Assembly: GCA_037349105.1 (NCBI GenBank) | Contig: JAYJMM010000106.1 | Span: 682,001 to 746,000, forward strand | Reading direction: 5' to 3' | DNA length: 64,000 nt | From: Limnomonas spitsbergensis | Taxonomy: Eukaryota > Chlorophyta > Chlorophyceae > Chlamydomonadales | Shown here: positions 1 to 64,000 of the stretch, in pieces | How positions within the stretch are numbered: the stretch's first letter is position 1 | Layout of the letters: each line of letters begins with the position of its first letter | Notes under the pieces: generated by a model | Database searches by the model: none | The model's input: the letters and a program-made list of their open reading frames with translations, nothing else | What the model was told of the DNA's origin: nothing | Position numbers and translations under genes: made by a program

Positions 1-3000
1 TCAAATAAGGCTCGGCCGCGTGTGCGCCTAACTAAAAAGAGTTGGGAGGAAAGATGGGAAGTAACACAGGCAGAAGGGGGCATGGTATGCTCAGTATATC
101 CATCCCCTAGAGGCACTAGGGCAGATGAATGTAGGGCAGATGAATGACCTGAGATACAGCACAGTATTTTTGTGGGGGGTCTCTAGCTACATTTCAACTA
201 CATCACCACCTATGGCCTAGGATTTTTGGTACGAGGGCGACTGGCATTGGGCCACCGCCAGCAAGCCAGTCAGGCTTTGGTACTCATGGGCCCAGTGGCC
301 TGCCAAAGCTGGCGTGGTTCTCATCAAAGATAAGCATGGCTGTTACAGGTCAATGACGTTACACCTCTGGGCCCTGCTCAGAAAAAGGCTTGGCCGCTCT
401 GCTGCGTGGGTCTAAAGAGTTGGGAGGAAAGATGGAAAGAAACACAGAAGGGGGCAGAACACAAAGAAAGGACGAACATCGCTATGCAATAAACATGGCT
501 ATAACAGGTACCTACAGGTAATTAAATACAGGACCACTTTAGGACGGTGCATACCCGCTGGGCCCTGCTGAACGCTCGGCCGCGTGGGGTTGGTAGGGAA
601 TGACTAAGCTCAATCACAGCTACCATGCACAGCCAGGACCATGGTGCAGCCATGCTACCAATACACAACCAGGGAAAAGTGATGCAAGGTCAAGGCGAGT
701 CATGACCCACCTAGTGACGAGGCGGACGCATATGAAGTCAGAGGCGTTGCCGCAAATTGTGTGGATCACAAGTCCAATTCCCACTCCGGAGGTGATGATC
801 AGAAAGAGGATCAGCATTATGATCAAAAGGCCCTCTTCGCCGGGAGGTTCGCGCAACAGCTGCCGCTGATTTGAGGGCTCCAGTAGCGCATCAGAGTAGG
901 CAGTCTGAGCTTCCGTCGCGGCTGCATAATAGGAGTGGGCTGCCCAGGCAGAAGTAGGCCCCAAACGACGTCCCAAAAGATTGTGATGAGGCAGCACTGC
1001 ACACGGAAGGGAACAGGAAAAAATTCTCTTTAGTAAGCAGGAATCTGGAAGCTAGGTCAATGAAGTTACACCTCTGGGCCCTGCTCAAAAGCTCCGCCGC
1101 GTGGGCGCCCAACAGATAGGTTGGGAGAGGGAAACTTATAGCAGGAGGGGAGAGGAAAGGAAGAGAGGAACGCAAAGGAGAAGGAAAATACCCCTCCCCC
1201 ATAAAAAAGAAAGGCAGGGAACTAAATGAGCTTCTAGAGCAACCAAGGGCAAGTATCTAGCCTGGATGCCTGGGATTTAACTGCTACTGGTTATTTTAGG
1301 GTGCTTCAGCTACAATTCAGCTACAACAGGGTGGCCCAGTGCTGCAAGTCCTGCAGCTTGGTCCATGACCGAACGCCGGTCAGATTTGGACCAAGTCGGA
1401 CCGGCGATGGCTGATTAGCGGTCAGCCAAAGGGGGTATAGTGCACACTTAAATGAAAGCTGCAAATAAACGTTACGAGAGTCTTCTGCGCAAGCTAGACT
1501 ATTTCCTTGGCTATTGAGGCTTGGACGTTCTCAGAGACTGGAACATCCTTTGCCTTTCCTTCCCAGCCTTTTGTCTGCCCCTTCACTTTTTCTACCCCTT
1601 TTCCTTCTTTTTTTTACCGCCCCTTTTACTTATGCACCCACGCGGCCGAGCCTTTTTTGAGCAGGGCCCAGAGGCACAACGTCATTGACAAGCGAGCCTA
1701 TTTCCTTGGCATGCCAGACCTCTGTCAGAGGGCCGTCGGGCAGCCACCACTGGGGCAGTGGGGACTAAACCATGACCGGCCAATATGCTGTGGCCTGTGG
1801 GTGAAGCATGCAGGCTTGAAACCCTGCCGGCCATCGACCGGGTTATATATGAGGCAGGTGACCTTGAAAGTTCAAATTAAACACTGTTAACAACTAACTA
1901 ACTTGGAGGGAACTGAACTAACGATTATTAGGTGCCGATGAGTAAGTTTAACATGCATTCCTGGAAAGATTCCCTGCTTGTTTCAGGGTGCTCCAGCTAC
2001 AATTCAGCTACATCACAGCCTACAGGCTAAGTACAGCCAGGGTGGCCTGCCTGGTGCATGCAGCAAGCCCCACAGCTTGTGCCGCTGGCCGTATGCCAGC
2101 CTAGCCAGCCAAGGGCTGCCCCTTTCGGACCAGTGGTAATTGCTTTACAGCCAGCCCACATGTTGTCATTGTGGTATCGATGTGCTGTCATTAGTGCTAT
2201 GGGTGCCATCTTTTGGTGCCATGGTCGGTGCCCTTCGCTTGGTGAACGAAAATATGTTCGGGTGGGCTGATTATGCCGGGCTTGCGTTTCGGTCGTCCTA
2301 TACATCCGTATGACGAAAAATACATGGATGGTGATTTAATTTGTTGCCACTTACTGTTGCGGTGGTGCTCGCTGGCGCGCCGTCCGTGTTCGATGTTCAG
2401 CTGCTGCTGATCATCAAATAATAAGCGTGGAAGAAGCGATCTGACAGTCCTGGTATGGCCAATCGTCAAACTCTGCGTGCAATTTTGCCGTGATTTAACA
2501 TTTTTGGAAGCTACGCGAGATGAAAAAGACTGGAAATGCTGACGCGGGTGGGACAATCCCATTTCCCAACTTATTAGTTCCGATACGCCCTCCAATCCAA
2601 ACCTTGGAGCTGGAGGCTGTCGGAGTCATGGACGCCCCTTCTGTTTAAATTTATTCTCGATGGGGCAAGGCTCGGCCAGCCAGGTCTCGGTGACATTCTT
2701 CTCAATCTATCTGCGCCTAGGCTTCGGTTGCCATCTAACCCGGAAACAGCATCAGACACACGATTAGATGTCGGTGCGTGTCTCGGTGGCCGACCTGAAC
2801 CTGTCCCGTAGCCTGCACGCTGACGAGACTCGTGGCACTGCTTCCGGAACTCAGACCTCTTGTTTTGGGGAAGTCCATGGGGGATATGGTATCTGTATAG
2901 GGGGGTAAACGGTGGTCGAGAAAGTTAGCTTTCCTTACCACTTCCCTGCTGTACCAGAACCGGTGAGCGAGGAGGACTGCTTTCCGTGACTTCCCAAATT

Positions 3001-3480
3001 TCGAAATGTGCGCGTGAGCTTTAGATGGAGTCACTACCGTGAGTTACTCCTCAACTTTGCCGATGACGGCCCCCCAAACAGCATGCTCCTGGCTGTACCA
3101 AGCCTACCAATTATTTCCTTCCAGCATAACACGATCTAATAGTCAGAAAACCACCTTGCGGACAGCATAAGGGCTTGAGCCAAGCTCGCACAGCTGACCT
3201 TGTAACTTGACATGGCTGCCAGTGCATTGAGCGTGCTTCAGCTCAGCATCTGTGGAGCCTAGTGCAGCTTCAAAACTGGCGTGCGACTGGTCGGCTTTGG
3301 TGTAGCAAGCCCTGCTGCTTGCCTGGGCCACCGGTCTAAGGCTGGCCAAGGTTTGGTGCCCATTGGCCCCAAGGTGGGGTCTGGTACACGCGAAAACAAA
3401 CGCTGATAGTGATAGGAGCCACCTTGGCCTTGGTCAAAGACTCGTACGAATCATCATATTTCCTTGATGTCCCCCAGTGA
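1..3480. repeat. Gene-poor stretch of dispersed repeats
   Basis: No ORF here looks like a protein I recognise. The stretch holds several copies of two dispersed families. One carries the core 'acacctctgggccctgctc' next to a 'cggccgcgtgggcgcc'-type motif (near 345-430, 540-600, 1055-1160 in one orientation and 1630-1700 in the other). The other carries paired CAGCTACA motifs (near 170-340, 1310-1330 and 1985-2190). The ORFs of about 60-130 codons are low complexity or shadows. Confidence 0.6.
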
Positions 3481-3550
3481 TCTTCTGCATGTCACAGTAT
3501 ATTACAGTATACGTGACAGAACCGTTTAGACCGCAGTTAGCGTCATCGGT

Positions 3551-3575
3551 GACTCCGCAGCTTCTCTGCGGAGTC
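3551..3575. repeat. Perfect hairpin, 10-bp stem
   Basis: Arms gactccgcag (3551-3560) and ctgcggagtc (3566-3575) are exact reverse complements around the loop cttct. The position upstream of the retroelement ORF suggests a leader RNA structure. Function is not known. Confidence 0.7.
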
Positions 3576-3691
3576 TCCGGATGTGAGCTGAGACCTAGAA
3601 ACCCGCTTACGCAGGATTAGTTTGACAGGTTATACCGTACTCTGAACTGGGCCTGCCGGGTCCCTGTATCCCGGCAATTGCATTGGCTAGT

Positions 3692-4143
3692 TACTTCGTC
3701 CCTTTCTAAAGGACAGACCTCTATTTGTAACAAGCACCGGCCGTCTTTGAGACCTACAGCTTACACATAAGTCAGTACCTTAACCCGAGTCAAGCCTAGC
3801 TCAGCCTCCGCTGAACTAGCTGGAGACAAGTACCCCAGTAAGAGAAACGAGATCCTGCAGAAGAAGAAGTACGCAGTCTACGTCCCGTCCATCTCTCCGC
3901 GTGTTACGCGGTAAGTGTCCTTAACATAGCCCAGCTGGATCGCGACCAGACGGCCAGAAGGCCTATGCCCCTAAGTCAATTGCTATATACACAAATAACC
4001 AGCCAGCTGCTTAACTCGAAGAGCACTCGCAGCCAGTGAATAGTCACTGAGCCTGCCCGTAGGCGTCCATCACTGCCGTGAGGAAAGAAGTCCGCCACGG
4101 ACCTGAAGCGCACATCGCGTGTCCTTTAGAAAGGGACGAAGTA
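3692..4143. repeat. 24-bp perfect inverted repeat, arms about 400 bp apart
   Basis: The 24 bases at 3692-3715 (core 'acttcgtccctttctaaag') are the exact reverse complement of 4120-4143. The pairing breaks on both sides beyond these limits. The arms enclose 404 bp with no ORF of note. They could be the ends of a small nested element or a long-range stem in the retroelement leader. No target-site duplication is obvious. Confidence 0.75.
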
Positions 4144-4822
4144 GATCTAGCCTGATCAGCCTGATTTGCCAATTCCTGCTAAAGGTGCTTGTGCAGTGAA
4201 GTTGGAATTTTGTTTATATGCAAACGACCTTGGACAGCATATGAACTGCACTTTGCTGTGGTAATCTCCATAGAGAGTGCCAAGTTAAGCCCTGAGAATC
4301 ACTGAGAGTGGCAACTTAGTGTTGAGTCCAGGAGAGGCTTGAGGATCTGGCTGTGGATTTATACACCCAGCAGATAATTCCTGTGTGACTGCAGATTGTG
4401 ATCAGGTGTATCCAATCGTTCATCATTGACAGAAGTGAACTTGTTGATAGATCATCCAAGTTTAAAATTTTGTGGTGTACCAAAGGATCCCCGCAGGTGT
4501 CAGAGAGGAACTGACACAGCGCAAGAGGATATATCCGCCCGGAGGCGAGACATCCGCAAGGGACGTGTGCCGGCTAGAAGCAGCCCAGCCAGCAAAGGTG
4601 GGAGGGACTAAAAAGGGCGAAGAAGGATTCCGCCAGATTAAAAGTTTAGTGAGCATAAAAGCAGAGGGCAAGGCCTATCCTGCGAAATTGCTGTACCTGC
4701 CGTCCGGCCTTGACTAGCAGATCCTCACCAGATTGCAGTAGGGATAAGGGGCAGAAGCCTAACGTTAGCAGGTTTTGTAGGGGGTGTCGCCAGCACACCT
4801 GCAGGACAGTGCGGTTCGTAAA

Positions 4823-7800
4823 ATGCCTGTGGAAATGACAGGCGTAGATCTGAACCCCGATAGGCACCAGCACCCTGACGTCCAACGGAAGAGTGGGCGC
4901 CTGAGGGGGCTGGAGCCGGGTGTAGACCTAAAAAATGCTAGTGCTGAGATTGTAGCAGAGGCCCTGTTGATGGCGGAAAAGCTGGCAGGGCCAGTGGAAC
5001 CGCCTGCAGAGGACTGCAGGGTACCTGAGCCGGGCCGCGTACCACCCAGAGGGGCAGGGGCGCAGGCAGATGGGGCAGTACTAGTAACACGAAAAGGCAT
5101 TGGTCGAGGGGGTCCATTGCCCGCTGGTTCCGACAGCAGTCTGAATTTCGAGCAGGGGCAGACTCAAGCAGGGACCCCAGAGCTGATCTTGGATCAAGCA
5201 ACGGAAGCATCCCAGAGCTGTGACACGCGACAGAGCAGTGAACCTGAGGCCGAGCTGCAGCAGAGCCTGCCCAGGATGGCGAGTGTTGCACAGCGGGTTG
5301 AAAAACAACCCAGCCAACCGGATCTAAGGGCCAAGGTAGCCGCAGCTTCAGACAAGTTTGCAGGCTGTGATAAAACCGGCACAGACAAACCTCGAATAAA
5401 GACAGAGGAAGATGGGGCCAGGAATATGCCCGCAGGGGTCAAGCACGAGGAAGCTGAGCCCCAGCCAGCAGCGGGCAGACAGAGCTCGCAGGCAGGCAAG
5501 GAAAAGGAGAAATCAGTTGAGCCGGTAGGGGAGCCTTGGGCCGACCTTATATCCGAGGAAGAACAGCCAGACCCAGCTCAGAAAAAGCAGGGGCAGCAGA
5601 CGACAGCAGAACGGCGTCCCGTGCAGCAGCTGCAGCCGCGCAAGGCACTGGTTAGAAGAGGAGCTGGATCCACAGTCTTCGGCACACCGCTGTCCAGTTT
5701 TCCACCCAGTGCAAACAGACCTGCGCAGACATCCAAGGAGGGATCTAGCAGCCAGATGCAAAGAGAGCCAGAGCGCTCCGAGGCTGGGGGAGTAGTGTGC
5801 GGCAATGAGGAGTCGGAAGGGCCGATTGGTTGGGCAGGAATTGTGCAGTGGGCAACAGACCTGTGGAAGCAAGTGTTCTTGCATTTCCAGGACCAGGTCA
5901 CAGCCATTGAGGAGTTCAAGGCCCATCATCTGCGGGGGTGGGCAACAAAGGCCATGTTGGGTATCACCCACACAGGGTTGGACAGGGCGATACTGTTAGC
6001 CGCCCTTGGACAGGTATCCAAGGGAAGGGCGGGACACGAAGCAGCCAGAGCTGTTAAAGCCTTCGCAGATGAATGGTGCAACGAGGTCACAGGAGACCAG
6101 GAGGAACCCGGATCAGAACCAGAGGATGAGGAGGACCAGGCGTGGGAAGGATTTGAAACAGAGGTGCAGCGGCCTGAGGGGCGCAGGGAGGTGCAAAGGT
6201 GGCAGCAGCAGGCGGGAGCCGCGCCAACACCAACACTCAGATCTGCAGCTTTCGAGGTCAGCAGTGAGCCCAGCCTCAGAGGACGGCCAAGGGGCAGGGA
6301 AGCGCCCAGAGCCAGCAGTCCAGCCGCCAGCGAAAGGGCGGAATTGACTAGCCGATCACTCGCCAGGATGGCAGAGCAAAGCACAGCAGCACGCAGAGCA
6401 AGCAGGCAAGAGTCTTATGAGTTGCTGCGCATAGTCGAGGACAAAGAGAACGCATACCAGGAAACCCAGGTGGATTACATCAAGGAATTCCTGAAGAACA
6501 GGCAGTCAGGCGCAGCAAGGGGAGCCAGGAGGAATGAGCCTGCGGGCAGCGCACGGAGCAGTGGTCCAAGAATACAGGAGGCCAGAGAGGAAACACAGTC
6601 TGATTCCTATGCCAGGAATTACACAGGCGGGACGCAGCCAGGTTGGCAGAGCCAGGAGCCGCCCAGGGGGCAGGCATACTCCAGGGAACAGCCTCACCAG
6701 CACAGCCAAGAGCCGCCCAGAGGACGGGCAGAGGGCAGGGAACAGCCAAGCCAGCAGAACCAGGAGCAAGCCAAGGGACCAGCGGAACACAGCAGAGGAG
6801 GGCGGCAGGAATGGCAAGACCAGGAGCTGCCCAGGGGACAGGCAGAGCCCGGTAGAGCACAGTCTCGAAGGCCTGGATCTGACAGCAGACCAGGCAGAAG
6901 CGAATCAGAACGTCCGCCACCCGAAGGAAGTAAAAGCTCAGCAGGCAGAGCGGGCAGACAGCCATCACGAGACGCTCACGATCAGGATGAGGATTATAAC
7001 AGACATGACAGGTATCATTCAGGCCGCAGCCCATCGAGGGGCGGCAGTGGAGGACCGGGGTCGCGGTCAGAGTCAGTAGATTCGGGACCAGGAGGAGCGG
7101 ACAGACGCAGGTCGGGGGCCAGACAGGAGTCCAGCGACCAGGAAATGAAAAGGCTCGATCGGGAGCAGGCGAGGGTGAACCTGCAGCTGCAGCAGCAGAT
7201 GGTACTGCAGCTGGCAGGGGTAGCCAAGGTCGCCAAGATCCCAGCCATCCAAGGCAACGTACCAGTCCTGGATATGTCACACCCAGGCGCAGTTGCAGCC
7301 AGGAAGTATTGCCAGGCGTGTGGATACTGGGGATCGCACAACAGGTTGGCAATGTCAGATGACCAGCCAGCATTGGCTGTGGTAGCAGGTGAAATAGCTG
7401 GATCATGCCAGTCGCCGTCAGCTATGACGTTGCTGATCAAGTCGCTGGTCAAGCTGTGGGACAGCAAACCGGCCAGCATGAGGCCGCTGATGGCGGCCAT
7501 CAGGGCAGCGCCCCACGCAGGAAACAGAATTGCCAGAGAGGTGGAGCGGATCGGACAGCTGTGGATAACCCCAGCTGAGGGGCAGGGTTGTGAAGCTTCG
7601 CTACTCACTTTGTGGATCAGAGTGGTCCAGGAGGAGGTGGGAAAGCCAACTTCAGAGGAGAGGACGGCCATCACCAACCTCAGGTTAGGAGTAAAGACTA
7701 CGCTAGACCCAGACGTCAAGCCAGAGGAGACGGTGGAAGCATTTGCCCACAGAGTGCTGACAACATCAGAGTTGCTGCAGATCTCAAGGGATGCAGTAGA

Positions 7801-10800
7801 TCACTTCGGCAGAAGCCACTCGGTCTCGCGCATGTTCCATGACGGACTTCCAGCAGTTGCTAGAGCCAAGCTGAGCAAGTTTGTTATGACGGTGCCAGGG
7901 TACCTCAGCATGAGTGATGAAGACCAAATCGCAGTACTCACGCAGCAGGTGGTGCTGTGGGAGAGGTTTGCCCTGGAAATGGGTGACCTGGGAGGTACCG
8001 GCTTCAGGCAGATAACCAACAGCGGGTCTGGCCAGGGAGAAGCACAGCCCAACAGGGGCAGAAAAGAGAGAGCAGGGCAATGGGAGATGCGGACACGCCT
8101 TGACGGAATTATGCACCCCGCAGGCGCAGCAGCAGTACCACAGGCGCGGATGGATGGTAAACCCAGAGGAGTTGCCTGGGCGGACCAAACGGGGGCGGCA
8201 CATAGCAGCGCTGAAGGTGTCTCAGGCGCAGCCAAGGCATGCTACCAGTGTGGTAGCACGACGCACCTAGCCAGGGATTGCAGGGCGCCCAGGGCCAGGG
8301 ATGAGCGCAGACCTATGCCCCTGGTTACAGACATAACACCTGGACCGGCCAGACAGCCGCAACAGCAGTATCCGCAGCAACAGCAGTATCCGCAGCAACA
8401 GCAGTACCCCCTGCCGCCAAGGCCGCAGCAGGGACAGGCGGCAGGCAGGCCGTATGACAGGAATCAGAACAACAGACAGTATCCTAGGCCTGGGCCTGGC
8501 CAGGGAGGTCAGGCGCAGCAGGCAGCCCACGTGTCGCACCTCAGCAATGCAACGGGGCAGGCTGAGCCAGAAGGATGGCACCAGACCATGGCAGAGATGC
8601 TCAGCGAGTCCGTAGCACTCATGACGCAGGTTGGGCTGGTACCCAAGCCTGCAGGTTTCAAACAGGCGGTTCATAACGCCCGTCCTAAGTCGTTTCTGCC
8701 AGAACCTTTGCAGGAGGAGGAACCAGTGCCAGGATTCATGGTACCTCCCTCCAGGAAGGGGGCAAAGAGGCTGGTATTGAGTAAACTCGCTGACGATATG
8801 TCTGACATCCGCCTACAGGTGTTCAAGCTGAACGAGAGACTCTCAGCGCTGTCGTTCACCACGATGCCCATGGGAGCAGACAACACCGGCCACAAGGGTG
8901 AGACCAGTAACACCAGGCCAGAGGGTAGAACGGTGACAGCTGCACCCAAGCTGCAGTATTTCAAAAATGACAGAAGCAACCTGGAGCAGTGTGTGGGACT
9001 TATGGTCAATGGAAAGGTCCTGGTGGCTCAGAAAGCACTCATGGACTCCGCATGCACGTGCCATGTCATCACTGTCAATATTGCAGAGCAATTAGTTGCA
9101 ATGGGGGCAGAGCTGGTACGCACAGACGAGAAGATACGTACCACAGACAATGCAGGGGCAGATCTGTATGGAGTACTGTTCATTTATGTGGTGTATGGAT
9201 ACGGAGGGCCCAATGCCATTATGGAGCCAACGGTGGTCAGGGTCGTTAAGACACCGCCGGATGCATATGAGCACTTGGTTGGGAACCCAGAGTTCCTCAA
9301 GTATAACGGGGTCTTAGAGGCAGCAGGGAGGCTGACCTTACGACCCAGAGAGGGCACACAGAGAACGCAAGGGGTCAAGGACCTTACGCTGCCACTAGTG
9401 CGGGCATCTCCAGCAGGGGGGTACCAGGCAGCAGCAGTGGCATGGGCTGGAATTCAGTGCGGATTCGCAGAAAGAGAGGGGTGGCCAGCTGCAACAGTTG
9501 AAACAGAGCACGAACAGCTCTTACAGCATTCCATGGCCACACGCGCAGGTGCCGCTATGAGGGCCGAACAGGGCGCAGGACCCAGCAGCGAGCCAAACCC
9601 CAGGCTACAAAAGCGCAGGCTGGTGCCAGTCGAGGCGGCAGTGGCAGAGGCCGCCGCGCCAACCGCAGAGGAAGTGTCAAGAGCGCGCAGAGCCGCGGAA
9701 ATCACTGACATTGAGAAGCAGGCGGTCAGGGACTTCATGCCAGCATGCCCCGCCTACCCGTGCGCCTTGTGCGGAAAACCAGACAAGCACTCGGTGGAGG
9801 AGTGTGAGAGGAGGATTCAGGACTTTTCGCGGACACCCGAAACAGCGCCTGCGGTGCAGGCAGGGCCGCCTGCAGCGCAGAGGAGGGGATACGGCACAGC
9901 TGCAGCCGACAGAGCTGCACAGGCAACTTCAACGCGCAGCAGGGGAGAGCAGCAGCAGCAACAGCAGCAGCTGCAAAAGCAACCGCAGGTGGCAGGGCCT
10001 AGAGTGCAGCAGGCCAGCGACGGCAAGGGTAGGCAGGCGCAACAGCAGCAGTGGCAAGGAAAGCCAAGGGCGGCAAGGGCCCCCGCGCAATCAGCCAGCA
10101 ACAGCGAAGACGAGGCGCAGGAAGCAGAGGAGGAGGAAGATTGCAGCGTAGAGAAGGTTCCAGAGCCAGGGACCAGCCCACAAGACAGGCACATCAACAG
10201 GCTGGCAGGGCAAGTTAACGGGCTGAAAAAGGCTCTAAGATGGAGAGAGCGGCAAATGTGGAAACAGTCAGCAGAAATTGTGGATTACCTGAAAGGCCAG
10301 CTGGCCGGGTGGAAGTGCATCACGGATGGTCAGCAGGTCATGACAGCGGTCCAGCGAGAGTACATCCTGCGGGCAGATGAGCTGACCGGGCTGCAGGAGG
10401 CCCTGGGACTACAACACTTGGGGGGGCCGCCAAACCACGGGCAGCCGCTCCCATTTGAAACAGACCCGGAGTTGGCGGAGTGCGTCAGGGCAATGTTGGC
10501 GACCCCGTCCCCACTACCAGACGTGGACAGCGAGCATTCCGGCATGAAGAAGCCGAAAAAGGAACAGCAGCAGCGCAGTTCTGCTGACAGTGACGAGAGC
10601 GGCTCAGGGGACAGAAGGCTACGGCGGCGCAGCAGAAGCGCGCAAAGGGCCATCAGTGAGGAGCGCCAAGGGGCGGTGCCAACGCCGGCAGCCAGGACCC
10701 AGCGGCAGGGCGCAGGGAGGCGCAGCAACAGCGAGGAAAGGAGCAGGGACCGCAGACAGCGGTCACCATGCAGGGACCAGCCCAGGGGCAGATCCAGGGA

Positions 10801-11968
10801 ACGGCACCATGCTGAGGTTGCCAGGCCTTACAGGCAGGGGCAGGAGCACCAGAGAGGCCCAGGCCCCGGGCCGACAAACAGAACCCTGGCAGAGGGCAGC
10901 GGGGCGGCAGAGCCTAGGCGTCACCTGGGACCGCGCCATGGTGGATTGTGCTTCAAGTGCAATCAGCCGGGGCACTTTGCCAACGAGTGCACCAACCCGG
11001 AGCAGGCCGGGCTGACAGGCGACAGGCCAGGGGCACCTGCAGGCCCAGCGCGGGGCTATGGAACCTGGGGCCCAGGCAGGGGCCAGGGGATGCCCATGGA
11101 GAGCAGGCGCAGGACCTTCGATACTGCCATGGGAACTCCCAGTGCAAGGGACTTCCAGCAGGGGGCAGCAGGCCCCAGCGCGTGGCCAGAACCGCCAGCG
11201 CGACAGGAACCACCGGAGGGCGAGCAACCAAGGTGGGAGGGGACAGGAGGCCACACGTGCTTCATGACAGGCCACATGGAAATTAGCCAGGACAGAGACG
11301 CCTACCAGGCTGAGGTCAGTCAGGCAGGACCAGTTCAGGTGGCCCCTCAGAGGGTGCCAGAAGGGCAGGTAGCCAGTCAGGTAAACCACTGGGCGATGGC
11401 TGTAGAGGCGTTAGCCATGAACCATTATGGGACTATGCCTGCAGGGTCGGCCAGATCCGTAGCACATGCGTTGGAGTTCTTGAAGGATCTCCAGAGGAGG
11501 GGGTGCCCAGCTCCGTGTGTAGGATGGCCAAATCTGATGCAGAGGTTCCTAGACAGGGAATGGGACAAGTATGATGAGCAGTGGGATGAGTTTGAGAGAC
11601 GCGAGCGGGAGGCAGTACCCCAGCACGACGTAGACGGGTGGGATACCGATTCAGGATCCAACCTTTCAGCAGGCAGATATGAGCCTCAGGAACCCTCGCC
11701 CTTGCATGAGAGAGAGTTTGGCGTGTTATGTCCAGGTACCCCGGAGGGCAATCAAGACACAGGCAGAGGGGTAGCGGGAGCAGCCGCCGAGACAGAGGAG
11801 CCAGCGGCAGCCACCGACGGCCCTGTCCAGGATGAGGAGCCGGAATGGACCCAGGCGGCATTTGTAACATTTGGGGCGGCAGCAGCCTCATGGGAGCTGC
11901 TGGAGTATGTGGACGACTTGGGGGTATCAGCTCTTGTATGTAGTACAAGGAGCATGAGTGTACGGTGA
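4823..11968 (+). CDS. Retrotransposon Gag-protease-like polyprotein
   Basis: A single 2,381-codon ORF from the first in-frame ATG to TGA. The reading frame opens slightly earlier, at a GTG (4784), after a stop at 4778. The N-terminal third is low-complexity, rich in E/Q/R/P. A globular, capsid-like stretch lies at about residues 810-1080. It is followed by a classical CCHC zinc knuckle (CYQCGSTTHLARDC, 1140-1153), a Q/P/Y-rich linker (QQQQYP repeats), a retropepsin-like site (ALMDSACTCHVI, Asp 1408), a second Cys/His cluster with one extra spacer residue (CALCGKPDKHSVEEC, 1647-1661), and a third CCHC knuckle (CFKCNQPGHFANEC, 2043-2056). Knuckle plus aspartic-protease order fits the Gag-PR part of an LTR-type retrotransposon that packages its RNA in virus-like particles. 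No reverse transcriptase, RNase H or integrase motif is visible in or after it. The frame is intact over 7.1 kb, suggesting recent insertion or selection. An old domesticated Gag gene is the alternative. Confidence 0.75.
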   Translation: MPVEMTGVDLNPDRHQHPDVQRKSGRLRGLEPGVDLKNASAEIVAEALLMAEKLAGPVEPPAEDCRVPEPGRVPPRGAGAQADGAVLVTRKGIGRGGPLPAGSDSSLNFEQGQTQAGTPELILDQATEASQSCDTRQSSEPEAELQQSLPRMASVAQRVEKQPSQPDLRAKVAAASDKFAGCDKTGTDKPRIKTEEDGARNMPAGVKHEEAEPQPAAGRQSSQAGKEKEKSVEPVGEPWADLISEEEQPDPAQKKQGQQTTAERRPVQQLQPRKALVRRGAGSTVFGTPLSSFPPSANRPAQTSKEGSSSQMQREPERSEAGGVVCGNEESEGPIGWAGIVQWATDLWKQVFLHFQDQVTAIEEFKAHHLRGWATKAMLGITHTGLDRAILLAALGQVSKGRAGHEAARAVKAFADEWCNEVTGDQEEPGSEPEDEEDQAWEGFETEVQRPEGRREVQRWQQQAGAAPTPTLRSAAFEVSSEPSLRGRPRGREAPRASSPAASERAELTSRSLARMAEQSTAARRASRQESYELLRIVEDKENAYQETQVDYIKEFLKNRQSGAARGARRNEPAGSARSSGPRIQEAREETQSDSYARNYTGGTQPGWQSQEPPRGQAYSREQPHQHSQEPPRGRAEGREQPSQQNQEQAKGPAEHSRGGRQEWQDQELPRGQAEPGRAQSRRPGSDSRPGRSESERPPPEGSKSSAGRAGRQPSRDAHDQDEDYNRHDRYHSGRSPSRGGSGGPGSRSESVDSGPGGADRRRSGARQESSDQEMKRLDREQARVNLQLQQQMVLQLAGVAKVAKIPAIQGNVPVLDMSHPGAVAARKYCQACGYWGSHNRLAMSDDQPALAVVAGEIAGSCQSPSAMTLLIKSLVKLWDSKPASMRPLMAAIRAAPHAGNRIAREVERIGQLWITPAEGQGCEASLLTLWIRVVQEEVGKPTSEERTAITNLRLGVKTTLDPDVKPEETVEAFAHRVLTTSELLQISRDAVDHFGRSHSVSRMFHDGLPAVARAKLSKFVMTVPGYLSMSDEDQIAVLTQQVVLWERFALEMGDLGGTGFRQITNSGSGQGEAQPNRGRKERAGQWEMRTRLDGIMHPAGAAAVPQARMDGKPRGVAWADQTGAAHSSAEGVSGAAKACYQCGSTTHLARDCRAPRARDERRPMPLVTDITPGPARQPQQQYPQQQQYPQQQQYPLPPRPQQGQAAGRPYDRNQNNRQYPRPGPGQGGQAQQAAHVSHLSNATGQAEPEGWHQTMAEMLSESVALMTQVGLVPKPAGFKQAVHNARPKSFLPEPLQEEEPVPGFMVPPSRKGAKRLVLSKLADDMSDIRLQVFKLNERLSALSFTTMPMGADNTGHKGETSNTRPEGRTVTAAPKLQYFKNDRSNLEQCVGLMVNGKVLVAQKALMDSACTCHVITVNIAEQLVAMGAELVRTDEKIRTTDNAGADLYGVLFIYVVYGYGGPNAIMEPTVVRVVKTPPDAYEHLVGNPEFLKYNGVLEAAGRLTLRPREGTQRTQGVKDLTLPLVRASPAGGYQAAAVAWAGIQCGFAEREGWPAATVETEHEQLLQHSMATRAGAAMRAEQGAGPSSEPNPRLQKRRLVPVEAAVAEAAAPTAEEVSRARRAAEITDIEKQAVRDFMPACPAYPCALCGKPDKHSVEECERRIQDFSRTPETAPAVQAGPPAAQRRGYGTAAADRAAQATSTRSRGEQQQQQQQLQKQPQVAGPRVQQASDGKGRQAQQQQWQGKPRAARAPAQSASNSEDEAQEAEEEEDCSVEKVPEPGTSPQDRHINRLAGQVNGLKKALRWRERQMWKQSAEIVDYLKGQLAGWKCITDGQQVMTAVQREYILRADELTGLQEALGLQHLGGPPNHGQPLPFETDPELAECVRAMLATPSPLPDVDSEHSGMKKPKKEQQQRSSADSDESGSGDRRLRRRSRSAQRAISEERQGAVPTPAARTQRQGAGRRSNSEERSRDRRQRSPCRDQPRGRSRERHHAEVARPYRQGQEHQRGPGPGPTNRTLAEGSGAAEPRRHLGPRHGGLCFKCNQPGHFANECTNPEQAGLTGDRPGAPAGPARGYGTWGPGRGQGMPMESRRRTFDTAMGTPSARDFQQGAAGPSAWPEPPARQEPPEGEQPRWEGTGGHTCFMTGHMEISQDRDAYQAEVSQAGPVQVAPQRVPEGQVASQVNHWAMAVEALAMNHYGTMPAGSARSVAHALEFLKDLQRRGCPAPCVGWPNLMQRFLDREWDKYDEQWDEFERREREAVPQHDVDGWDTDSGSNLSAGRYEPQEPSPLHEREFGVLCPGTPEGNQDTGRGVAGAAAETEEPAAATDGPVQDEEPEWTQAAFVTFGAAAASWELLEYVDDLGVSALVCSTRSMSVR
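8339..8416 (+). repeat. QQQQYP-coding microrepeat within the Gag-like ORF
   Basis: In-frame repeats of about 18 bp code for Gln-rich blocks ending in Tyr-Pro, just after the first zinc knuckle. This looks like a flexible linker between nucleocapsid-like and protease-like parts and could vary in length between copies. Confidence 0.6.
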
Positions 11969-11988
11969 TGTACCGTGTTTGTGAGTAG

Positions 11989-12011
11989 AGGACACCTCTC
12001 TAAGGTGTCCT
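11989..12011 (+). terminator. Perfect hairpin 20 bp after the Gag-like stop codon
   Basis: Arms aggacacct (11989-11997) and aggtgtcct (12003-12011) pair perfectly around ctcta. Lying just after the TGA at 11966-11968, this may be a 3'-UTR structure or a readthrough/frameshift stimulator. No pol frame follows, so a translational role is doubtful. Confidence 0.4.
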
Positions 12012-13582
12012 GACCGGAGTTTACGGTATTTACCATAGTATTGCAGTTACTGCTTTATGGTGCGACATGCAGCCCCTGATCACCAAGGCCCCAACCCTGA
12101 TTCAATTTGCCGTCTTCCGGGGCTCCTGCCTATGGACGAGTTTCTTTTTCCCACCCAACTTCATCTCTCAATTACTGGTTTCATAAAATTCAAAACCCAG
12201 ACCAAAGCTATCATGTCCCTTATGCGTAAGGAAGTCACAGATGCTATATGCCCCCAAGCACTGCTACGATTCAGGTCACAACCAGGCTCGCAAACGGGAC
12301 GGCCCGTCCCATCAGGGAGAACAAAATGGCACACGGTGTACCTTGCCCTCACTAGTCATCGATCCCCCGCCAAACCCCAAAGAAAGAAACCACCGAGTTC
12401 GCGCATCTACAACAGGCGTCCACACTTCCAAAGCCATACGAATCAGGCGCCAGGCAAGCGACCATCTTGTTCGCAGCTGTTAAATTGGACCGAAAGTGCC
12501 TTGCCGGTAAAATAGTGTATCGTGGCAGGAGCTGCAAGCAGGTACTTCACACCATTGTTAAACAGATGCAATCCCGCTGTCCAATGCTTATTGAAGTGCG
12601 CGCCAAACCATATTTGGGGGCCGCCGTGTGGCCATCCCTGGGCCCATGGGGACCAAAGCTTGACCGACCTTCGGCATGCAGATCAAGCAGCTGGTCTTGC
12701 AGGACAAGGGTCCCAGCGGACATATGCCGTGATGTAGCTGAATTGCAGCTCAAGCACGTTTAAAGAAAAACTGTGGAGCCGTCAGCAGTGTCCCCTTGTT
12801 GTATGTTCCTGTTAACAATCCTATCAGGCCTTGACCTGAGCTTGCTGTTGTGGTCGACCGGGGAGCAGGTCCGTCAGTTTCCCTTTACCCTTGTGAAGAC
12901 TCAAGAACGCGTGCCTGGGCAAGGGGGGCAAATATTCAACAGGGAGTTGGCAGATACAGCGGCACTGCTGTAGGGTACAGAGTTCATGAGTCATTATCAT
13001 TACCTCAAACATGTTGAACTGGCAGCTCCTTGGAACATAAACCTTGAACCCTCATCCCTCCACACAAACAGCCTGGAGCCAGGCACCTATGGTGTGTACT
13101 TAGCACTTTCTATTCACACATTTCAGCTACAAGCCTACAACTCAGCTACATCACGGGCTATGACCGTGCAGACCTTGCTATGCAGCCAGCCAGCAAGACC
13201 CGCTCCTTAGGCTACAAGTCCAAGGTTGGTCACGCTTTTTGGCCCAGTGATGGCCGCCCGGGGGACCCCTGAAGGTGACTTGGCGCACTCTAGGAGGAAT
13301 ACTGGTGCCTTGTACAGCCAGAGAGGAATTCTGCAGAGGCATCTAATACAAGCTAGCAAGACGTGCTACTCAGGCTGCAGGCCGAATTTTGCTCAAGGTT
13401 TCTGGTCCCCATTAGCCCAGTGATGGACGCCTGGCGGCCCCCGTAAGGTGGCTTGGCACGCTCTAGGAAAACACTGGCGCTTTGTACATCCAGAGAGGGG
13501 TTCTGCAGAGGCAGCCCATGGATGCCTGCCCACAATGCGCCTTGTAAACCGTAGAATTCAGAGGAGGGCAAAACAAGAGAAA
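12012..13582. repeat. Non-coding stretch with dispersed and tandem repeats
   Basis: No recognisable gene. A CAGCTACA-family copy lies on the minus strand near 12600-12760. Near 13115-13540 a plus-strand copy carries an internal tandem duplication of about 170 bp: the segment 'ctctaggaggaatactggtg' near 13290 matches 'ctctaggaaaacactggcgc' near 13462, and both are followed by a similar ccagagaggggttctgcaga motif. The Gag element's 3' boundary must lie somewhere here, but no terminal repeat could be matched. Confidence 0.5.
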
Positions 13583-13723
13583 TCATGCTTTTAGGACCTC
13601 CCGCGGCCCGCACCTGCTCAGCTCCTGCACGCTCGGTCTGGTCCGTGCATCTTTCAGCAGGCATTTGCTGACGAAGTCGCAGAACTCTGGGGAGAACTGG
13701 TCCCGGGGCAGCGTGGGCGCTCC
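13583..13723 (-). CDS. MAPKK exon 11 (C-lobe end)
   Basis: Codes for [20 protein letters not shown] and [17 protein letters not shown], the last conserved kinase subdomain (XI), then CGPREVLKA and TGA. A GT follows SVQELSR (agcag then gtgcgg), so the exon may instead splice to an unseen last exon. The HPF-type ending usual in MAPKKs is missing. Confidence 0.85.
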   Translation of the reverse strand, partial: GAPTLPRDQFSPEFCDFVSKCLLKDARTRPSVQELSRCGPREVLKA

Positions 13724-16700
13724 CTGCAGGCAGATATTACAAATAAGTTGATAACAGGGAGAATCCAAGTCACAAAGCATTTGCCCACAATGGTCGCAGA
13801 ATCCAGGTGAGAGCTGGTCCCGGGTCAGCGTGGGTGCACCCTGGAGGCAGATATTACAAATCAGTTATTACAAAAAAGGGAGAATCCAAGTCACAAAGCA
13901 TTTGCCCACAAAGTCGCAGAAGTCTGGGGAGAACTGGTCCCGGGGCAGCGTGGGCGCACCCTGCAGGCAGATATTACAAACAAGTTGAAAAAAGGGAGAA
14001 TCAAAGTCACGAAGCATTTGCCCACAAAGTGGCAGAGCCCAGGTGAGCACTGGTCTTGGGGCAGCGTGGGCGCGCCCTGCAGGCAGACATAAAAACAAGT
14101 CGGAAAAAGGGAGAATCCAAGTCACAAAGTATTTCCCCACAATGTTGCAGAACCCAGGTGAGAACTGGTCCCGGGGCAGCGTGGGCGCACCCTGCAGGCA
14201 GATAGTAAAGCCGAATTTAAAGAAGGGGTCTGCAGGGAATCTGAATCACCGAGCATTTGCTTACAAGGGCGCAAAACCCAGGCAAGACATCGTCCCGGGG
14301 CAGCGTGGGCGCACCTTCCAGGCACACATTAACAACAACATAAAAAGGGGTTTAGAGGGCTACCTCCCACCCAACCCTCATTTCCTCCCCAACTGCCACC
14401 AAGCCTCCCACCCAACCAAGTATGTCCACCCCAACCACCACCTCCCAGTCAACCCTCATTTCCTCCCCAACTGCCACCAAGCCTCCCACCCAACCAAGTA
14501 TGTCTACCCCAACCGCCACCTCCCAGTCAACCCTCATTCATCACCAACTGCCACCAAGCCTCCCACCCAACCAAGTATGTCCACCCCAACCACCACCTCC
14601 CAGTCAACCCTCATTTCATCCTCAACTGCCACCAAGCCTCCCACCCAACCAAGTATGTCCACCCTAACCACCACCTCCCAGTCAACCCTCATTTCATCCC
14701 CAACGGCCACCAAGCCTCCCACCCAACCAAGTATGTCCACCCTAACCACCACCTCCCAGTCAACCCTCATTTCATCCCCAACGGCCACCAAGCCTCCCAC
14801 CCAAAGAAATATGTCCGCCCCCCAACCGCCCCTCCCCTTTCACCTCCATGACAATGTATTCCAGGAGCTCCCAGAATCCCAGCTGCACCCCCGCATCCTG
14901 CACATGCAGCGGTTTGAGGGGCAGGCATTAAGAGGGCGATTCACGATGTGGAGAACAGAGACTGCACATGCAGCGGGGGAAGATGTCGACAATAAGAGGG
15001 TGTTGGAAGCGGCGGATAACAGGGAGTGGATGCCCAGCGAGATGGAATGCAGAGCAAAAAGGTGCAGATGCAAGGCAATGATAGGAGCATCTTGAAGCTC
15101 AGCTGCACCCCGTCATTCTGCACATGCAGCAAGGCGAGATGCCGGCAACAAAAGGACGATGAAGGCTCCGGAGAATAGCATTGCACTACACCATGCTTAC
15201 CAGCCTTCTCCTCGACCTCCCAACCATGTCAGTGGCTAGGGAGGGTGGATAACAGACCGCGCACATGTACAGGGTGCAGGGCACGCATGGCGATACACCG
15301 CGCAGCGGGATTCACAGCATGCATGGGGGGTGCACAGCACACATGGCAAGGCACCCTATATATGTGAGCTTGGGGCTCCAGCAGTTGCCCTTGCCGTACC
15401 AGAGGGCGCGGGTACGGAAACCTGCCCAGGACGCACTTCACTAGCAACAGGCCCACAAGCTGCGCGTACCAGAGGGGGTGGATACAGAATCCTGCCCAAG
15501 GCGCATTCCACCCCTGTTGGGCCCATCAGCTACCCTCAGTCCCTCACCTGAGGGGGTGGATACGGAAACCTGCCCAGGGCGCATTCCACCAGGGTCAGGC
15601 CCAGCGACCACAGGTCAGAGTCGAACGAATAAGAGTCACCCTGAAAGAGTGAAAGGCAAGAGAGGGAGAGGGCACAGGGTTCAGGGTGCCGTGCAATATC
15701 AACCAGAGTTGGGCCAAGTGACCGCATGTCAGAAACAAATTAGTATTACTCATCCTGAAAGAGTGAGTGGTAAGAAAGGGATGGAGCAAAGGGTTCAGGG
15801 TGCCATGCCAATCCAACCAGGGTTAGGCCAAATGACCACAAGTCATAATCAAATGACTGAAGATAGTGTGAGTCATCCTGAGAGAGTGAGAGATACGAAA
15901 GGGAGGGGCCACAGGGTTCAGGGTTTAGGGTGCCTTTCAAACTCAATCAGGGTTAGGCCAAGTGACCACAGGTCAGAGTCAAAATAATATGACCTATTAC
16001 AAGAAAGCGAAAGGCAAGAGGGGGAGGGAGCCCAGTGTGAAGGTGTTCAGAGTGCCGTGCGGAATCCAGCAGGGTTGGACCAAGTCACCCGAGGCCTTGA
16101 GAGAAACGAGTACTGAGTCACCCTGGTTAGTGACTGGGGGCTCGGGAGAGACAACGAGCTCCAAGTCACCAGAGGCCTTGAGACAAACGAGTAGGAGTCA
16201 CCCTGATAAGCGACTGGGGGCTTGGGAGAGACAAAGAGGTCCAAGCCACCAGAGGCCTTGAGACAAACGAGTATTGAGTCACCCTGAAAAGCGACTGGGG
16301 GCTCGGGAGAGACAAAGAGGTCCAAGTCACCAGAGGCCTTGAGACAAACGAGTATTGAGCCACCCTGATAAGCGACTGGGGGCTCCGGAGAGGCAAAGAG
16401 GTGCAAGTCACCCGATGCTGGGGTGGGGTGCGGGGCGGGGTGGGGAGGCAAGTGGGGAGACAGGGAAGGGTGGTGGATCAATGCGCCTGTAGGGTGGCTG
16501 GCTGTACAGACGCGCCGGATAGAATGTGTTGAAGCATGAACATCTCACACAGATTGAGACTCAACAGCAAAGCTTCCCGGTATTTCATCTGCTGATCACA
16601 TCCTCTGGTATACCGTGGAACCACATAGACTTTGCTCAAAATCAATTAATTATTGGCCTGCGCAGACATGGCTGTGCATATAAATAAAATGTAAACCACC

Positions 16701-19700
16701 AGTAGGCATGTTCAAAAAGGAAAGAAAAAGGATTCTGTGGTTCCAAGTTGAGACTCCCTGGCGCGTCCGCCTCGTGCATGTGCCCACATTGATGCGCACA
16801 GGGCCCACCTTAATGCGCTCAGGGCTCATATACGTCACGGTGCCCACCCAGCTAAGGCAGTTGCTGACCTGTGTGTGTAGGGGGGGGGTGGGTGGCGGGC
16901 AGGCGTTACAAATGACAGGTTTCGGTATTTGTGTGAAAATTGTGTGGAAAATGGCGGCTGGCTCATGTAGGTCTGTGAGCACCCAGCTAAGACGATTGCG
17001 GACCAAAACCAGACCAAAACAAAGCACACATTGGGACAATAATGGAGATGAACCAGTAAATAATACATATGCTGTGTCCATCATCTGTGCCTCATACTCT
17101 GTGATGGGTAACAGCATGCGAGTGGCCTACACCCATGCCACACTCTTTCAGCGACCCTCAAACTCCTCCCCTGCTTTTCCCTGCAGGGCACTTCTTTCTT
17201 TCTTGCTTGCCCTTTCTTTCTTTCCATCTCCTTCTATATTTCTTTCTTTCTTTCTTGCATGGTGTGCTGCAGGGAGAGCTACGGCAAATGAAACAAACCA
17301 AAGGGGGCTCCAAGCTCCCTAAGCCATAGGTCAAGGCATTCGCTCATCGGAGGCTCTTGGTCACTCAAGCCACAGCTTATCTCACATTCAACAACAGAGA
17401 GTCCTTGCACCATAGCCATTTTGTTTAGTGGCACTTGAAAATAATTCTTTGGTTACCAGAAGAGTCAATCTCTGATAACCAAACCAGAGATTAACTCTTT
17501 GCTGCAGGTGCCCAAGTTTTTCCAATCCGAATTGATTTCGACGTTTCTCGTTACCGCGCGACAGAACTTCTGCTTCGCCGAATTAATCGTTTGGTTCACT
17601 CTTTCGTTACGGCTCGTCACCAGTAACCACTTCAAAATCCCTGATGGTCCATACTCTCCATGTCATGGCACGGTACCTACGCCTAGGCCCCTGAAATTGT
17701 TGTTGTTATTGTTACCAATTAAACGCAGTCGCCCACAGCATGGCGTGGAGCCTATGCTTACGCCCCTCTAATTGTTGTTGTTCTTGATATTAATTTAAAG
17801 CAACCGCTTATAGCCCCTGGCATTGTCCTAACTACGGCCTACAGCGCATGACCCAGTGTAATGAACCCACCGAGCTGGTCAGCTGCCCAGAGACCCCAAA
17901 GTCAGAGATCTTCAGTTCCCCGCGGCCGTTCAGGAGCAGGTTTGAGGGCTTGATGTCCCGATGTACCACATGCAGGTCCTTGTGTAGGTGCACCAGCCCA
18001 GACATTATCTGCACAAGTCGGTTTGAAAGAGTGTTAAACAAGTGCAGCAAGTTTGAGGGCTTGATGTCCCGATGTACCACATGCAGGTCCTTGTGTAGGT
18101 GCACCAGCCCAGACATAATCTGCACAAGTCGGTTTGAAAGAGTGTTAAACAAGTGCAGCAAGTTTGAGGGCTTAATGTCCCGATGTACCACATGCAAGTC
18201 CTTGTGTAGGTGCACCAGCCCAGGCATGCTCTATGCAGGAAGCGCTCTAGCATAAAACATACTGACATGATCGATTCGGAAAAGTGCTCAAACGCAGGAG
18301 CATGCAGGTCGTTGTGTAGGTGCAGCAGCCCAGACATGCTCTGAGGAGGGAGAGTGGTCAAAACATAGTAAACAACTGAAAGTTAAGTGCTTTAATCAGG
18401 AGCATGCAGGTCGTTGTGTAGGTGCAGCAGCCCAGACATGCTCTGAGGAGGGAGAGTGGTCAAAACATAGTAAACAACTGAAAGTTAAGTGCTTTAATCA
18501 GGGGCATGCAGGTCGTTGTGTAGGTGCAGCAGCCCAGACATGCTCTTGAGGAGGGAGAGGGGTCAAATATAGTAAACAACTGAACGTTAAGTGCTTTAAT
18601 CAGGAGCATGCAGGTCGTTGTGTAGGTACAGGAGCCCAGGCAGGATCTTCAGGGAAAGGATATGTTAAGGAGCCCTGGAAGCAGGAAGTATCTCACAGCC
18701 TCATCACCAGCTCCGCTGTGCGGGCATGAGCACTGCACAGGCCAGTGTCCATTTCAGAGTGCACCCTTGCGCCCCGGCCACTGAGCATTCCACATACTTG
18801 GGCATGGGTACCAAACCTGTACCAGCCTACTGCCAGGCACCCTAGGAGCAGGCGAACCCTGATGCATGTCCTGCCTGGCCATGGGCCGTGACGTAGCTGT
18901 ATAGCAGCTGAGGCGCTGCTCAAATAAAGGGTGGGGCAGGCTGAAGGCATCTGACGTTGTACAGGTGAGCAGCCATCACACTTGTCCCACCAGCTCAGCA
19001 ATGTAAGGCTCCGGCAGGCCCTTGAGCAAACTTGCCTGTCTCGCCAGCTCAGCGATGTACGGCTCTGGCAGGCCCTTGTGCAGTTTCAGTACGTCTGCCA
19101 GGCTGCCCCCGTCCATGTACTCCATGACAATGGTGATGGCGCCGTTATCAAAGAAAGCCTGGTCAAAGAGGGGTCAGAGATGAGGGTCTCACCATGAACC
19201 ATGAAACTCAGTAGGAACCAGCGTGAGCCATCTACCAGTATCTGACAGCCGGCATACCGTAGCTCAGCAGCCGCCTACGAATGCCCCAGTGCCTACTGCT
19301 ACCCAGCAGTTGCAATATCTGCCCCTCGTTGCCGACCCGCGTCAATGACCGCATGGCAGTGTGCTAGGAGAACGGCAAACTAAAAATGTCTGGCAGAAGA
19401 ATGACTGTCGAATCCGATTACTCGGGTCTTCTGTGTCAAGGGTGTAATGCATACATACTGCATTTGTACTGCATTTAAAGGTTGATGTGTACCGCGATTT
19501 GAACATAGGTTTATAGCCTTGTAGGTCAGGTGTAGGTTATACCCTGATCCATGGACCCCGAGGCCACGGTGATGTCGATGGAGCCAAGGTCAAGGAGGGC
19601 CTGGGAGGTGGGCTCGATGAGGTCGTTTTTGTTTGTTTAAGTTGGTCATGAAAACAGGCGTCTCCGTCAGTCGTCCCAGAGGCGGTTGGGACCGTGGGTT

Positions 19701-21327
19701 GATGGAGTGTTTCACAATGTTTGCTTTGCAGGGCTCGGATATGGTGACGAGGCGAGAGGGCTGGGGAGATAAGAAAGCAGGGCTTCACAGCATAGTCACA
19801 CGGTCACAAATTCTCCAAACAGAGCACTTGCTCAGGCGGGGCAGTGCAGGGACACATGCTGATGTGGGTTGAGTGGATGGACACATACTGAGGCGGGTGA
19901 GTGGAGGGGCACACGTGGATTATGGATGGCTACGAATGTTCCCACTAGACCAGTCATGTTTCCCGCGCTGCTTATCTCAGGAGCTATCTAAAAGGCTCCC
20001 ACCGGCTTCAGGCCTTCTCACCTGGTGATATTTCACGACGTTGGAATGACTGGAGCCATGGAGTGTTCTTAGCTCTGTGGTAATCTGCACAGTGGTGGCA
20101 TGAGAGACAATTGGCGTCGAGTGGCCGACACAGCATGGCCATGCTTGAAAAGCTTGAGGACAGACGATGTTTAATTCACAATTCTCATTGTTTTGATCCG
20201 TAATTTGTCACAAAAAAGAGACAATATTAGCTTTGGTAATGCAGTACCAGGATTGAATGCCCAGTTCACATAGACATTCCTCGCGCCTCCTGCTATGACA
20301 CACCTACCTGTTTTCGAATGATGTCCGAGCTGACATCAAACTGGATTACTTTGAGCACCAACAGCTGGCCATTGTGACGGTTCCGAACCTGAAGAGCACA
20401 GCAAAGCAAAAAGGAAGCAGGGAATTCAAAATCTGCGCTGGCCAGTCCCTGCACCCCGACAACATTTGTATATTTCCCATACTCATGGCGTTGCATTAAT
20501 AACTAAGCAAACGCCTGTTGCAACAGCAAACGCCTGTTGCAACAGCCCCATTACAAATTTACAGCAAGGCAATATGTGTCCCTTCGCTGAATACCACAGC
20601 CCCATCCCCATGGCTTGACTCACCTTCTTGGCCACTCCGCTGCTGCCGCTGCCAATCACTCCCAGCTCCTCTAGATCAGCCAGACTTAACTCACTGGTGC
20701 TCGTTGCACCTTGTTCTACGTCTCCTCCCTATTGAATTATTGAACGGGTCGAGCCCGGTGCATGGGGGAGGAGGGGAAGTCAGTTCGCATGGTTGTGAGC
20801 AGCAGCCACAAAAGGGCTTCATGGCTGCACCCAGAATACTGAGAGAAACCTGATTGGATTTTGATAGGGGCAAGAGCAACGAAGTCGCAACTGCTGTTGC
20901 ACCCCGTGACATCTCACCCGCGAAGCATCCTCAGGAGCACCACCAACAGATGTCCTGCGACACGCAGATAAACGTTATTTCAAGATGAATTATATCAGAG
21001 CAAGTCAAGCTGCCAGCGTCAAGGATTTTCCTCTCCCTGATACATACTCTGAGAGCATGTGAAGGGCACGTGAGAATGCTTCGCTAAGCGCACCCTGCTG
21101 AGGTGAAGCTGAGCGCAGGGGATGAGATCGTGAGGCCCTCTTTACCGATGGTCAAGTCGCCCTCAGTGAACTTGCCAGCGTTATTTCTGCGGGCCAACAA
21201 GCACAGCGGTGAGGCAGGCTAGGCTGGCTGGATCTACAAATCGAGTCACAAGGGGATTCACGCACATTGTATACGACGTCTTCAACTCCTGAGGCAAATT
21301 TAGTGGGTCGGGCCGTCTCCTCTGCAT
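13583..21327 (-). CDS. MAP kinase kinase (MAPKK/MEK-type dual-specificity kinase), 11 exons
   Basis: Joining 11 exons gives about 316 aa with no frame break, the usual MAPKK size. Order: N-terminal extension (about 1-50), Gly-rich loop GSGSSG (about 61-66), the VLK lysine (about 84), an [17 protein letters not shown] hinge, catalytic loop HRDIKPSN (about 176-183), DFGVS (196-200), an activation segment ending in MSPE (about 220-223), the MAPKK-typical DLWSLGLTL and GRFPYPPP, and a C-lobe segment [12 protein letters not shown]. The protein should phosphorylate a MAP kinase on its activation-loop Thr and Tyr in the cytosol. The activation segment has Ser and Thr residues where upstream MAPKKKs act. 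Nearly every intron carries repeats derived from adjacent exon edges. The gene diverges from the myosin gene across 372 bp. The last exon ends at an in-frame TGA but also contains a possible donor, so the C-terminus is uncertain. Confidence 0.88.
13724..14330 (-). repeat. About 118-bp tandem array of MAPKK exon 11 starts
   Basis: Five additional units (near 13825, 13942, 14058, 14173 and 14298) carry the acceptor ctgcag and a degenerate copy of the exon start. The minus strand of one reads [20 protein letters not shown]. Four of the five keep a usable AG before the copy. Confidence 0.88.
14345..14810. repeat. 78-bp tandem repeat, about 5.5 units
   Basis: Unit core 'ccaccaagcctcccacccaa', spaced 77-78 bp. 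It lies in the MAPKK intron between exons 10 and 11. Open frames across it on both strands arise from the unit length (26 codons) and are not taken as genes. Confidence 0.9.
14844..14882 (-). CDS. MAPKK exon 10 (microexon)
   Basis: A 13-codon exon, [13 protein letters not shown], phase 0, between GRFPYPPPQ and [10 protein letters not shown]. This matches the FWELL-D-IV segment of MAPKKs. Donor gtgaaa; acceptor gtgcag. Confidence 0.85.
14885..15186 (-). repeat. Degenerate copies of the MAPKK exon 10 acceptor
   Basis: The motif 'ctgcacatgcagc' recurs three times. Near 15085-15120 a copy of acceptor plus exon start (gtgcag then ctgagcttcaag) is visible, reading LSFKMLL on the minus strand. Confidence 0.6.
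15385..15547 (-). repeat. Tandem copies of the 3' end of MAPKK exon 9
   Basis: Two units of about 78 bp repeat the exon end (segments like 'gaaacctgcccaggacgc', coding LGRFPYP on the minus strand) before and including donor-like sequence. They lie directly downstream of the exon in gene direction. Confidence 0.8.
15548..15640 (-). CDS. MAPKK exon 9 (subdomain IX)
   Basis: 31 codons, with [19 protein letters not shown] and RFPYPPPQ, diagnostic of MAPKKs. The acceptor is tttcag and the donor gtgagg. Both edges of this exon are amplified in the flanking introns. Confidence 0.93.
15641..16000 (-). repeat. About 120-bp degenerate copies of the MAPKK exon 9 start
   Basis: Units near 15749, 15873 and 15990 repeat the acceptor and first half of exon 9. 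On the minus strand fragments such as [12 protein letters not shown] can still be read in one unit. Other units are frameshifted. Confidence 0.78.
16085..16415 (-). repeat. 81-bp tandem array containing the MAPKK exon 9 acceptor
   Basis: About four units ('cagaggccttgagacaaacg' core). Each unit begins on the minus strand with an AG followed by a copy of the exon's first codons (ggtgactc then tactcgttt). The unit is 27 codons long, so one minus frame stays open across the array. Confidence 0.8.
16809..16868 (-). CDS. MAPKK exon 8 (activation segment)
   Basis: 20 codons, [29 protein letters not shown] is the P+1 loop of MAPKKs and the Ser and Thr residues before it include the likely phosphorylation sites. 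Phase 0; donor gtgggc. Confidence 0.92.
16965..17020 (-). repeat. Degenerate copy of MAPKK exon 8 in the upstream intron
   Basis: The minus strand reads [15 protein letters not shown] where the true exon has [16 protein letters not shown]. Base identity is clear ('gtcttagctgggtg'), about 150 bp upstream of the exon in gene direction. The conserved GTVTY is lost, so this is not a usable alternative exon. Confidence 0.7.
17021..17868. other. MAPKK intron 7, outer part
   Basis: Contains a T/C-rich tract with tttctttctttc runs (17185-17260), then unremarkable sequence. No ORF or repeat unit of the exon-edge kind was seen apart from the exon 8 copy just outside this interval. Confidence 0.4.
17871..18008 (-). 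CDS. MAPKK exon 7 (catalytic loop and DFG)
   Basis: 46 codons, with [11 protein letters not shown] and [13 protein letters not shown]. The HRD aspartate and DFG aspartate are intact. The acceptor is tgtgcag and the donor gtgggt. Two further copies of the exon's first half lie upstream in a 111-bp tandem array with their own acceptors. Confidence 0.92.
18009..18245 (-). repeat. 111-bp tandem copies of the MAPKK catalytic-loop exon start
   Basis: Two extra units (starting near 18052 and 18163 on the plus strand) repeat the first half of exon 7, including the acceptor and the [10 protein letters not shown] codons. The unit is 37 codons long and contains no stop in the kinase frame, so the reading frame stays open through all three copies. 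The linker reads [12 protein letters not shown]. Confidence 0.9.
18280..18645 (-). repeat. About 105-bp tandem repeats with exon 7 acceptor-like starts
   Basis: Four units share 'ttgtgtaggtgcagcagccc'. On the minus strand they read as diverged exon 7 starts ([13 protein letters not shown]). They lie upstream of the 111-bp array and look like older copies of the same junction. The last one (near 18600-18640) is the most diverged. Confidence 0.8.
18986..19035 (-). repeat. Duplicate of the 3' end of MAPKK exon 6
   Basis: On the minus strand the segment reads [16 protein letters not shown], a near copy of the true exon end ([16 protein letters not shown]). It lies immediately downstream and is followed by GT. 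Using this second donor would insert a second PEPYIAEL block if the frame allows. Confidence 0.75.
19036..19158 (-). CDS. MAPKK exon 6 (hinge region), apparent GC donor
   Basis: 41 codons including [18 protein letters not shown] and [12 protein letters not shown]. The exon is followed by gcaagt, a GC-AG type donor. A second, slightly diverged copy of its last 45 bp follows directly (18991-19032) and has a GT donor (gtgtga). Confidence 0.88.
20022..20084 (-). CDS. MAPKK exon 5 (alpha-C helix)
   Basis: 21 codons, [20 protein letters not shown] then Q. This carries the alpha-C glutamate and the SNVV motif. Phase 0 at both ends; donor gtgaga. Confidence 0.88.
20308..20388 (-). CDS. MAPKK exon 4 (catalytic lysine)
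   Basis: 27 codons with [13 protein letters not shown], where the VLK lysine contacts ATP, and the MAPKK-typical IIRKQ at the end. The donor is gtaggt and the acceptor cttcag. Confidence 0.9.
20624..20693 (-). CDS. MAPKK exon 3 (glycine-rich loop)
   Basis: Codes for [19 protein letters not shown] followed by VAKK, the nucleotide-binding glycine loop. The donor is gtgagt. The start after 'caccag' fits the phase of exon 2. A neighbouring AG (caacgag) would also keep the frame. Confidence 0.85.
21094..21186 (-). CDS. MAPKK exon 2
   Basis: Codes for [20 protein letters not shown] and on, matching the GTFKDGDL-type segment before the kinase domain in MAPKKs. The acceptor is cccgcag. It ends in phase 2. 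Confidence 0.75.
21278..21327 (-). CDS. MAPKK exon 1 (start)
   Basis: ATG at 21327-21325 begins [16 protein letters not shown], resembling the basic/proline N-terminus (docking-site region) of plant MAPKKs. It ends two bases into a codon at a GT (gtcgta, a weak donor) and joins exon 2 in phase. The upstream frame offers no other ATG near by. The call rests on phase and resemblance. Confidence 0.6.
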
Positions 21328-21699
21328 CCTCTTAAGCTCGAAGAGTCGAAGACAAGGAAATGAAATATGAAAAGCCCTGCAACGTGTCACAGCTCAAACA
21401 AAGGGGACGCTTGAGCTAATCAGAGCAATGCAGGCAAAATGCATTAACCCGCGAGCTGGCTTTGCCCTGATGCAAAGCGGGTCTGTTCTTCACACCTCGA
21501 CGTTTGAGGGGGGTTGGGCATTGTTCGAACTGGACCTGCCGATGTTCAAAAACCGGGACGTGTAACTGCTTGCAAAGCAATGCAAACCACGTATAGTAAA
21601 ACATTTATGTACACCTGACTCGGCTAAAATTCTTGGACAGGTTTTTGAGGGCCACGACTCATTACAGCGAGCTAACTAACAGGGACAGCTTTTCAGAGA
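21328..21699. promoter_or_regulatory. Shared divergent promoter region (MAPKK / myosin)
   Basis: 372 bp separate the two proposed start codons, which face away from each other. No TATA box is clear. A 'tttcag' before the myosin ATG could be a splice acceptor from an upstream non-coding exon. Function is inferred only from layout. Confidence 0.45.
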
Positions 21700-21897
21700 A
21701 TGCCTGCATACCACGATTTAGAATCAAGCTGGACTCCTGGTACCAGAGTTTGGATACCAGACGGGAAGTCATGGACCACAGCCTCCGTCGTCAAAGCTCT
21801 AAGCGACGGGTCCTTGATTGTTGACAATGGACTCGATTCTCAAAGAACCTGTGAGCCTGGTGATTGCTACCTTCTGAATTCGGAATCGCACGTTGAG
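21700..21897 (+). CDS. Myosin exon 1 (SH3-like domain)
   Basis: 66 codons from [22 protein letters not shown] matches the N-terminal SH3-like domain of myosins XI/II (G-V-W-P-D core). Ends before gtgcgg in phase 0. Confidence 0.82.
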
Positions 21898-24800
21898 GTG
21901 CGGTGGGCAGAATTGAAGCCAACCGGAATCTGCATCAACGGAACATGGGGGCCCCCAAGGCGACTCGTTTAAGACCATCTGAACCTGGATTAAGAGCTAT
22001 GCATGCCTTCTCACATAATTCGGGCTGTTCCTCCACATATCACTAGCCTGGAAGTTCTACATCTGCCTACCCCATGTCCTACCTACCATGCACCAAAACC
22101 CTCTCATGCCAAACTGATTACCTCATGCGGCCCAACAACCTTTCGTCTCCTACCTAACCCCTAATGTCAGTTATGAACCTCTGAGTCATTTGTTCGCCAC
22201 TTGCTTTGATGCAGCTTAGTCCATGGCTAGTTACATCGACAACAGCCCCCCACCTAATGATACGTTTCATGTGCCCAGGACCTGACCACCTTGGCCCACC
22301 TCCACGAGCCTGGCGTCCTGTCAGCACTGGGTGACCGCTATGGCTCGCGCAAAATCTACACTGCGGTAAGCACACAACAGCCTTTCTTTCAAGGCTCGCC
22401 ATACAACCTTCGCCTGGCCGCTTAGCGGCCACCACTGGGCCGATGGGGACCAAACCTTGACCGACTTACTGCCGGTGGCACAAGCAGCAGGGCTTGCTGC
22501 ACCGTCCCATCTGGCAGCAGGCCATGATGCACCTTTCATGTACATTAAGTGCTGAAAAACGAGCACTGGCTCACGTCCCTTGGACTAACCCGGGCGCCCG
22601 TGCTCTTATGACAATCGCCATGCCGCGCCTCTTCTGCGCACCCCTCTGGTATCTGGGCTTTTGAACCAGCAGCTGTCAAAGACTACCCCCCCTGGTTCTT
22701 TTGTGTCCTGCCAGGTCGGATCCATCCTTGTGGCTCTCAATCCCTTCGCCTCCATCCCAGAGCTGTTCGGGCAGGGCGTTGTGGAGGCATACGTTGAGGT
22801 GCGACCGGTTGCCATCAGAGTCTATTTTAGTAGTCAAGGCCCCCTTTTTTAGGTTGCTGGGCTGCGAAGGGGGTCCAACCTTAATCTAAGAGCACTTTGG
22901 TATGGTCTCTATTGACGCATATGCTGAGGTGCCATTGGGTGATATGGAGCTGTCTCCCTCTCGAGATCAAGCAGAGTGAGGCAGTCGGTGTTTAATTTAG
23001 CATGCAACAGACCTTGTGTGGTAGGCCGCTGGGCAGCCGCCACTGGCCTGATGGCCGGGAGCCCAAGCAGCAGGGCCTTGCAGCACCAGAACGCCGGGCC
23101 AAAATCTAAGATGTAGCTGGATCTTAGGGTTTTAGGAGTTCAGCTGAACCGTTGTTCAAATTAAGTGGGTGTGATGGGGCAGACATAAACCCTAAACCCT
23201 ATACCCTAAATCCAGTGTCTGTTAAGAACGTACGAGACCACGTGTGGCAGGCCACTGGGCAGCCCACACTTAGCTGAAGGGGACCGGACCTTGACCGGCT
23301 GATAGGCGCGAGCCCAAGCAGCATGACTGCCTGCACCAACCCTGACGGTGGAAGACTTGTGAGAGGCAGCTGACTTGTGCCGGTGTATCTGAAGCACCCT
23401 AAAATGAACATCGGTAGAGCTCAGGTAATGCAGCGTCTCTAGCAGCCAAGGGGCTTGACTGCTTGAGCAGCCTGTCACTTTCAGTCTGGAATGGACATAA
23501 ATTCTGCACCCTGACATGCCGGTAGCGTCCCACCGTTGAAATCATATGGCCACCCCACCGTTGCCGTCCCATCCGAATTTCCGTCTTGCCGATGCATCTC
23601 TCAGGCCGCCGGACCGTCAGGCAGCGGAACCTCCGGCATGCCTCCACACGTGTATGCTGCTGCCAGCACTGCGTACCGCCAGATGATGCGGGACAGTGCT
23701 GGGCAGGCGATCCTGGTGAGCCATGTTTTGTTTTACGTGATTCAGCTGTGATTCAGCTACATCACGGCTGTCATTCAGCTGTGATTCAGCTACATCACGG
23801 CTGTTATTCAGCTGTGATTCAGCTACATCACGGCTGTCATTCAGCTGTGATTCAGCTACATCACGGCTGTCATTCAGCTGTGATTCAGCTACATCACGGC
23901 TGTTATTCAGCTGTGATTCAGCTACATCACGGCTGTCATTCAGCTGTGATTCAGCTACATCACGGCTGTCATTCAGCTGTGATTCAGCTACATCACGGCT
24001 GTTATTCAGCTGTGATTCAGCTACATCACGGCTGTCATTCAGCTGTGATTCAGCTACATCACGGCTGTCATTCAGCTGTGATTCAGCTACATCACGGCTG
24101 TTATTCAGCTGTGATTCAGCTACATCACGGCTGTCATTCAGCTGTGATTCAGCTACATCACGGCTGTCATTCAGCTGTGATTCAGCTACATCACGGCTGT
24201 TATTCAGCTGTGATTCAGCTACATCACGGCTGTCATTCAGCTGTGATTCAGCTACATCACGGCTGTCATTCAGCTGTGATTCAGCTACATCACGGCTGTT
24301 ATTCAGCTGTGATTCAGCTACATCACGGCTGTCATTCAGCTGTGATTCAGCTACATCACGGCTGTCATTCAGCTGTGATTCAGCTACATCACGGCTGTTA
24401 TTCAGCTGTGATTCAGCTACATCACGGCTGTCATTCAGCTGTGATTCAGCCACATCACAGCTGTGGGGGCCTTTTGTAGCAAGTCCTGCTGCTCAGATTA
24501 CCGGCTGTTTGCCAGTCAAGGTTTGGTCCCAATTGGCGCAACACCGGTCAGGGCATCTCCGTGTTGCCGGCCAATGAAGTTAAGTGTTCAGGTGCTGGTC
24601 CAACCATCCTGGTGTGGCTGGCCATTCTTGTTCAGGGTCAAGGGTTGAGGTGCTGGGCTGTCATTCTGGTGCTGCTGGCAATTATAGTGAAGGGTTGAGG
24701 GTTGAGGTACTGGTCCAACCATCCTGGTGTGGCTGGCAATCATAGTGCAGGGTTGAGGGTTGACAATTCTAGTTGAGGGTTGAGGGTTGAGGTGTTGTGC

Positions 24801-27800
24801 AAGCCATTTTGGTGCTGCTGGCCATTTTGGTGAAGGGTTGAGGTACTGGTCCAACCATCCTGGTGTGGCTGGCAATTATAGTGCAGGGTTGAGGGTTGAC
24901 AATTCTAGTTCAGGGTTGAGGGTTGAGGTGTTGTGCAAGCCATTTTGGTGCTGCTGGTCATTTTGGTGAAGGGTTGAGGGTTGAGGTACTGGTCCAACCA
25001 TCCTGGTGTGGCTGGCAATTATAGTGCAGGGTTGAGGGTTGACAATTCTAGTTCAGGGTTGAGGGTTGAGGTGTTGTGCAAGCCATTTTGGTGCTGCTGG
25101 TCATTTTGGTGAAGGGTTGAGGGTTGAGGTACTGGTCCAACCATCCTGGTGTGGCTGGCAATTATAGTGCAGGGTTGAGGGTTGACAATTCTAGTTCAGG
25201 GTTGAGGGTTGAGGTGTTGTGCAAGCCATTTTGGTGCTGCTGGCCATTTTGGTGAAGGGTTGAGGGTTGAGGTGCTGGTCCAACCATCCTGGTGTGGCTG
25301 GCAATTATAGTGCAGGGTTGAGGGTTGGCAATTCTAGTTCAGGGTTGGGGGTTGATGTGTTGTGCAAGCCATTTTTGTGCTGCTGGCCATTTTGGTGAAG
25401 GGTTGAGGGTTGAGGTACTGGTCCAACCATCCTGGTGCTGCTGGCAATTATTTTCCAGGGCCGAGGGTTAAGATGCTGGACAAGCTGGCCTTGTGAATCT
25501 TGCTTTCTAATTTATGGTTCAGCCTGTGCACGTCGGTTATTTTGCCAAGCTGTGGAGGGTTTATTTAAATTCCAGGGTTGAGGGTTGAGGCGCTGGTTAG
25601 GCTGTCCTGGTTAGGGTGGTCATGCAGGGGTGTCATGGCAATGAAGATACATGGCTGGCACAGGCGACTGGCAATTGAATGCAGGTGTCTCGCACAGGTG
25701 ACTGGCAATTGAAAGCAGGTGTCTGGCACAGGCAGCTGGCACAGATGGCTGGCACTGCCTGAGCTAAGCAGGGACGTATTGGCAATGGAGACAGGTCACT
25801 GGTACATTCAGGTGGAACTGTCTCTTGAGCCTCAAAGCTTTTGACAAAAGTGTGAACACAGTATATATTTTCCGCCATTGCACTCATGCCTTTCCTCCCT
25901 CTCGTCTGCCTGTCCGACTCCCGTTTGGTTCCCTCCAACTCCGACCCTGTCCAACCGCCGTCCGACCCCTGCCCGATCCCTGTACGACCCTGTTTGACCC
26001 CTGCCCGACCCCCGTTTGACCCTGTCTGAACCCCGTTTGGCTCCTTCCGACTCCCTCCGACTCCTTCCGACCCTGTCCGACCCTTGGACTCACGTTTTGT
26101 TCCTGCAGATCACTGGAGAGAGTGGAGCTGGGAAGACTGAGACCAGCAAGCTCATCATGCGTTTCCTCCCTCTCGTCTAGTCTGCCTGACCGACTCCCGT
26201 TTGGCTCCCTACAGATCACTGGAGAGAGCGGAGCTGGGAAGACTGAGACCAGCAAGCTCATCATGGGCTGCCTGGCTCAGCTGGGGGCCGGAGGGTCTGC
26301 CGAGGATGGCGGCATGGCCGGCGGCAGTGGTGATAGCGGCAACGGCGACGGTGTTGAGCACAGAGTACTTCAATGCAATCCTTTGCTGGAGGCCTTTGGG
26401 AACGCAAAGACTGTGCGTAACAACAACTCCTCCAGATTCGGTGAGACTTTTTGTACGGTCTCTAGGTTTGCCCATGGGCAGTTACAGCCGATCGGCCGCC
26501 GACCAGAATGGCAAAAACAATATGGCAGATCGCCCCGCCAGGGGCGACTCGGCACTGTCCCGAAGAAAAAGAGGGGGGGGGGGGGTCATTCAAAGGCAGG
26601 CGCAGCTGAAGGCTGCAAAATGCGGGTTTGGCCAAACGGGGGGTCAGCTGAACAGGGGGTCAGCCCAAGGGGGGCTCCCCACACTGCGCCCCCTTTTGTC
26701 TTTGTCCCTGCAGGGAGGCCTATTGAGATCTACGTTGTCGCGTCTGTCAATGTGCTGCCAGAGCCCTCTCTCTGGCGATACTCTATAGGCTAGAGGCCCT
26801 GTCTCTCCCCTGAAGTGCCCGCTATAGACCCTTTTTCTCTTTTTTTCTCTCTGTCTCCTCAAGTGCCCGCTAGAGGTCCCCCCTCTCCCCTGAACTGCCC
26901 GCTAGAGACTCTCCCTCTCTCCCGAACTACCCGCCCGAGTCTCCTCATCCCCGACGCCATTTAATTCACCCATTGGCTCAATTCACACACAGGTAAGTAT
27001 GTGGAGATACGCTTCGGTGCGTCTGATGGCGCGTTGCTGGGTGCTGCGGTGCGCACGTACCTGCTGGAGCGCAGCCGTGTCGTGCATATCAACAGCCCTG
27101 AGCGCTCCTACCACATCTTCTACCAGGTATGGAGCGCAAAATACCAGATATTGTATCAGGTCATGTCCTGGTTCCAATTATCACAATATCCCCTTCCCCC
27201 CGCGCACCCCTCCATGCCCCCCCTCCTACCGCGGCTGTGTGCGAGTGTCTCATCACTGGACCAGCCATTACCCTGGTTCCAATTTTCACAATGCCCCACC
27301 CCCGCGCACCCCTCTGTGCCTTTCCTGCCGCAGCTGTGTGCGGGTGTCTAACCACTGGAGCAGTGATATCCTGGTTCCAATTTTCACAATATCCCCTTCC
27401 CCCCGTGCACCCTTCCATGCCCCCCCTCCTATCGCAGCTGTGTGTCAGTGTCTCATCACTGGACCAGCGATGTCCTGGTTCCAATTACCACAATACCCCC
27501 CCTGCGCACCCCTCCCTCCTGCCGCAGCTGTGTGCGGGCGCCTCTCCAGCCGAGGCAGCCCGTTGGAGCCTGGGTCCAGCTCAGTCCTTTTCCACCCTGG
27601 CCCAGAGCACATGCACAAGCCTGCCGGGTGTTGATGATGCAGCAGAATTCAAGGTAGGTGATGCGGATGACTCGTAGGATTGCTGTAGGCGTGAGGTATG
27701 GGGCATGAGGCGGAGTCGTAGGATTGCCGAAGGCATGGGGCATGAGGCGGACGACTCGTAGGATTACCGAAGGCATGGGGCATGAGGCGGATGACTCGTA

Positions 27801-30800
27801 GGATCGCCGTAGGCATGAGGCATGAGGCAAGGCGGATGACTAGCAACATTGCCTGAAAGTGGAAATCAAAACCTCATTTCCTGGAATCGCATGCACTGCG
27901 GCCTGCGCTCCCACAATCCTGGCCAGTGAGGTACCCCTCGCCCCCCCCGCCCTTCTGGCCGGTGAGGTACCCCCCGCCCCCCCCCCCTCCCCTCTGGCGG
28001 GTGTGCCCCCCTCCCCCCCTGGCCGGTGTGCTACCCCCCCCCCTGGCCGGTGTGCCCCCCTCCCCCCTCTGGCCGGTGTGCTACCCCCCCCCTCTGGCCG
28101 GTTTGACCCCCTCCCCCCTCTGGCCGATGAGGTACCCCCTGCCCCCTGCCTCCCTCCTCTGGCCGGTGTGCTTCTCCCTGGTCTACCTGGACTTTGCTAG
28201 ATGCGGCGCTGCAAACAGAGCTGGCAGCCGCCTCTGCTCCCTCCAACTCTGTTTCGCTTAAATAGAGCATGCGAAGTGGGCTTGGCACGAGGATGCTGTT
28301 GTGTGCCTTTGCTGCTGCGAGTGTGTGTGCTGCAGCCTAAAAAAATGGTACCAGTAGGAAAATGAATGGTAGCGGTGTGGACGCCGCCTCGGCCCGTGCC
28401 GCACTGTTCCCTTGCACTTTCACGCGCCTGCGGCGCTCGGTTTCTTTATTTGCTGTTGCCTGTGAGGTCAGGGCTGCTTCAACGGCCCTCATGGGGGAGC
28501 GGCCCCAAGCTGCCCTGTTTCCTTAACCTGCACGCCCTGACAGGGCATAGCTTTCTTTCTTTCTTGCAGAGGGAGCCAGTGGACTGAAGGCTCGGGAGGC
28601 CTGGTGGGCTGTAGGCTCGGGGGGGAGCCAGGGGGATTGGAAAGGCTGAGAAGGCTGCAGCACTGCTGCAGCCTTGACTTTCACGCTCCTGCGGGGCATA
28701 GTTTTTATCTGCTGTAGCCTGTGAGGTCAGGGTTGCCGCCACGGCCCTCATGGGCAGTGCTTTTTCCCCCCGTGGCTCAGCTACATTTCAGCTACAACTC
28801 GGTTCCCCGCTAAAGGCCTTGGGGGTGGCGAGTCATCTGCTTGGGCAGCCGGCCTAGGTTTGGTCCTAACTGGGCCAATGACGGCCGCGGGGCAGCCTGT
28901 TGAAGATGGCCTTGTAGCCGAAAAAAGAAACGCCGCTCATAGGGGAGCCAGTGGGCTTCAGGTTCGGGAGGCCGGGTGGGCTGAAGCCTCGGGGGGGAGC
29001 CAGAGGGATTGGAAAGGCTGAAGCCCTCTGGGTCCTGAGATCTAGATCTGAAAGCACGTGCCCTTCGTTCCAATAATGTTCCCCTCCTCCAGGCCACTCG
29101 TGAAGCGATGGACTGCATCGGGATCCAAGCCACGGTGCAGGAGCATGTTTTCCAGGTAGGTGCCTAGGATCCAGGAAGCCGCCCATTTCGGACGTTTGGG
29201 ACATGGCTACTGATGGTTTAGGGTATACCGTAGATTTGCTTTGCCTTCCCTCATAATTAACATTGTTTGAGGTTGAGGGATCCATACATGTGCGCTTTAC
29301 CTGGCTTCTTCTAGATCATTGCGCCATCCTGCACTTACTCAACGTGAAGTTCAAAATCTTAAGAGACCACCTTCTAGATCATTGCGCCATCCTGCACTTG
29401 CGCAACGTGAAATTCAAAATCTGAACATCTTAGACCATCCAGGCCATCCTGCACTTGCTCAATGTGAATTTCAAAATATTATCAGACCATGAGACCACCT
29501 TCTAGGTCATAATTAACATTGTTTGAGGTTGAGGGATCCATGAATATACGTCTTACCTTCTTCTAGATCATCGCTGCCATCCTGCACCTGAGGAACGTGA
29601 TATTTCAAATATGAATATCTTACCCTAAACCCTCGTGGCCGTGGCTTACCCTAAACCCTCGTGGCCATACTGCACTTGAGCAATGTAAAGTTGATCATCT
29701 TAACATGCTTACTTCTCCTGGATCATCGCTGCCATCCAGCACTTGAGCAACGAGACATTCAACACGTAACAAAGTTAGGTATCACCTTCTTCTAGATCGG
29801 TGCTACCATACTGCGCTTGAGCAAGGTGATGTTCAAATCTGAACCTACCATCTTCTCATAGGTCATCGCCGCCATCCTGCACTTGAGCAACGTAACGTTC
29901 GTGGAGCCAGAAGGGGAGCATGACGCCTCAGCAGTGGAGCAGGGGACAGCAGCAACACACTTGGAGGTATGCAGGCAGGCACATGCACATGACACGCATG
30001 CAAATGCACAAGGTAGTTTTTTTCCCTGCTCGAAAACTGTCTTATTGTACCTGGTCTCTACCAGGGAAGTGCATTGCTTTTCCTGTTGGAACCGTAGCTG
30101 TCTCTCTCTCTCTCTCTCTCCCTACAGGTTTAAGTTAGATTAATTCACTGATTAAAATCAGGTTGAGTACCCGTTTCCCTACTACCACTGTCCTGTCTCT
30201 CTCCCTACAGACGGCATCGCGGCTCCTCGGCGTTTCGGCTCGGCAACTGGAGGAGGTGTTTACCACCCGGCAGCTGCATACAACAGAGGGTGAGACGCAT
30301 TGCCAGCCACAACAATGATGGGGGCTGGGGAGCCGCTTGAAATACTGTGCAGTTCAGGAGTTACCCAATAAGTCTGCGTATGACACAACAACAAGGGGGC
30401 CTCCTCGGCGGCGTTGCACAGCAACTGGGGGGACGTGTTTACCACCCGGCAGCTGCATACAACAGAGGGTGAGACGCATTGCCAGCCACAACAATGATGG
30501 GGGCTGGGGAGCCGCTTGAAATACTGTGCAGTTCAGGAGTTACCCAATAAGTCTGCGTATGACACAACAACAAGGGGGCCTCCTCGGCGGCGTTGCACAG
30601 CAACTGGGGGGACGTGTTCACCACCCGGCAGCTGCATACAACAGAGGGTGAGACACATTGCCAGCCACAACAATGATGGGGGCTGGGGAGCCGCTTGAAA
30701 TACTGTGCAGTTCAGGAGTTACCCAATAAGTCTGCGTATGACACAACAACAAGGGGGCCTCCTCGGCGGCGTTGCACAGCAACTGGGGGGACGTGTTCAC

Positions 30801-33800
30801 CACCCGGCAGCTGCATACAACAGAGGGTGAGACGCATTGCCAGCCACAACAATGATGGGGGCTGGGGAGCCGCTTGAAATACTGTGCAGTTCAGGAGTTA
30901 CCCAATAAGTCTGCGTATGACACAACAACAAGGGGGCCTCCTCGGCGGCGTTGCACAGCAACTGGGGGGACGTGTTCACCACCCGGCAGCTGCATACAAC
31001 AGAGGGTGAGACACATTGCCAGCCACAACAATGATGGGGGCTGGGGAGCCGCTTGAAATACTGTGCAGTTCAGGAGTTACCCAATAAGTCTGCGTATGAC
31101 ACAACAACAAGGGGGCCTCCTCGGCGGCGTTGCACAGCAACTGGGGGGACGTGTTCACCACCCGGCAGCTGCATACAACAGAGGGTGAGACGCATTGCCA
31201 GCCACAACAATGATGGGGGCTGGGGAGCCGCTTGAAATACTGTGCAGTTCAGGAGTTACCCAATAAGTCTGCGTATGACACAACAACAAGGGGGCCTCCT
31301 CGGCGGCGTTGCACAGCAACTGGGGGGACGTGTTCACCACCCGGCAGCTGCATACAACAGAGGGTGAGACGCATTGCCAGCCACAACAATGATGGGGGCT
31401 GGGGAGCCGCTTGAAATACTGTGCAGTTCAGGAGTTACCCAATAAGTCTGCGTATGACACAACAACAAGGGGGCCTCCTTGGTGGCGTTGCACAGCAACT
31501 GGGAGGACGTGTTCACCACCCGACAGCTGCATACAACAGAGGGTGAGACACATTGCCAGCCACAACAATGATGGGGGCTGGGGAGCCGCTTGAAATACTG
31601 TGCAGTTCAGGAGTTACCCAATAAGTCTGCGTATGACACAACAACAAGGGGGCCTCCTCGGCGGCGTTGCACAGCAACTGGGGGGACGTGTTCACCACCC
31701 GGCAGCTGCATACAACAGAGGGTGAGACGCATTGCCAGCCACAACAATGATGGGGGCTGGGGAGCCGCTTGAAATACTGTGCAGTTCAGGAGTTACCCAA
31801 TAAGTCTGCGTATGACACAACAACAAGGGGGCCTCCTCGGCGGCGTTGCACAGCAACTGGGGGGACGTGTTCACCACCCGGCAGCTGCATACAACAGAGG
31901 GTGAGACGCATTGCCAGCCACAACAATGATGGGGGCTGGGGAGCTGCTTGAAATACTGTGCAGTTCAGGAGTTACCCAATAAGTCTGCGTATGACACAAC
32001 AACAAGGGGGCCTCCTTGGTGGCGTTGCACAGCAAGTGGGAGGACGTGTTCACCACCCGACAGCTGCATACAACAGGGTGAGGTGCATCAAGTGCTGTGC
32101 CTATTACGGTCCTTGCGGTGACTGAATTGCGGAGCGGATTTTAGCCACTGTAATTCAGCTACTGTGAATTTGCTTTGCCTTTCCTCATAATTTACATTGT
32201 TGGGGGTTGAGGGATCCATAAGTATACCAATGATCGATTGTCGAGGCCAGATTTCAGTCAGAATTTTAGAGTTTTGGTTCATATTTTGCCCTGAGGGGCA
32301 GCATTAAAAGAAATCGTTTTTCCATACTTGAGGGAAGGCAAATTAAATATACGGTACTCATTCCAGTAAGGGGCTGTAATGACTTCCACAAAGTCTGAAG
32401 GACGGCGCAATTGCACAGCACTGGATACATTGTCAGGCACACCAACAAGAAGACTGTGCCTCTGCAAAAAGGACCAAGAGCTGCATGCAAAAAGAGAACT
32501 GCCGTCTAAAGATCTAGAGCTGCATGGAAAAAACTAGGGTCGCATGAAAAAAGAGCTCTGAGCCTCTGTGGGGCAGGGCGGGGTGCATGTCAACGGGGCG
32601 GGGCGGGGCGGGTTGCCAGTGGAGCCGCAGAGTTATATGGAAATACAAGAGCTCCACTGAGTCTTTGTCGGGCGGGGTTGGGTGCATGCCAGTGGCGCGC
32701 AGAGTTATATGGAAGATCACCGAGTGTGTAGCGCTTATAAACATGCCACTCAGGTGGAGCATATGCCATGAGTCACATCATCGTACCACCAGAGGGAGGG
32801 CATATGCCATGAGTCACATCATCGTACCACCAGAGGGAGGGCATATGCCATGAGTCACATCATTGTCCCACCAGAGGGAGGGCATATGCCATGAGTCACA
32901 TCATCGTACCACCAGAGGGAGGGCATATGCCATGAGTCACATCATCGTACCACCAGAGGGAGGGCATATGCCATGAGTCACATCATCGTACCACCAGAGG
33001 GAGGGCATATGCCATGAGTCACATCATCGTACCACCAGAGGGAGGGCATATGCCATGAGTCACATCATCGTACCACCAGAGGGAGGGCATATGCCATGAG
33101 TCACATCATCGTACCACCAGAGGGAGGGCATATGCCATGAGTCACATCATCGTCCCACCAGAGGGAGGGCATACGCCATGAGTCACATCATCGTACCACC
33201 AGAGGGAGGGCATATGCCATGAGTCACATCATCGTACCACCAGAGGGAGGGCATATGCCATGAGTCACATCATCGTACCACCAGAGGGAGGGCATATGCC
33301 ATGAGTCACATCATCGTACCACCAGAGGGAGGGCATATGCCATGAGTCACATCATCGTACCACCAGAGGGAGGGCATATGCCATGAGTCACATCATTGTC
33401 CCACCAGAGGGAGGGCATATGCCATGAGTCACATCATCGTACCACCAGAGGGAGGGCATATGCCATGAGTCACATCATCGTACCACCAGAGGGAGGGCAT
33501 ATGCCATGAGTCACATCATCGTACCACCAGAGGGAGGGCATATGCCATGAGTCACATCATCGTACCACCAGAGGGAGGGCATATGCCATGAGTCACATCA
33601 TCGTACCACCAGAGGGAGGGCATATGCCATGAGTCACATCATCGTACCACCAGAGGGAGGGCATATGCCATGAGTCACATCATCGTCCCACCAGAGGGAG
33701 GGCATACGCCATGAGTCACATCATCGTACCACCAGAGGGAGGGCATATGCCATGAGTCACATCATCGTACCACCAGAGGGAGGGCATATGCCATGAGTCA

Positions 33801-36800
33801 CATCATCGTACCACCAGAGGGAGGGCATATGCCATGAGTCACATCATCGTACCACCAGAGGGAGGGCATATGCCATGAGTCACATCATCGTACCACCAGA
33901 GGGAGGGCATATGCCATGAGTCACATCATTGTCCCACCAGAGGGAGGGCATATGCCATGAGTCACATCATCGTACCACCAGAGGGAGGGCATATGCCATG
34001 AGTCACATCATCGTACCACCAGAGGGAGGGCATATGCCATGAGTCACATCATCGTACCACCAGAGGGAGGGCATATGCCATGAGTCACATCATCGTACCA
34101 CCAGAGGGAGGGCATATGCCATGAGTCACATCATCGTACCACCAGAGGGAGGGCATATGCCATGAGTCACATCATCGTCCCACCAGAGGGAGGGCATACG
34201 CCATGAGTCACATCATCGTACCACCAGAGGGAGGGCATATGCCATGAGTCACATCATCGTACCACCAGAGGGAGGGCATATGCCATGAGTCACATCATCG
34301 TACCACCAGAGGGAGGGCATATGCCATGAGTCACATCATCGTACCACCAGAGGGAGGGCATATGCCATGAGTCACATCATCGTACCACCAGAGGGAGGGC
34401 ATATGCCATGAGTCACATCATCGTACCACCAGAGGGAGGGCATATGCCATGAGTCACATCATCGTACCACCAGAGGGAGGGCATATGCCATGAGTCACAT
34501 CATCGTACCACCAGAGGGAGGGCATATGCCATGAGTCACATCATCGTACCACCAGAGGGAGGGCATATGCCATGAGTCACATCATCGTACCACCAGAGGG
34601 AGGGCATATGCCATGAGTCACATCATCGTACCACCAGAGGGAGGGCATATGCCATGAGTCACATCATCGTACGACCAGAGGGAGGGCATATGCCATGAGT
34701 CACATCATCGTACCACCAGAGGGAGGGCATATGCCATGAGTCACATCATCGTACCACCAGAGGGAGGGCATATGCCATGAGTCACATCATCGTACCACCA
34801 GAGGGAGGGCATATGCCAAGAGGTGGAGTGCCCGTAGATTTGAATTGCCTTCCCTCAGGTTTGAATCTTTGGGTTTATTTGATGCTTCCCTCAGGCCAAA
34901 ATATGGGCAGAACCTCTAGCTTTCCGACTGAAACTGGCGTTGACATTGCATTATCTAGTATTTTAATTAATCCCTCACCCCTGGACAATGTTAATTATGA
35001 GGGACGGCCATTCGAATCTCCTGTATATACCATCAGAGGGGGGCATATGCCATAAGGTGGAGTATATACCGTAGTCACGGACGTGTTTCGTTGTTTTCGA
35101 ATTTCGTTATTGCTTAAGAAGTCGCTGTTTTGGTGATCGTTTTGATTCGTTGCCCCTTAACGTGAAACATTCCAGTCAAAATCATTTTCACAGTCGATTT
35201 CGTTGCTCCCTGAAGAACGATCAAAACAACGAAATACGTCCGTGACTACGGTACCATCAGAGGGGGGCATATGCCATAAGGTGGAGTATATTAGTATATA
35301 CCATAACCACCGGCTTCGCGATCACACTAGTTTAGGGTTTGAGGCTTAAAACCCTAAATTGTACACCCATAACCACTGGCTTCGCAGTCACACTTGTTTA
35401 GGGTTTGAGGCTTAAAACCCTCAATCCTAAACCCATAACCACCGGCTTGGCGGTCACACTAGTTTAGGGTTTGGGGTTTAAAACCCTAAATTGTCAACCC
35501 ATAACCACTGGCTTCGCAGTCACACTTGTTTAGGGTTTGAGGCTTAAAACCCTCAATCCTAAACCCATAACCACCGGCTTGGCGGTCACACTAGTTTAGG
35601 GTTTGGGGTTTAAAACCCTAAATTGTAAACCCATAACCACTGGCTTCGCAGTCACACTTGTTTAGGGTTTGAGGCTTAAAATCCTAAATTGTAAACCCAT
35701 AACCACTGGCTTCGCAGTCACACTTGTTTAGGGTTTGGGGTTTAAAACCCTAAATCCTAAACCCATAACCACCGGCTTGGCGGTCACACCTCGCTGCCTG
35801 CTTACGTGTCGTCACCGCCCGCCTCACAGCCACTCCCTGATTCTGACCTACACGCCATAAGCACCAACCTTGTCGGTAATGTCGGTCACCCTTTGCTACA
35901 CAGCAGCATGTCCACTGCCCTTACCTAACTGCCTCACCTCGCTGCCTGCCTAGGTGCCCTCTCGCCCGCCTCACCCCCCCCCCTGATTCTGACCTACACG
36001 CCATCACCGCCTAACCCTAAACCCCCAGGTGCCATCACCGCCCACCTGAAGGTCCACGAGGCTGAGGAGAGCCGCAACTCCTTGTCCAAGGTGAGGCGTC
36101 CGGGGTGCATGCCTCCCTGACCAAGAGCTGTTTGCCTGCCCTGTCCTTCACCCTGTACCTTCAACTATAAGGGTTTAGACCTGCCCCAAGCACCCTTAAC
36201 CGTTAACCAGGGTTAAGCTCTGCCACAAAGCACTTTAAACCCTAAACCAGGGCTTAGCCCTACCCCAAGCTCTCTTAACCAGGGTTTAGCCCTGCCCCAA
36301 AGCACCTAGACCCTAAACCAGGGTTTGGCCCTGCCCCAAAGAACCCTTAACTTGGAATACTGAATCAGGATTAAGCCCTGCCCCGAAACACCTAGACCCT
36401 AAACCAGAGATTAGCCCTGCCCCAAAGCACCCTTTACTCGGAACCTGAATCAGGGTTGAGCCCAGCCACAAGGCACCCTCTGCCTGTGTGATTGTTGGCT
36501 CTAGGTCTTGTTTGGCTCGCTTTCCCCCTGGACAATAAGTCCTCGACCCCTTGAATGGTGGCTTAAGATTCTGCTCGGCTCCCTACATGTACCCTAGGAC
36601 CTAAAACACTGGACCCGGCGAATGGTGGCGGGTCCCCGGTGCTGTACGCCTTGCTTCCCTCCTGGACCTATAACACCGAACCCCGTGAATAGTGGCTGGT
36701 CTCAGGTCGTAAAGACGAATGACAGCCGTGAACGGTGGCTGGTCTCAAGTGCTGTACGCCTCCCTCTTTGACTGGCTAGTTGCCCGCGTCAACGAGTCCC

Positions 36801-39800
36801 TCGTCAGGTGACGTTCGCCTCGCTTTCCCCCCTGGACCCATTTCGATGAACCCAGTGAAACGTGGCTGGTCTCAGGTCCTAACAAATCATTTGTCCTGTG
36901 AATGGTGGATGGTGACAGGTGTTGTACGCCTCGCTATTCGACTGGCTAGTTGCCCGCGTCAACGAGTCCCTCGTAGGTCGCAGCCGCGGCCCCCGGCAAG
37001 AAGAAGGAGAAGAAGGCGGCGACAGCGGCAGTGAGCTAGGATCTGAGGAGCTGTGTATCGGCCTGCTGGACATCTATGGTTTCGAAAGCTTTGGGTTCAA
37101 TGACTTGGAGCAGCTCTGCATCAACCTGGCCAATGAGAAGCTGCAGCAACACTTCAACCACCATGTCTTCAAGTGGGAGCAGGTGGGGACTGAGTGGGAG
37201 CAGGTGGGGACTGAGTGGCAGCAGGTGTTGCAGCACTTGAACACCTTAGCACCACCTACTCCCACCAGGGAGCAGGTGGTGCCAAGGTGTGTGAGGCTGC
37301 AGCAGCACTCGGTTACATTCGAAGCAGGAGCAGGTGGGGCCAGGGCGTGAGAAGCTGCAGCAGCAATTTAGCCCCCATGTTGTCAAGGGGGGGCAGATTG
37401 GGTTTAGGGCTACAGTGTGGGTGGGGCATACAGATGGGTTTAGGGTTACAGTGTGGTTGGGGCATACAGATGGGTTCAGGGTTACAGTGTGGGTGGGGCA
37501 AACAGATGGGTTTAGGGTTACAGTGTGGGTGGGGCATACAGATGGGTTTAGGGCTACAGTGTGGGTGGGGCATACAGATGGGTTTAGGGTTACAGTGTGG
37601 GTGGGGCATACAGATGGGTTTAGGGTTGCAGTGTGGGTGGGGCAAACAGATGGGTTCAGGGTTACAGTGTGGGTGGGGCAAACAGATGGGTTTAGGGTTA
37701 CAGGGTGGGTGGGGCATACAGATGGGTTCAGGGTTACAGTGTGGGTGGGGCATACAGATGGGTTTAGGGTTACAGTGTGGGTGGGGCATACAGATGGGTT
37801 CAGAGTTACAGTGTGTGTGGGGCATACAGATTGGTTTAGGGTTACTGTGTGGGTGGGGCATACAGATGGGTTTAGGGTTACAGTGTGGGTGGGGCATACA
37901 GATGGGTTTAGGGTTACAGTGTGGGTGGGGCATACAGATGGGTTCAGGGTTACAGTGTGGGTGGGGCAAACAGATGGGTTTAGGGTTACAGTGTGGGTGG
38001 GGCATACAGATGGATTTAGGGCTACAGTGTGGGTGGGGCATACAGATGGGTTTAGGGTTACAGTGTGGGTGGGGCATACAGATGGGTTTAGGGTTGCAGT
38101 GTGGGTGGGGCAAACAGATGGGTTCAGGGTTACAGTGTGGGTGGGGCATACAGATGGGTTTAGGGTTACAGTGTGGGTGGGGCATACAGATGGGTTTATG
38201 GTTACAGTGTGGGTGGGGCATACAGATGGGTTTAGGGTTACAGTGTGGGTGGGGCATACAGATGGGTTTAGGGCTACAGTGTGGGTGGGGCATACAGATG
38301 GGTTTAGGGCTACAGTGTGGGTGGGGCATACAGATGGGTTAAGGGTTGCAGTGTGGGTGGGGCAAACAGATGGGTTCAGGGTTACAGTGTGGGTGGGGCA
38401 TACAGATGGGTTTAGGGTTACAGTGTGGGTGGGGCATACAGATGGGTTAAGGGTTACAGTGTGGGTGGGGCATACAGATGGGTTTAGGGTTACAGTGTGG
38501 GTGGGGCATACGGATGGGTTCAGAGTTACAGCGTGGGTGGGGCATACAGATGGGTTTAGGGCTACAGTGTGGGTGGGGCATACAGATGGGTTTAGGGTTA
38601 CAGTGTGGGTGGGGCATACAGATGGGTTAAGGGTTGCAGTGTGGGTGGGGCAAACAGATGGGTTCAGGGTTACAGTGTGGGTGGGGCATACAGATGGGTT
38701 TAGGGTTACAGTGTGGGTGGGGCATACAGATGGGTTTAGGGTTACAGTGTGGGTGGGGCATACAGATGGGTTTAGGGTTGCAGTGTGGGTGGGGCATACA
38801 GATGGGTTCAGGGTTACAGCGTGGGTGGGGCATACAGATGGGTTTAGGGTTGCAGTGTGGGTGGGGCAAACAGATGGGTTCAGGGTTACAGTGTGGGTGG
38901 GGCATACAGATGGGTTTAGGGTTACAGTGTGGGTGGGGCATACAGATGGGTTCAGGGTTACAGCGTGGGTGGGGCATACAGATGGGTTTAGGGTTACAGT
39001 GTGGGTGGGGCATACAGATGGGTTCAGGGTTACAGCGTGGGTGGGGCATACAGATGGGTTTAGGGTTGCAGTGTGGGTGGGGCAAACAGATGGGTTCAGG
39101 GTTACAGTGTGGGTGGGGCATACAGATGGGTTTAGGGTTACAGTGTGGGTGGGGCATACAGATGGGTTCAGGGTTACAGCGTGGGTGGGGCATACAGGTG
39201 TCTCCAACCCCTGAGCAGTGCTGTTCCCTCCACCCTCATGGGACAAAAGCCAGACGTGATCTTCCTTTGTTCCACACGTGGCGCGCAAAGCTCCGGGCGC
39301 TGCCATTGACATGCGCCTAGGCCTGTGCACGCAGCACCTGCCCCCCGTCCCTCTTACTGGCAGAGTATGTGTTGGACGGCATGCTGTGTCAATGCCCTTC
39401 TTTCTTTCATGACCTCCCCCCAATAATACTGGTCAACCCGCGCCCAAGCACACACCTCCTCCCCCCCAACAGGCAGAGTATGTGGCTATGTGCGCAAGGG
39501 CATGAAGTGGCATCACCCCCTTTGCCTGCCTTCCCCCCACTCCTTCAATCATTATGGTCACTTCCCTTCCCCCCCCCCAACACACACCCTTCCCTCCAAC
39601 AGGCAGAGTATGTGCGCGAGGGTATCGACTGGCGTCATATTGCGTTTGAAGACAACCAGGAGGTTCTGGAGCTGATTGAGGGGAAGATGGGGCTGCTGGC
39701 TCTGCTGGACGAACAGGGTCGCCTACCAAGAGTGAGGGCATGAAGCAAAGGGAGGGACTGGCTACTAAGGGGGGGGGGGAGGGCTGATTGAGGGGAAGAT

Positions 39801-42800
39801 GGGGCTGCTGGACGAACCCTGTTTTTTTTCATTATTATTTCATCTCTGCTCAAGGCCTGTACCCTCAAGGCCTATACCCTTGCTCCCTCCTCTGCCCCCC
39901 TCTGCAGCTCTGGCTCGCTCCCCTAGCCCCTGTTGTTCTCCACCATCATTCAATCACTGCACAATCCAGGGGGATGGGTGCAACCTGCACTTCCGGGGTG
40001 GGGAACTCCCTGGAACCACTAGTTGCCCCCCCACCCCTGGTCCAATCCCTTCCCTTGCTCCGTTCTCTGCCCTCTGATCCCGCCTTCTCGTCACCTCCCA
40101 CGGCAGTGGGTTGCCCAAAACCTTTTAACCCTTGCCCTGCGTTGCTACCAGAGTGCTACCCTGATCTCTACAGCCTGGCCCTCTGTCAACACCCTTGGGC
40201 TTTCAACCCTAAAACCTGGCCATACACTGCGAGTGTGTTGTCCGGATCCCCATGCCATCGCCCTTGGTAATTGCTTCCCTGACCCCTGAAGCCTTGCCCT
40301 CCTCAACCACCAGTTTTGTATCCAACCCTCACCTCTAAACCTCATCCACCAGCTTTTTATTTAAACCTACACCCTTGCTCTCAATAGCTGCGAGTGCCTT
40401 GCCCTGGTCCCCAACCCCTTAGTAACAGGCAGTGGGTTGCCCTTGGCACTAAACCCTTAACCCTTGCCCTTAATTACTATCGGTGCCCTGCCCTGAACCC
40501 TAATATGTTGCCCTCTTCACCCACCAGTGTGTGTTTAAACCCTTTACCCTTGATAACATCCGGTGCGTTGCCCTAATCCCCAACCCCTCGCCCTTCCGCA
40601 CCCGCCAGTGCACTGCCCAGGACCTGGCGCAGCGCTTTGCCTCGTGCCCCGCCATCAAAGACTCGCCGCGCTTCTCCCGCCCCCGCCCTGGCGGAGAGGG
40701 TGCGCTGACAGGGTTCGATGTGCAGCACTACGCCGGCCCTGTCTCGTACCGCACAGACAACCTGATGTCTAAGAACAAGGAGCAGATGGCCAGGGAGCAG
40801 AAAGGTGGGATGGTAGGCAGGTTTGGGGGTTGGAGCAATGGTAGACATTGGGGGTTGGGAGTTGGAGGTTGGAGCGATGGTAGACATTGGGGGTTGGAAG
40901 TTGGAAGTTGGAGGTTGGAGCAATGGTAGACATGCTGCACTATGCGGGGGGGGGGGTATGCCGGATGGTAGACGGGTTTGGGGGTTGGAGTGATGGAACA
41001 CATGCTGCATTCTGCGGAATCTGCCTCTAACCGACTCCAACCGCACAACCTGATGAGGGGAATTGCATGCTGGGATTAGGTTTTTGGGCTAAGGGCCCCA
41101 TGAAGGTCCTGGATGAACCCTAAACCCTAAACCTGGGATTAGGGTTTGGGGCTAAGGGTCCCATGAAGGTCTTGGATCAAATACTGGCGCATCTGAAGGT
41201 CCTGGATCCAAGAAGAAGATCATTTAGGGCCTAGTATTTATTTTATTGGGTACCGGACCACCTTTGCTGGGCCGCCCCGAGGCCACCCCTGGGCTGATGT
41301 ATACCTAACCTGGACCGGCCTTCGGCCGGTGGCCCAAGCAGCAGGGCTGGTCAAACCAGGGGCTTGTGGCTGGGGGCCACAGCGTAGCTGAACTGTAGCT
41401 GATAGTGGTATACCGCTCCTAAAAAAGAACGTATGTAGGCACAGATGGCCAGGCAGCAGGGCGGTATGTGGAGGAGGAGGGCAGATTGCGTTCAGGGGTC
41501 AGGGCAACGTCAGGGCCAGGGTTCCCTAGGAAGGTCCTCGTTCGAAGAAAAAGAAGCTGACAGCCAGGAAGTAGGGAGGTGCCTTGGCTGAGAGGTTGGG
41601 GTTTCGAGGCTAGGGGTTTCCCATGCAGGTTCTGGTTCGGAAATGAAGAAGCAGATGGATGAGGAGGAAAGCTGATAGAGAGCCTACGCCATCGCCCGAG
41701 ACGATAGAAAGAGTTCTCACGCCGAGGGCCTCTGCAAAACGTCTGAAACGTAACAAGCGAGCGTGCATCGGTTGGGTGTGCCACCATGCACCCCATGGGC
41801 CTAGTTGGCAAGGCATCAGATCTCATCGCCCAGATCGGAATTTCTGGAATGCTGGCTGGACATCAGGATGATCAGTGGCACGAGACATCATTGAAAGCTC
41901 ACAAAACAACGCCGCGGAAATGTCAGGAATACCTGAACGTGCGTTCTAGTTCAGACCGTCACCCTGAGCCCCCCATGTGGGCACAGGCATGGCAAGGGCT
42001 ATCTCATGGTCCTAATAGGGATGACTGAAAAAACGTTAAGATATGCAACCCATCGCACGAGACGTCATTACACATTCGCAAACTAGGTCCTGAAATTGTT
42101 AAAGCATGCGGTATACTGTTCAGCAGCACATGATGTCGTGTGTTTACGAAAATATATGCATTAGCAGTTTGAATTAAAAATAGCTTTTTGATGGTTTATC
42201 TCCCACCTGCTGTGGCGCCTGTCGTGCAGTCCTGCTCGTTCTGATAGTTGACTCACAGACCCAGCATACTTGTGAAACCTTTTAAACTGTTCCTGAACCC
42301 TTATAAACTGTTCCTCGACCCTGTTCTTGGACCCTTCCAAAGTGTTCCTGAATCCTGTTCCTGAAACCCTTTAAAAGTGTTCCTGAACCCTGTTCCAGAA
42401 AAAAACTTTACAACTGTTCCTCGACCCTTCAAAACGGTTCCTGAACCCTTTAAAAACGGTTTCTGAACCCTGTTCCTGAACCCTTTAAGCTGTTCCTGAA
42501 TCCTTGAATACTGTTCCTGAACTCTGTTCCTGAACCTTTAAAAACTGTTCGTGAACCCTTCAAGCTGTTCCTGAAAGGACCCCTGTTGGCCCCATCAGCT
42601 CCGAAGGCCCCCCATCCTGTTCCTCCTGCCTCAAAACGCTCAACCCTGAACCCTTCACGCTCAAACCCTCAAACGTTTCACCCTCAAACCCTAACCTCCC
42701 AAACCTTGAACCCCCTTCTTGCACAGAGCTCCTTGCTGGCTCATCCGTGGCTCTTATCCACTCCCTGTTTGCACCGGAAGACCTTCCCGCTCCTCTCAGC

Positions 42801-45800
42801 CTGCAGCAGGACATGGCCGGGATTGTCGACGATGCAGGACCTGTCCTGCCGTGGCTGGCCTCCGTCGCCGCCCCTCGCCTGCCCTGCAGCAGCAGCACAG
42901 GCAGCTTCTCCCCGCCGACTGGCTCCTGCGCCACTGCTGAGGCCTGCCAGGTCCGTCAAGCCAGCATCGGCCGCGGGGGCGACGCCGATAGTGAGCCGGC
43001 GCAGGCAGGGAGCTGCAGCGGGGTCAGGAGTGGGAGCGGGGCGCCCGCCGACGCGGCGGGCGCGCGGCGCGCGACGCCGAGCTGCTCGGGCGGCAGAAAG
43101 CCTGGCCCGGCGACGGCGACCGGCAGTGTGGTGTTCCAGTTCCGGCGGCAGCTGGCGGAGCTGATGGCGCAGCTGGCAGCGATGCAGCCGCATTACGTGC
43201 GCTGCATCAAGCCCAATGCGGAGGGCCAGGCGGCCTGCTTTGATCAGGCGTACGTCATGCAGCAGTTGAAGTGTGGCGGTGTCATGGAGGCCGTCAGGAT
43301 CAGCTGTGCAGGTGGGTTCAGGAGGGTTTACGTCTCAAGGCCCTGGACCACGACTCGAGGGTTGAGGGTTAAGGCAATCAAGCAGAATCAGCCTTGCAAA
43401 TGGTTTCATTACAGTCTAGGCCCTAGACCCTGACTCAAGGATTCAGGGTGTAAGCCAGCTGTCAATACTTCATATCAGCTGTGCAGGTGGGCTGGTAAGG
43501 GTTTAGGGGTCAGGCTATGCAAACGGCGCTTTTGCCGAAACCCTCAACCCTTCTTATTTCACGCAGGGTTGACACCCCCTGGTTCACACCTTGGGTTTCG
43601 CCCTGGTGTTCAAATCGTCAACAAGGTCAACCTCTGTAATGGTGTTTTTGGTATGGTAACGTCGTGGACGTAGCCTCGGCCCATGCCGCACTGTTTCCTT
43701 AACCCTCACACGCCCCTGCGGGGCGTACTTTCTTTCTTTCTATTTCCACGGATTTTTTTCTTTCTTCTTCTTTTTATCACCCGTCTGTCCCCCCTTTCTG
43801 TAAGTCAGGACGTTGTATTTTTTATTCTGCCCCCCCTGTCGCTCCTGCCTGCAGGCTTTGCGTACAAGCGCCCCTACTCGGCCTTCCTTGAATACTTCTG
43901 GCCGTTGTGCCCCAAGTCCGTGAACTCCTGGAGGCGGTCCATCCAGGCAGCAGCAGCAACAGCAGCACGGCAGCCGGACCAGGAGGGACGGAGCAGCGCC
44001 CCGCCCGCCGCTGCCTCTGCAGAAGCTGCAGCGGCGGCGGCAGGCGGCGACGCGCACCGCCAGCTGGCCCAGGCGGCCGCCCGCTCCATCCTGAAATCGC
44101 TGAACCCAGCACCGGGCTCCTTCCAGCTGGGGACCACTAAGATGTTCCTCAAGGGCCACCTGGCGGCCATGCTGGATCAAAGGTGGGCTGGCAGGACAAG
44201 AGGTGGGCTGTAAGAGGTGGGCTGCCTGGATAAGTGGTGGACTGGCTGGATAAGAGGAGGGCCATACTAGATAGGTGGTGGATCGGCTGGATGATTGGTG
44301 AACCATAGCAGGCAAGTGGTGGGCCATGCTATACAAGTGGTGGGCCGGGCTAGACAAGTGGTGGGCCGGATGTTCATGACAGGTACTGCCTGCGGAGTGT
44401 ATATTCCTTTTATCTCCATGTAGCCATGGGCAGCAGCGTGTGCCAGACGTGGTGGTACCGGCAGCACATGTACAGCATAGATCTGAACCCTGGGGGCATA
44501 GATCTGCACACTGTCAGTATAAATCTGAACCCTGTCAGCATAGATCTGAACACTGTCAGCATGGATCTTAACCCTGTCAGCATATATATGAACCCTGGGG
44601 TCATGAGACCTGCTGCTCACGAGCCGTGTTACTCATGCCACTCTTATATGAACCATGTTGTTGATGTCACTCTGATTGTAACTCTGGCTTCCTGAGCCCT
44701 GCTGCCGATGTCACAAAAATACAAACCATGCACCACTGACGTCACACTACCGGATGAAACCTGGTGACAATGTCACACTTATATGAACCCTGTTGCTGAT
44801 GTCACACTAACCTGAACCCTGCTGCTGGCGTCATCAGGCGCACGGCAAGGCTATCCGTTGCGGCAACATCCATTCAGGCGGCATTCCGCTGCTGGCGGGG
44901 GCGCACTGCTTTTCTGGCCATGAGAGCGGCAGCGGTACGGCTGCAGGCTGCGGCTCGCGGCATGCTGGCGCGGAGGGAGGCGTGGAGGCTGCGACAGCTG
45001 CAGGCGGCCCTGACTATTCAGGTGGGGGGCCTTGCATCATTCAAATTTGAAATTCAAGTTTAAATGGGAGGCGGCAGTGGAGCGCTGCCCTGACCATTCA
45101 GGTGGGGTGCCTTGTTGGCAAAAATGTGTCGGCAAAAAGCCTTGCGGGCTTTAAATTCGAAACAGAATTCGAATGGGGGGCAGCAGTTGCGCGTAGTCCT
45201 GGCCATTCTAACGGGTGCCTCGAGCCACATTTTGGCAGTACAGTCATCAGCGTACCTTGTGGATCTTAAATTCGAATTCGATTGTGATTGTGATACCACA
45301 GTACAGTATGCACGCATGACCCCAACTCTACCTGCTGATGCTCATGCCAGGCTGCATGGCGCTGCATTAGCGCGCGTCGGGCGTTGTTGGAGGCGCGGCA
45401 GGCAGCCACTACCATGCAGGCTGCATGGCGGGCGCTGGCGGGCCGTCGCGCCGTCGAGGGGGAGCTGCGGGCTAGAGCGGCCGCCCGCCTGCAAGCCGCT
45501 TGGCGGGCCAAGGCGGGCAGAGCTGCGTTGGCTGCCGAGCTGGTTAAGCACCGCGCGGCGGCGGTAGTTCAGCGAGCGTGGCGGGCTGGGCGGCAGGGGG
45601 ACCGTCTGAGGCGCGCGTTCCGCAGTGTCGTCTTGCTCGCAATGGCTGCGGGGCGGGCCGCGACAGTCATGCAAGCAGCATGGAGGGCCAAGGTGGGTAG
45701 TACCGGGGGGGGGATAAGCCATGAGGGATGGATCCGCCAGATGTCAGGGCTTGGTCCATTGTCGATGGGATTCCCTTTATCAAACCGAAACCTGGTAGTG

Positions 45801-46719
45801 CCTGTTATGATTAACGGAGGACTGGGAGGAGAAGGGGTGGGAGGTGAGGAGGGAGGAGGACTGGGAGGAGAAGGGGTAGGGGGTGGGGTAGGAGGAGGAC
45901 TGGTTGGAGATGATACTGCACGCTATGTGTCAGACTGCCCTGCTGCTTCTCACCTTGTGTCCTGATCGATGCTTTGCACACCATGATGTCTGCGTTCGTC
46001 CCCCGTTGTTATCCCAGGATGCCCGGCGGCTGCTGGTCACTCGACGCGCCCAGGAGAGCCGCAACCGCTTCCAAGCGCGAATACAGATGTTCCAAGGGCA
46101 GCAAGGGCAGGGCGGCAGCGGGCGCACTAGTGCGGCCAGGCCAGGCCCCATCGGCCAGGCACCGCCTCCCACGTATGCTCTCCCCACCCAGCATCAGCAG
46201 GTGCCCCGGCGCTGGCCCCCTGTCGCCCTGTCGAGCGGCAATGCAGCAACGGGGAGGAAAGCCGGCAGAGCTTTGGACGGGCCTGAAGCCGGGGAGCACG
46301 CCAGTGGAGCCAGCGACGGCGGCAGCAGCACGCCGGACGCATCGTCTTCGTGTGGGCGGCCAGCTTCCCCCGTGTCTGTGCTCCGGATGGACCGTGACGT
46401 CATCCTGGCGAGAGGCGGCACCCGCTCGGAACCCCCTCCTGGGCAAGGCCTCCCGCGTGGTTACTGCCGCGCCGCCAGCGTGGGCATCCGGGAAAGGACG
46501 CCGGAGCTTGCTGGGCGCTCCGGCGCGGGCGCTCGGTTCTCTGAAGGGGGAGCTGGCGGCAGCTGTACGAAGGCCGATGCCGAGGATGGGGTTCCCCCCG
46601 AGGCATCTGCAGCTCGGAGCGAGCGCCTGGCTGCCCTCGGGGATTTCAAGCTGAGCCCGTTGCTGCAGATGTGGCAGGCTCGATTGGCGCCTCCCGAGGT
46701 GGGTCTCTGCGGGGGCTAG
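21700..46719 (+). CDS. Unconventional myosin heavy chain, 19 exons
   Basis: Nineteen exons join without frame break to about 1,334 codons. Order: SH3-like N-terminal domain (about 1-66), motor (67-925), seven IQ-type light-chain sites (about 930-1110) and a Gly/Ser/Ala/Pro-rich tail to 1334. Visible motor motifs: P-loop GESGAGKTE (163-171), switch I NNNSSRFG (229-236), switch [10 protein letters not shown] (476-483), actin-interface [10 protein letters not shown] (about 776-785). It should be an ATP-driven actin motor moving cargo in the cytoplasm. Layout resembles plant/algal myosins (class XI or VIII), but no coiled coil or dilute (DIL) cargo domain is found downstream, and the loop 2 region is long (about 110 residues between SLFAPEDLP and the helix before the actin interface). 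Introns 4, 6, 8, 9, 10, 12, 13, 16 and 17 contain tandem repeats, most with exon-edge copies. The tail end is uncertain: a donor-like GT precedes the stop by 20 bp. Confidence 0.9.
22279..22365 (+). CDS. Myosin exon 2
   Basis: 29 codons, [20 protein letters not shown] then YGSRKIYTA: the start of the motor (DDLT-L-YLHEP-VL). Acceptor gcccag, donor gtaagc. Confidence 0.92.
22715..22798 (+). CDS. Myosin exon 3
   Basis: 28 codons, [20 protein letters not shown] and on. The SILVA-NPF motif contacts the nucleotide pocket. Donor gtgcga, acceptor gccag. Confidence 0.93.
23605..23715 (+). CDS. Myosin exon 4
   Basis: 37 codons with [18 protein letters not shown] and GQAIL, directly before the P-loop. 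A Gly/Ser-rich start ([11 protein letters not shown]) replaces the usual short linker. Donor gtgagc. Confidence 0.9.
23735..24450 (+). repeat. 33-bp satellite, about 21 units, in myosin intron 4
   Basis: Unit of 33 bp with core 'gtgattcagctacatcacgg'. Units alternate between 'gctgtcatt' and 'gctgttatt' in a C-C-T pattern, giving a 99-bp higher-order period. The unit is made of the end motif of the dispersed CAGCTACA family. 11-codon periodicity leaves long ORFs open on both strands, which I do not call genes. Confidence 0.95.
24585..25445 (+). repeat. About 143-bp tandem repeat in myosin intron 4
   Basis: Around six units built of 'agggttgagggttgaggt' blocks and 'ccaaccatcctggtgtggct'. Spacing of the latter is 143-144 bp in the middle of the array. 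GGGTTGA is a heptamer close to the plant telomere repeat. Confidence 0.9.
25446..26108 (+). repeat. Rest of myosin intron 4: short degenerate repeats
   Basis: Repeats of 'ctggcacaggcgactggcaa' (25650-25760), then C-rich 'gacccctgcccgaccc' repeats (25930-26090). 'tttcctccctctcgtctgcc' at 25889 is also found in the P-loop duplication below. Confidence 0.6.
26109..26214 (+). repeat. Upstream duplicate of the myosin P-loop exon start
   Basis: A 106-bp tandem copy of acceptor plus exon 5 start. It reads [17 protein letters not shown], identical to exon 5, after a good acceptor (ttcctgcag). It then runs into intron-like sequence with an in-frame TAG (26178-26180) and no strong donor. Using this copy would truncate the protein, so it is a decoy or regulatory (poison) exon rather than a coding exon. 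Confidence 0.9.
26215..26440 (+). CDS. Myosin exon 5 (P-loop and switch I)
   Basis: Contains [11 protein letters not shown], a Gly-rich acidic surface loop, and [19 protein letters not shown] then RFG. Both nucleotide-binding motifs are intact. Acceptor ctacag; donor gtgaga; ends phase 1. Confidence 0.93.
26993..27126 (+). CDS. Myosin exon 6
   Basis: Codes KYVEIRFG, a short loop, and [20 protein letters not shown] then ERSYHIFYQ, canonical motor core. Note the exon itself begins 'gtaagt', which mimics a donor right at the acceptor. Confidence 0.93.
27127..27527 (+). repeat. Myosin intron 6: about 100-bp repeats each with a decoy exon 7 acceptor
   Basis: Three tandem units each end in cg(c/g)(a/g)g followed by ctgtgtg, copying the acceptor and first codons (LCA) of exon 7 at 27235, 27334 and 27438. 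The true start is 27528. Two of the three keep the AG. Units also share 'cctggttccaatt(t/a)'. Confidence 0.9.
27528..27653 (+). CDS. Myosin exon 7
   Basis: 42 codons, [20 protein letters not shown] to [15 protein letters not shown] and GVDDA-E are standard motor motifs. Phase 0; donor gtaggt. Confidence 0.92.
27654..29092 (+). repeat. Myosin intron 7: several repeat blocks
   Basis: Holds about 40-bp units 'gatgactcgtaggatt...catgaggcg' (27657-27840), 'tctggccggtgtgct' C-rich units (27925-28175), two related blocks near 28570-28650 and 28935-29020 ('gggagccagtggactgaagg'), copies of a 'cctgcggggc' element also found at 43.7 and 47.0 kb, and a CAGCTACA-family copy (28770-28930). Confidence 0.75.
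29093..29155 (+). CDS. Myosin exon 8
   Basis: 21 codons, [20 protein letters not shown] then Q, fitting the AM-VVGI segment. Acceptor ctccag, donor gtaggt, phase 0. Confidence 0.88.
29295..29861 (+). repeat. Myosin intron 8: about seven degenerate copies of the exon 9 start
   Basis: Units of about 60-100 bp with 'tctagatcattgcgccatcc' / 'tgcacttgagcaacgt'. They repeat the acceptor and the codons for (V/I)[10 protein letters not shown] with decay. Several keep TAG or CAG before the copy, near 29314, 29373, 29567, 29722 and 29795. Confidence 0.85.
29862..29966 (+). CDS. Myosin exon 9
   Basis: 35 codons, [20 protein letters not shown] and on, the AAILHLGN motif of the motor. Acceptor tcatag, donor gtatgc. 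Confidence 0.92.
30211..30289 (+). CDS. Myosin exon 10
   Basis: 26 codons, [20 protein letters not shown] then QLHTTE, ending phase 1 before gtgaga. Matches the LLGV---LE--L-TR segment. Confidence 0.92.
30290..32075 (+). repeat. 179-bp tandem array, about ten units, each with a degenerate copy of myosin exon 10
   Basis: Period exactly 179 bp. Each unit contains 'cacccggcagctgcatac' and the donor 'agagggtgagac', copying the last part of exon 10 ([11 protein letters not shown] then donor). The upstream part of the copy is mutated. Units differ by only a few bases, so the array is young or homogenised. A unit near 31470-31530 and the last unit share private variants (ccttggtggcg; cgacagctg). 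Confidence 0.95.
32076..32759 (+). other. Intron 10 segment between arrays
   Basis: Unique-looking sequence with no gene seen. 'gggttgagggatccata' near 32195 also occurs at 29273 and 29530, so part of it is a repeat shared with intron 8. Two 'gagctgcatg(g/c)aaaaa' blocks lie near 32490-32560. Confidence 0.4.
32760..34820 (+). repeat. 41-bp satellite, about 50 units, in myosin intron 10
   Basis: Unit core 'gagtcacatcatcgtaccac'. Two variant units (attgtccc; cgtccc...tacgcc) recur at a 533-bp (13-unit) spacing (32861/33394/33927 and 33148/33681), then 12 units, showing a higher-order repeat. Not a CRISPR: there are no spacers. Confidence 0.95.
35069..35251. mobile_element. 183-bp MITE with 29-bp TIRs and TA target duplication
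   Basis: The ends ccgtagtcacggacgtg... (35069-35097) and the reverse complement of 35223-35251 match at 28 of 29 positions. Both sides are flanked by TA (35067-35068 and 35252-35253). The flanks rejoin to rebuild a local repeat unit ('gtata' + 'ccatcagagg') also seen intact at 35020, which shows the empty site. Short length, long TIRs and a TA duplication fit a Tc1/mariner-type MITE. No ORF inside. Confidence 0.88.
35300..35790 (+). repeat. Telomere-like tandem repeats in myosin intron 10
   Basis: About six units pairing 'cataaccaccggcttggcgg' with 'tttagggtttggggtttaaa'. They contain short TTTAGGG-type runs on both strands. Confidence 0.85.
35791..36028 (+). repeat. End of myosin intron 10 with exon 11 acceptor-like copies
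   Basis: Segments such as 'gtcgtcaccgcccgcctca', 'aggtgccctctcgcccgcct' and 'acgccatcaccgcctaac' resemble the true acceptor region 'caggtgccatcaccgccc'. They look like decayed copies. Confidence 0.55.
36029..36090 (+). CDS. Myosin exon 11
   Basis: Completes [20 protein letters not shown] then K. The AEESRNSL-K segment is standard. Acceptor ccccag, donor gtgagg. Confidence 0.88.
36150..36740 (+). repeat. Myosin intron 11 degenerate repeats
   Basis: About 55-bp units around 'ccagggtttagccctgcccc' (36190-36480), then blocks such as 'gaatggtggc' with 'ctggtctcag' (36550-36740). A partial copy of the exon 12 start ('ggtgctgtacgcc') occurs near 36637. Confidence 0.75.
36749..36807 (+). repeat. 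Duplicate of the first part of myosin exon 12
   Basis: Reads [19 protein letters not shown] like the true exon, 170 bp further downstream, and is followed by gtgacg, a plausible donor. The acceptor context (tcaag) is weaker than that of the true exon (gacag). Confidence 0.88.
36919..37182 (+). CDS. Myosin exon 12 (switch II)
   Basis: 88 codons: [19 protein letters not shown], an acidic/Arg-Gly insert of about 25 residues, then [18 protein letters not shown] and [12 protein letters not shown]. Switch II DIYGFE is intact. Donor gtgggg, phase 0. Confidence 0.94.
37183..37394 (+). repeat. Copies of the myosin exon 12 3' end
   Basis: 'gagcaggtggggactgagtg' is repeated. Further on 'gagaagctgcagcagcaatt' with 'gttgtcaagggggggcag' is a degraded copy of the exon end (KLQQHF...VFKWEQ). 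Amplification of the 5' splice-site region. Confidence 0.8.
37395..39198 (+). repeat. 36-bp satellite, about 50 units, in myosin intron 12
   Basis: Unit 'gggtttagggttacagtgtg' + 'ggtggggcatacagat'. It includes a telomere-like TTTAGGG. 36 bp equals 12 codons, so several frames on both strands stay open (12-residue periods such as [12 protein letters not shown], or [12 protein letters not shown] on the other strand). These are satellite artefacts. Confidence 0.95.
39355..39602 (+). repeat. Two decoy copies of the myosin exon 13 acceptor
   Basis: 'ggcagagtatgtg' follows an acceptor-like segment at about 39360 and 39473 before the true start at 39603. The second copy reads on into 'gcgcaagggcatgaagtggc', a decayed version of the exon's first 45 bp. 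Confidence 0.88.
39603..39731 (+). CDS. Myosin exon 13
   Basis: 43 codons, [20 protein letters not shown] and [22 protein letters not shown] is diagnostic. Acceptor caacag, donor gtgagg. Confidence 0.94.
39732..40608 (+). repeat. Myosin intron 13 with decayed exon 14 acceptor copies
   Basis: Several 'cagtgggttgccc', 'cggtgccctgccctga' and 'cggtgcgttgcccta' segments resemble the true acceptor region 'cagtgcactgccca', mixed with 'aacccttgccct' runs. A partial duplicate of the exon 13 end ('ctgattgaggggaagatggg') lies at 39784. Confidence 0.65.
40609..40804 (+). CDS. Myosin exon 14
   Basis: 65 codons, [50 protein letters not shown], ending phase 1. F-V-HYAG-V-Y is canonical. Acceptor cgccag, donor gtggga. 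Confidence 0.9.
40805..42726 (+). repeat. Myosin intron 14: repeats and one dispersed element
   Basis: Begins with 'gggggttggagcaatggtag' units (40810-40990). A minus-oriented CAGCTACA-family copy lies at about 41250-41410. 41450-42250 is mostly unique with no gene seen. 42270-42720 is a degenerate 'ttcctgaaccctgttcctga' array that grades into 'ccctcaaaccctaacc'. Confidence 0.7.
42727..43311 (+). CDS. Myosin exon 15 (loop 2, actin interface)
   Basis: 195 codons: [16 protein letters not shown], a long Ala/Gly/Ser-rich loop, then [16 protein letters not shown] and [31 protein letters not shown]. The loop between residues about 640 and 745 is much longer than usual for loop 2. Ends phase 1. Confidence 0.92.
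43312..43854 (+). repeat. Myosin intron 15 with a copy of the exon 15 donor
   Basis: 'atcagctgtgcaggtggg' recurs near 43474-43492, duplicating the exon end and 5' splice site. 43676-43750 holds an element ('ccgcactgtttccttaaccc') also present at 28.4 and 47.0 kb. Confidence 0.75.
43855..44182 (+). CDS. Myosin exon 16 (converter)
   Basis: Starts [20 protein letters not shown], then an Ala/Gln-rich insert, and ends [20 protein letters not shown] then DQR. FAYKR and the converter GTTK-F are canonical. Ends phase 2. Confidence 0.92.
44183..44370 (+). repeat. Tandem copies of the myosin exon 16 donor
   Basis: Units of about 25-35 bp ('ggtgggctggcaggacaaga', 'ggtgggctgcctggataag') start at the 5' splice site itself, so the donor GT is repeated about seven times. 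Confidence 0.8.
44455..44837 (+). repeat. Myosin intron 16 short repeats
   Basis: 27-bp units 'catagatctgaaccctgtca' (44475-44600), then 'atgtcacac(t)...gaaccctgctgctg' blocks up to the acceptor, one of which ends in the true acceptor 'gtcatcag'. Confidence 0.75.
44838..45021 (+). CDS. Myosin exon 17 (IQ motifs 1-2)
   Basis: [16 protein letters not shown] and [17 protein letters not shown] are IQ motifs. The exon ends inside the third (ALTIQ). Donor gtgggg. Confidence 0.9.
45022..45350 (+). repeat. Myosin intron 17: two copies of the exon 17 end
   Basis: 'gccctgaccattcaggtggg' near 45088 and the weaker 'tcctggccattctaacgggt' near 45201 repeat the exon end ('ccctgactattcag') and donor. About 110-bp units also share 'aaattcgaa(at)'. 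Confidence 0.85.
45351..45692 (+). CDS. Myosin exon 18 (IQ motifs 3-7)
   Basis: 114 codons with [62 protein letters not shown] and the start of a seventh (VMQAAWRAK). Each is a light-chain/calmodulin binding site. Phase 0. Confidence 0.9.
45693..46017 (+). other. Myosin intron 18
   Basis: 325 bp with a 'ggaggactgggaggagaagg' G-rich repeat at 45818-45905. It has the usual gtgggt donor and cccag acceptor. Confidence 0.7.
46018..46719 (+). CDS. Myosin exon 19 (tail)
   Basis: Begins [19 protein letters not shown] (end of IQ 7 and a short charged helix), then Gly/Ser/Ala/Pro-rich sequence, ending [17 protein letters not shown] then VGLCGG and TAG. No coiled coil or DIL domain is visible. A GT right after RLAPPE (gtgggt) could splice to an unseen further exon. 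Confidence 0.75.
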   Translation, partial: DARRLLVTRRAQESRNRFQARIQMFQGQQGQGGSGRTSAARPGPIGQAPPPTYALPTQHQQVPRRWPPVALSSGNAATGRKAGRALDGPEAGEHASGASDGGSSTPDASSSCGRPASPVSVLRMDRDVILARGGTRSEPPPGQGLPRGYCRAASVGIRERTPELAGRSGAGARFSEGGAGGSCTKADAEDGVPPEASAARSERLAALGDFKLSPLLQMWQARLAPPEVGLCGG

Positions 46720-48267
46720 GGTGGGGGAGGTATTGTTGACTCTTTTAAACTGGAGCAGTTTCTGCTTGGTGCCCGGCGGGCAGCTTCACTGGAAATCTGG
46801 AAAGCCTGCTGTTGATGGAGCATGCGTTCAAGATCTAGGGCTTGACCCTGAACCCTGAACCCTGAACCCTTAACTACAGTGAAATTGAGGACCTGGAGTG
46901 TTTCCAGTCTGCACAGCATACGAGGCTCTTGCTGCAACCAGGCTGCTGGATGCCGGGCCAGTCGAGCTTTGCACCACAAATATGATTCTGACTGACGGAT
47001 GGTCACGGCGCGGCCCATGCCGCGTTGTTTCCTTAACCCTCACGCCCCTGCGCGGCGTAGTTTTCTTCCCTTCCTCCTTTCTTTAGGCCGGTCGAGCTGT
47101 GCACCATGATGATATGATTCTGACGGATGGCCTGACTTGACTCTCTATGGATGTCCAGAAACCCTAAACCCCCAACCCTAAACTTTGACCCTTTATGGAT
47201 ACGCAGAAACCCGCACTCATCACCGCGACGAGGAGAGCCACAGCACCTCCCGGCGGGCTCACGATATGAGGAGTGCTATACCTCCAGGCAGATACCTTGC
47301 AGTCGGGCGTTGCAAGTTTTTTTGAATGTAGGATAGATACGGGTGTTACAAATAGCAGTTAGATATTTTCATTCGTGGACGTTATTTTTTGTGATCAGGG
47401 TGAATGTTCGTAACAACACTGCAGGTGTTATGTTGCAATGCCGCATCCCCGCAGCCCTGGCATCAGCAGTTTTCTTATCAGGCTTCTGAATTTATAATAG
47501 CACCTTTAGCGTGTTGCGTGTTGCGTTTTTTCAGTCCAGCGGGGCATATCGCCTTTATACTTAGGACAATTGCCCGGAAACTGGTTAGAGCTCAAAATAA
47601 ACAATTTGCAAACCCCCCGGGCACGCAACTATCACACAACCACAGACGTGTAACAGTCCCTCTGGCGTCCATTATAATGTCTAAATGCTTGAATCTAGGT
47701 TCTGTAATCTGTCGCACGTGGCCGATCTAAGTTGTGAGGCCAGTGCAGAGATTACACCCTTGTTCTTCACTACCATGAGGCGATCATTCCTGCGCCAGAG
47801 ATTACTAATTGTATGCCCTAATGGAATGCGAACCTTTTCAATTTCACAGGCCCACCTCGTCAGCGATTCCTTGGCCCCCTTGGGACTCCTTTCAAAAACA
47901 GAATAGCCTTCTACCAAACACTCAACGTACAAGTAATAGCGAGTCATGCACCTGAACTTTTCTGGTTTGGAAATCCAATGCGTTCAAGTACACAATCAGC
48001 CAGACTACATCACTGAGTAGGACGTCCACATGACGGCAACCGTAATCGATATCAAATTATCAGCACTACCTAATGTGTTCAGGTGTCTAAACTGCAGTTC
48101 CACAAACTTCGAGTTGAATTCATATAAAGAGGTACAGAACCGGTATCCATTACCCCGCTTTCAGTCAGCCTATTTAGAAGACAGAAGAAATTCACGACAC
48201 TAAATATGCATGACATGAGTTTTTCATAGCTTCTTGACGGGCGGAAAAACTCTGAATTAATAGTTGC
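46720..48267. other. Intergenic stretch downstream of the myosin gene
   Basis: No gene supported. Short 'ccctgaaccctgaaccc' runs at 46845, a copy of the 'ccgcactgttt / gcgttgtttccttaaccct' element at 47006-47060, 'aaaccctaaacccccaaccc' at 47160, and otherwise unique sequence. Confidence 0.5.
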
Positions 48268-48405
48268 ACGGCTATCATAACGGTTATCTGTCACCATAAC
48301 ATGGCTGTAATAACGGCTATCATAACACGGCTACAATTATGTGGCTATCATAACAGCTATCTGTTACCGATGCATATTGCTTAGGTACTGTGGCCCTCTA
48401 CATGT
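48268..48405. repeat. Direct repeat copy 1 (about 138 bp)
   Basis: Begins 'acggctatcataacgg' and ends 'ggccctctacatgt'. It matches 49369-49508 with a few mismatches and small indels, spacing 1,103 bp. It is itself built of short 'ggctatcataaca' repeats. Confidence 0.9.
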
Positions 48406-48704
48406 CTTTGGGCTTAAGACTGCGGCTCGGCGCCGTCAGCACGGCTGACACTCTAGGGCGGCGCAGCGGTCAGCAGCGTGACGGACGGTGCTGCCTACGG
48501 TGTTGGGCAAGAGTAGATGGTGAGCATGTGGAGGATGCGCTGCATGTCTGCTTCCAGTGCCCTAGCGTGAATGAGAGGCTTAGGGAGAGAGGCTGGGCAG
48601 GCCCCTCGGAGGACGCCACAAACTTTCAGCAGTTGTACCGGGGCAGGCTTGGATGGGAGGCTCTGACTTTTGTTGAGGACGTCGTACGCTTTGTTAAGGC
48701 CTAG
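48390..48704 (+). pseudogene. 3' fragment of a LINE-like (non-LTR) retrotransposon ORF2
   Basis: The frame carries CCLRCWARVDGEHVEDALHV and CFQCPSVNERLRERGW, a Cys/His cluster of the type found at the C-terminus of non-LTR reverse transcriptases (zf-RVT-like). No reverse transcriptase motif lies upstream, so this is a 5'-truncated remnant, as LINE insertions usually are. A host zinc-binding protein is less likely. Confidence 0.6.
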
Positions 48705-49368
48705 TTGTGTTGCTTTGCTTTGCCTTCTTGCGGAATAGGCTTGAGAGGGGCAAAGATATTTCGGGCTGCCTTAGCCTTTGGGGGTGGGGTATTTTCTTCT
48801 CATTTGTGTCCTGCTCCTTTTTTTCTTCCAACGGGACAGTTGGGCGCCCACGCGACCGAGCCTGTTTTAGGAGGGCCCAGAGGTGTAATGCAATTGATAT
48901 ATGTGCTGTGCCTCTTCTGCAATTTGCCCTCCCCACATAGGCTTCCGTCCCCACATGGGCATGCCTCATATCGGCCATATGTTATTCTTTGTCTTCTCCC
49001 CATTTGTTTCCAACCAGTCACTTGGACGCACATGCGGCCTGAGCCTATCAGAGCAGGCACAATTTCACTTAGATCTTCTTCCTTCCTTCTTAATTTTCCT
49101 AGGAGGCTTCCAACCGAACTCTTTTGCACCCACGTCATGTTCTATGGCTGGGGCTAATCTTCTGCACTGTGGGGTTCATTCCCACGCTACTGCTCAGTGC
49201 CTGGTTGTGTGTTGGTTGCTTGCCCAGGGGGGTCACTGGTTTTCGCTCGCTGTCCTAGCGCATTTAGTGCCTGTACCGGTTTACGGGCAGAAGTCCCATG
49301 CATCAAATGTGATGCCACGTTGGACTGTAAAAACTTCACTTCACAAGGCCCATAAGTGTTCCATTGTA
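48705..49368. repeat. Dispersed repeat downstream of the LINE fragment
   Basis: Holds a plus-strand copy of the 'cggccgag...gggcccagaggtgta' family near 48845-48890, as in the first 2 kb of the window. This may be the LINE's own 3' UTR, which would make those other copies short 3' ends of the same element. Confidence 0.45.
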
Positions 49369-49508
49369 ACGGCTATCATAACGGCTATATATGTCACCAT
49401 AACATGGCTGTAATAACGGCTATCATAACACGGCTACAATTATGTTGCTATCATGACAGCTATCTAATACCGATGCATATTGCTTAGGTACTGTGGCCCT
49501 CTACATGT
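49369..49508. repeat. Direct repeat copy 2 (about 140 bp)
   Basis: Second copy of the segment at 48268-48405. It is followed by a new stretch that again contains the 'gccgagcttcaattcagcat' family motif. Confidence 0.9.
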
Positions 49509-50713
49509 TGTTGGGGGGACCTTCGTGTTCTTTCTGTTTGGTGGGTAAACTTGCTATCTTTTCTCCCCTATTAGGCCTTCTCCCTTAACTTTCCTAGCTG
49601 TATTTTTGTTTGCCGACGTGGCCGAGCTTCAATTCAGCATGGCCCAGCGGTGTTATGTCATTAACATGTCTTTGGGGGGAGGAGGAATATCATGCCCAGG
49701 AGGTGTGCCCCTGAACCTGTCTATGTCAATGACATTACACCTCTGGCCCCGGCTTAAAAAAGAACCCCTACAGGATGGACAGAGGTTGGGAGGAATCAGA
49801 CCCCGGTAACACGCTGGCCAAATTTTTCGCTCCGCTCCCCTTGGGGCTCCCCCAGTGTTTCTCTTTCATGAATCAGCTACATGTCAGCTACATTCGGGCC
49901 GGAGACCCCATTTTGCGGCCAACCTTGCTGCTTCGGTCACCATTGGCATGCCGGTGTAGGTTTGGTCCCAATTGGGCCTATGGCGGCCGCTGGGCGGCCT
50001 GCCGAAGTTGAACTTGAGGCCGGCAACAAAATAAATACTTGGCTCTCCCATTCTAGTCCACTACAATTGTCCAATGTGGGGTGGCCGCCAGCTATTTGTT
50101 GTCAATGGGTTTAGTGAAGGTGCCGTGGCCCTCAGCTTGGAAATTCTGCAGTTGCGCTGTGCAGGGGACATCATAGCAGTGTAATATGAGTGGGGCCACG
50201 TGGCAACAAACAAGTGTAACACGAGAAGTGTAACACCATAGCAGTAATAGGAGTGATGCAACATGCCAGCATACGTGTAACACGCGTGCCGGAACATCGC
50301 AATATGTGGTAACAAGTGATGTGACAGCAAAGTGTAATATGGGTGACAGGAAATCACAGCAGTGTCATATGTGACGGGGCAGCAATTTAGTGTAATATGA
50401 GTGGCACACCAGCACAACGTGTAATATGAGGGATGTACTACGACACCACAACCGAATCATATGAGTGATGGGGGCAGAACATCAATTAGCATGCATGATA
50501 TAGCAGGACAGCTGTCTAATAAGGGATGCAACATGACAGCACAAACAGTGTATTATGAGTGATCTGGGGCCACATAAGTGTAATATAAGTGATCTGGGGC
50601 CACATAAGTGTAATAGATGTGATCTGGGGCCACATAAGTGTAATATAAGTGATGCACGACCTCATGTCTCATGGGCCCTGGGTCCATCCGTTTCCACATG
50701 GTCGTTGATAATG
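49509..50713. repeat. Dispersed repeats and 'gtgtaatatgagtg' units
   Basis: Copies of the first-kilobase family (49605-49660 plus, 49715-49775 minus), a CAGCTACA-family copy (49865-50045), then diffuse 'gtgtaatatgagtgatg' repeats (50170-50460) and four 30-bp 'gatctggggccacataagtg' units (50560-50660). No gene seen. Confidence 0.7.
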
Positions 50714-50962
50714 TTAATCACGACCTTGAAAGTGTGTAATGTGAGTGATACAGCCAGACGTAGTACAGCAGTTGGTAAGTGTAAAAGGAGTGATGCATGA
50801 CCCTAGGCATGATGCACGGCCCATGCATCTGTCCCCTCCCCCGGCCCCACCTGTTCCAACAAGGTCACTGATGATGATGGCCATGACTTTGAACTTGTGC
50901 TCTGTGCTGTTGGTCTTCGAGGAAATGGCGATGCTCAAGACACACTCCCGGTGCTGGCTCAC
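50714..50962 (-). CDS. SGNH exon 10 of those seen (C-terminus)
   Basis: Starts VSQHRECVLSIAISSKTNST then EHKFKVMAIIISDLVGTG. The frame runs to a stop at 50714, but a GT at 50850 (gtgggg) after the conserved part may be a donor, so residues after GT may be intronic. A 'gctcacctgatcagggcaga' copy of the acceptor lies at 51068 in the upstream intron. Confidence 0.8.
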   Translation of the reverse strand: MSQHRECVLSIAISSKTNSTEHKFKVMAIIISDLVGTGGAGGGDRCMGRASCLGSCITPFTLTNCCTTSGCITHITHFQGRD

Positions 50963-53900
50963 CTGATCAGGGCAGAGAATAGGCATTTGCTTGTTGGGTG
51001 ATTGGTGCGTTGATCAAACATGGTAATCATATAACATCTGCAATTTCTTGCTGACCTTGCATACAACAGGCACTGGCTCACCTGATCAGGGCAGAGACTT
51101 CAGTACATACCTCACACATCCAGATCTGCATGCCCCACACCTCCAGATCTAAACGCCCCCCCCACCTCAAGGTTGATCATGTGGGTCTGGCTCGTCCGGC
51201 GGGCATGATGCGCGTCCATCTCCCTCTCTTGGCACTCGCAGCCGGAAGAGCAGCTGGCAAGGCAAGGGTCACAACCGCACAAGTTGGGCACCTCGGTGTG
51301 ATGCAGCCTGGGGGAATAAACTTAAAACATCGGATATGGTTCACAGACACGAAACTCCTCGCCAACATTTGTTTTTCCGCTGAAGTTTCTTTTTTCGTGG
51401 CGTGGCTGCAATTCAGCTTCAACCCAGCTACATCAAGCCTAAGTTTGGGAAGCCCCCAGCGAGGCCTGGGTTAAGGGGTTTAGGGTTCAGGTTGAACCCT
51501 AAACCCTGCCATACTGCTTAGACATCCAACCGCAGGCCACTCAAGGTTTGGCCCCGATCGGGCCTTACGTGGCTGTGGGACGGCTTGCCTCAGGTGGACT
51601 CGTTGTCAAGACATGAAAACTGCCCCCCCTGGCATCCAGTTTGAGGGTTTAGGGTTAAGGTCTAAACCCTAAACCCTGACGACATAAAAATGCCCCCCCC
51701 CTGGCATTTAGTTTTAGGGTTCAGGGTTTAAGTCTAAACTGTTCCCTCCTGACATCAGTAAAGACCATCCCTGAGGGATATCAGAGTCAGTATCTACTAA
51801 TGTGCCACAGCTACAATTCAGCTACAATTCAGCTACAAGGCTTACTTGCTTAATTGTTTCAGTGAAACATCAGCTAAATCACGGCCTACGGCCGCAGGCA
51901 GGGGGAATCAAACTCTAAACCCTGCTGCCTGAGCTGCTGGCCATAGGCAGGTCAAGGTTTGGTCCCAATCGGAAAAAAAGAATTGCACGGCACCTACCAC
52001 AAGCCTTGCCAATCCTACACCCACGCACAGTGCGTTTTTTGTGTCGCATGCCAAAACACCTTCTTGGGGCTGCCAAGAGGCCACCACTGAGCCAGTTAAG
52101 ACCAAGCCTTGACCGGCCGGTGGCCGGTGGCCCGACCAGCAGGGCTACCTGCATTAGGAACCTTAAGCCATGCGGACCATATTGACTGTAGGCCATGTTG
52201 GCTGTAGGCCATGTCCAGCCGTAGACCATGTGATAGCTGAATTGTAGCTGAATTGTAGCTGAAGCACGGTGCACCAAACAGAGGCCGGCACCCCCCTACA
52301 AAACTCTTAACCCTAAACAGAGGCCGGCACCTCCCTGCACAAACCATTAACCCTAAGCACTAAACAGAGGCCAGCACCCCCCCTGCACAAACCCTGAACC
52401 CTAAACCCTAAACAGAGGCCGGCACCCTCTGCAAAAACTCTAAACCCTAAACCCTAAACAGAGGCCGGCACCCCCTTGCACATACCCTTAAACCTTAACC
52501 CTAACCCTACACAGAGGCCAGCACCTCCCTGCACAAACCTGGCCACCGCCACACCCATGTGCTGGTACGACTTCAGAAAGCCGATCTGCACCAGCACGTA
52601 GGTTTCTCTGACCCGTCTCGCGTGTTCCTGCATGTCCCGGGCCTGGGTGCCTGAGGAGCTCTCCATCACGTCTGGCGACCGGGCACCCAAAGGGCTGCCT
52701 CGCCATGTATCAATTCGGAACTGGACGAAATCTCCTGCAGGGGAGACACATGGCTGAGAGAGGAGAGGGAGGTGAGTGAGAGAGAGGAGAAGAGAGAGGG
52801 GTGAGGGAGAGGGAGGAGAGAGAGAGGAGAGAAGGGTGAGGGAGAGAGGAGAGAGAGAGAGTAGAGAGAAAGGAGAGAGAGAGGAGAGAGAGAGAGGAGA
52901 GAGAAGAGAGAGAGGAGAGAGAGAGGAGAGAGAGAGAGGAGAAGAGAGAGGGGTGAGGGAGAGGAGAGGGAGGAGAGAGAGGGGGTGAGAGAGAAGAGGG
53001 GCAGGTGGCTAAGAGATGAGAGGAGGGTGAGAGAGAGAGAGAAAAAGGAGGGAGGTAAGCGAGCGAGAGGAGAGGGAGGGGGTGAGAGAGAGGGAGAGAA
53101 GAGAGAGAGAAGAGAGAGGGGGTGAGAGAGAGAGAGGAGAGGGAGGGGGTGAGAGAAAGCGAGAGAAGAGAGAGAGAAGAGAGAGGGGAGGGGGGGGGAG
53201 GGGGGAGAGGAAGTCAAGAGAGAGGGAGGAGGGAGGAGAGAGGAGAGAGAGGAGAGAGGAGAGAGAGAGGACAGAGAGGACAGAGAGGGGAGAGAGAGGA
53301 GAGAGGAGAGAGGAGAGACGAGAGAGAGGGGGTAGGAGGGGAGAGGAGAGGACAGAGAGGGGAGAGAGACGAATGATTGAACCAATGGGGCAACGAGCAA
53401 GGATGGAATGGGTAGGTGATGATAACAGATTTTGTACCCCCAGCAAGAATATAACTCCCCCCCCCCCCCCCTTCCGTGCATAAAAGGAACCTCGCTCACC
53501 GGGCTGTAGGCCGACCAGCCCTTTTTTCTTCTTCTTCCCCTCCTCCACAAACAGGAAGCCCTGTGACGCGACCAGGAGCGCCTGCAGACCCTCCGAGTAG
53601 ACACACAGCGGAGAGTCGTGCACATGGTTGCCTGCGGGGCACAAAATGAACACGAGCTAAGAGGGGGGGGGCACAGGCTGTGACATAGCTGAAGTGTAGC
53701 TGAAGCACCCTAATATAAAACAGGGACCCAGAGATGTGGCCCTACCTTGCCCCTCCACTCCCTTCCCCTCCCCCTTCCCTTCCCCTCCCCCTCCCCCTTC
53801 CCTCCCCCTCCCCCTCCCTCCCCCTCCCCTCCCTTCCCCTCCCTCCCCCTTCCCTCCCCCTCACCCCCCCCCCCTCTCCTCCCCTCCCTCCCCCTCCCCT

Positions 53901-56900
53901 CTCTCCTGCCTGCATTCATGGGTTGTGGCAGGCCCTCCATCAGCAGCTCCTCGTCCTCATTGCTCCAAGGGCGGATCAGCAGGTCTATAACAGTCTGGAG
54001 GATCAGCCACACGGCCAGATCCGCCATCATCTTGTGGCCCACATCCTGCAACATTGGGTTGGATAACAAAATCGACAACAAGATCCGAGCTGTCTGAAGG
54101 ATGAGCAGATATAAGCCTGTCTGAAGGATCAGCAGATCAGAGGTAGTGTGAAGGATCAGCAGATCCAAGGTAGTGTAAAGGATCAGCAGTACAAGAGTGA
54201 TTTGAAGGATCAGCAGATATAAAGGCCTGTGGAGGATCAGCAGTACAAGAGTGTTCTGAAGGATCAGCATATCCAAGGTAGTGTAAAGGATCAGCAGTAC
54301 AAGAGTGTTCTGAAGGATCAGCAGATCTTAAGCCCTGTGGAGGATCAGCAGTACAAGAGTGTTCTGAAGGATCAGCAGATCCAAGGTAGCGTAAAGGATC
54401 AGCAGTACAAGAGTGTTCTGAAGGATCAGCTGATCTAAAGCTGTCTGAAGGATCAGCAATCCAGCAGTACAAGAGCAGTATGAAGGATTGGCAGAGCCAC
54501 AGTGGTCTTAAGGATGAGCAGATTTAAGGCGGCAGAGCCACAGTGGTCTTGAGGATGAGCAGATCTAAGGCGGCAGAGCAACAGTGGTCTGGAGGATGAG
54601 CAGATCTTAGGCGGCAGAGCCACAGTGGTCTGGAGGATGAGCAGATCTAAGGCGGCAGAGCCACAGTGGTCTTGAGGATGAGCAGATCTAAGGCGGCAGA
54701 GCAACAGTGGTCTGGAGGATGAGCAGATCTAAGGCGGCAGAGCCACAGTGGTTTGGAGGATGAGCAGATCTAAGGCGGCAGAGCAACAGTGGTCTGGAGG
54801 ATGAGCAGATTTAAGGCGGCAGAGCCACAGTGGTCTGGTGGATGAGCACATCTAAGGCGGCAGAGCCACAGTGGTCTTAAGGATGAGCAGATCTAAGGCG
54901 GCAGAGCAACAGTGGTCTGGAGGATGAGCAGATCTAAGGCCTTCTGGAGGATCAGCAGATATAAGGCATTCCAGAGGATAAGCAGATCTAATAAGGCGGT
55001 TTGGTGGATCAGCCACATGGCCAGATCTGCCATCATCTCGAGACCCATGTCCTGTGCATGAGGCACCGCAAATGTGGGAGGGTGGAAAGATCCTGGCCCA
55101 CCACTGTGGTGGTGAGGGGTGTGGGGAGAGTGTCGCGATTCAGCTACAGCTCGTCTTCCTATCGGCCTCGGAAAGGAGGCACCATGTCCAGGCAGCCTGC
55201 CGAGCACGCACCGATGGATGAATCAAGTCTCCCCACATGATCTTGCTGTAGGAGAACGCGGTGGCGTTTGCATCGAACCTTGCTAGCCTACAGACAGGGT
55301 GGCAGATAGTGGGTGGGTGGGTGGATGGCAGATCGTGGGTGGGTGGGCCCATGAGTGGGTGGTAGATAGTGGGTGGGTGGGTCGGTGAGTGGGTGGTAGA
55401 TATTGGGTGGGTGGTTGGGTAACTGGGTGGCTGAAAGTGGGTGGGTGGGTGGTGAGTGGGTGGTAGATAGTGGGCGGGTGGGTTCATAAGTGGGTGGCTG
55501 ATAGTGGGTGAGTGCGTCCTTAAGTAGGTGGGTGGGTGAGTGGGTGGCAGGAAGTGGGAGGGTGATTGGATGACAGGGAGTGGATGGGTGCGTCTGTGAG
55601 TTGGTGGGTGGGTGACTGGGTGGCAGATAGTGGATGGGTGGGTCCATGAGTGGGTCACAGGTAGTGGGTGGGTGGGTCGGTGAGTGGGTGGTAGATAGTG
55701 GGTGGGTGGGTCGGTGAGTGGGTGGTAGATAGTGGGTGGGTGGATGGGTGAGTGGGTGACTGATAGTGGGTGGGTGGGTGGGTGGTTGAGTGGTAGATAG
55801 TGAGTGGGTGGTAGATAGTGGGTGGGTGGGTGGGTGGTTGAGTGGTAGATATTGGGTGGGTGGGTGGTTGGGTGGTAGATAGTGGGTGGGTGGGTCGGTG
55901 AGTGGGTGGTAGATAGTGGGTGGGTGGGTCGGTGAGTGGGTGGTAGATAGTGGGTGTGTGGGTGGGTGAGTGGGTGGTAGATAGTGGGTGTGTGGGTGGG
56001 TGGTTGAGTGGTAGATAGTGAGTGGGTGGTAGATAGTGGGTATGTGGGTGGGTGGTTGAGTGGTAGATATTGGGTGGGTGGGTGGGTGGTTGAGTGGTAG
56101 ATAGTGGGTGGGTGGGTTGGTGGGTGGGTGGTAGATGGTGGATGGGTGGGTCGGTGAGTGGGTGGTAGATAGTGGGTGGGTGGTTGGGTAACTGGCTGGC
56201 TGAAAGTGGGTGGGTGGGTGGTGAGTGGGTGGTAGATAGTGGGCGGGTGGGTTCATAAGTGGGTGGCTGATAGTGGGTGAGTGCATCCTTAAGTAGGTGG
56301 GTGGGTGAGTGGGTGGCAGGAAGTGGGAGGGTGATTGGATGACAGGGAGTGGATGGATGCCTGTGAGTTGGTGGGTGGGTGACTGGGTGGCAGATAGTGG
56401 ATGGGTGGGTCCATGAGTGGGTCACAGGTAGTGGGTGGGTGGGTCGGTGAATGGGTGGTAGATAGTGGGTGGGTGGGTCGGTGAGTGGGTGGTAGATAGT
56501 GGGTGGGTGGATGGGTGAGTGGGTGACTGATAGTGGGTGGGTGGGTGGGTGGTTGAGTGGTAGATATTGGGTGGGTGGGTGGTTGGGTGGTAGATAGTGG
56601 GTGGGTGGGTCGGTGAGTGGGTGGTAGATAGTGGGTGGGTGGGTCGGTGAGTGGGTGGTAGATAGTGGGTGTGTGGGTGGGTGAGTGGGTGGTAGATAGT
56701 GGGTGTGTGGGTGGGTGGTTGAGTGGTAGATAGTGAGTGGGTGGTAGATAGTGGGTATGTGGGTGGGTGGTTGAGTGGTAGATATTGGGTGGGTGGGTGG
56801 GTGGTTGAGTGGTAGATAGTGGGTGGGTGGGTTGGTGGGTGGGTGGTAGATAGTGGATGGGTGGGTCGGTGAGTGGGTGGTAGATAGTGGGTGGGTGGTT

Positions 56901-59900
56901 GGGTAACTGGGTGGCTGAAAGTGGGTGGGTGGGTGGTGAGTGGGTGGTAGATAGTGGGCGGGTGGTAGATAGTGGGTGGGTGGGTGGGTGGTTGAGTGGT
57001 AGATATTGGGTGGGTGGGTGGTTGGGTGGTAGATAGTGGGTGTGTGGGTGGGTGAGTGGGTGGTAGATAGTGGGTGGGTGGGTCGGTGGTTGAGTGGTAG
57101 ATAGTGAGTGTGTGGTAGATAGTGGGTATGTGGGTGGGTGGTTGAGTGGTAGATATTGGGTGGGTGGGTGGGTGGTTGAGTGGTAGATAGTGGGTGGGTG
57201 GGTCGGTGGGTGGGTGGTAGATAGTGGATGGGTGGGTCGGTGAGTGGGTGGTAGATAGTGGGTGGGTGGGTGGGTGAGTGGGTGGCTGAAAGTGGGTGGG
57301 TGGGTGGTGAGTGGGTGGTAGATAGTGGGCGGGTGGTAGATAGTGGGTGGGTGGGTGGGTGGTTGAGTGGTAGATATTGGGTGGGTGGGTGGTTGGGTGG
57401 TAGATAGTGGGTGTGTGGGTGGGTGAGTGGGTGGTAGATAGTGGGTGGGTGGGTCGGTGGTTGAGTGGTAGATAGTGAGTGTGTGGTAGATAGTGGGTAT
57501 GTGGGTGGGTGGTTGAGTGGTAGATATTGGGTGGGTGGGTGGGTGGTTGAGTGGTAGATAGTGGGTGGGTGGGTCGGTGGGTGGGTGGTAGATAGTGGAT
57601 GGGTGGGTCGGTGAGTGGGTGGTAGATAGTGGGTGGGTGGGTGGGTGAGTGGGTGGTAGATCATGGGTGGCAGCCTGGCAGGATGGCGACGGCGTGCACC
57701 GCATTCATACACATGAAGTATGCAAAATCAGCTGTGAGGGGCCTGTCTAAGGTGCACGTTAACGGAGACCTGCATGGAAGCTACAGGAGGAGCTACATGG
57801 CAAGCTGCATTAGGACTGCATGGGGAGCTTGCATGCGCTGCATGGGAAGCTACATGGCAAGCTGCATGAAGACTGCATGGGGAGCTACATGGGAAGCTGC
57901 ATGGTGAGCTTGCATGGGGAGCTGCATAGGAGCTGCATGGGGAGCTGCATGGGGGGCTTACATGGGGAGCTTCATGGTGAGCTTCATGGCGAGCTTGCAT
58001 GGGGAGCTGCATGGAAAGCTGCATGGGGAGCTGCATGGGGAGCTTGCATAGGGAGCTTGTATGGGGAGCTAATGGGGGGCTGCAAGGGGGGCTGTATGGG
58101 GAGCTGTATGGGGAGCTTGCACGAGGAGCTGCATGGGGAGATGCATGGGGAGCTACATGGGGAGCTTGCATGGGGAGCTTGCATGTGCTGCATGGGGAGC
58201 TACATGAGGAGCTACATGGAAAGCTGCATGAGGAGCTGCATGGGGAGCTGCATGAGGAACTACATAGAAAGCTGCATGGGGAGGTGCATAAGGAGGTGCA
58301 TGGGGAGGTGCATGGGGAGGTGCATGGCAAGCTGCATGGGGAGCTTGCATGGGGAGCTTCATGGTAGGCTGCATGGGGAGCTGTATGGGGAGCTGTATGG
58401 GGAGTTGTATGGGGAGCTTGCACGAGGAGCTGCATGGGGAGCTGCAGGGGGAGCTGCATGGAGAAATCTGAGAATAGCAGTCGCATTATGAGCAGATGCA
58501 ATGGGGTGCAGCACTACAGCTACCTTTCTCCTCATGTGTCAAACCTGTAAGTTGCGCTCCTGAGGCTGAGTACTTGCACGTCGTAGTACTGACCAAGTGT
58601 CCCGTACACATCCTCTGCCCTCAGTGAGTGGTGCAGGGTAAGAGGCAGAGGGAACATAGAGTCAGCCACAAGGAGAGTATGAAGGCCACACACACACACA
58701 GACACACGTACACATGCACATCAACACATACATGCACACACACATGCATTCGGACATGTACATGTACATAAGTACATCAACACACACAAGTGCACACACA
58801 CACAGAATGCAATACAGACTACTCACACCATCTGCATTCTCGACCCCTGCTCTGAACCTCCCATACTGCAGCGCACCTACCATGTTATGGCAAGGCAATG
58901 GGTTAAACCCTTAACTCTAACCCGCACCTACCATGTTATGGAAAGGCAATGGGTCAAACCGTAAACCGTTAACCCTAAACCGCACCTATCGTGTTATGGA
59001 AAGGCAATGCGTCAAACCGTAAACCGTAAACCCTAAACCGCACCTATCGTGTGATGGAAAGGCAATGGGTCAAACCCTTAAACCTAAACCCTAACCCCTA
59101 AACCGTACCTATCGTGTGGTGGAAAGGCAATGGGTTAAACCCATAAACCCTAAACCCTAACCCTAAACCGCACCTATCGTTTGATGGAAAGGCAATGGGT
59201 TAAACCCTAAACCCTAACCCTAAATCGCAAATCGCACCTATCGTGTGATGAAAAGGCAATGGGTTTAACCCTAAACCCTAACCCTAAATCGCACCTATCG
59301 TGTGATGAAAAGGCAATGGGTTAAACCCTAAGCCCTAACCCTAAATCGCACCTATCGTGTGATGAAAAGGCAATGGGTTAAACCCTAAGCCCTAACCCTA
59401 AACCGCACCTATCGTATGATGGAAAGGCAACCAGCCCGGCGTGGTATTAGACGGGTGTGCACAGCCGTGACACAGCACCTTCCTCGGGGCAGGGGAGGGA
59501 GGGCAGGGAATGTCAAACAGCCCGGCATGGAATTAAATGGGTTCACAGCCTTAGGGCATGGGCCCAGTGGTGGCCGCCCTTCTACCCTCCAAACACAGTC
59601 TGGTGCGCACTAAAATGACCACTGTGGTGCACGCGTCTCATCATTTCGCATCCATGCCCCACATCCTGTTTCATCATGCATCTCCTCCATGCCGCACATC
59701 TTGTCTCCTCCATGCCGCACATCTTGTCTCCTCAATGGCTCCGTGCCGTATATCACGCGAATGTGCATTTATCCTTACAGCACGCATGCACGCACTCACC
59801 CAAGAGTCCTATGTGTACATTTTCCTTTCAGCTATACAAAAGCTGGGATCTACAGAACCAGGCCCCCCCCCCGGTCATAGGCCATGATGTAGCTGAACTG

Positions 59901-62837
59901 TAGCTGAAGGCACCCTATTAGGAACACTGCACTGGCTGACATGCAGCTGAACTGTACCTGAAGGCGCCCTAAGAGGAAAACTGCACTGTCGGACGTGTAG
60001 CTCAACTGTAGCTGAAGCGCCCTAACCGAAGCACTGCATTGGCTCGAGTGTAGCTGAACACTTTCGAATAACCAATGCACTAAAAGGAAGGAAGGTGGGC
60101 TCACCTGCATCATGGTGGGCCTATGGTGGGCTCACCTGCATCATAATGGGCCTATGATGGGCTCAAGTGCATCATGGTGGGCCTATGGTGGGCCTATGGT
60201 GGGCTCACCTGCATCATGACCATGGCCGGTCGCTGGGGCAATGATATTACTTTCCGCATCAACCGCTCGGTCTGCCTAGACATGACATTCTCGATGGAGT
60301 TCAGAAAGCCGTCGTTCCTGCGATCACAGGAATGTTTCAGGTTTAGGGTTTAGGGTTTAGGATTTAGGGTTTAGGGTTTAGGTAGGGAAAGTGTTCAGTG
60401 TTCAGTGTCCAGTGTCCAGTGTTCAATGCTCAGTGTTCAGTGTTCAGTGTCCAGTGTTCAGTGTTCAGTGTTCAGTGTTCAGTGTTCAGTGTTCAGTGCT
60501 CAGTGTTCAGTGTTCAGTGTTCGGTGTTCAGTGTTCATTGTTCAGTGCTCAGTGCTCAGTGCTCAGTGTTCAGTGTTCAGTGTTCAGTGTTCAGTGTTCA
60601 GTTCTCAGGGTTCAGTGTTCAGTGTCCAGTGTTCAGTGTTCAGTGTTCAGTGTTCAGGGCTCAGTGTTCAGTGTTCAGTGTTCAGTGTTCAGTGTTCAGT
60701 GTTCAGTGTTCAGTGTCCAGTGTTCAGTGTTCAGTGTTCAGTGTTCAGTGTTCAATGCTCAGTGTTCAGTGTTCAGTGTCCAGTGTCCAGTGTTCAGTGT
60801 TCAGTGTTCAGTGTTCAGTGTTCAGTGCTCAGTGCTCAGTGTTCAGTGTTCATTGTTCAGTGTTCATTGTTCAGTGTTCAGTGTTCAGTGTTCAGTGTTC
60901 AGTGTCCAGTGTCCAGTGTCCAGTGTCCAGTGTCCAGTGTCCAGTGTTCAGTGTTCAGTGTTCAGTGTTCAGTGTTCAGTGTTCAGTGTTCAGTGTTCAG
61001 TGTTCAGTGTTCAGTGCTCAGTGCTCAGTGTTCAGTGTTCAGTGTTCAGTGTTCAGTGTTCAGTGTTCAGTGTTCAGTGTTCAGTGTTCAGTGTTCAATG
61101 CTCAGTGTTCAGTGTCCAGTGTCCAGTGTTCAGTGTTCAGTGTTCAGTGTTCAGTGTTCAGTGTTCAGTGTTCAGTGTTCAGTGTTCAGTGTTCAGTGTT
61201 CAGTGTTCAGTGTTCAGTGTTCAGTGTTCAGTGTTCAGTGTTCAGTGTTCAGTGTTCAGTGTTCAGTGTTCAGTGTTCAGTGTTCAGTGTTCAGTGTTCA
61301 GTGCTCAGTGTTCAGTGTTCAGTGTTCAGTGTTCAGTGTTCAGTGTTCAGTGTTCAGTGTTCAGTGTTCAGTGTTCAGTGTTCAGTGTTCAGTGTTCAGT
61401 GTTCAGTGTTCAGTGTTCAGTGTTCAGTGTTCAGTGTTCAGTGTTCAGTGTTCAGTGTTCAGTGTTCAGTGTTCAGTGTTCAGTGTTCAGTGTTCAGTGT
61501 TCAGTGTTCAGTGTTCAGTGTTCAGTGTTCAGTGTTCAGTGGTCAGTGTTCAGTGTTCAGTGTTCAGTGTTCAGTGCTCAGGGTTCAGTGACTGCTGGTG
61601 CTACATTCAAACCCTGATCCCTGAGCACTGGGGTCGCGTTACGTTGCTGACGTAGAGCTCATTGCGCCAGATTCAAGTACATGAAAAGCTCTCCGGAGCG
61701 CTGATTTAGGAAGCCAGCTATTTAGCCGATGCACCAGGTAGGCCAACATATTCACTATCTGCACACATAATGCGAGAGCATTATGCATTTATGCTTACGC
61801 CCCTCCTTATACCCGGCTCACAATGTGTCCTCTGTGAAGTACGTGTTTGAGGCGTGTAACCCCCCCCTCCCCGCCACGCCCACCCTCGCAGCCCCACCCC
61901 CGCCAGCCCCATCCCCGCCAGCCCCATCCCCGCCAGCCCCACCCCTGCCACGCCCCCCCCCGCCAATCCCTACCCCGCCCCTCCCCCCCCCACCACACCC
62001 ACCCCCGCCACACCCACCCCCGCCACGCCCACCCCCACCACGCCCAATCCCACCCCCGCCACGCCCCCACCTACCCCGCCACCCCCACCCCCGCCACCGC
62101 CCCCACCCTTGCCACGCCCCCACCTACCCCGCCACCCCCACCCCCGCCACCGCCCCCACCCTTGCCACGCCCCCACCTACCCCGCCACCCCCACCCCCGC
62201 CACCGCCCCCACCCTTGCCACGCCCCCACCTACCCCGCCACCCCCACCCCCGCCACCGCCCCCACCCTTGCCACGCCCCCAACCATCCCTGCCCCCCCCC
62301 CCCCCCCCCCCCCCCCGGCCATCCCCCCCACCAACCCGCCACGCCCATACCCACCGCCCACACCCCCAGAGGCCGTCGCTGACGTATCTTATTAGCCACA
62401 CATACTCATAACATGTCCTCTATTTAGTACGTGTTCATGAATCATGAGTATCAGAATATGTCAGAACCTAACGATATGCAATGACATGCAATGTATGCAA
62501 TTATATGCACGTGTGTGCAGCACGTATGGCCCGTAGTCACAGCGTCGTCATACACAAAATAAGTATCATGTGAGGAGCCGGGGTCCAGCCAGTCAAAAAT
62601 TGAGGATGAGCCCATTGAACATCCTCGAGATGAACCCGTGTGTACAGCTCTGGTCCTCCAACCGGTTCAACTCAGGTTCTTCATCTAGTCGGTCTTGGCT
62701 ACCCCCCGGCCCTCCCCTAATCCTACTCTAGTTCTCCCCTGAAACAAATGTATGGCCCTTACTCACAATATGTACTCAGAAAACAAGATGTCCACATCCT
62801 GATCCACCAGCTCGTTGAAACAGAGCACCGTGTAAGC
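50714..62837 (-). CDS. SGNH-hydrolase-like protein, 10 exons, N-terminus not identified
   Basis: Ten exons join in phase to about 420 codons. Visible motifs in order: VDILFSEYILNDG (SGNH block III-like Asn), ERLMRKVISLPQRPAMVMM, YGTLGQYYDVQVLSLRSATY, WGDLIHPSDVGHKMMADLA (block V, catalytic Asp-x-x-His as DVGH), then GLVGLQPGDFVQFRID, GFLKSYQHMG, a Cys-rich CECQEREMDAHHARR segment and HRECVLSIAISSKTN / STEHKFKVMAIII. This layout is that of an SGNH/GDSL-type esterase-like family common in volvocine algae, often secreted or Golgi-located and thought to act on cell-wall or capsule glycans; that role is knowledge of relatives, not shown here. The nucleophile-serine block should lie upstream and was not found, perhaps beyond the window. 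Introns between exons are filled by arrays, many with exon-edge copies. Confidence 0.8.
51166..51307 (-). CDS. SGNH exon 9 of those seen (Cys-rich)
   Basis: 47 codons plus one base, with VPNLCGCDPCLASCSSGCEC and QEREMDAHHARRTSQTHM. Eight closely spaced Cys suggest disulfides, which fits a secreted protein. Acceptor ccccag, donor gtgggg. Confidence 0.82.
51308..52264. repeat. SGNH intron 8: CAGCTACA-family copies and telomere-like runs
   Basis: Copies near 51400-51600 and 51800-51990 (plus) and 52070-52260 (minus), with 'aaccctaaaccctg' runs at 51495 and 51665. No gene seen. Confidence 0.75.
52265..52538 (-). repeat. Tandem copies of the SGNH exon 8 donor region with telomere-like repeats
   Basis: Six units of about 45-55 bp on the minus strand: gtttgtgcagggaggtgc, ggcctctg, tttagggtttaggg. 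The first unit starts at the donor itself. Confidence 0.85.
52539..52734 (-). CDS. SGNH exon 8 of those seen
   Basis: 64 codons, DFVQFRIDTWRGSPLGARSP to GFLKSYQHMGVAVA. SYQHMG is typical of the family. Acceptor ctgcag; donor gtttgt, weak but the one that keeps frame with exon 9. Confidence 0.8.
52750..53375. repeat. (GA)n-rich polypurine tract, about 625 bp
   Basis: Plus strand is almost only G and A ('gagagagaggagagagag'), minus strand is polypyrimidine. It lies in the intron before SGNH exon 8, so it forms a very long polypyrimidine tract ahead of the acceptor. Purine strand ORFs (RE-rich) are not genes. Confidence 0.95.
53500..53631 (-). CDS. SGNH exon 7 of those seen
   Basis: 43 codons, NHVHDSPLCVYSEGLQALLV to KKKKKGLVGLQPG. 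Acceptor ccgcag, donor gtgagc, phases 2 in and 1 out. Confidence 0.85.
53740..53910. repeat. C-rich (ccctcccc)n tract
   Basis: Low-complexity pyrimidine tract in and next to the end of SGNH exon 6. It may form G-quadruplexes on the minus (coding) strand. Confidence 0.85.
53865..54045 (-). CDS. SGNH exon 6 of those seen (catalytic Asp-His)
   Basis: Begins DVGHKMMADLAVWLILQ, TVIDLLIRPWSNEDEE, GLPQPMN. It must end in phase 1; the first fitting donor (gtgagg) lies after an Arg/Gly-rich stretch read from C-rich DNA, so the 3' limit is uncertain. Confidence 0.75.
54095..55000. repeat. Tandem array derived from inside SGNH exon 6
   Basis: Two unit types: about 54 bp ('gaaggatcagcagatccaag' / 'ggatcagcagtacaagagtg') and 41 bp ('gcagagccacagtggtctgg' + 'aggatgagcagatctaaggc'). 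On the minus strand they read LLILQT..., like the exon's WLILQTVIDLLI, so the array seems to descend from the exon edge. Confidence 0.85.
55005..55062 (-). repeat. Degenerate copy of SGNH exon 6 start
   Basis: The minus strand reads DMGLEMMADLAMWLIHQ against DVGHKMMADLAVWLILQ in the true exon. The catalytic His is Leu here, so this copy would give a dead enzyme if used. It lies about 1 kb upstream of exon 6, beyond an array made of the exon's own ILQT region. Confidence 0.85.
55212..55287 (-). CDS. SGNH exon 5 of those seen
   Basis: 25 codons plus one base, LARFDANATAFSYSKIMWGD then LIHPS, ending right before the DVGH of block V. Acceptor ctgtag, donor gtgcgt. Confidence 0.85.
55305..57665. 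repeat. GGGTGGGT/GGTAGATAGT satellite, 2.3 kb
   Basis: Degenerate units of about 20-33 bp ('gtgggtggtagatagtgggt') with larger repeated blocks of several hundred bp: the segment near 55430-55690 recurs near 56200-56460, and 56960-57290 recurs near 57330-57660. It begins directly at the SGNH exon 5 acceptor side. Very long minus-strand ORFs of Pro/Thr/His come from it and are not genes. Confidence 0.93.
57775..58465. repeat. 'gcatggggagct' short tandem array
   Basis: About 690 bp of 12-bp-like units (gcatggggagct, gcatgaggagct), purine-rich on the plus strand. It lies in the SGNH intron between exons 4 and 5. ORFs through it are artefacts. Confidence 0.93.
58545..58614 (-). CDS. SGNH exon 4 of those seen
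   Basis: Codes (E)DVYGTLGQYYDVQVLSLRSA then TY. QYYDV--LSLR is a family hallmark. Donor gtttga, phase 2. Confidence 0.88.
58829..58865 (-). CDS. SGNH exon 3 of those seen (microexon)
   Basis: A 12-codon exon plus one base, YGRFRAGVENAD. Phase 0 start, phase 1 end, exactly what exons 2 and 4 need. Acceptor ctgcag, donor gtgtga. Confidence 0.7.
58866..59430 (-). repeat. About 57-bp telomere-like tandem repeat next to SGNH exon 3
   Basis: About nine units pairing 'cgcacctatcgtgtgatgga' with 'caatgggttaaaccctaa'. The first part resembles the exon 3 acceptor region ('gcgcacctaccatg'), so the array may have started at that junction. TTTAGGG-type heptamers are mixed in. Confidence 0.85.
59431..60094. 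other. SGNH intron 2, outer part
   Basis: Holds three 'ccgcacatcttgtctcctc'-type units (59685-59735) and several minus-oriented CAGCTACA motifs (59880-60060). No gene seen. Confidence 0.6.
60095..60208 (-). repeat. Tandem copies of the SGNH exon 2 donor
   Basis: 'gggctcacctgcatcatggt' recurs at about 60110, 60130 (variants) and 60200. On the minus strand each is ...atgcag then gtgagccc, so the 5' splice site is present about three to four times within 110 bp. Confidence 0.88.
60209..60317 (-). CDS. SGNH exon 2 of those seen
   Basis: 36 codons, NDGFLNSIENVMSRQTERLM then RKVISLPQRPAMVMMQ. The ND completes block III. ERL-RK-L-LP-RPA-V is typical of the family. Donor gtgagc. Confidence 0.9.
60337..60390. 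repeat. Interstitial telomere-like block (TTTAGGG)n
   Basis: Six or so 'tttaggg' heptamers with one variant (tttagga). It directly precedes the TTCAGTG heptamer satellite. Confidence 0.95.
60391..61595. repeat. 7-bp (TTCAGTG)n satellite, about 170 units
   Basis: Nearly pure heptamer with variants TCCAGTG, CTCAGTG and TTCATTG. A 7-bp unit leaves three plus frames open as SVQCSVF-type repeats, which are not genes. It lies in the SGNH intron between exons 1 and 2. Confidence 0.97.
61855..62380. repeat. C-rich array, 57-bp units
   Basis: Early part made of 'cgccagccccatcccc'; later units of about 57 bp 'cccccacccttgccacgccc' + 'ccacctaccccgccaccccc'. A run of about 25 C lies near 62290. Strong G-quadruplex potential on the minus strand. 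Pro-rich and Gly-rich ORFs through it are not called. Confidence 0.93.
62400..62766. other. SGNH intron 1, inner part
   Basis: Unique-looking sequence with short 'atgcaatgtatgcaattata' repeats near 62480. No gene seen. Confidence 0.5.
62767..62837 (-). CDS. SGNH exon 1 of those seen
   Basis: 23 codons, AYTVLCFNELVDQDVDILFS then EYI, phase 2 end before gtgagt. The D-D--FSEY pattern precedes the ND of block III. Upstream exons are expected. Confidence 0.82.
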
Positions 62838-63040
62838 CTGGGGTGGGGAGGACAACGAAATTCATGGATTTCAGCTACAATTCGGCTACAATTTAGCGAC
62901 CAGTCAGCTGCAGATTGGCTGCATCACCGTGTACGCCTAGGGTGGGGAGTAAAACAAAATTCGTGAAGTTCATCTACAATTCGGCTACAATTCGGCAGTA
63001 GTTCGGCTACCTCACCATTCTAGCCTGGTGTCGGGGGCCA
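62838..63040 (-). repeat. Degenerate copies of the SGNH exon 1 acceptor
   Basis: 'caccgtgtacgcctagggtg' near 62926 repeats the true junction 'caccgtgtaagcctggggtg' near 62826. A third, weaker copy ('caccattctagcctggtgtc') lies near 63013. They are separated by CAGCTACA-type motifs. Confidence 0.8.
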
Positions 63041-64000
63041 AATACCATGAATGCACGTCAGCTACAATTCAGCTACAGCAACAGCTGAAGCTTTACTTCA
63101 GCTAAACTTCATCCACCATTCAGCGACAACAACAGCGGCAATTCAGCACCATCGCGGCCATGGCAGCTATGGGGTCCTGAACCTTTATTTTAGGGTTTAG
63201 GGTTTAGTGTGCTGAAGCTTCAGTTCAGCTTCACCAAAGCCTACGGCCGACAGTGGGACGTGCAGCGTGCCCTGCTACTGGAGCCAGCAGCCCCCATTGG
63301 CCCAGTGGTGGCCGCTGCCCAGCGAGGGGCGACGTGCATCAAGCCCTGCAACTAGAGCCAGCAGCCCCCATTGGCACAGAAGCCTGTCGCAGGTGATCAG
63401 GTGCGCTCTGAAGGAAACTGCCAGTTCTTCATCTTTCGGCTGCTTTATTTTGCTTGGAATTATTAAGGTGGGAGACCGGCCGCCCAGCCCTAGGAACACG
63501 GCTACGAGTCCATCCGCGAAGGCTCAACAGTTTTCAACACCAGTTTTCCTTTTTTTGGCTACGAGGCCACCATTAGCAGGCCGCCCCCCGTGGCCATCAG
63601 AGGCCCGATGGGGACCCTATCTGGACCGACCTACGGCTGGCGGCCCCAGCAGCATGGCTAGCCACACCGGGGGCCTTTGGGGGGTGGTAGCTGATACGTA
63701 GCTGAGTCCTGAGAAAATAAACACTGGTCAACACCTGCCGTCGCCAACGGCCCGATTTTAATCTAATCGGCACATGCCAACGGTGCGGTGGGCGGCCCAA
63801 GTAGCAAGGCTGGCCATGCCTGTGGCCCACTGCCGGAGGCCGGAGTGTAGCTAACATGTAGCTCAGTCACGCAAAGATAGGCACTGCAAACACTGAGGCG
63901 TTCTCTCCACCAGCCCCCTCTCCACCCGGCGATTGCTCATGCTAGATGTGCCAGAACCCATATAAACCCTAAACCCTGAACCCTAAACTAGGCGATTTCT
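63041..64000. repeat. Right end: CAGCTACA-family copies
   Basis: Copies near 63055-63130 and 63215-63330 (plus) and 63560-63715, 63760-63870 (minus), all with the 'ggcccagtggtggccgc' type core. A 'taaaccctaaaccctgaacc' run closes the window. Upstream SGNH exons should lie here or beyond, but I could not identify any with confidence. Confidence 0.6.

Follow-up and report, generated by a model that had tools for sequence, protein, structure and literature searches.

Tandem copies of exon edges recur in the introns of three neighbouring genes and of kinesin genes in the green alga Limnomonas spitsbergensis

Duplication across a splice junction is known from single genes. In the potato RdRp gene, a tandem duplication spans one intron-exon boundary, with the splice signals of the copy coming mostly from the parental border (Ma et al. 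2016, PMC4974935). The copies described here likewise cross one border, but a new intron is reported in the potato gene, whereas here the copies, frequently arranged in series, occupy introns that already exist and concern roughly one in four of the exon edges tested. The duplication model of intron gain, traced in the same paper to Rogers 1989, invokes an AGGT-bearing exon segment (PMC4974935); the resemblance lies in the tandem duplication of sequence carrying splice dinucleotides, and the difference in the duplicated piece, which here consists of one existing splice site plus intron, no new intron being shown. In Chlamydomonas reinhardtii and Volvox carteri, tandem-repeat density is highest in introns (PMC3887541), with units of 1-50 bp and, in the relevant part of that survey, exon sequence within units left unmentioned; repeats are commoner there towards intron ends, unlike the array midpoints here, which are consistent with a uniform spread. 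Minisatellites in human segmental duplications alter gene structure in about 7% of the genes there (PMC2812944), resembling the present case in that expansion alters gene structure and differing in that recent human paralogues are involved. By title and abstract, no report of exon-edge tandem copies at such a frequency was recognised among the open papers searched, which is weak evidence of absence, and the frequency observed here is notable.

The window, meaning the whole 64,000-nucleotide stretch analysed, covers positions 682,001-746,000 of its contig in a genome of 260 Mb and 124 contigs, and carries in order a MAPKK gene, a myosin gene and an SGNH-like gene on the minus, plus and minus strands (Table 1). 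Exons of the myosin and MAPKK genes were placed by eye, with all exon limits inferred from sequence and homology. Each of these two exon sets forms a single open frame; acceptors at internal junctions are AG, and donors are GT save for one GC. The 5' myosin exons placed are also matched by algal myosins, the best-scoring named relatives being the green algae Chlamydomonas eustigma, Chlamydomonas sp. UWO 241 and Haematococcus lacustris; the further N-terminal matches and the intron preceding the P-loop exon stand outside the junction tests. The SGNH draft shows 42% identity to its Chlamydomonas eustigma homologue, with 93% of the draft covered. A short exon is apparently missing between placed exons 2 and 3, as suggested by comparison with homologues, and that interval was therefore left out of the tests. 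The GC donor, at 19035, follows the end of a MAPKK exon (CAG|GCAAGT), and the intron copy of this exon end reads CAAGTG at the corresponding place by eye.

Table 1. Genes, exon-edge arrays and exon-edge copies in the window. Probe values are scores against the shuffle maximum.
Feature	Position	Strand	Basis
MAPKK-like protein kinase gene	12824..20686	-	10 exons placed; open frame; Pkinase E 3.2e-63
Array, ~116-bp unit: acceptor and start of MAPKK exon 13723-13614	13661..14338	-	TRF; acceptor probe 41 vs 12
Copies of end of MAPKK exon 15640-15548 and donor	15420..15545	-	donor probe 35 vs 17; sequence read
Array, 114-bp unit: acceptor and start of MAPKK exon 15640-15548	15636..15854	-	TRF; acceptor probe 26 vs 15
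Arrays, 111-bp and 102-bp units: acceptor and start of MAPKK exon 18008-17871	17935..18639	-	TRF; acceptor probe 43 vs 15
Copy of end of MAPKK exon 19158-19036 and donor region	18980..19035	-	donor probe 32 vs 13
Myosin, further N-terminal matches	22276-23721	+	algal myosins by tblastn, near 22.3, 22.7, 23.6 kb
Intron copy of start of myosin P-loop exon	26109..26168	+	tblastn with algal myosins, 80-95% identity
Myosin gene	26215..46698	+	15 exons placed; open frame; green algal homologues
Array, 104-bp unit: acceptor and start of myosin exon at 27528	27166..27500	+	TRF; acceptor probe 14 vs 13; 3 junction copies
Degenerate copies: acceptor and start of myosin exon at 29862	29308..29860	+	acceptor probe 28 vs 14; 4 junction copies
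Array of end of myosin exon 30211-30289 and donor: 179-bp unit, 10.3 copies, 98% matches	30243..32076	+	TRF
Copy of start of myosin exon at 36919	36740..36918	+	acceptor probe 37 vs 14
Copies: acceptor and start of myosin exon at 39603	39360..39602	+	acceptor probe 17 vs 13
Copy: end and donor of myosin exon 44838-45021	45065..45105	+	donor probe 18 vs 14
SGNH hydrolase-like gene	50092..62837	-	10 exons placed; piecewise alignment to four homologues
Arrays, 27/54/41-bp units related to start of SGNH exon 54045-53910	54090..55060	-	TRF; three arrays with exon-edge homology

Copies of exon edges were scored with edge probes, each comprising the first or last 45 nt of the exon and no intron sequence, against the adjoining intron, and an edge was counted as positive when its score exceeded that of every shuffle (60 in the first run, 99 in the repeat). 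In the myosin and MAPKK genes, 16 of the 46 edges are positive with 60 shuffles and again with 99. The earlier note had described junction copies in three neighbouring genes, which is largely borne out over the three genes together (18/62 edges with 99 shuffles), although the SGNH gene is the weakest of the three, with 2/16 edges positive and one further edge with a junction-spanning copy; its copies at exons 1 and 2 are seen by eye only. For the edges listed by exon, the numbering of that note was assumed to equal the placed exon plus 2 in MAPKK and plus 4 in myosin. All six MAPKK edges listed are positive with 60 shuffles. Seven of the ten myosin edges are likewise positive, and acceptor 5 is recovered through the second copy at 26109; donors 15 and 16 fail, being reached by 2/60 and 25/60 shuffles and seen only in the looser junction-spanning test. 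Positives absent from that list, with 60 shuffles, are MAPKK acceptor 8 and myosin donors 13 and 14.

A control set of kinesin genes, picked without regard to repeats via the Pfam kinesin model, shows the same pattern elsewhere in the genome, with 10/44 edges positive in 5 genes. These positives are confined to 5 of the 20 regions fetched, which were taken roughly by best match order and not at random (66/139 matches used), and their introns were called by pairing matches and weighing phase and splice scores; of 33 such predictions, 22 were retained and 11 fell below the score cut. Across both sets, own edges are positive in 28/106 cases against 2/106 for foreign edges, from other genes, scored in the same introns, and junction-spanning probes find at least one copy at 20/106 junctions (7/44 in the kinesins). 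Exon-edge copies are thus real, exceed their controls and occur outside the window too; both samples, taken from a single genome, show them at roughly one edge in four. Wrong exon limits or an assembly artefact, to which exon limits inferred from sequence lend some room, are a very improbable source of the pattern, given open frames across the junctions, conserved proteins, identities of 71% to 100% between spanning copies and the native junction, and recurrence in other genes.

The MAPKK array at 13661..14338 holds five junction copies, four with AG, and all six genome matches of its unit lie there, while one more copy is located past the array at 15636..15854. The myosin 179-bp array keeps GT in 10/10 junction copies, with 10 genome matches, all at this locus. 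A fuller copy of the start of SGNH exon 54045-53910 is found at protein level at 54977-55060.

Introns in this sample are rich in local repeats, with direct repeats covering 55.5% of intron bases in 53 introns. At interior positions, direct copies reach 55% against 3% for inverted copies in myosin and MAPKK, and 43% against 2% in the kinesins; exon interiors, with 40 nt omitted at each exon edge, show 3-5% direct and 0 inverted. The copies within introns are head-to-tail and in direct orientation, which fits intronic minisatellites formed by local tandem duplication. Growth of introns by duplication, as the earlier note proposed, agrees with the correlation between intron length and repeated fraction (Spearman 0.62, p 6e-7, 53 introns): the mean repeated share is 15% in introns shorter than 300 nt and 64% in those longer than 1000 nt, the median intron being 655 nt. 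Introns with no repeat detected (15/45) measure 168-863 nt, with a median of 325. Median intron lengths of 198-343 nt are given for six core-Reinhardtinia algae in the data reported in PMC8226300.

Exon-edge copies are found mainly in long introns, with a positive edge in 19/35 introns of at least 500 nt and in 3/18 shorter ones. Within the window the figure is 12/23 introns of at least 500 nt, so that the statement that most large introns contain such copies holds for about half of them. Describing the introns as built from junction copies is likewise too strong: 14 of the 50 window arrays carry exon-edge homology. Together with the kinesins (5/14), 19 of the 64 arrays of period at least 20 are homologous to the adjoining exon edge at an empirical p of at most 0.02, some passing narrowly, and 45/64 are not; exon-edge arrays are therefore a large minority and not the rule, holding 7205 of 20894 array bases.

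TRF also reports very long arrays at 32759-34822 (41 bp x 50), 37394-39197 (36 bp x 50) and 60390-61590 (7 bp x 171). Exon-edge homology was not detected in the first two, and the third, with a period below 20, falls outside that test.

Insertion of mobile intron-like elements or dispersed satellites at exon edges is an extremely improbable origin of the copies. Dispersed short elements are present in the genome, one 20-mer having 1406 exact matches, and array 24624-25469, which lies outside the exon-homology test, is matched in part, over short lengths, on four other contigs. Against this, both exon-edge units tested are private to their own locus, with the edge copies showing similarity to the very exon they adjoin. 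Introner elements, with near-identical intron sequences at many unrelated genes, were considered as a candidate and rejected on the two exon-edge units tested, both of which are single-locus.

The central question is whether junctions are targeted. The earlier note inferred a local mechanism that duplicates across splice junctions, and a targeted process of this kind would start duplication preferentially at junctions; transcription-linked breaks, or splicing intermediates that prime repair, are conceivable triggers. The share of edges with copies, roughly one in four, is in keeping with it, as is the U-shaped distribution of intronic tandem repeats published for a set of species that includes green algae (PMC3887541). 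A duplication profile, in which a 40-nt probe was counted when a direct copy lay within 1.5 kb, gives a different picture. Probes with a local copy number 12/88 at 60 nt inside exons, 24/106 at junctions, 35/106 at 60 nt inside introns and 39/94 at 200 nt inside introns. Pooled over offsets of 60-100 nt in 53 introns, the fractions are 0.104 in exons, 0.226 at junctions and 0.324 in introns, and bootstrapping by intron places the junction minus exon difference between 0.019 and 0.223 and the intron minus junction difference between 0.000 and 0.186. A junction peak was sought in this profile across 53 introns and none was found, the values rising from exon through junction to intron. Because the paired tests are borderline (junction vs intron p 0.05-0.10, junction vs exon p 0.03-0.08), a strong junction peak is better excluded than a mild one. 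Array midpoints show no departure from uniform (KS p 0.38-0.72), and the 45 arrays without exon-edge homology likewise speak against targeting.

The premise of the earlier note, that random satellites would not meet junctions so often, was compared with a seeding null in which the probability that a randomly placed unit of length u spans a border of an intron of length I is approximately 2(u-20)/(I+u-20). Expected crossings depend on ancestral intron length and are uncertain for that reason; the lower expectation uses the present residual intron length, and the upper takes ancestral introns to have been no longer than 250 nt. For periods of at least 25, crossings number 3/33 in the window genes against 4.4-10.0 expected and 4/8 in the kinesins against 1.9-2.8 (P 0.13-0.31); with looser TRF settings, the counts are 6/39 (5.9-11.2 expected) and 4/11 (2.3-3.5). 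For periods of at least 10, without SGNH, 9/45 crossings are found against 5.8 expected, and 13/69 against 7.6 with looser TRF, a mild excess. Crossings thus lie near those from uniform seeding, and the premise fails because the units are not short relative to the spacing of junctions. The mild excess in the period at least 10 run and in the small kinesin set would favour targeting, yet it could also reflect the longer recognisability of exon copies, since the exon itself does not drift. A junction-targeting mechanism is not supported, and we regard it as unlikely. Apparent targeting of this sort calls for a null that includes both unit length and intron length.

The observations are probably best explained by untargeted tandem duplication of pieces of about 20-240 bp, lost in exon interiors and tolerated across exon edges, so that the exon-edge copies would be a spill-over of a general process. 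Pieces of this size would duplicate in place without regard to position, some expanding to tens of copies, with slippage, unequal exchange or end joining as the likely mutational step. Duplications falling wholly within coding sequence would usually be lost, presumably through selection. Because repeat-free introns and exons are short, a randomly placed unit often straddles a border, and such an event is nearly neutral because one copy stays joined to the exon body and the old protein can still be spliced. The intron would then lengthen by whole units, each bringing along part of the exon and an additional splice site, and the extra sites would act as decoys, with the site adjoining the exon body taken as the one in use.

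The claim that decoy splice sites are left behind is supported by the splice-site-spanning copies, 43 of 54 of which keep the native dinucleotide. Dinucleotide identity is 0.913 against 0.948 for other aligned columns at donors, and 0.871 against 0.859 at acceptors, so that decoy splice sites decay like the surrounding intron. Neither purging nor retention of decoys is clearly seen. Retention of exon-edge copies to tune splicing or to make isoforms would accord with the kept dinucleotides and with the finding that, of 26 decoys intact in the myosin and MAPKK genes, 3 would if used add an in-frame, stop-free piece. Such a function is quite improbable, as conservation of the dinucleotides does not clearly exceed that of the columns beside them, and in 23 of the 26 a stop codon precedes the rejoining of the frame. 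The 111-bp MAPKK unit is one of the three that would add an in-frame piece. Its acceptor-array units at 17935-18230 lie within one open frame, so the nearest upstream copy, if used, would add 37 aa.

Untargeted duplication of this kind would allow introns to grow while the gene product is preserved. Tentatively, junction-crossing tandem duplication may be a leading genome-wide route of intron growth in this lineage, with at least a quarter of edges carrying competing splice-site copies, a proposition we find possible but hold at somewhat less than even. If true, it would amount to a natural experiment on the choice of the spliceosome among near-identical sites, for example in myosin intron 30290-36028, where the real donor is accompanied by ten near-identical donor copies. 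One site tandemly repeated within a single intron, with no sign of purging, offers a natural test of splice-site choice, and gene finders may be misled by exon-edge copies in such genomes. The interest of the locus is the frequency of the copies and this natural test, not a junction-directed machine.

Other elements are present in the window. Interstitial telomere-like motifs of the CCCTAAA type are represented by CCCTAAACCCTAAA, which has 29 matches when one mismatch is allowed, where shuffles predict 0.01, the exact matches lying at window positions 41118, 52399, 52445, 60342, 60363 and 63189. Several such motifs sit inside intron arrays, for example at 35301-35789 and 58904-59430. The intervals 51808-51838 and 52234-52263 form part of a dispersed short element containing the 20-mer TTCAGCTACAATTCAGCTAC; its 1406 exact genome matches compare with none for the reversed control, and some occur in a row on contig C9 at a spacing of about 109 bp. 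An open frame of 2395 aa at 4781-11968 contains two CCHC zinc-knuckle stretches and is suggestive of a gag-like protein of a retroelement.
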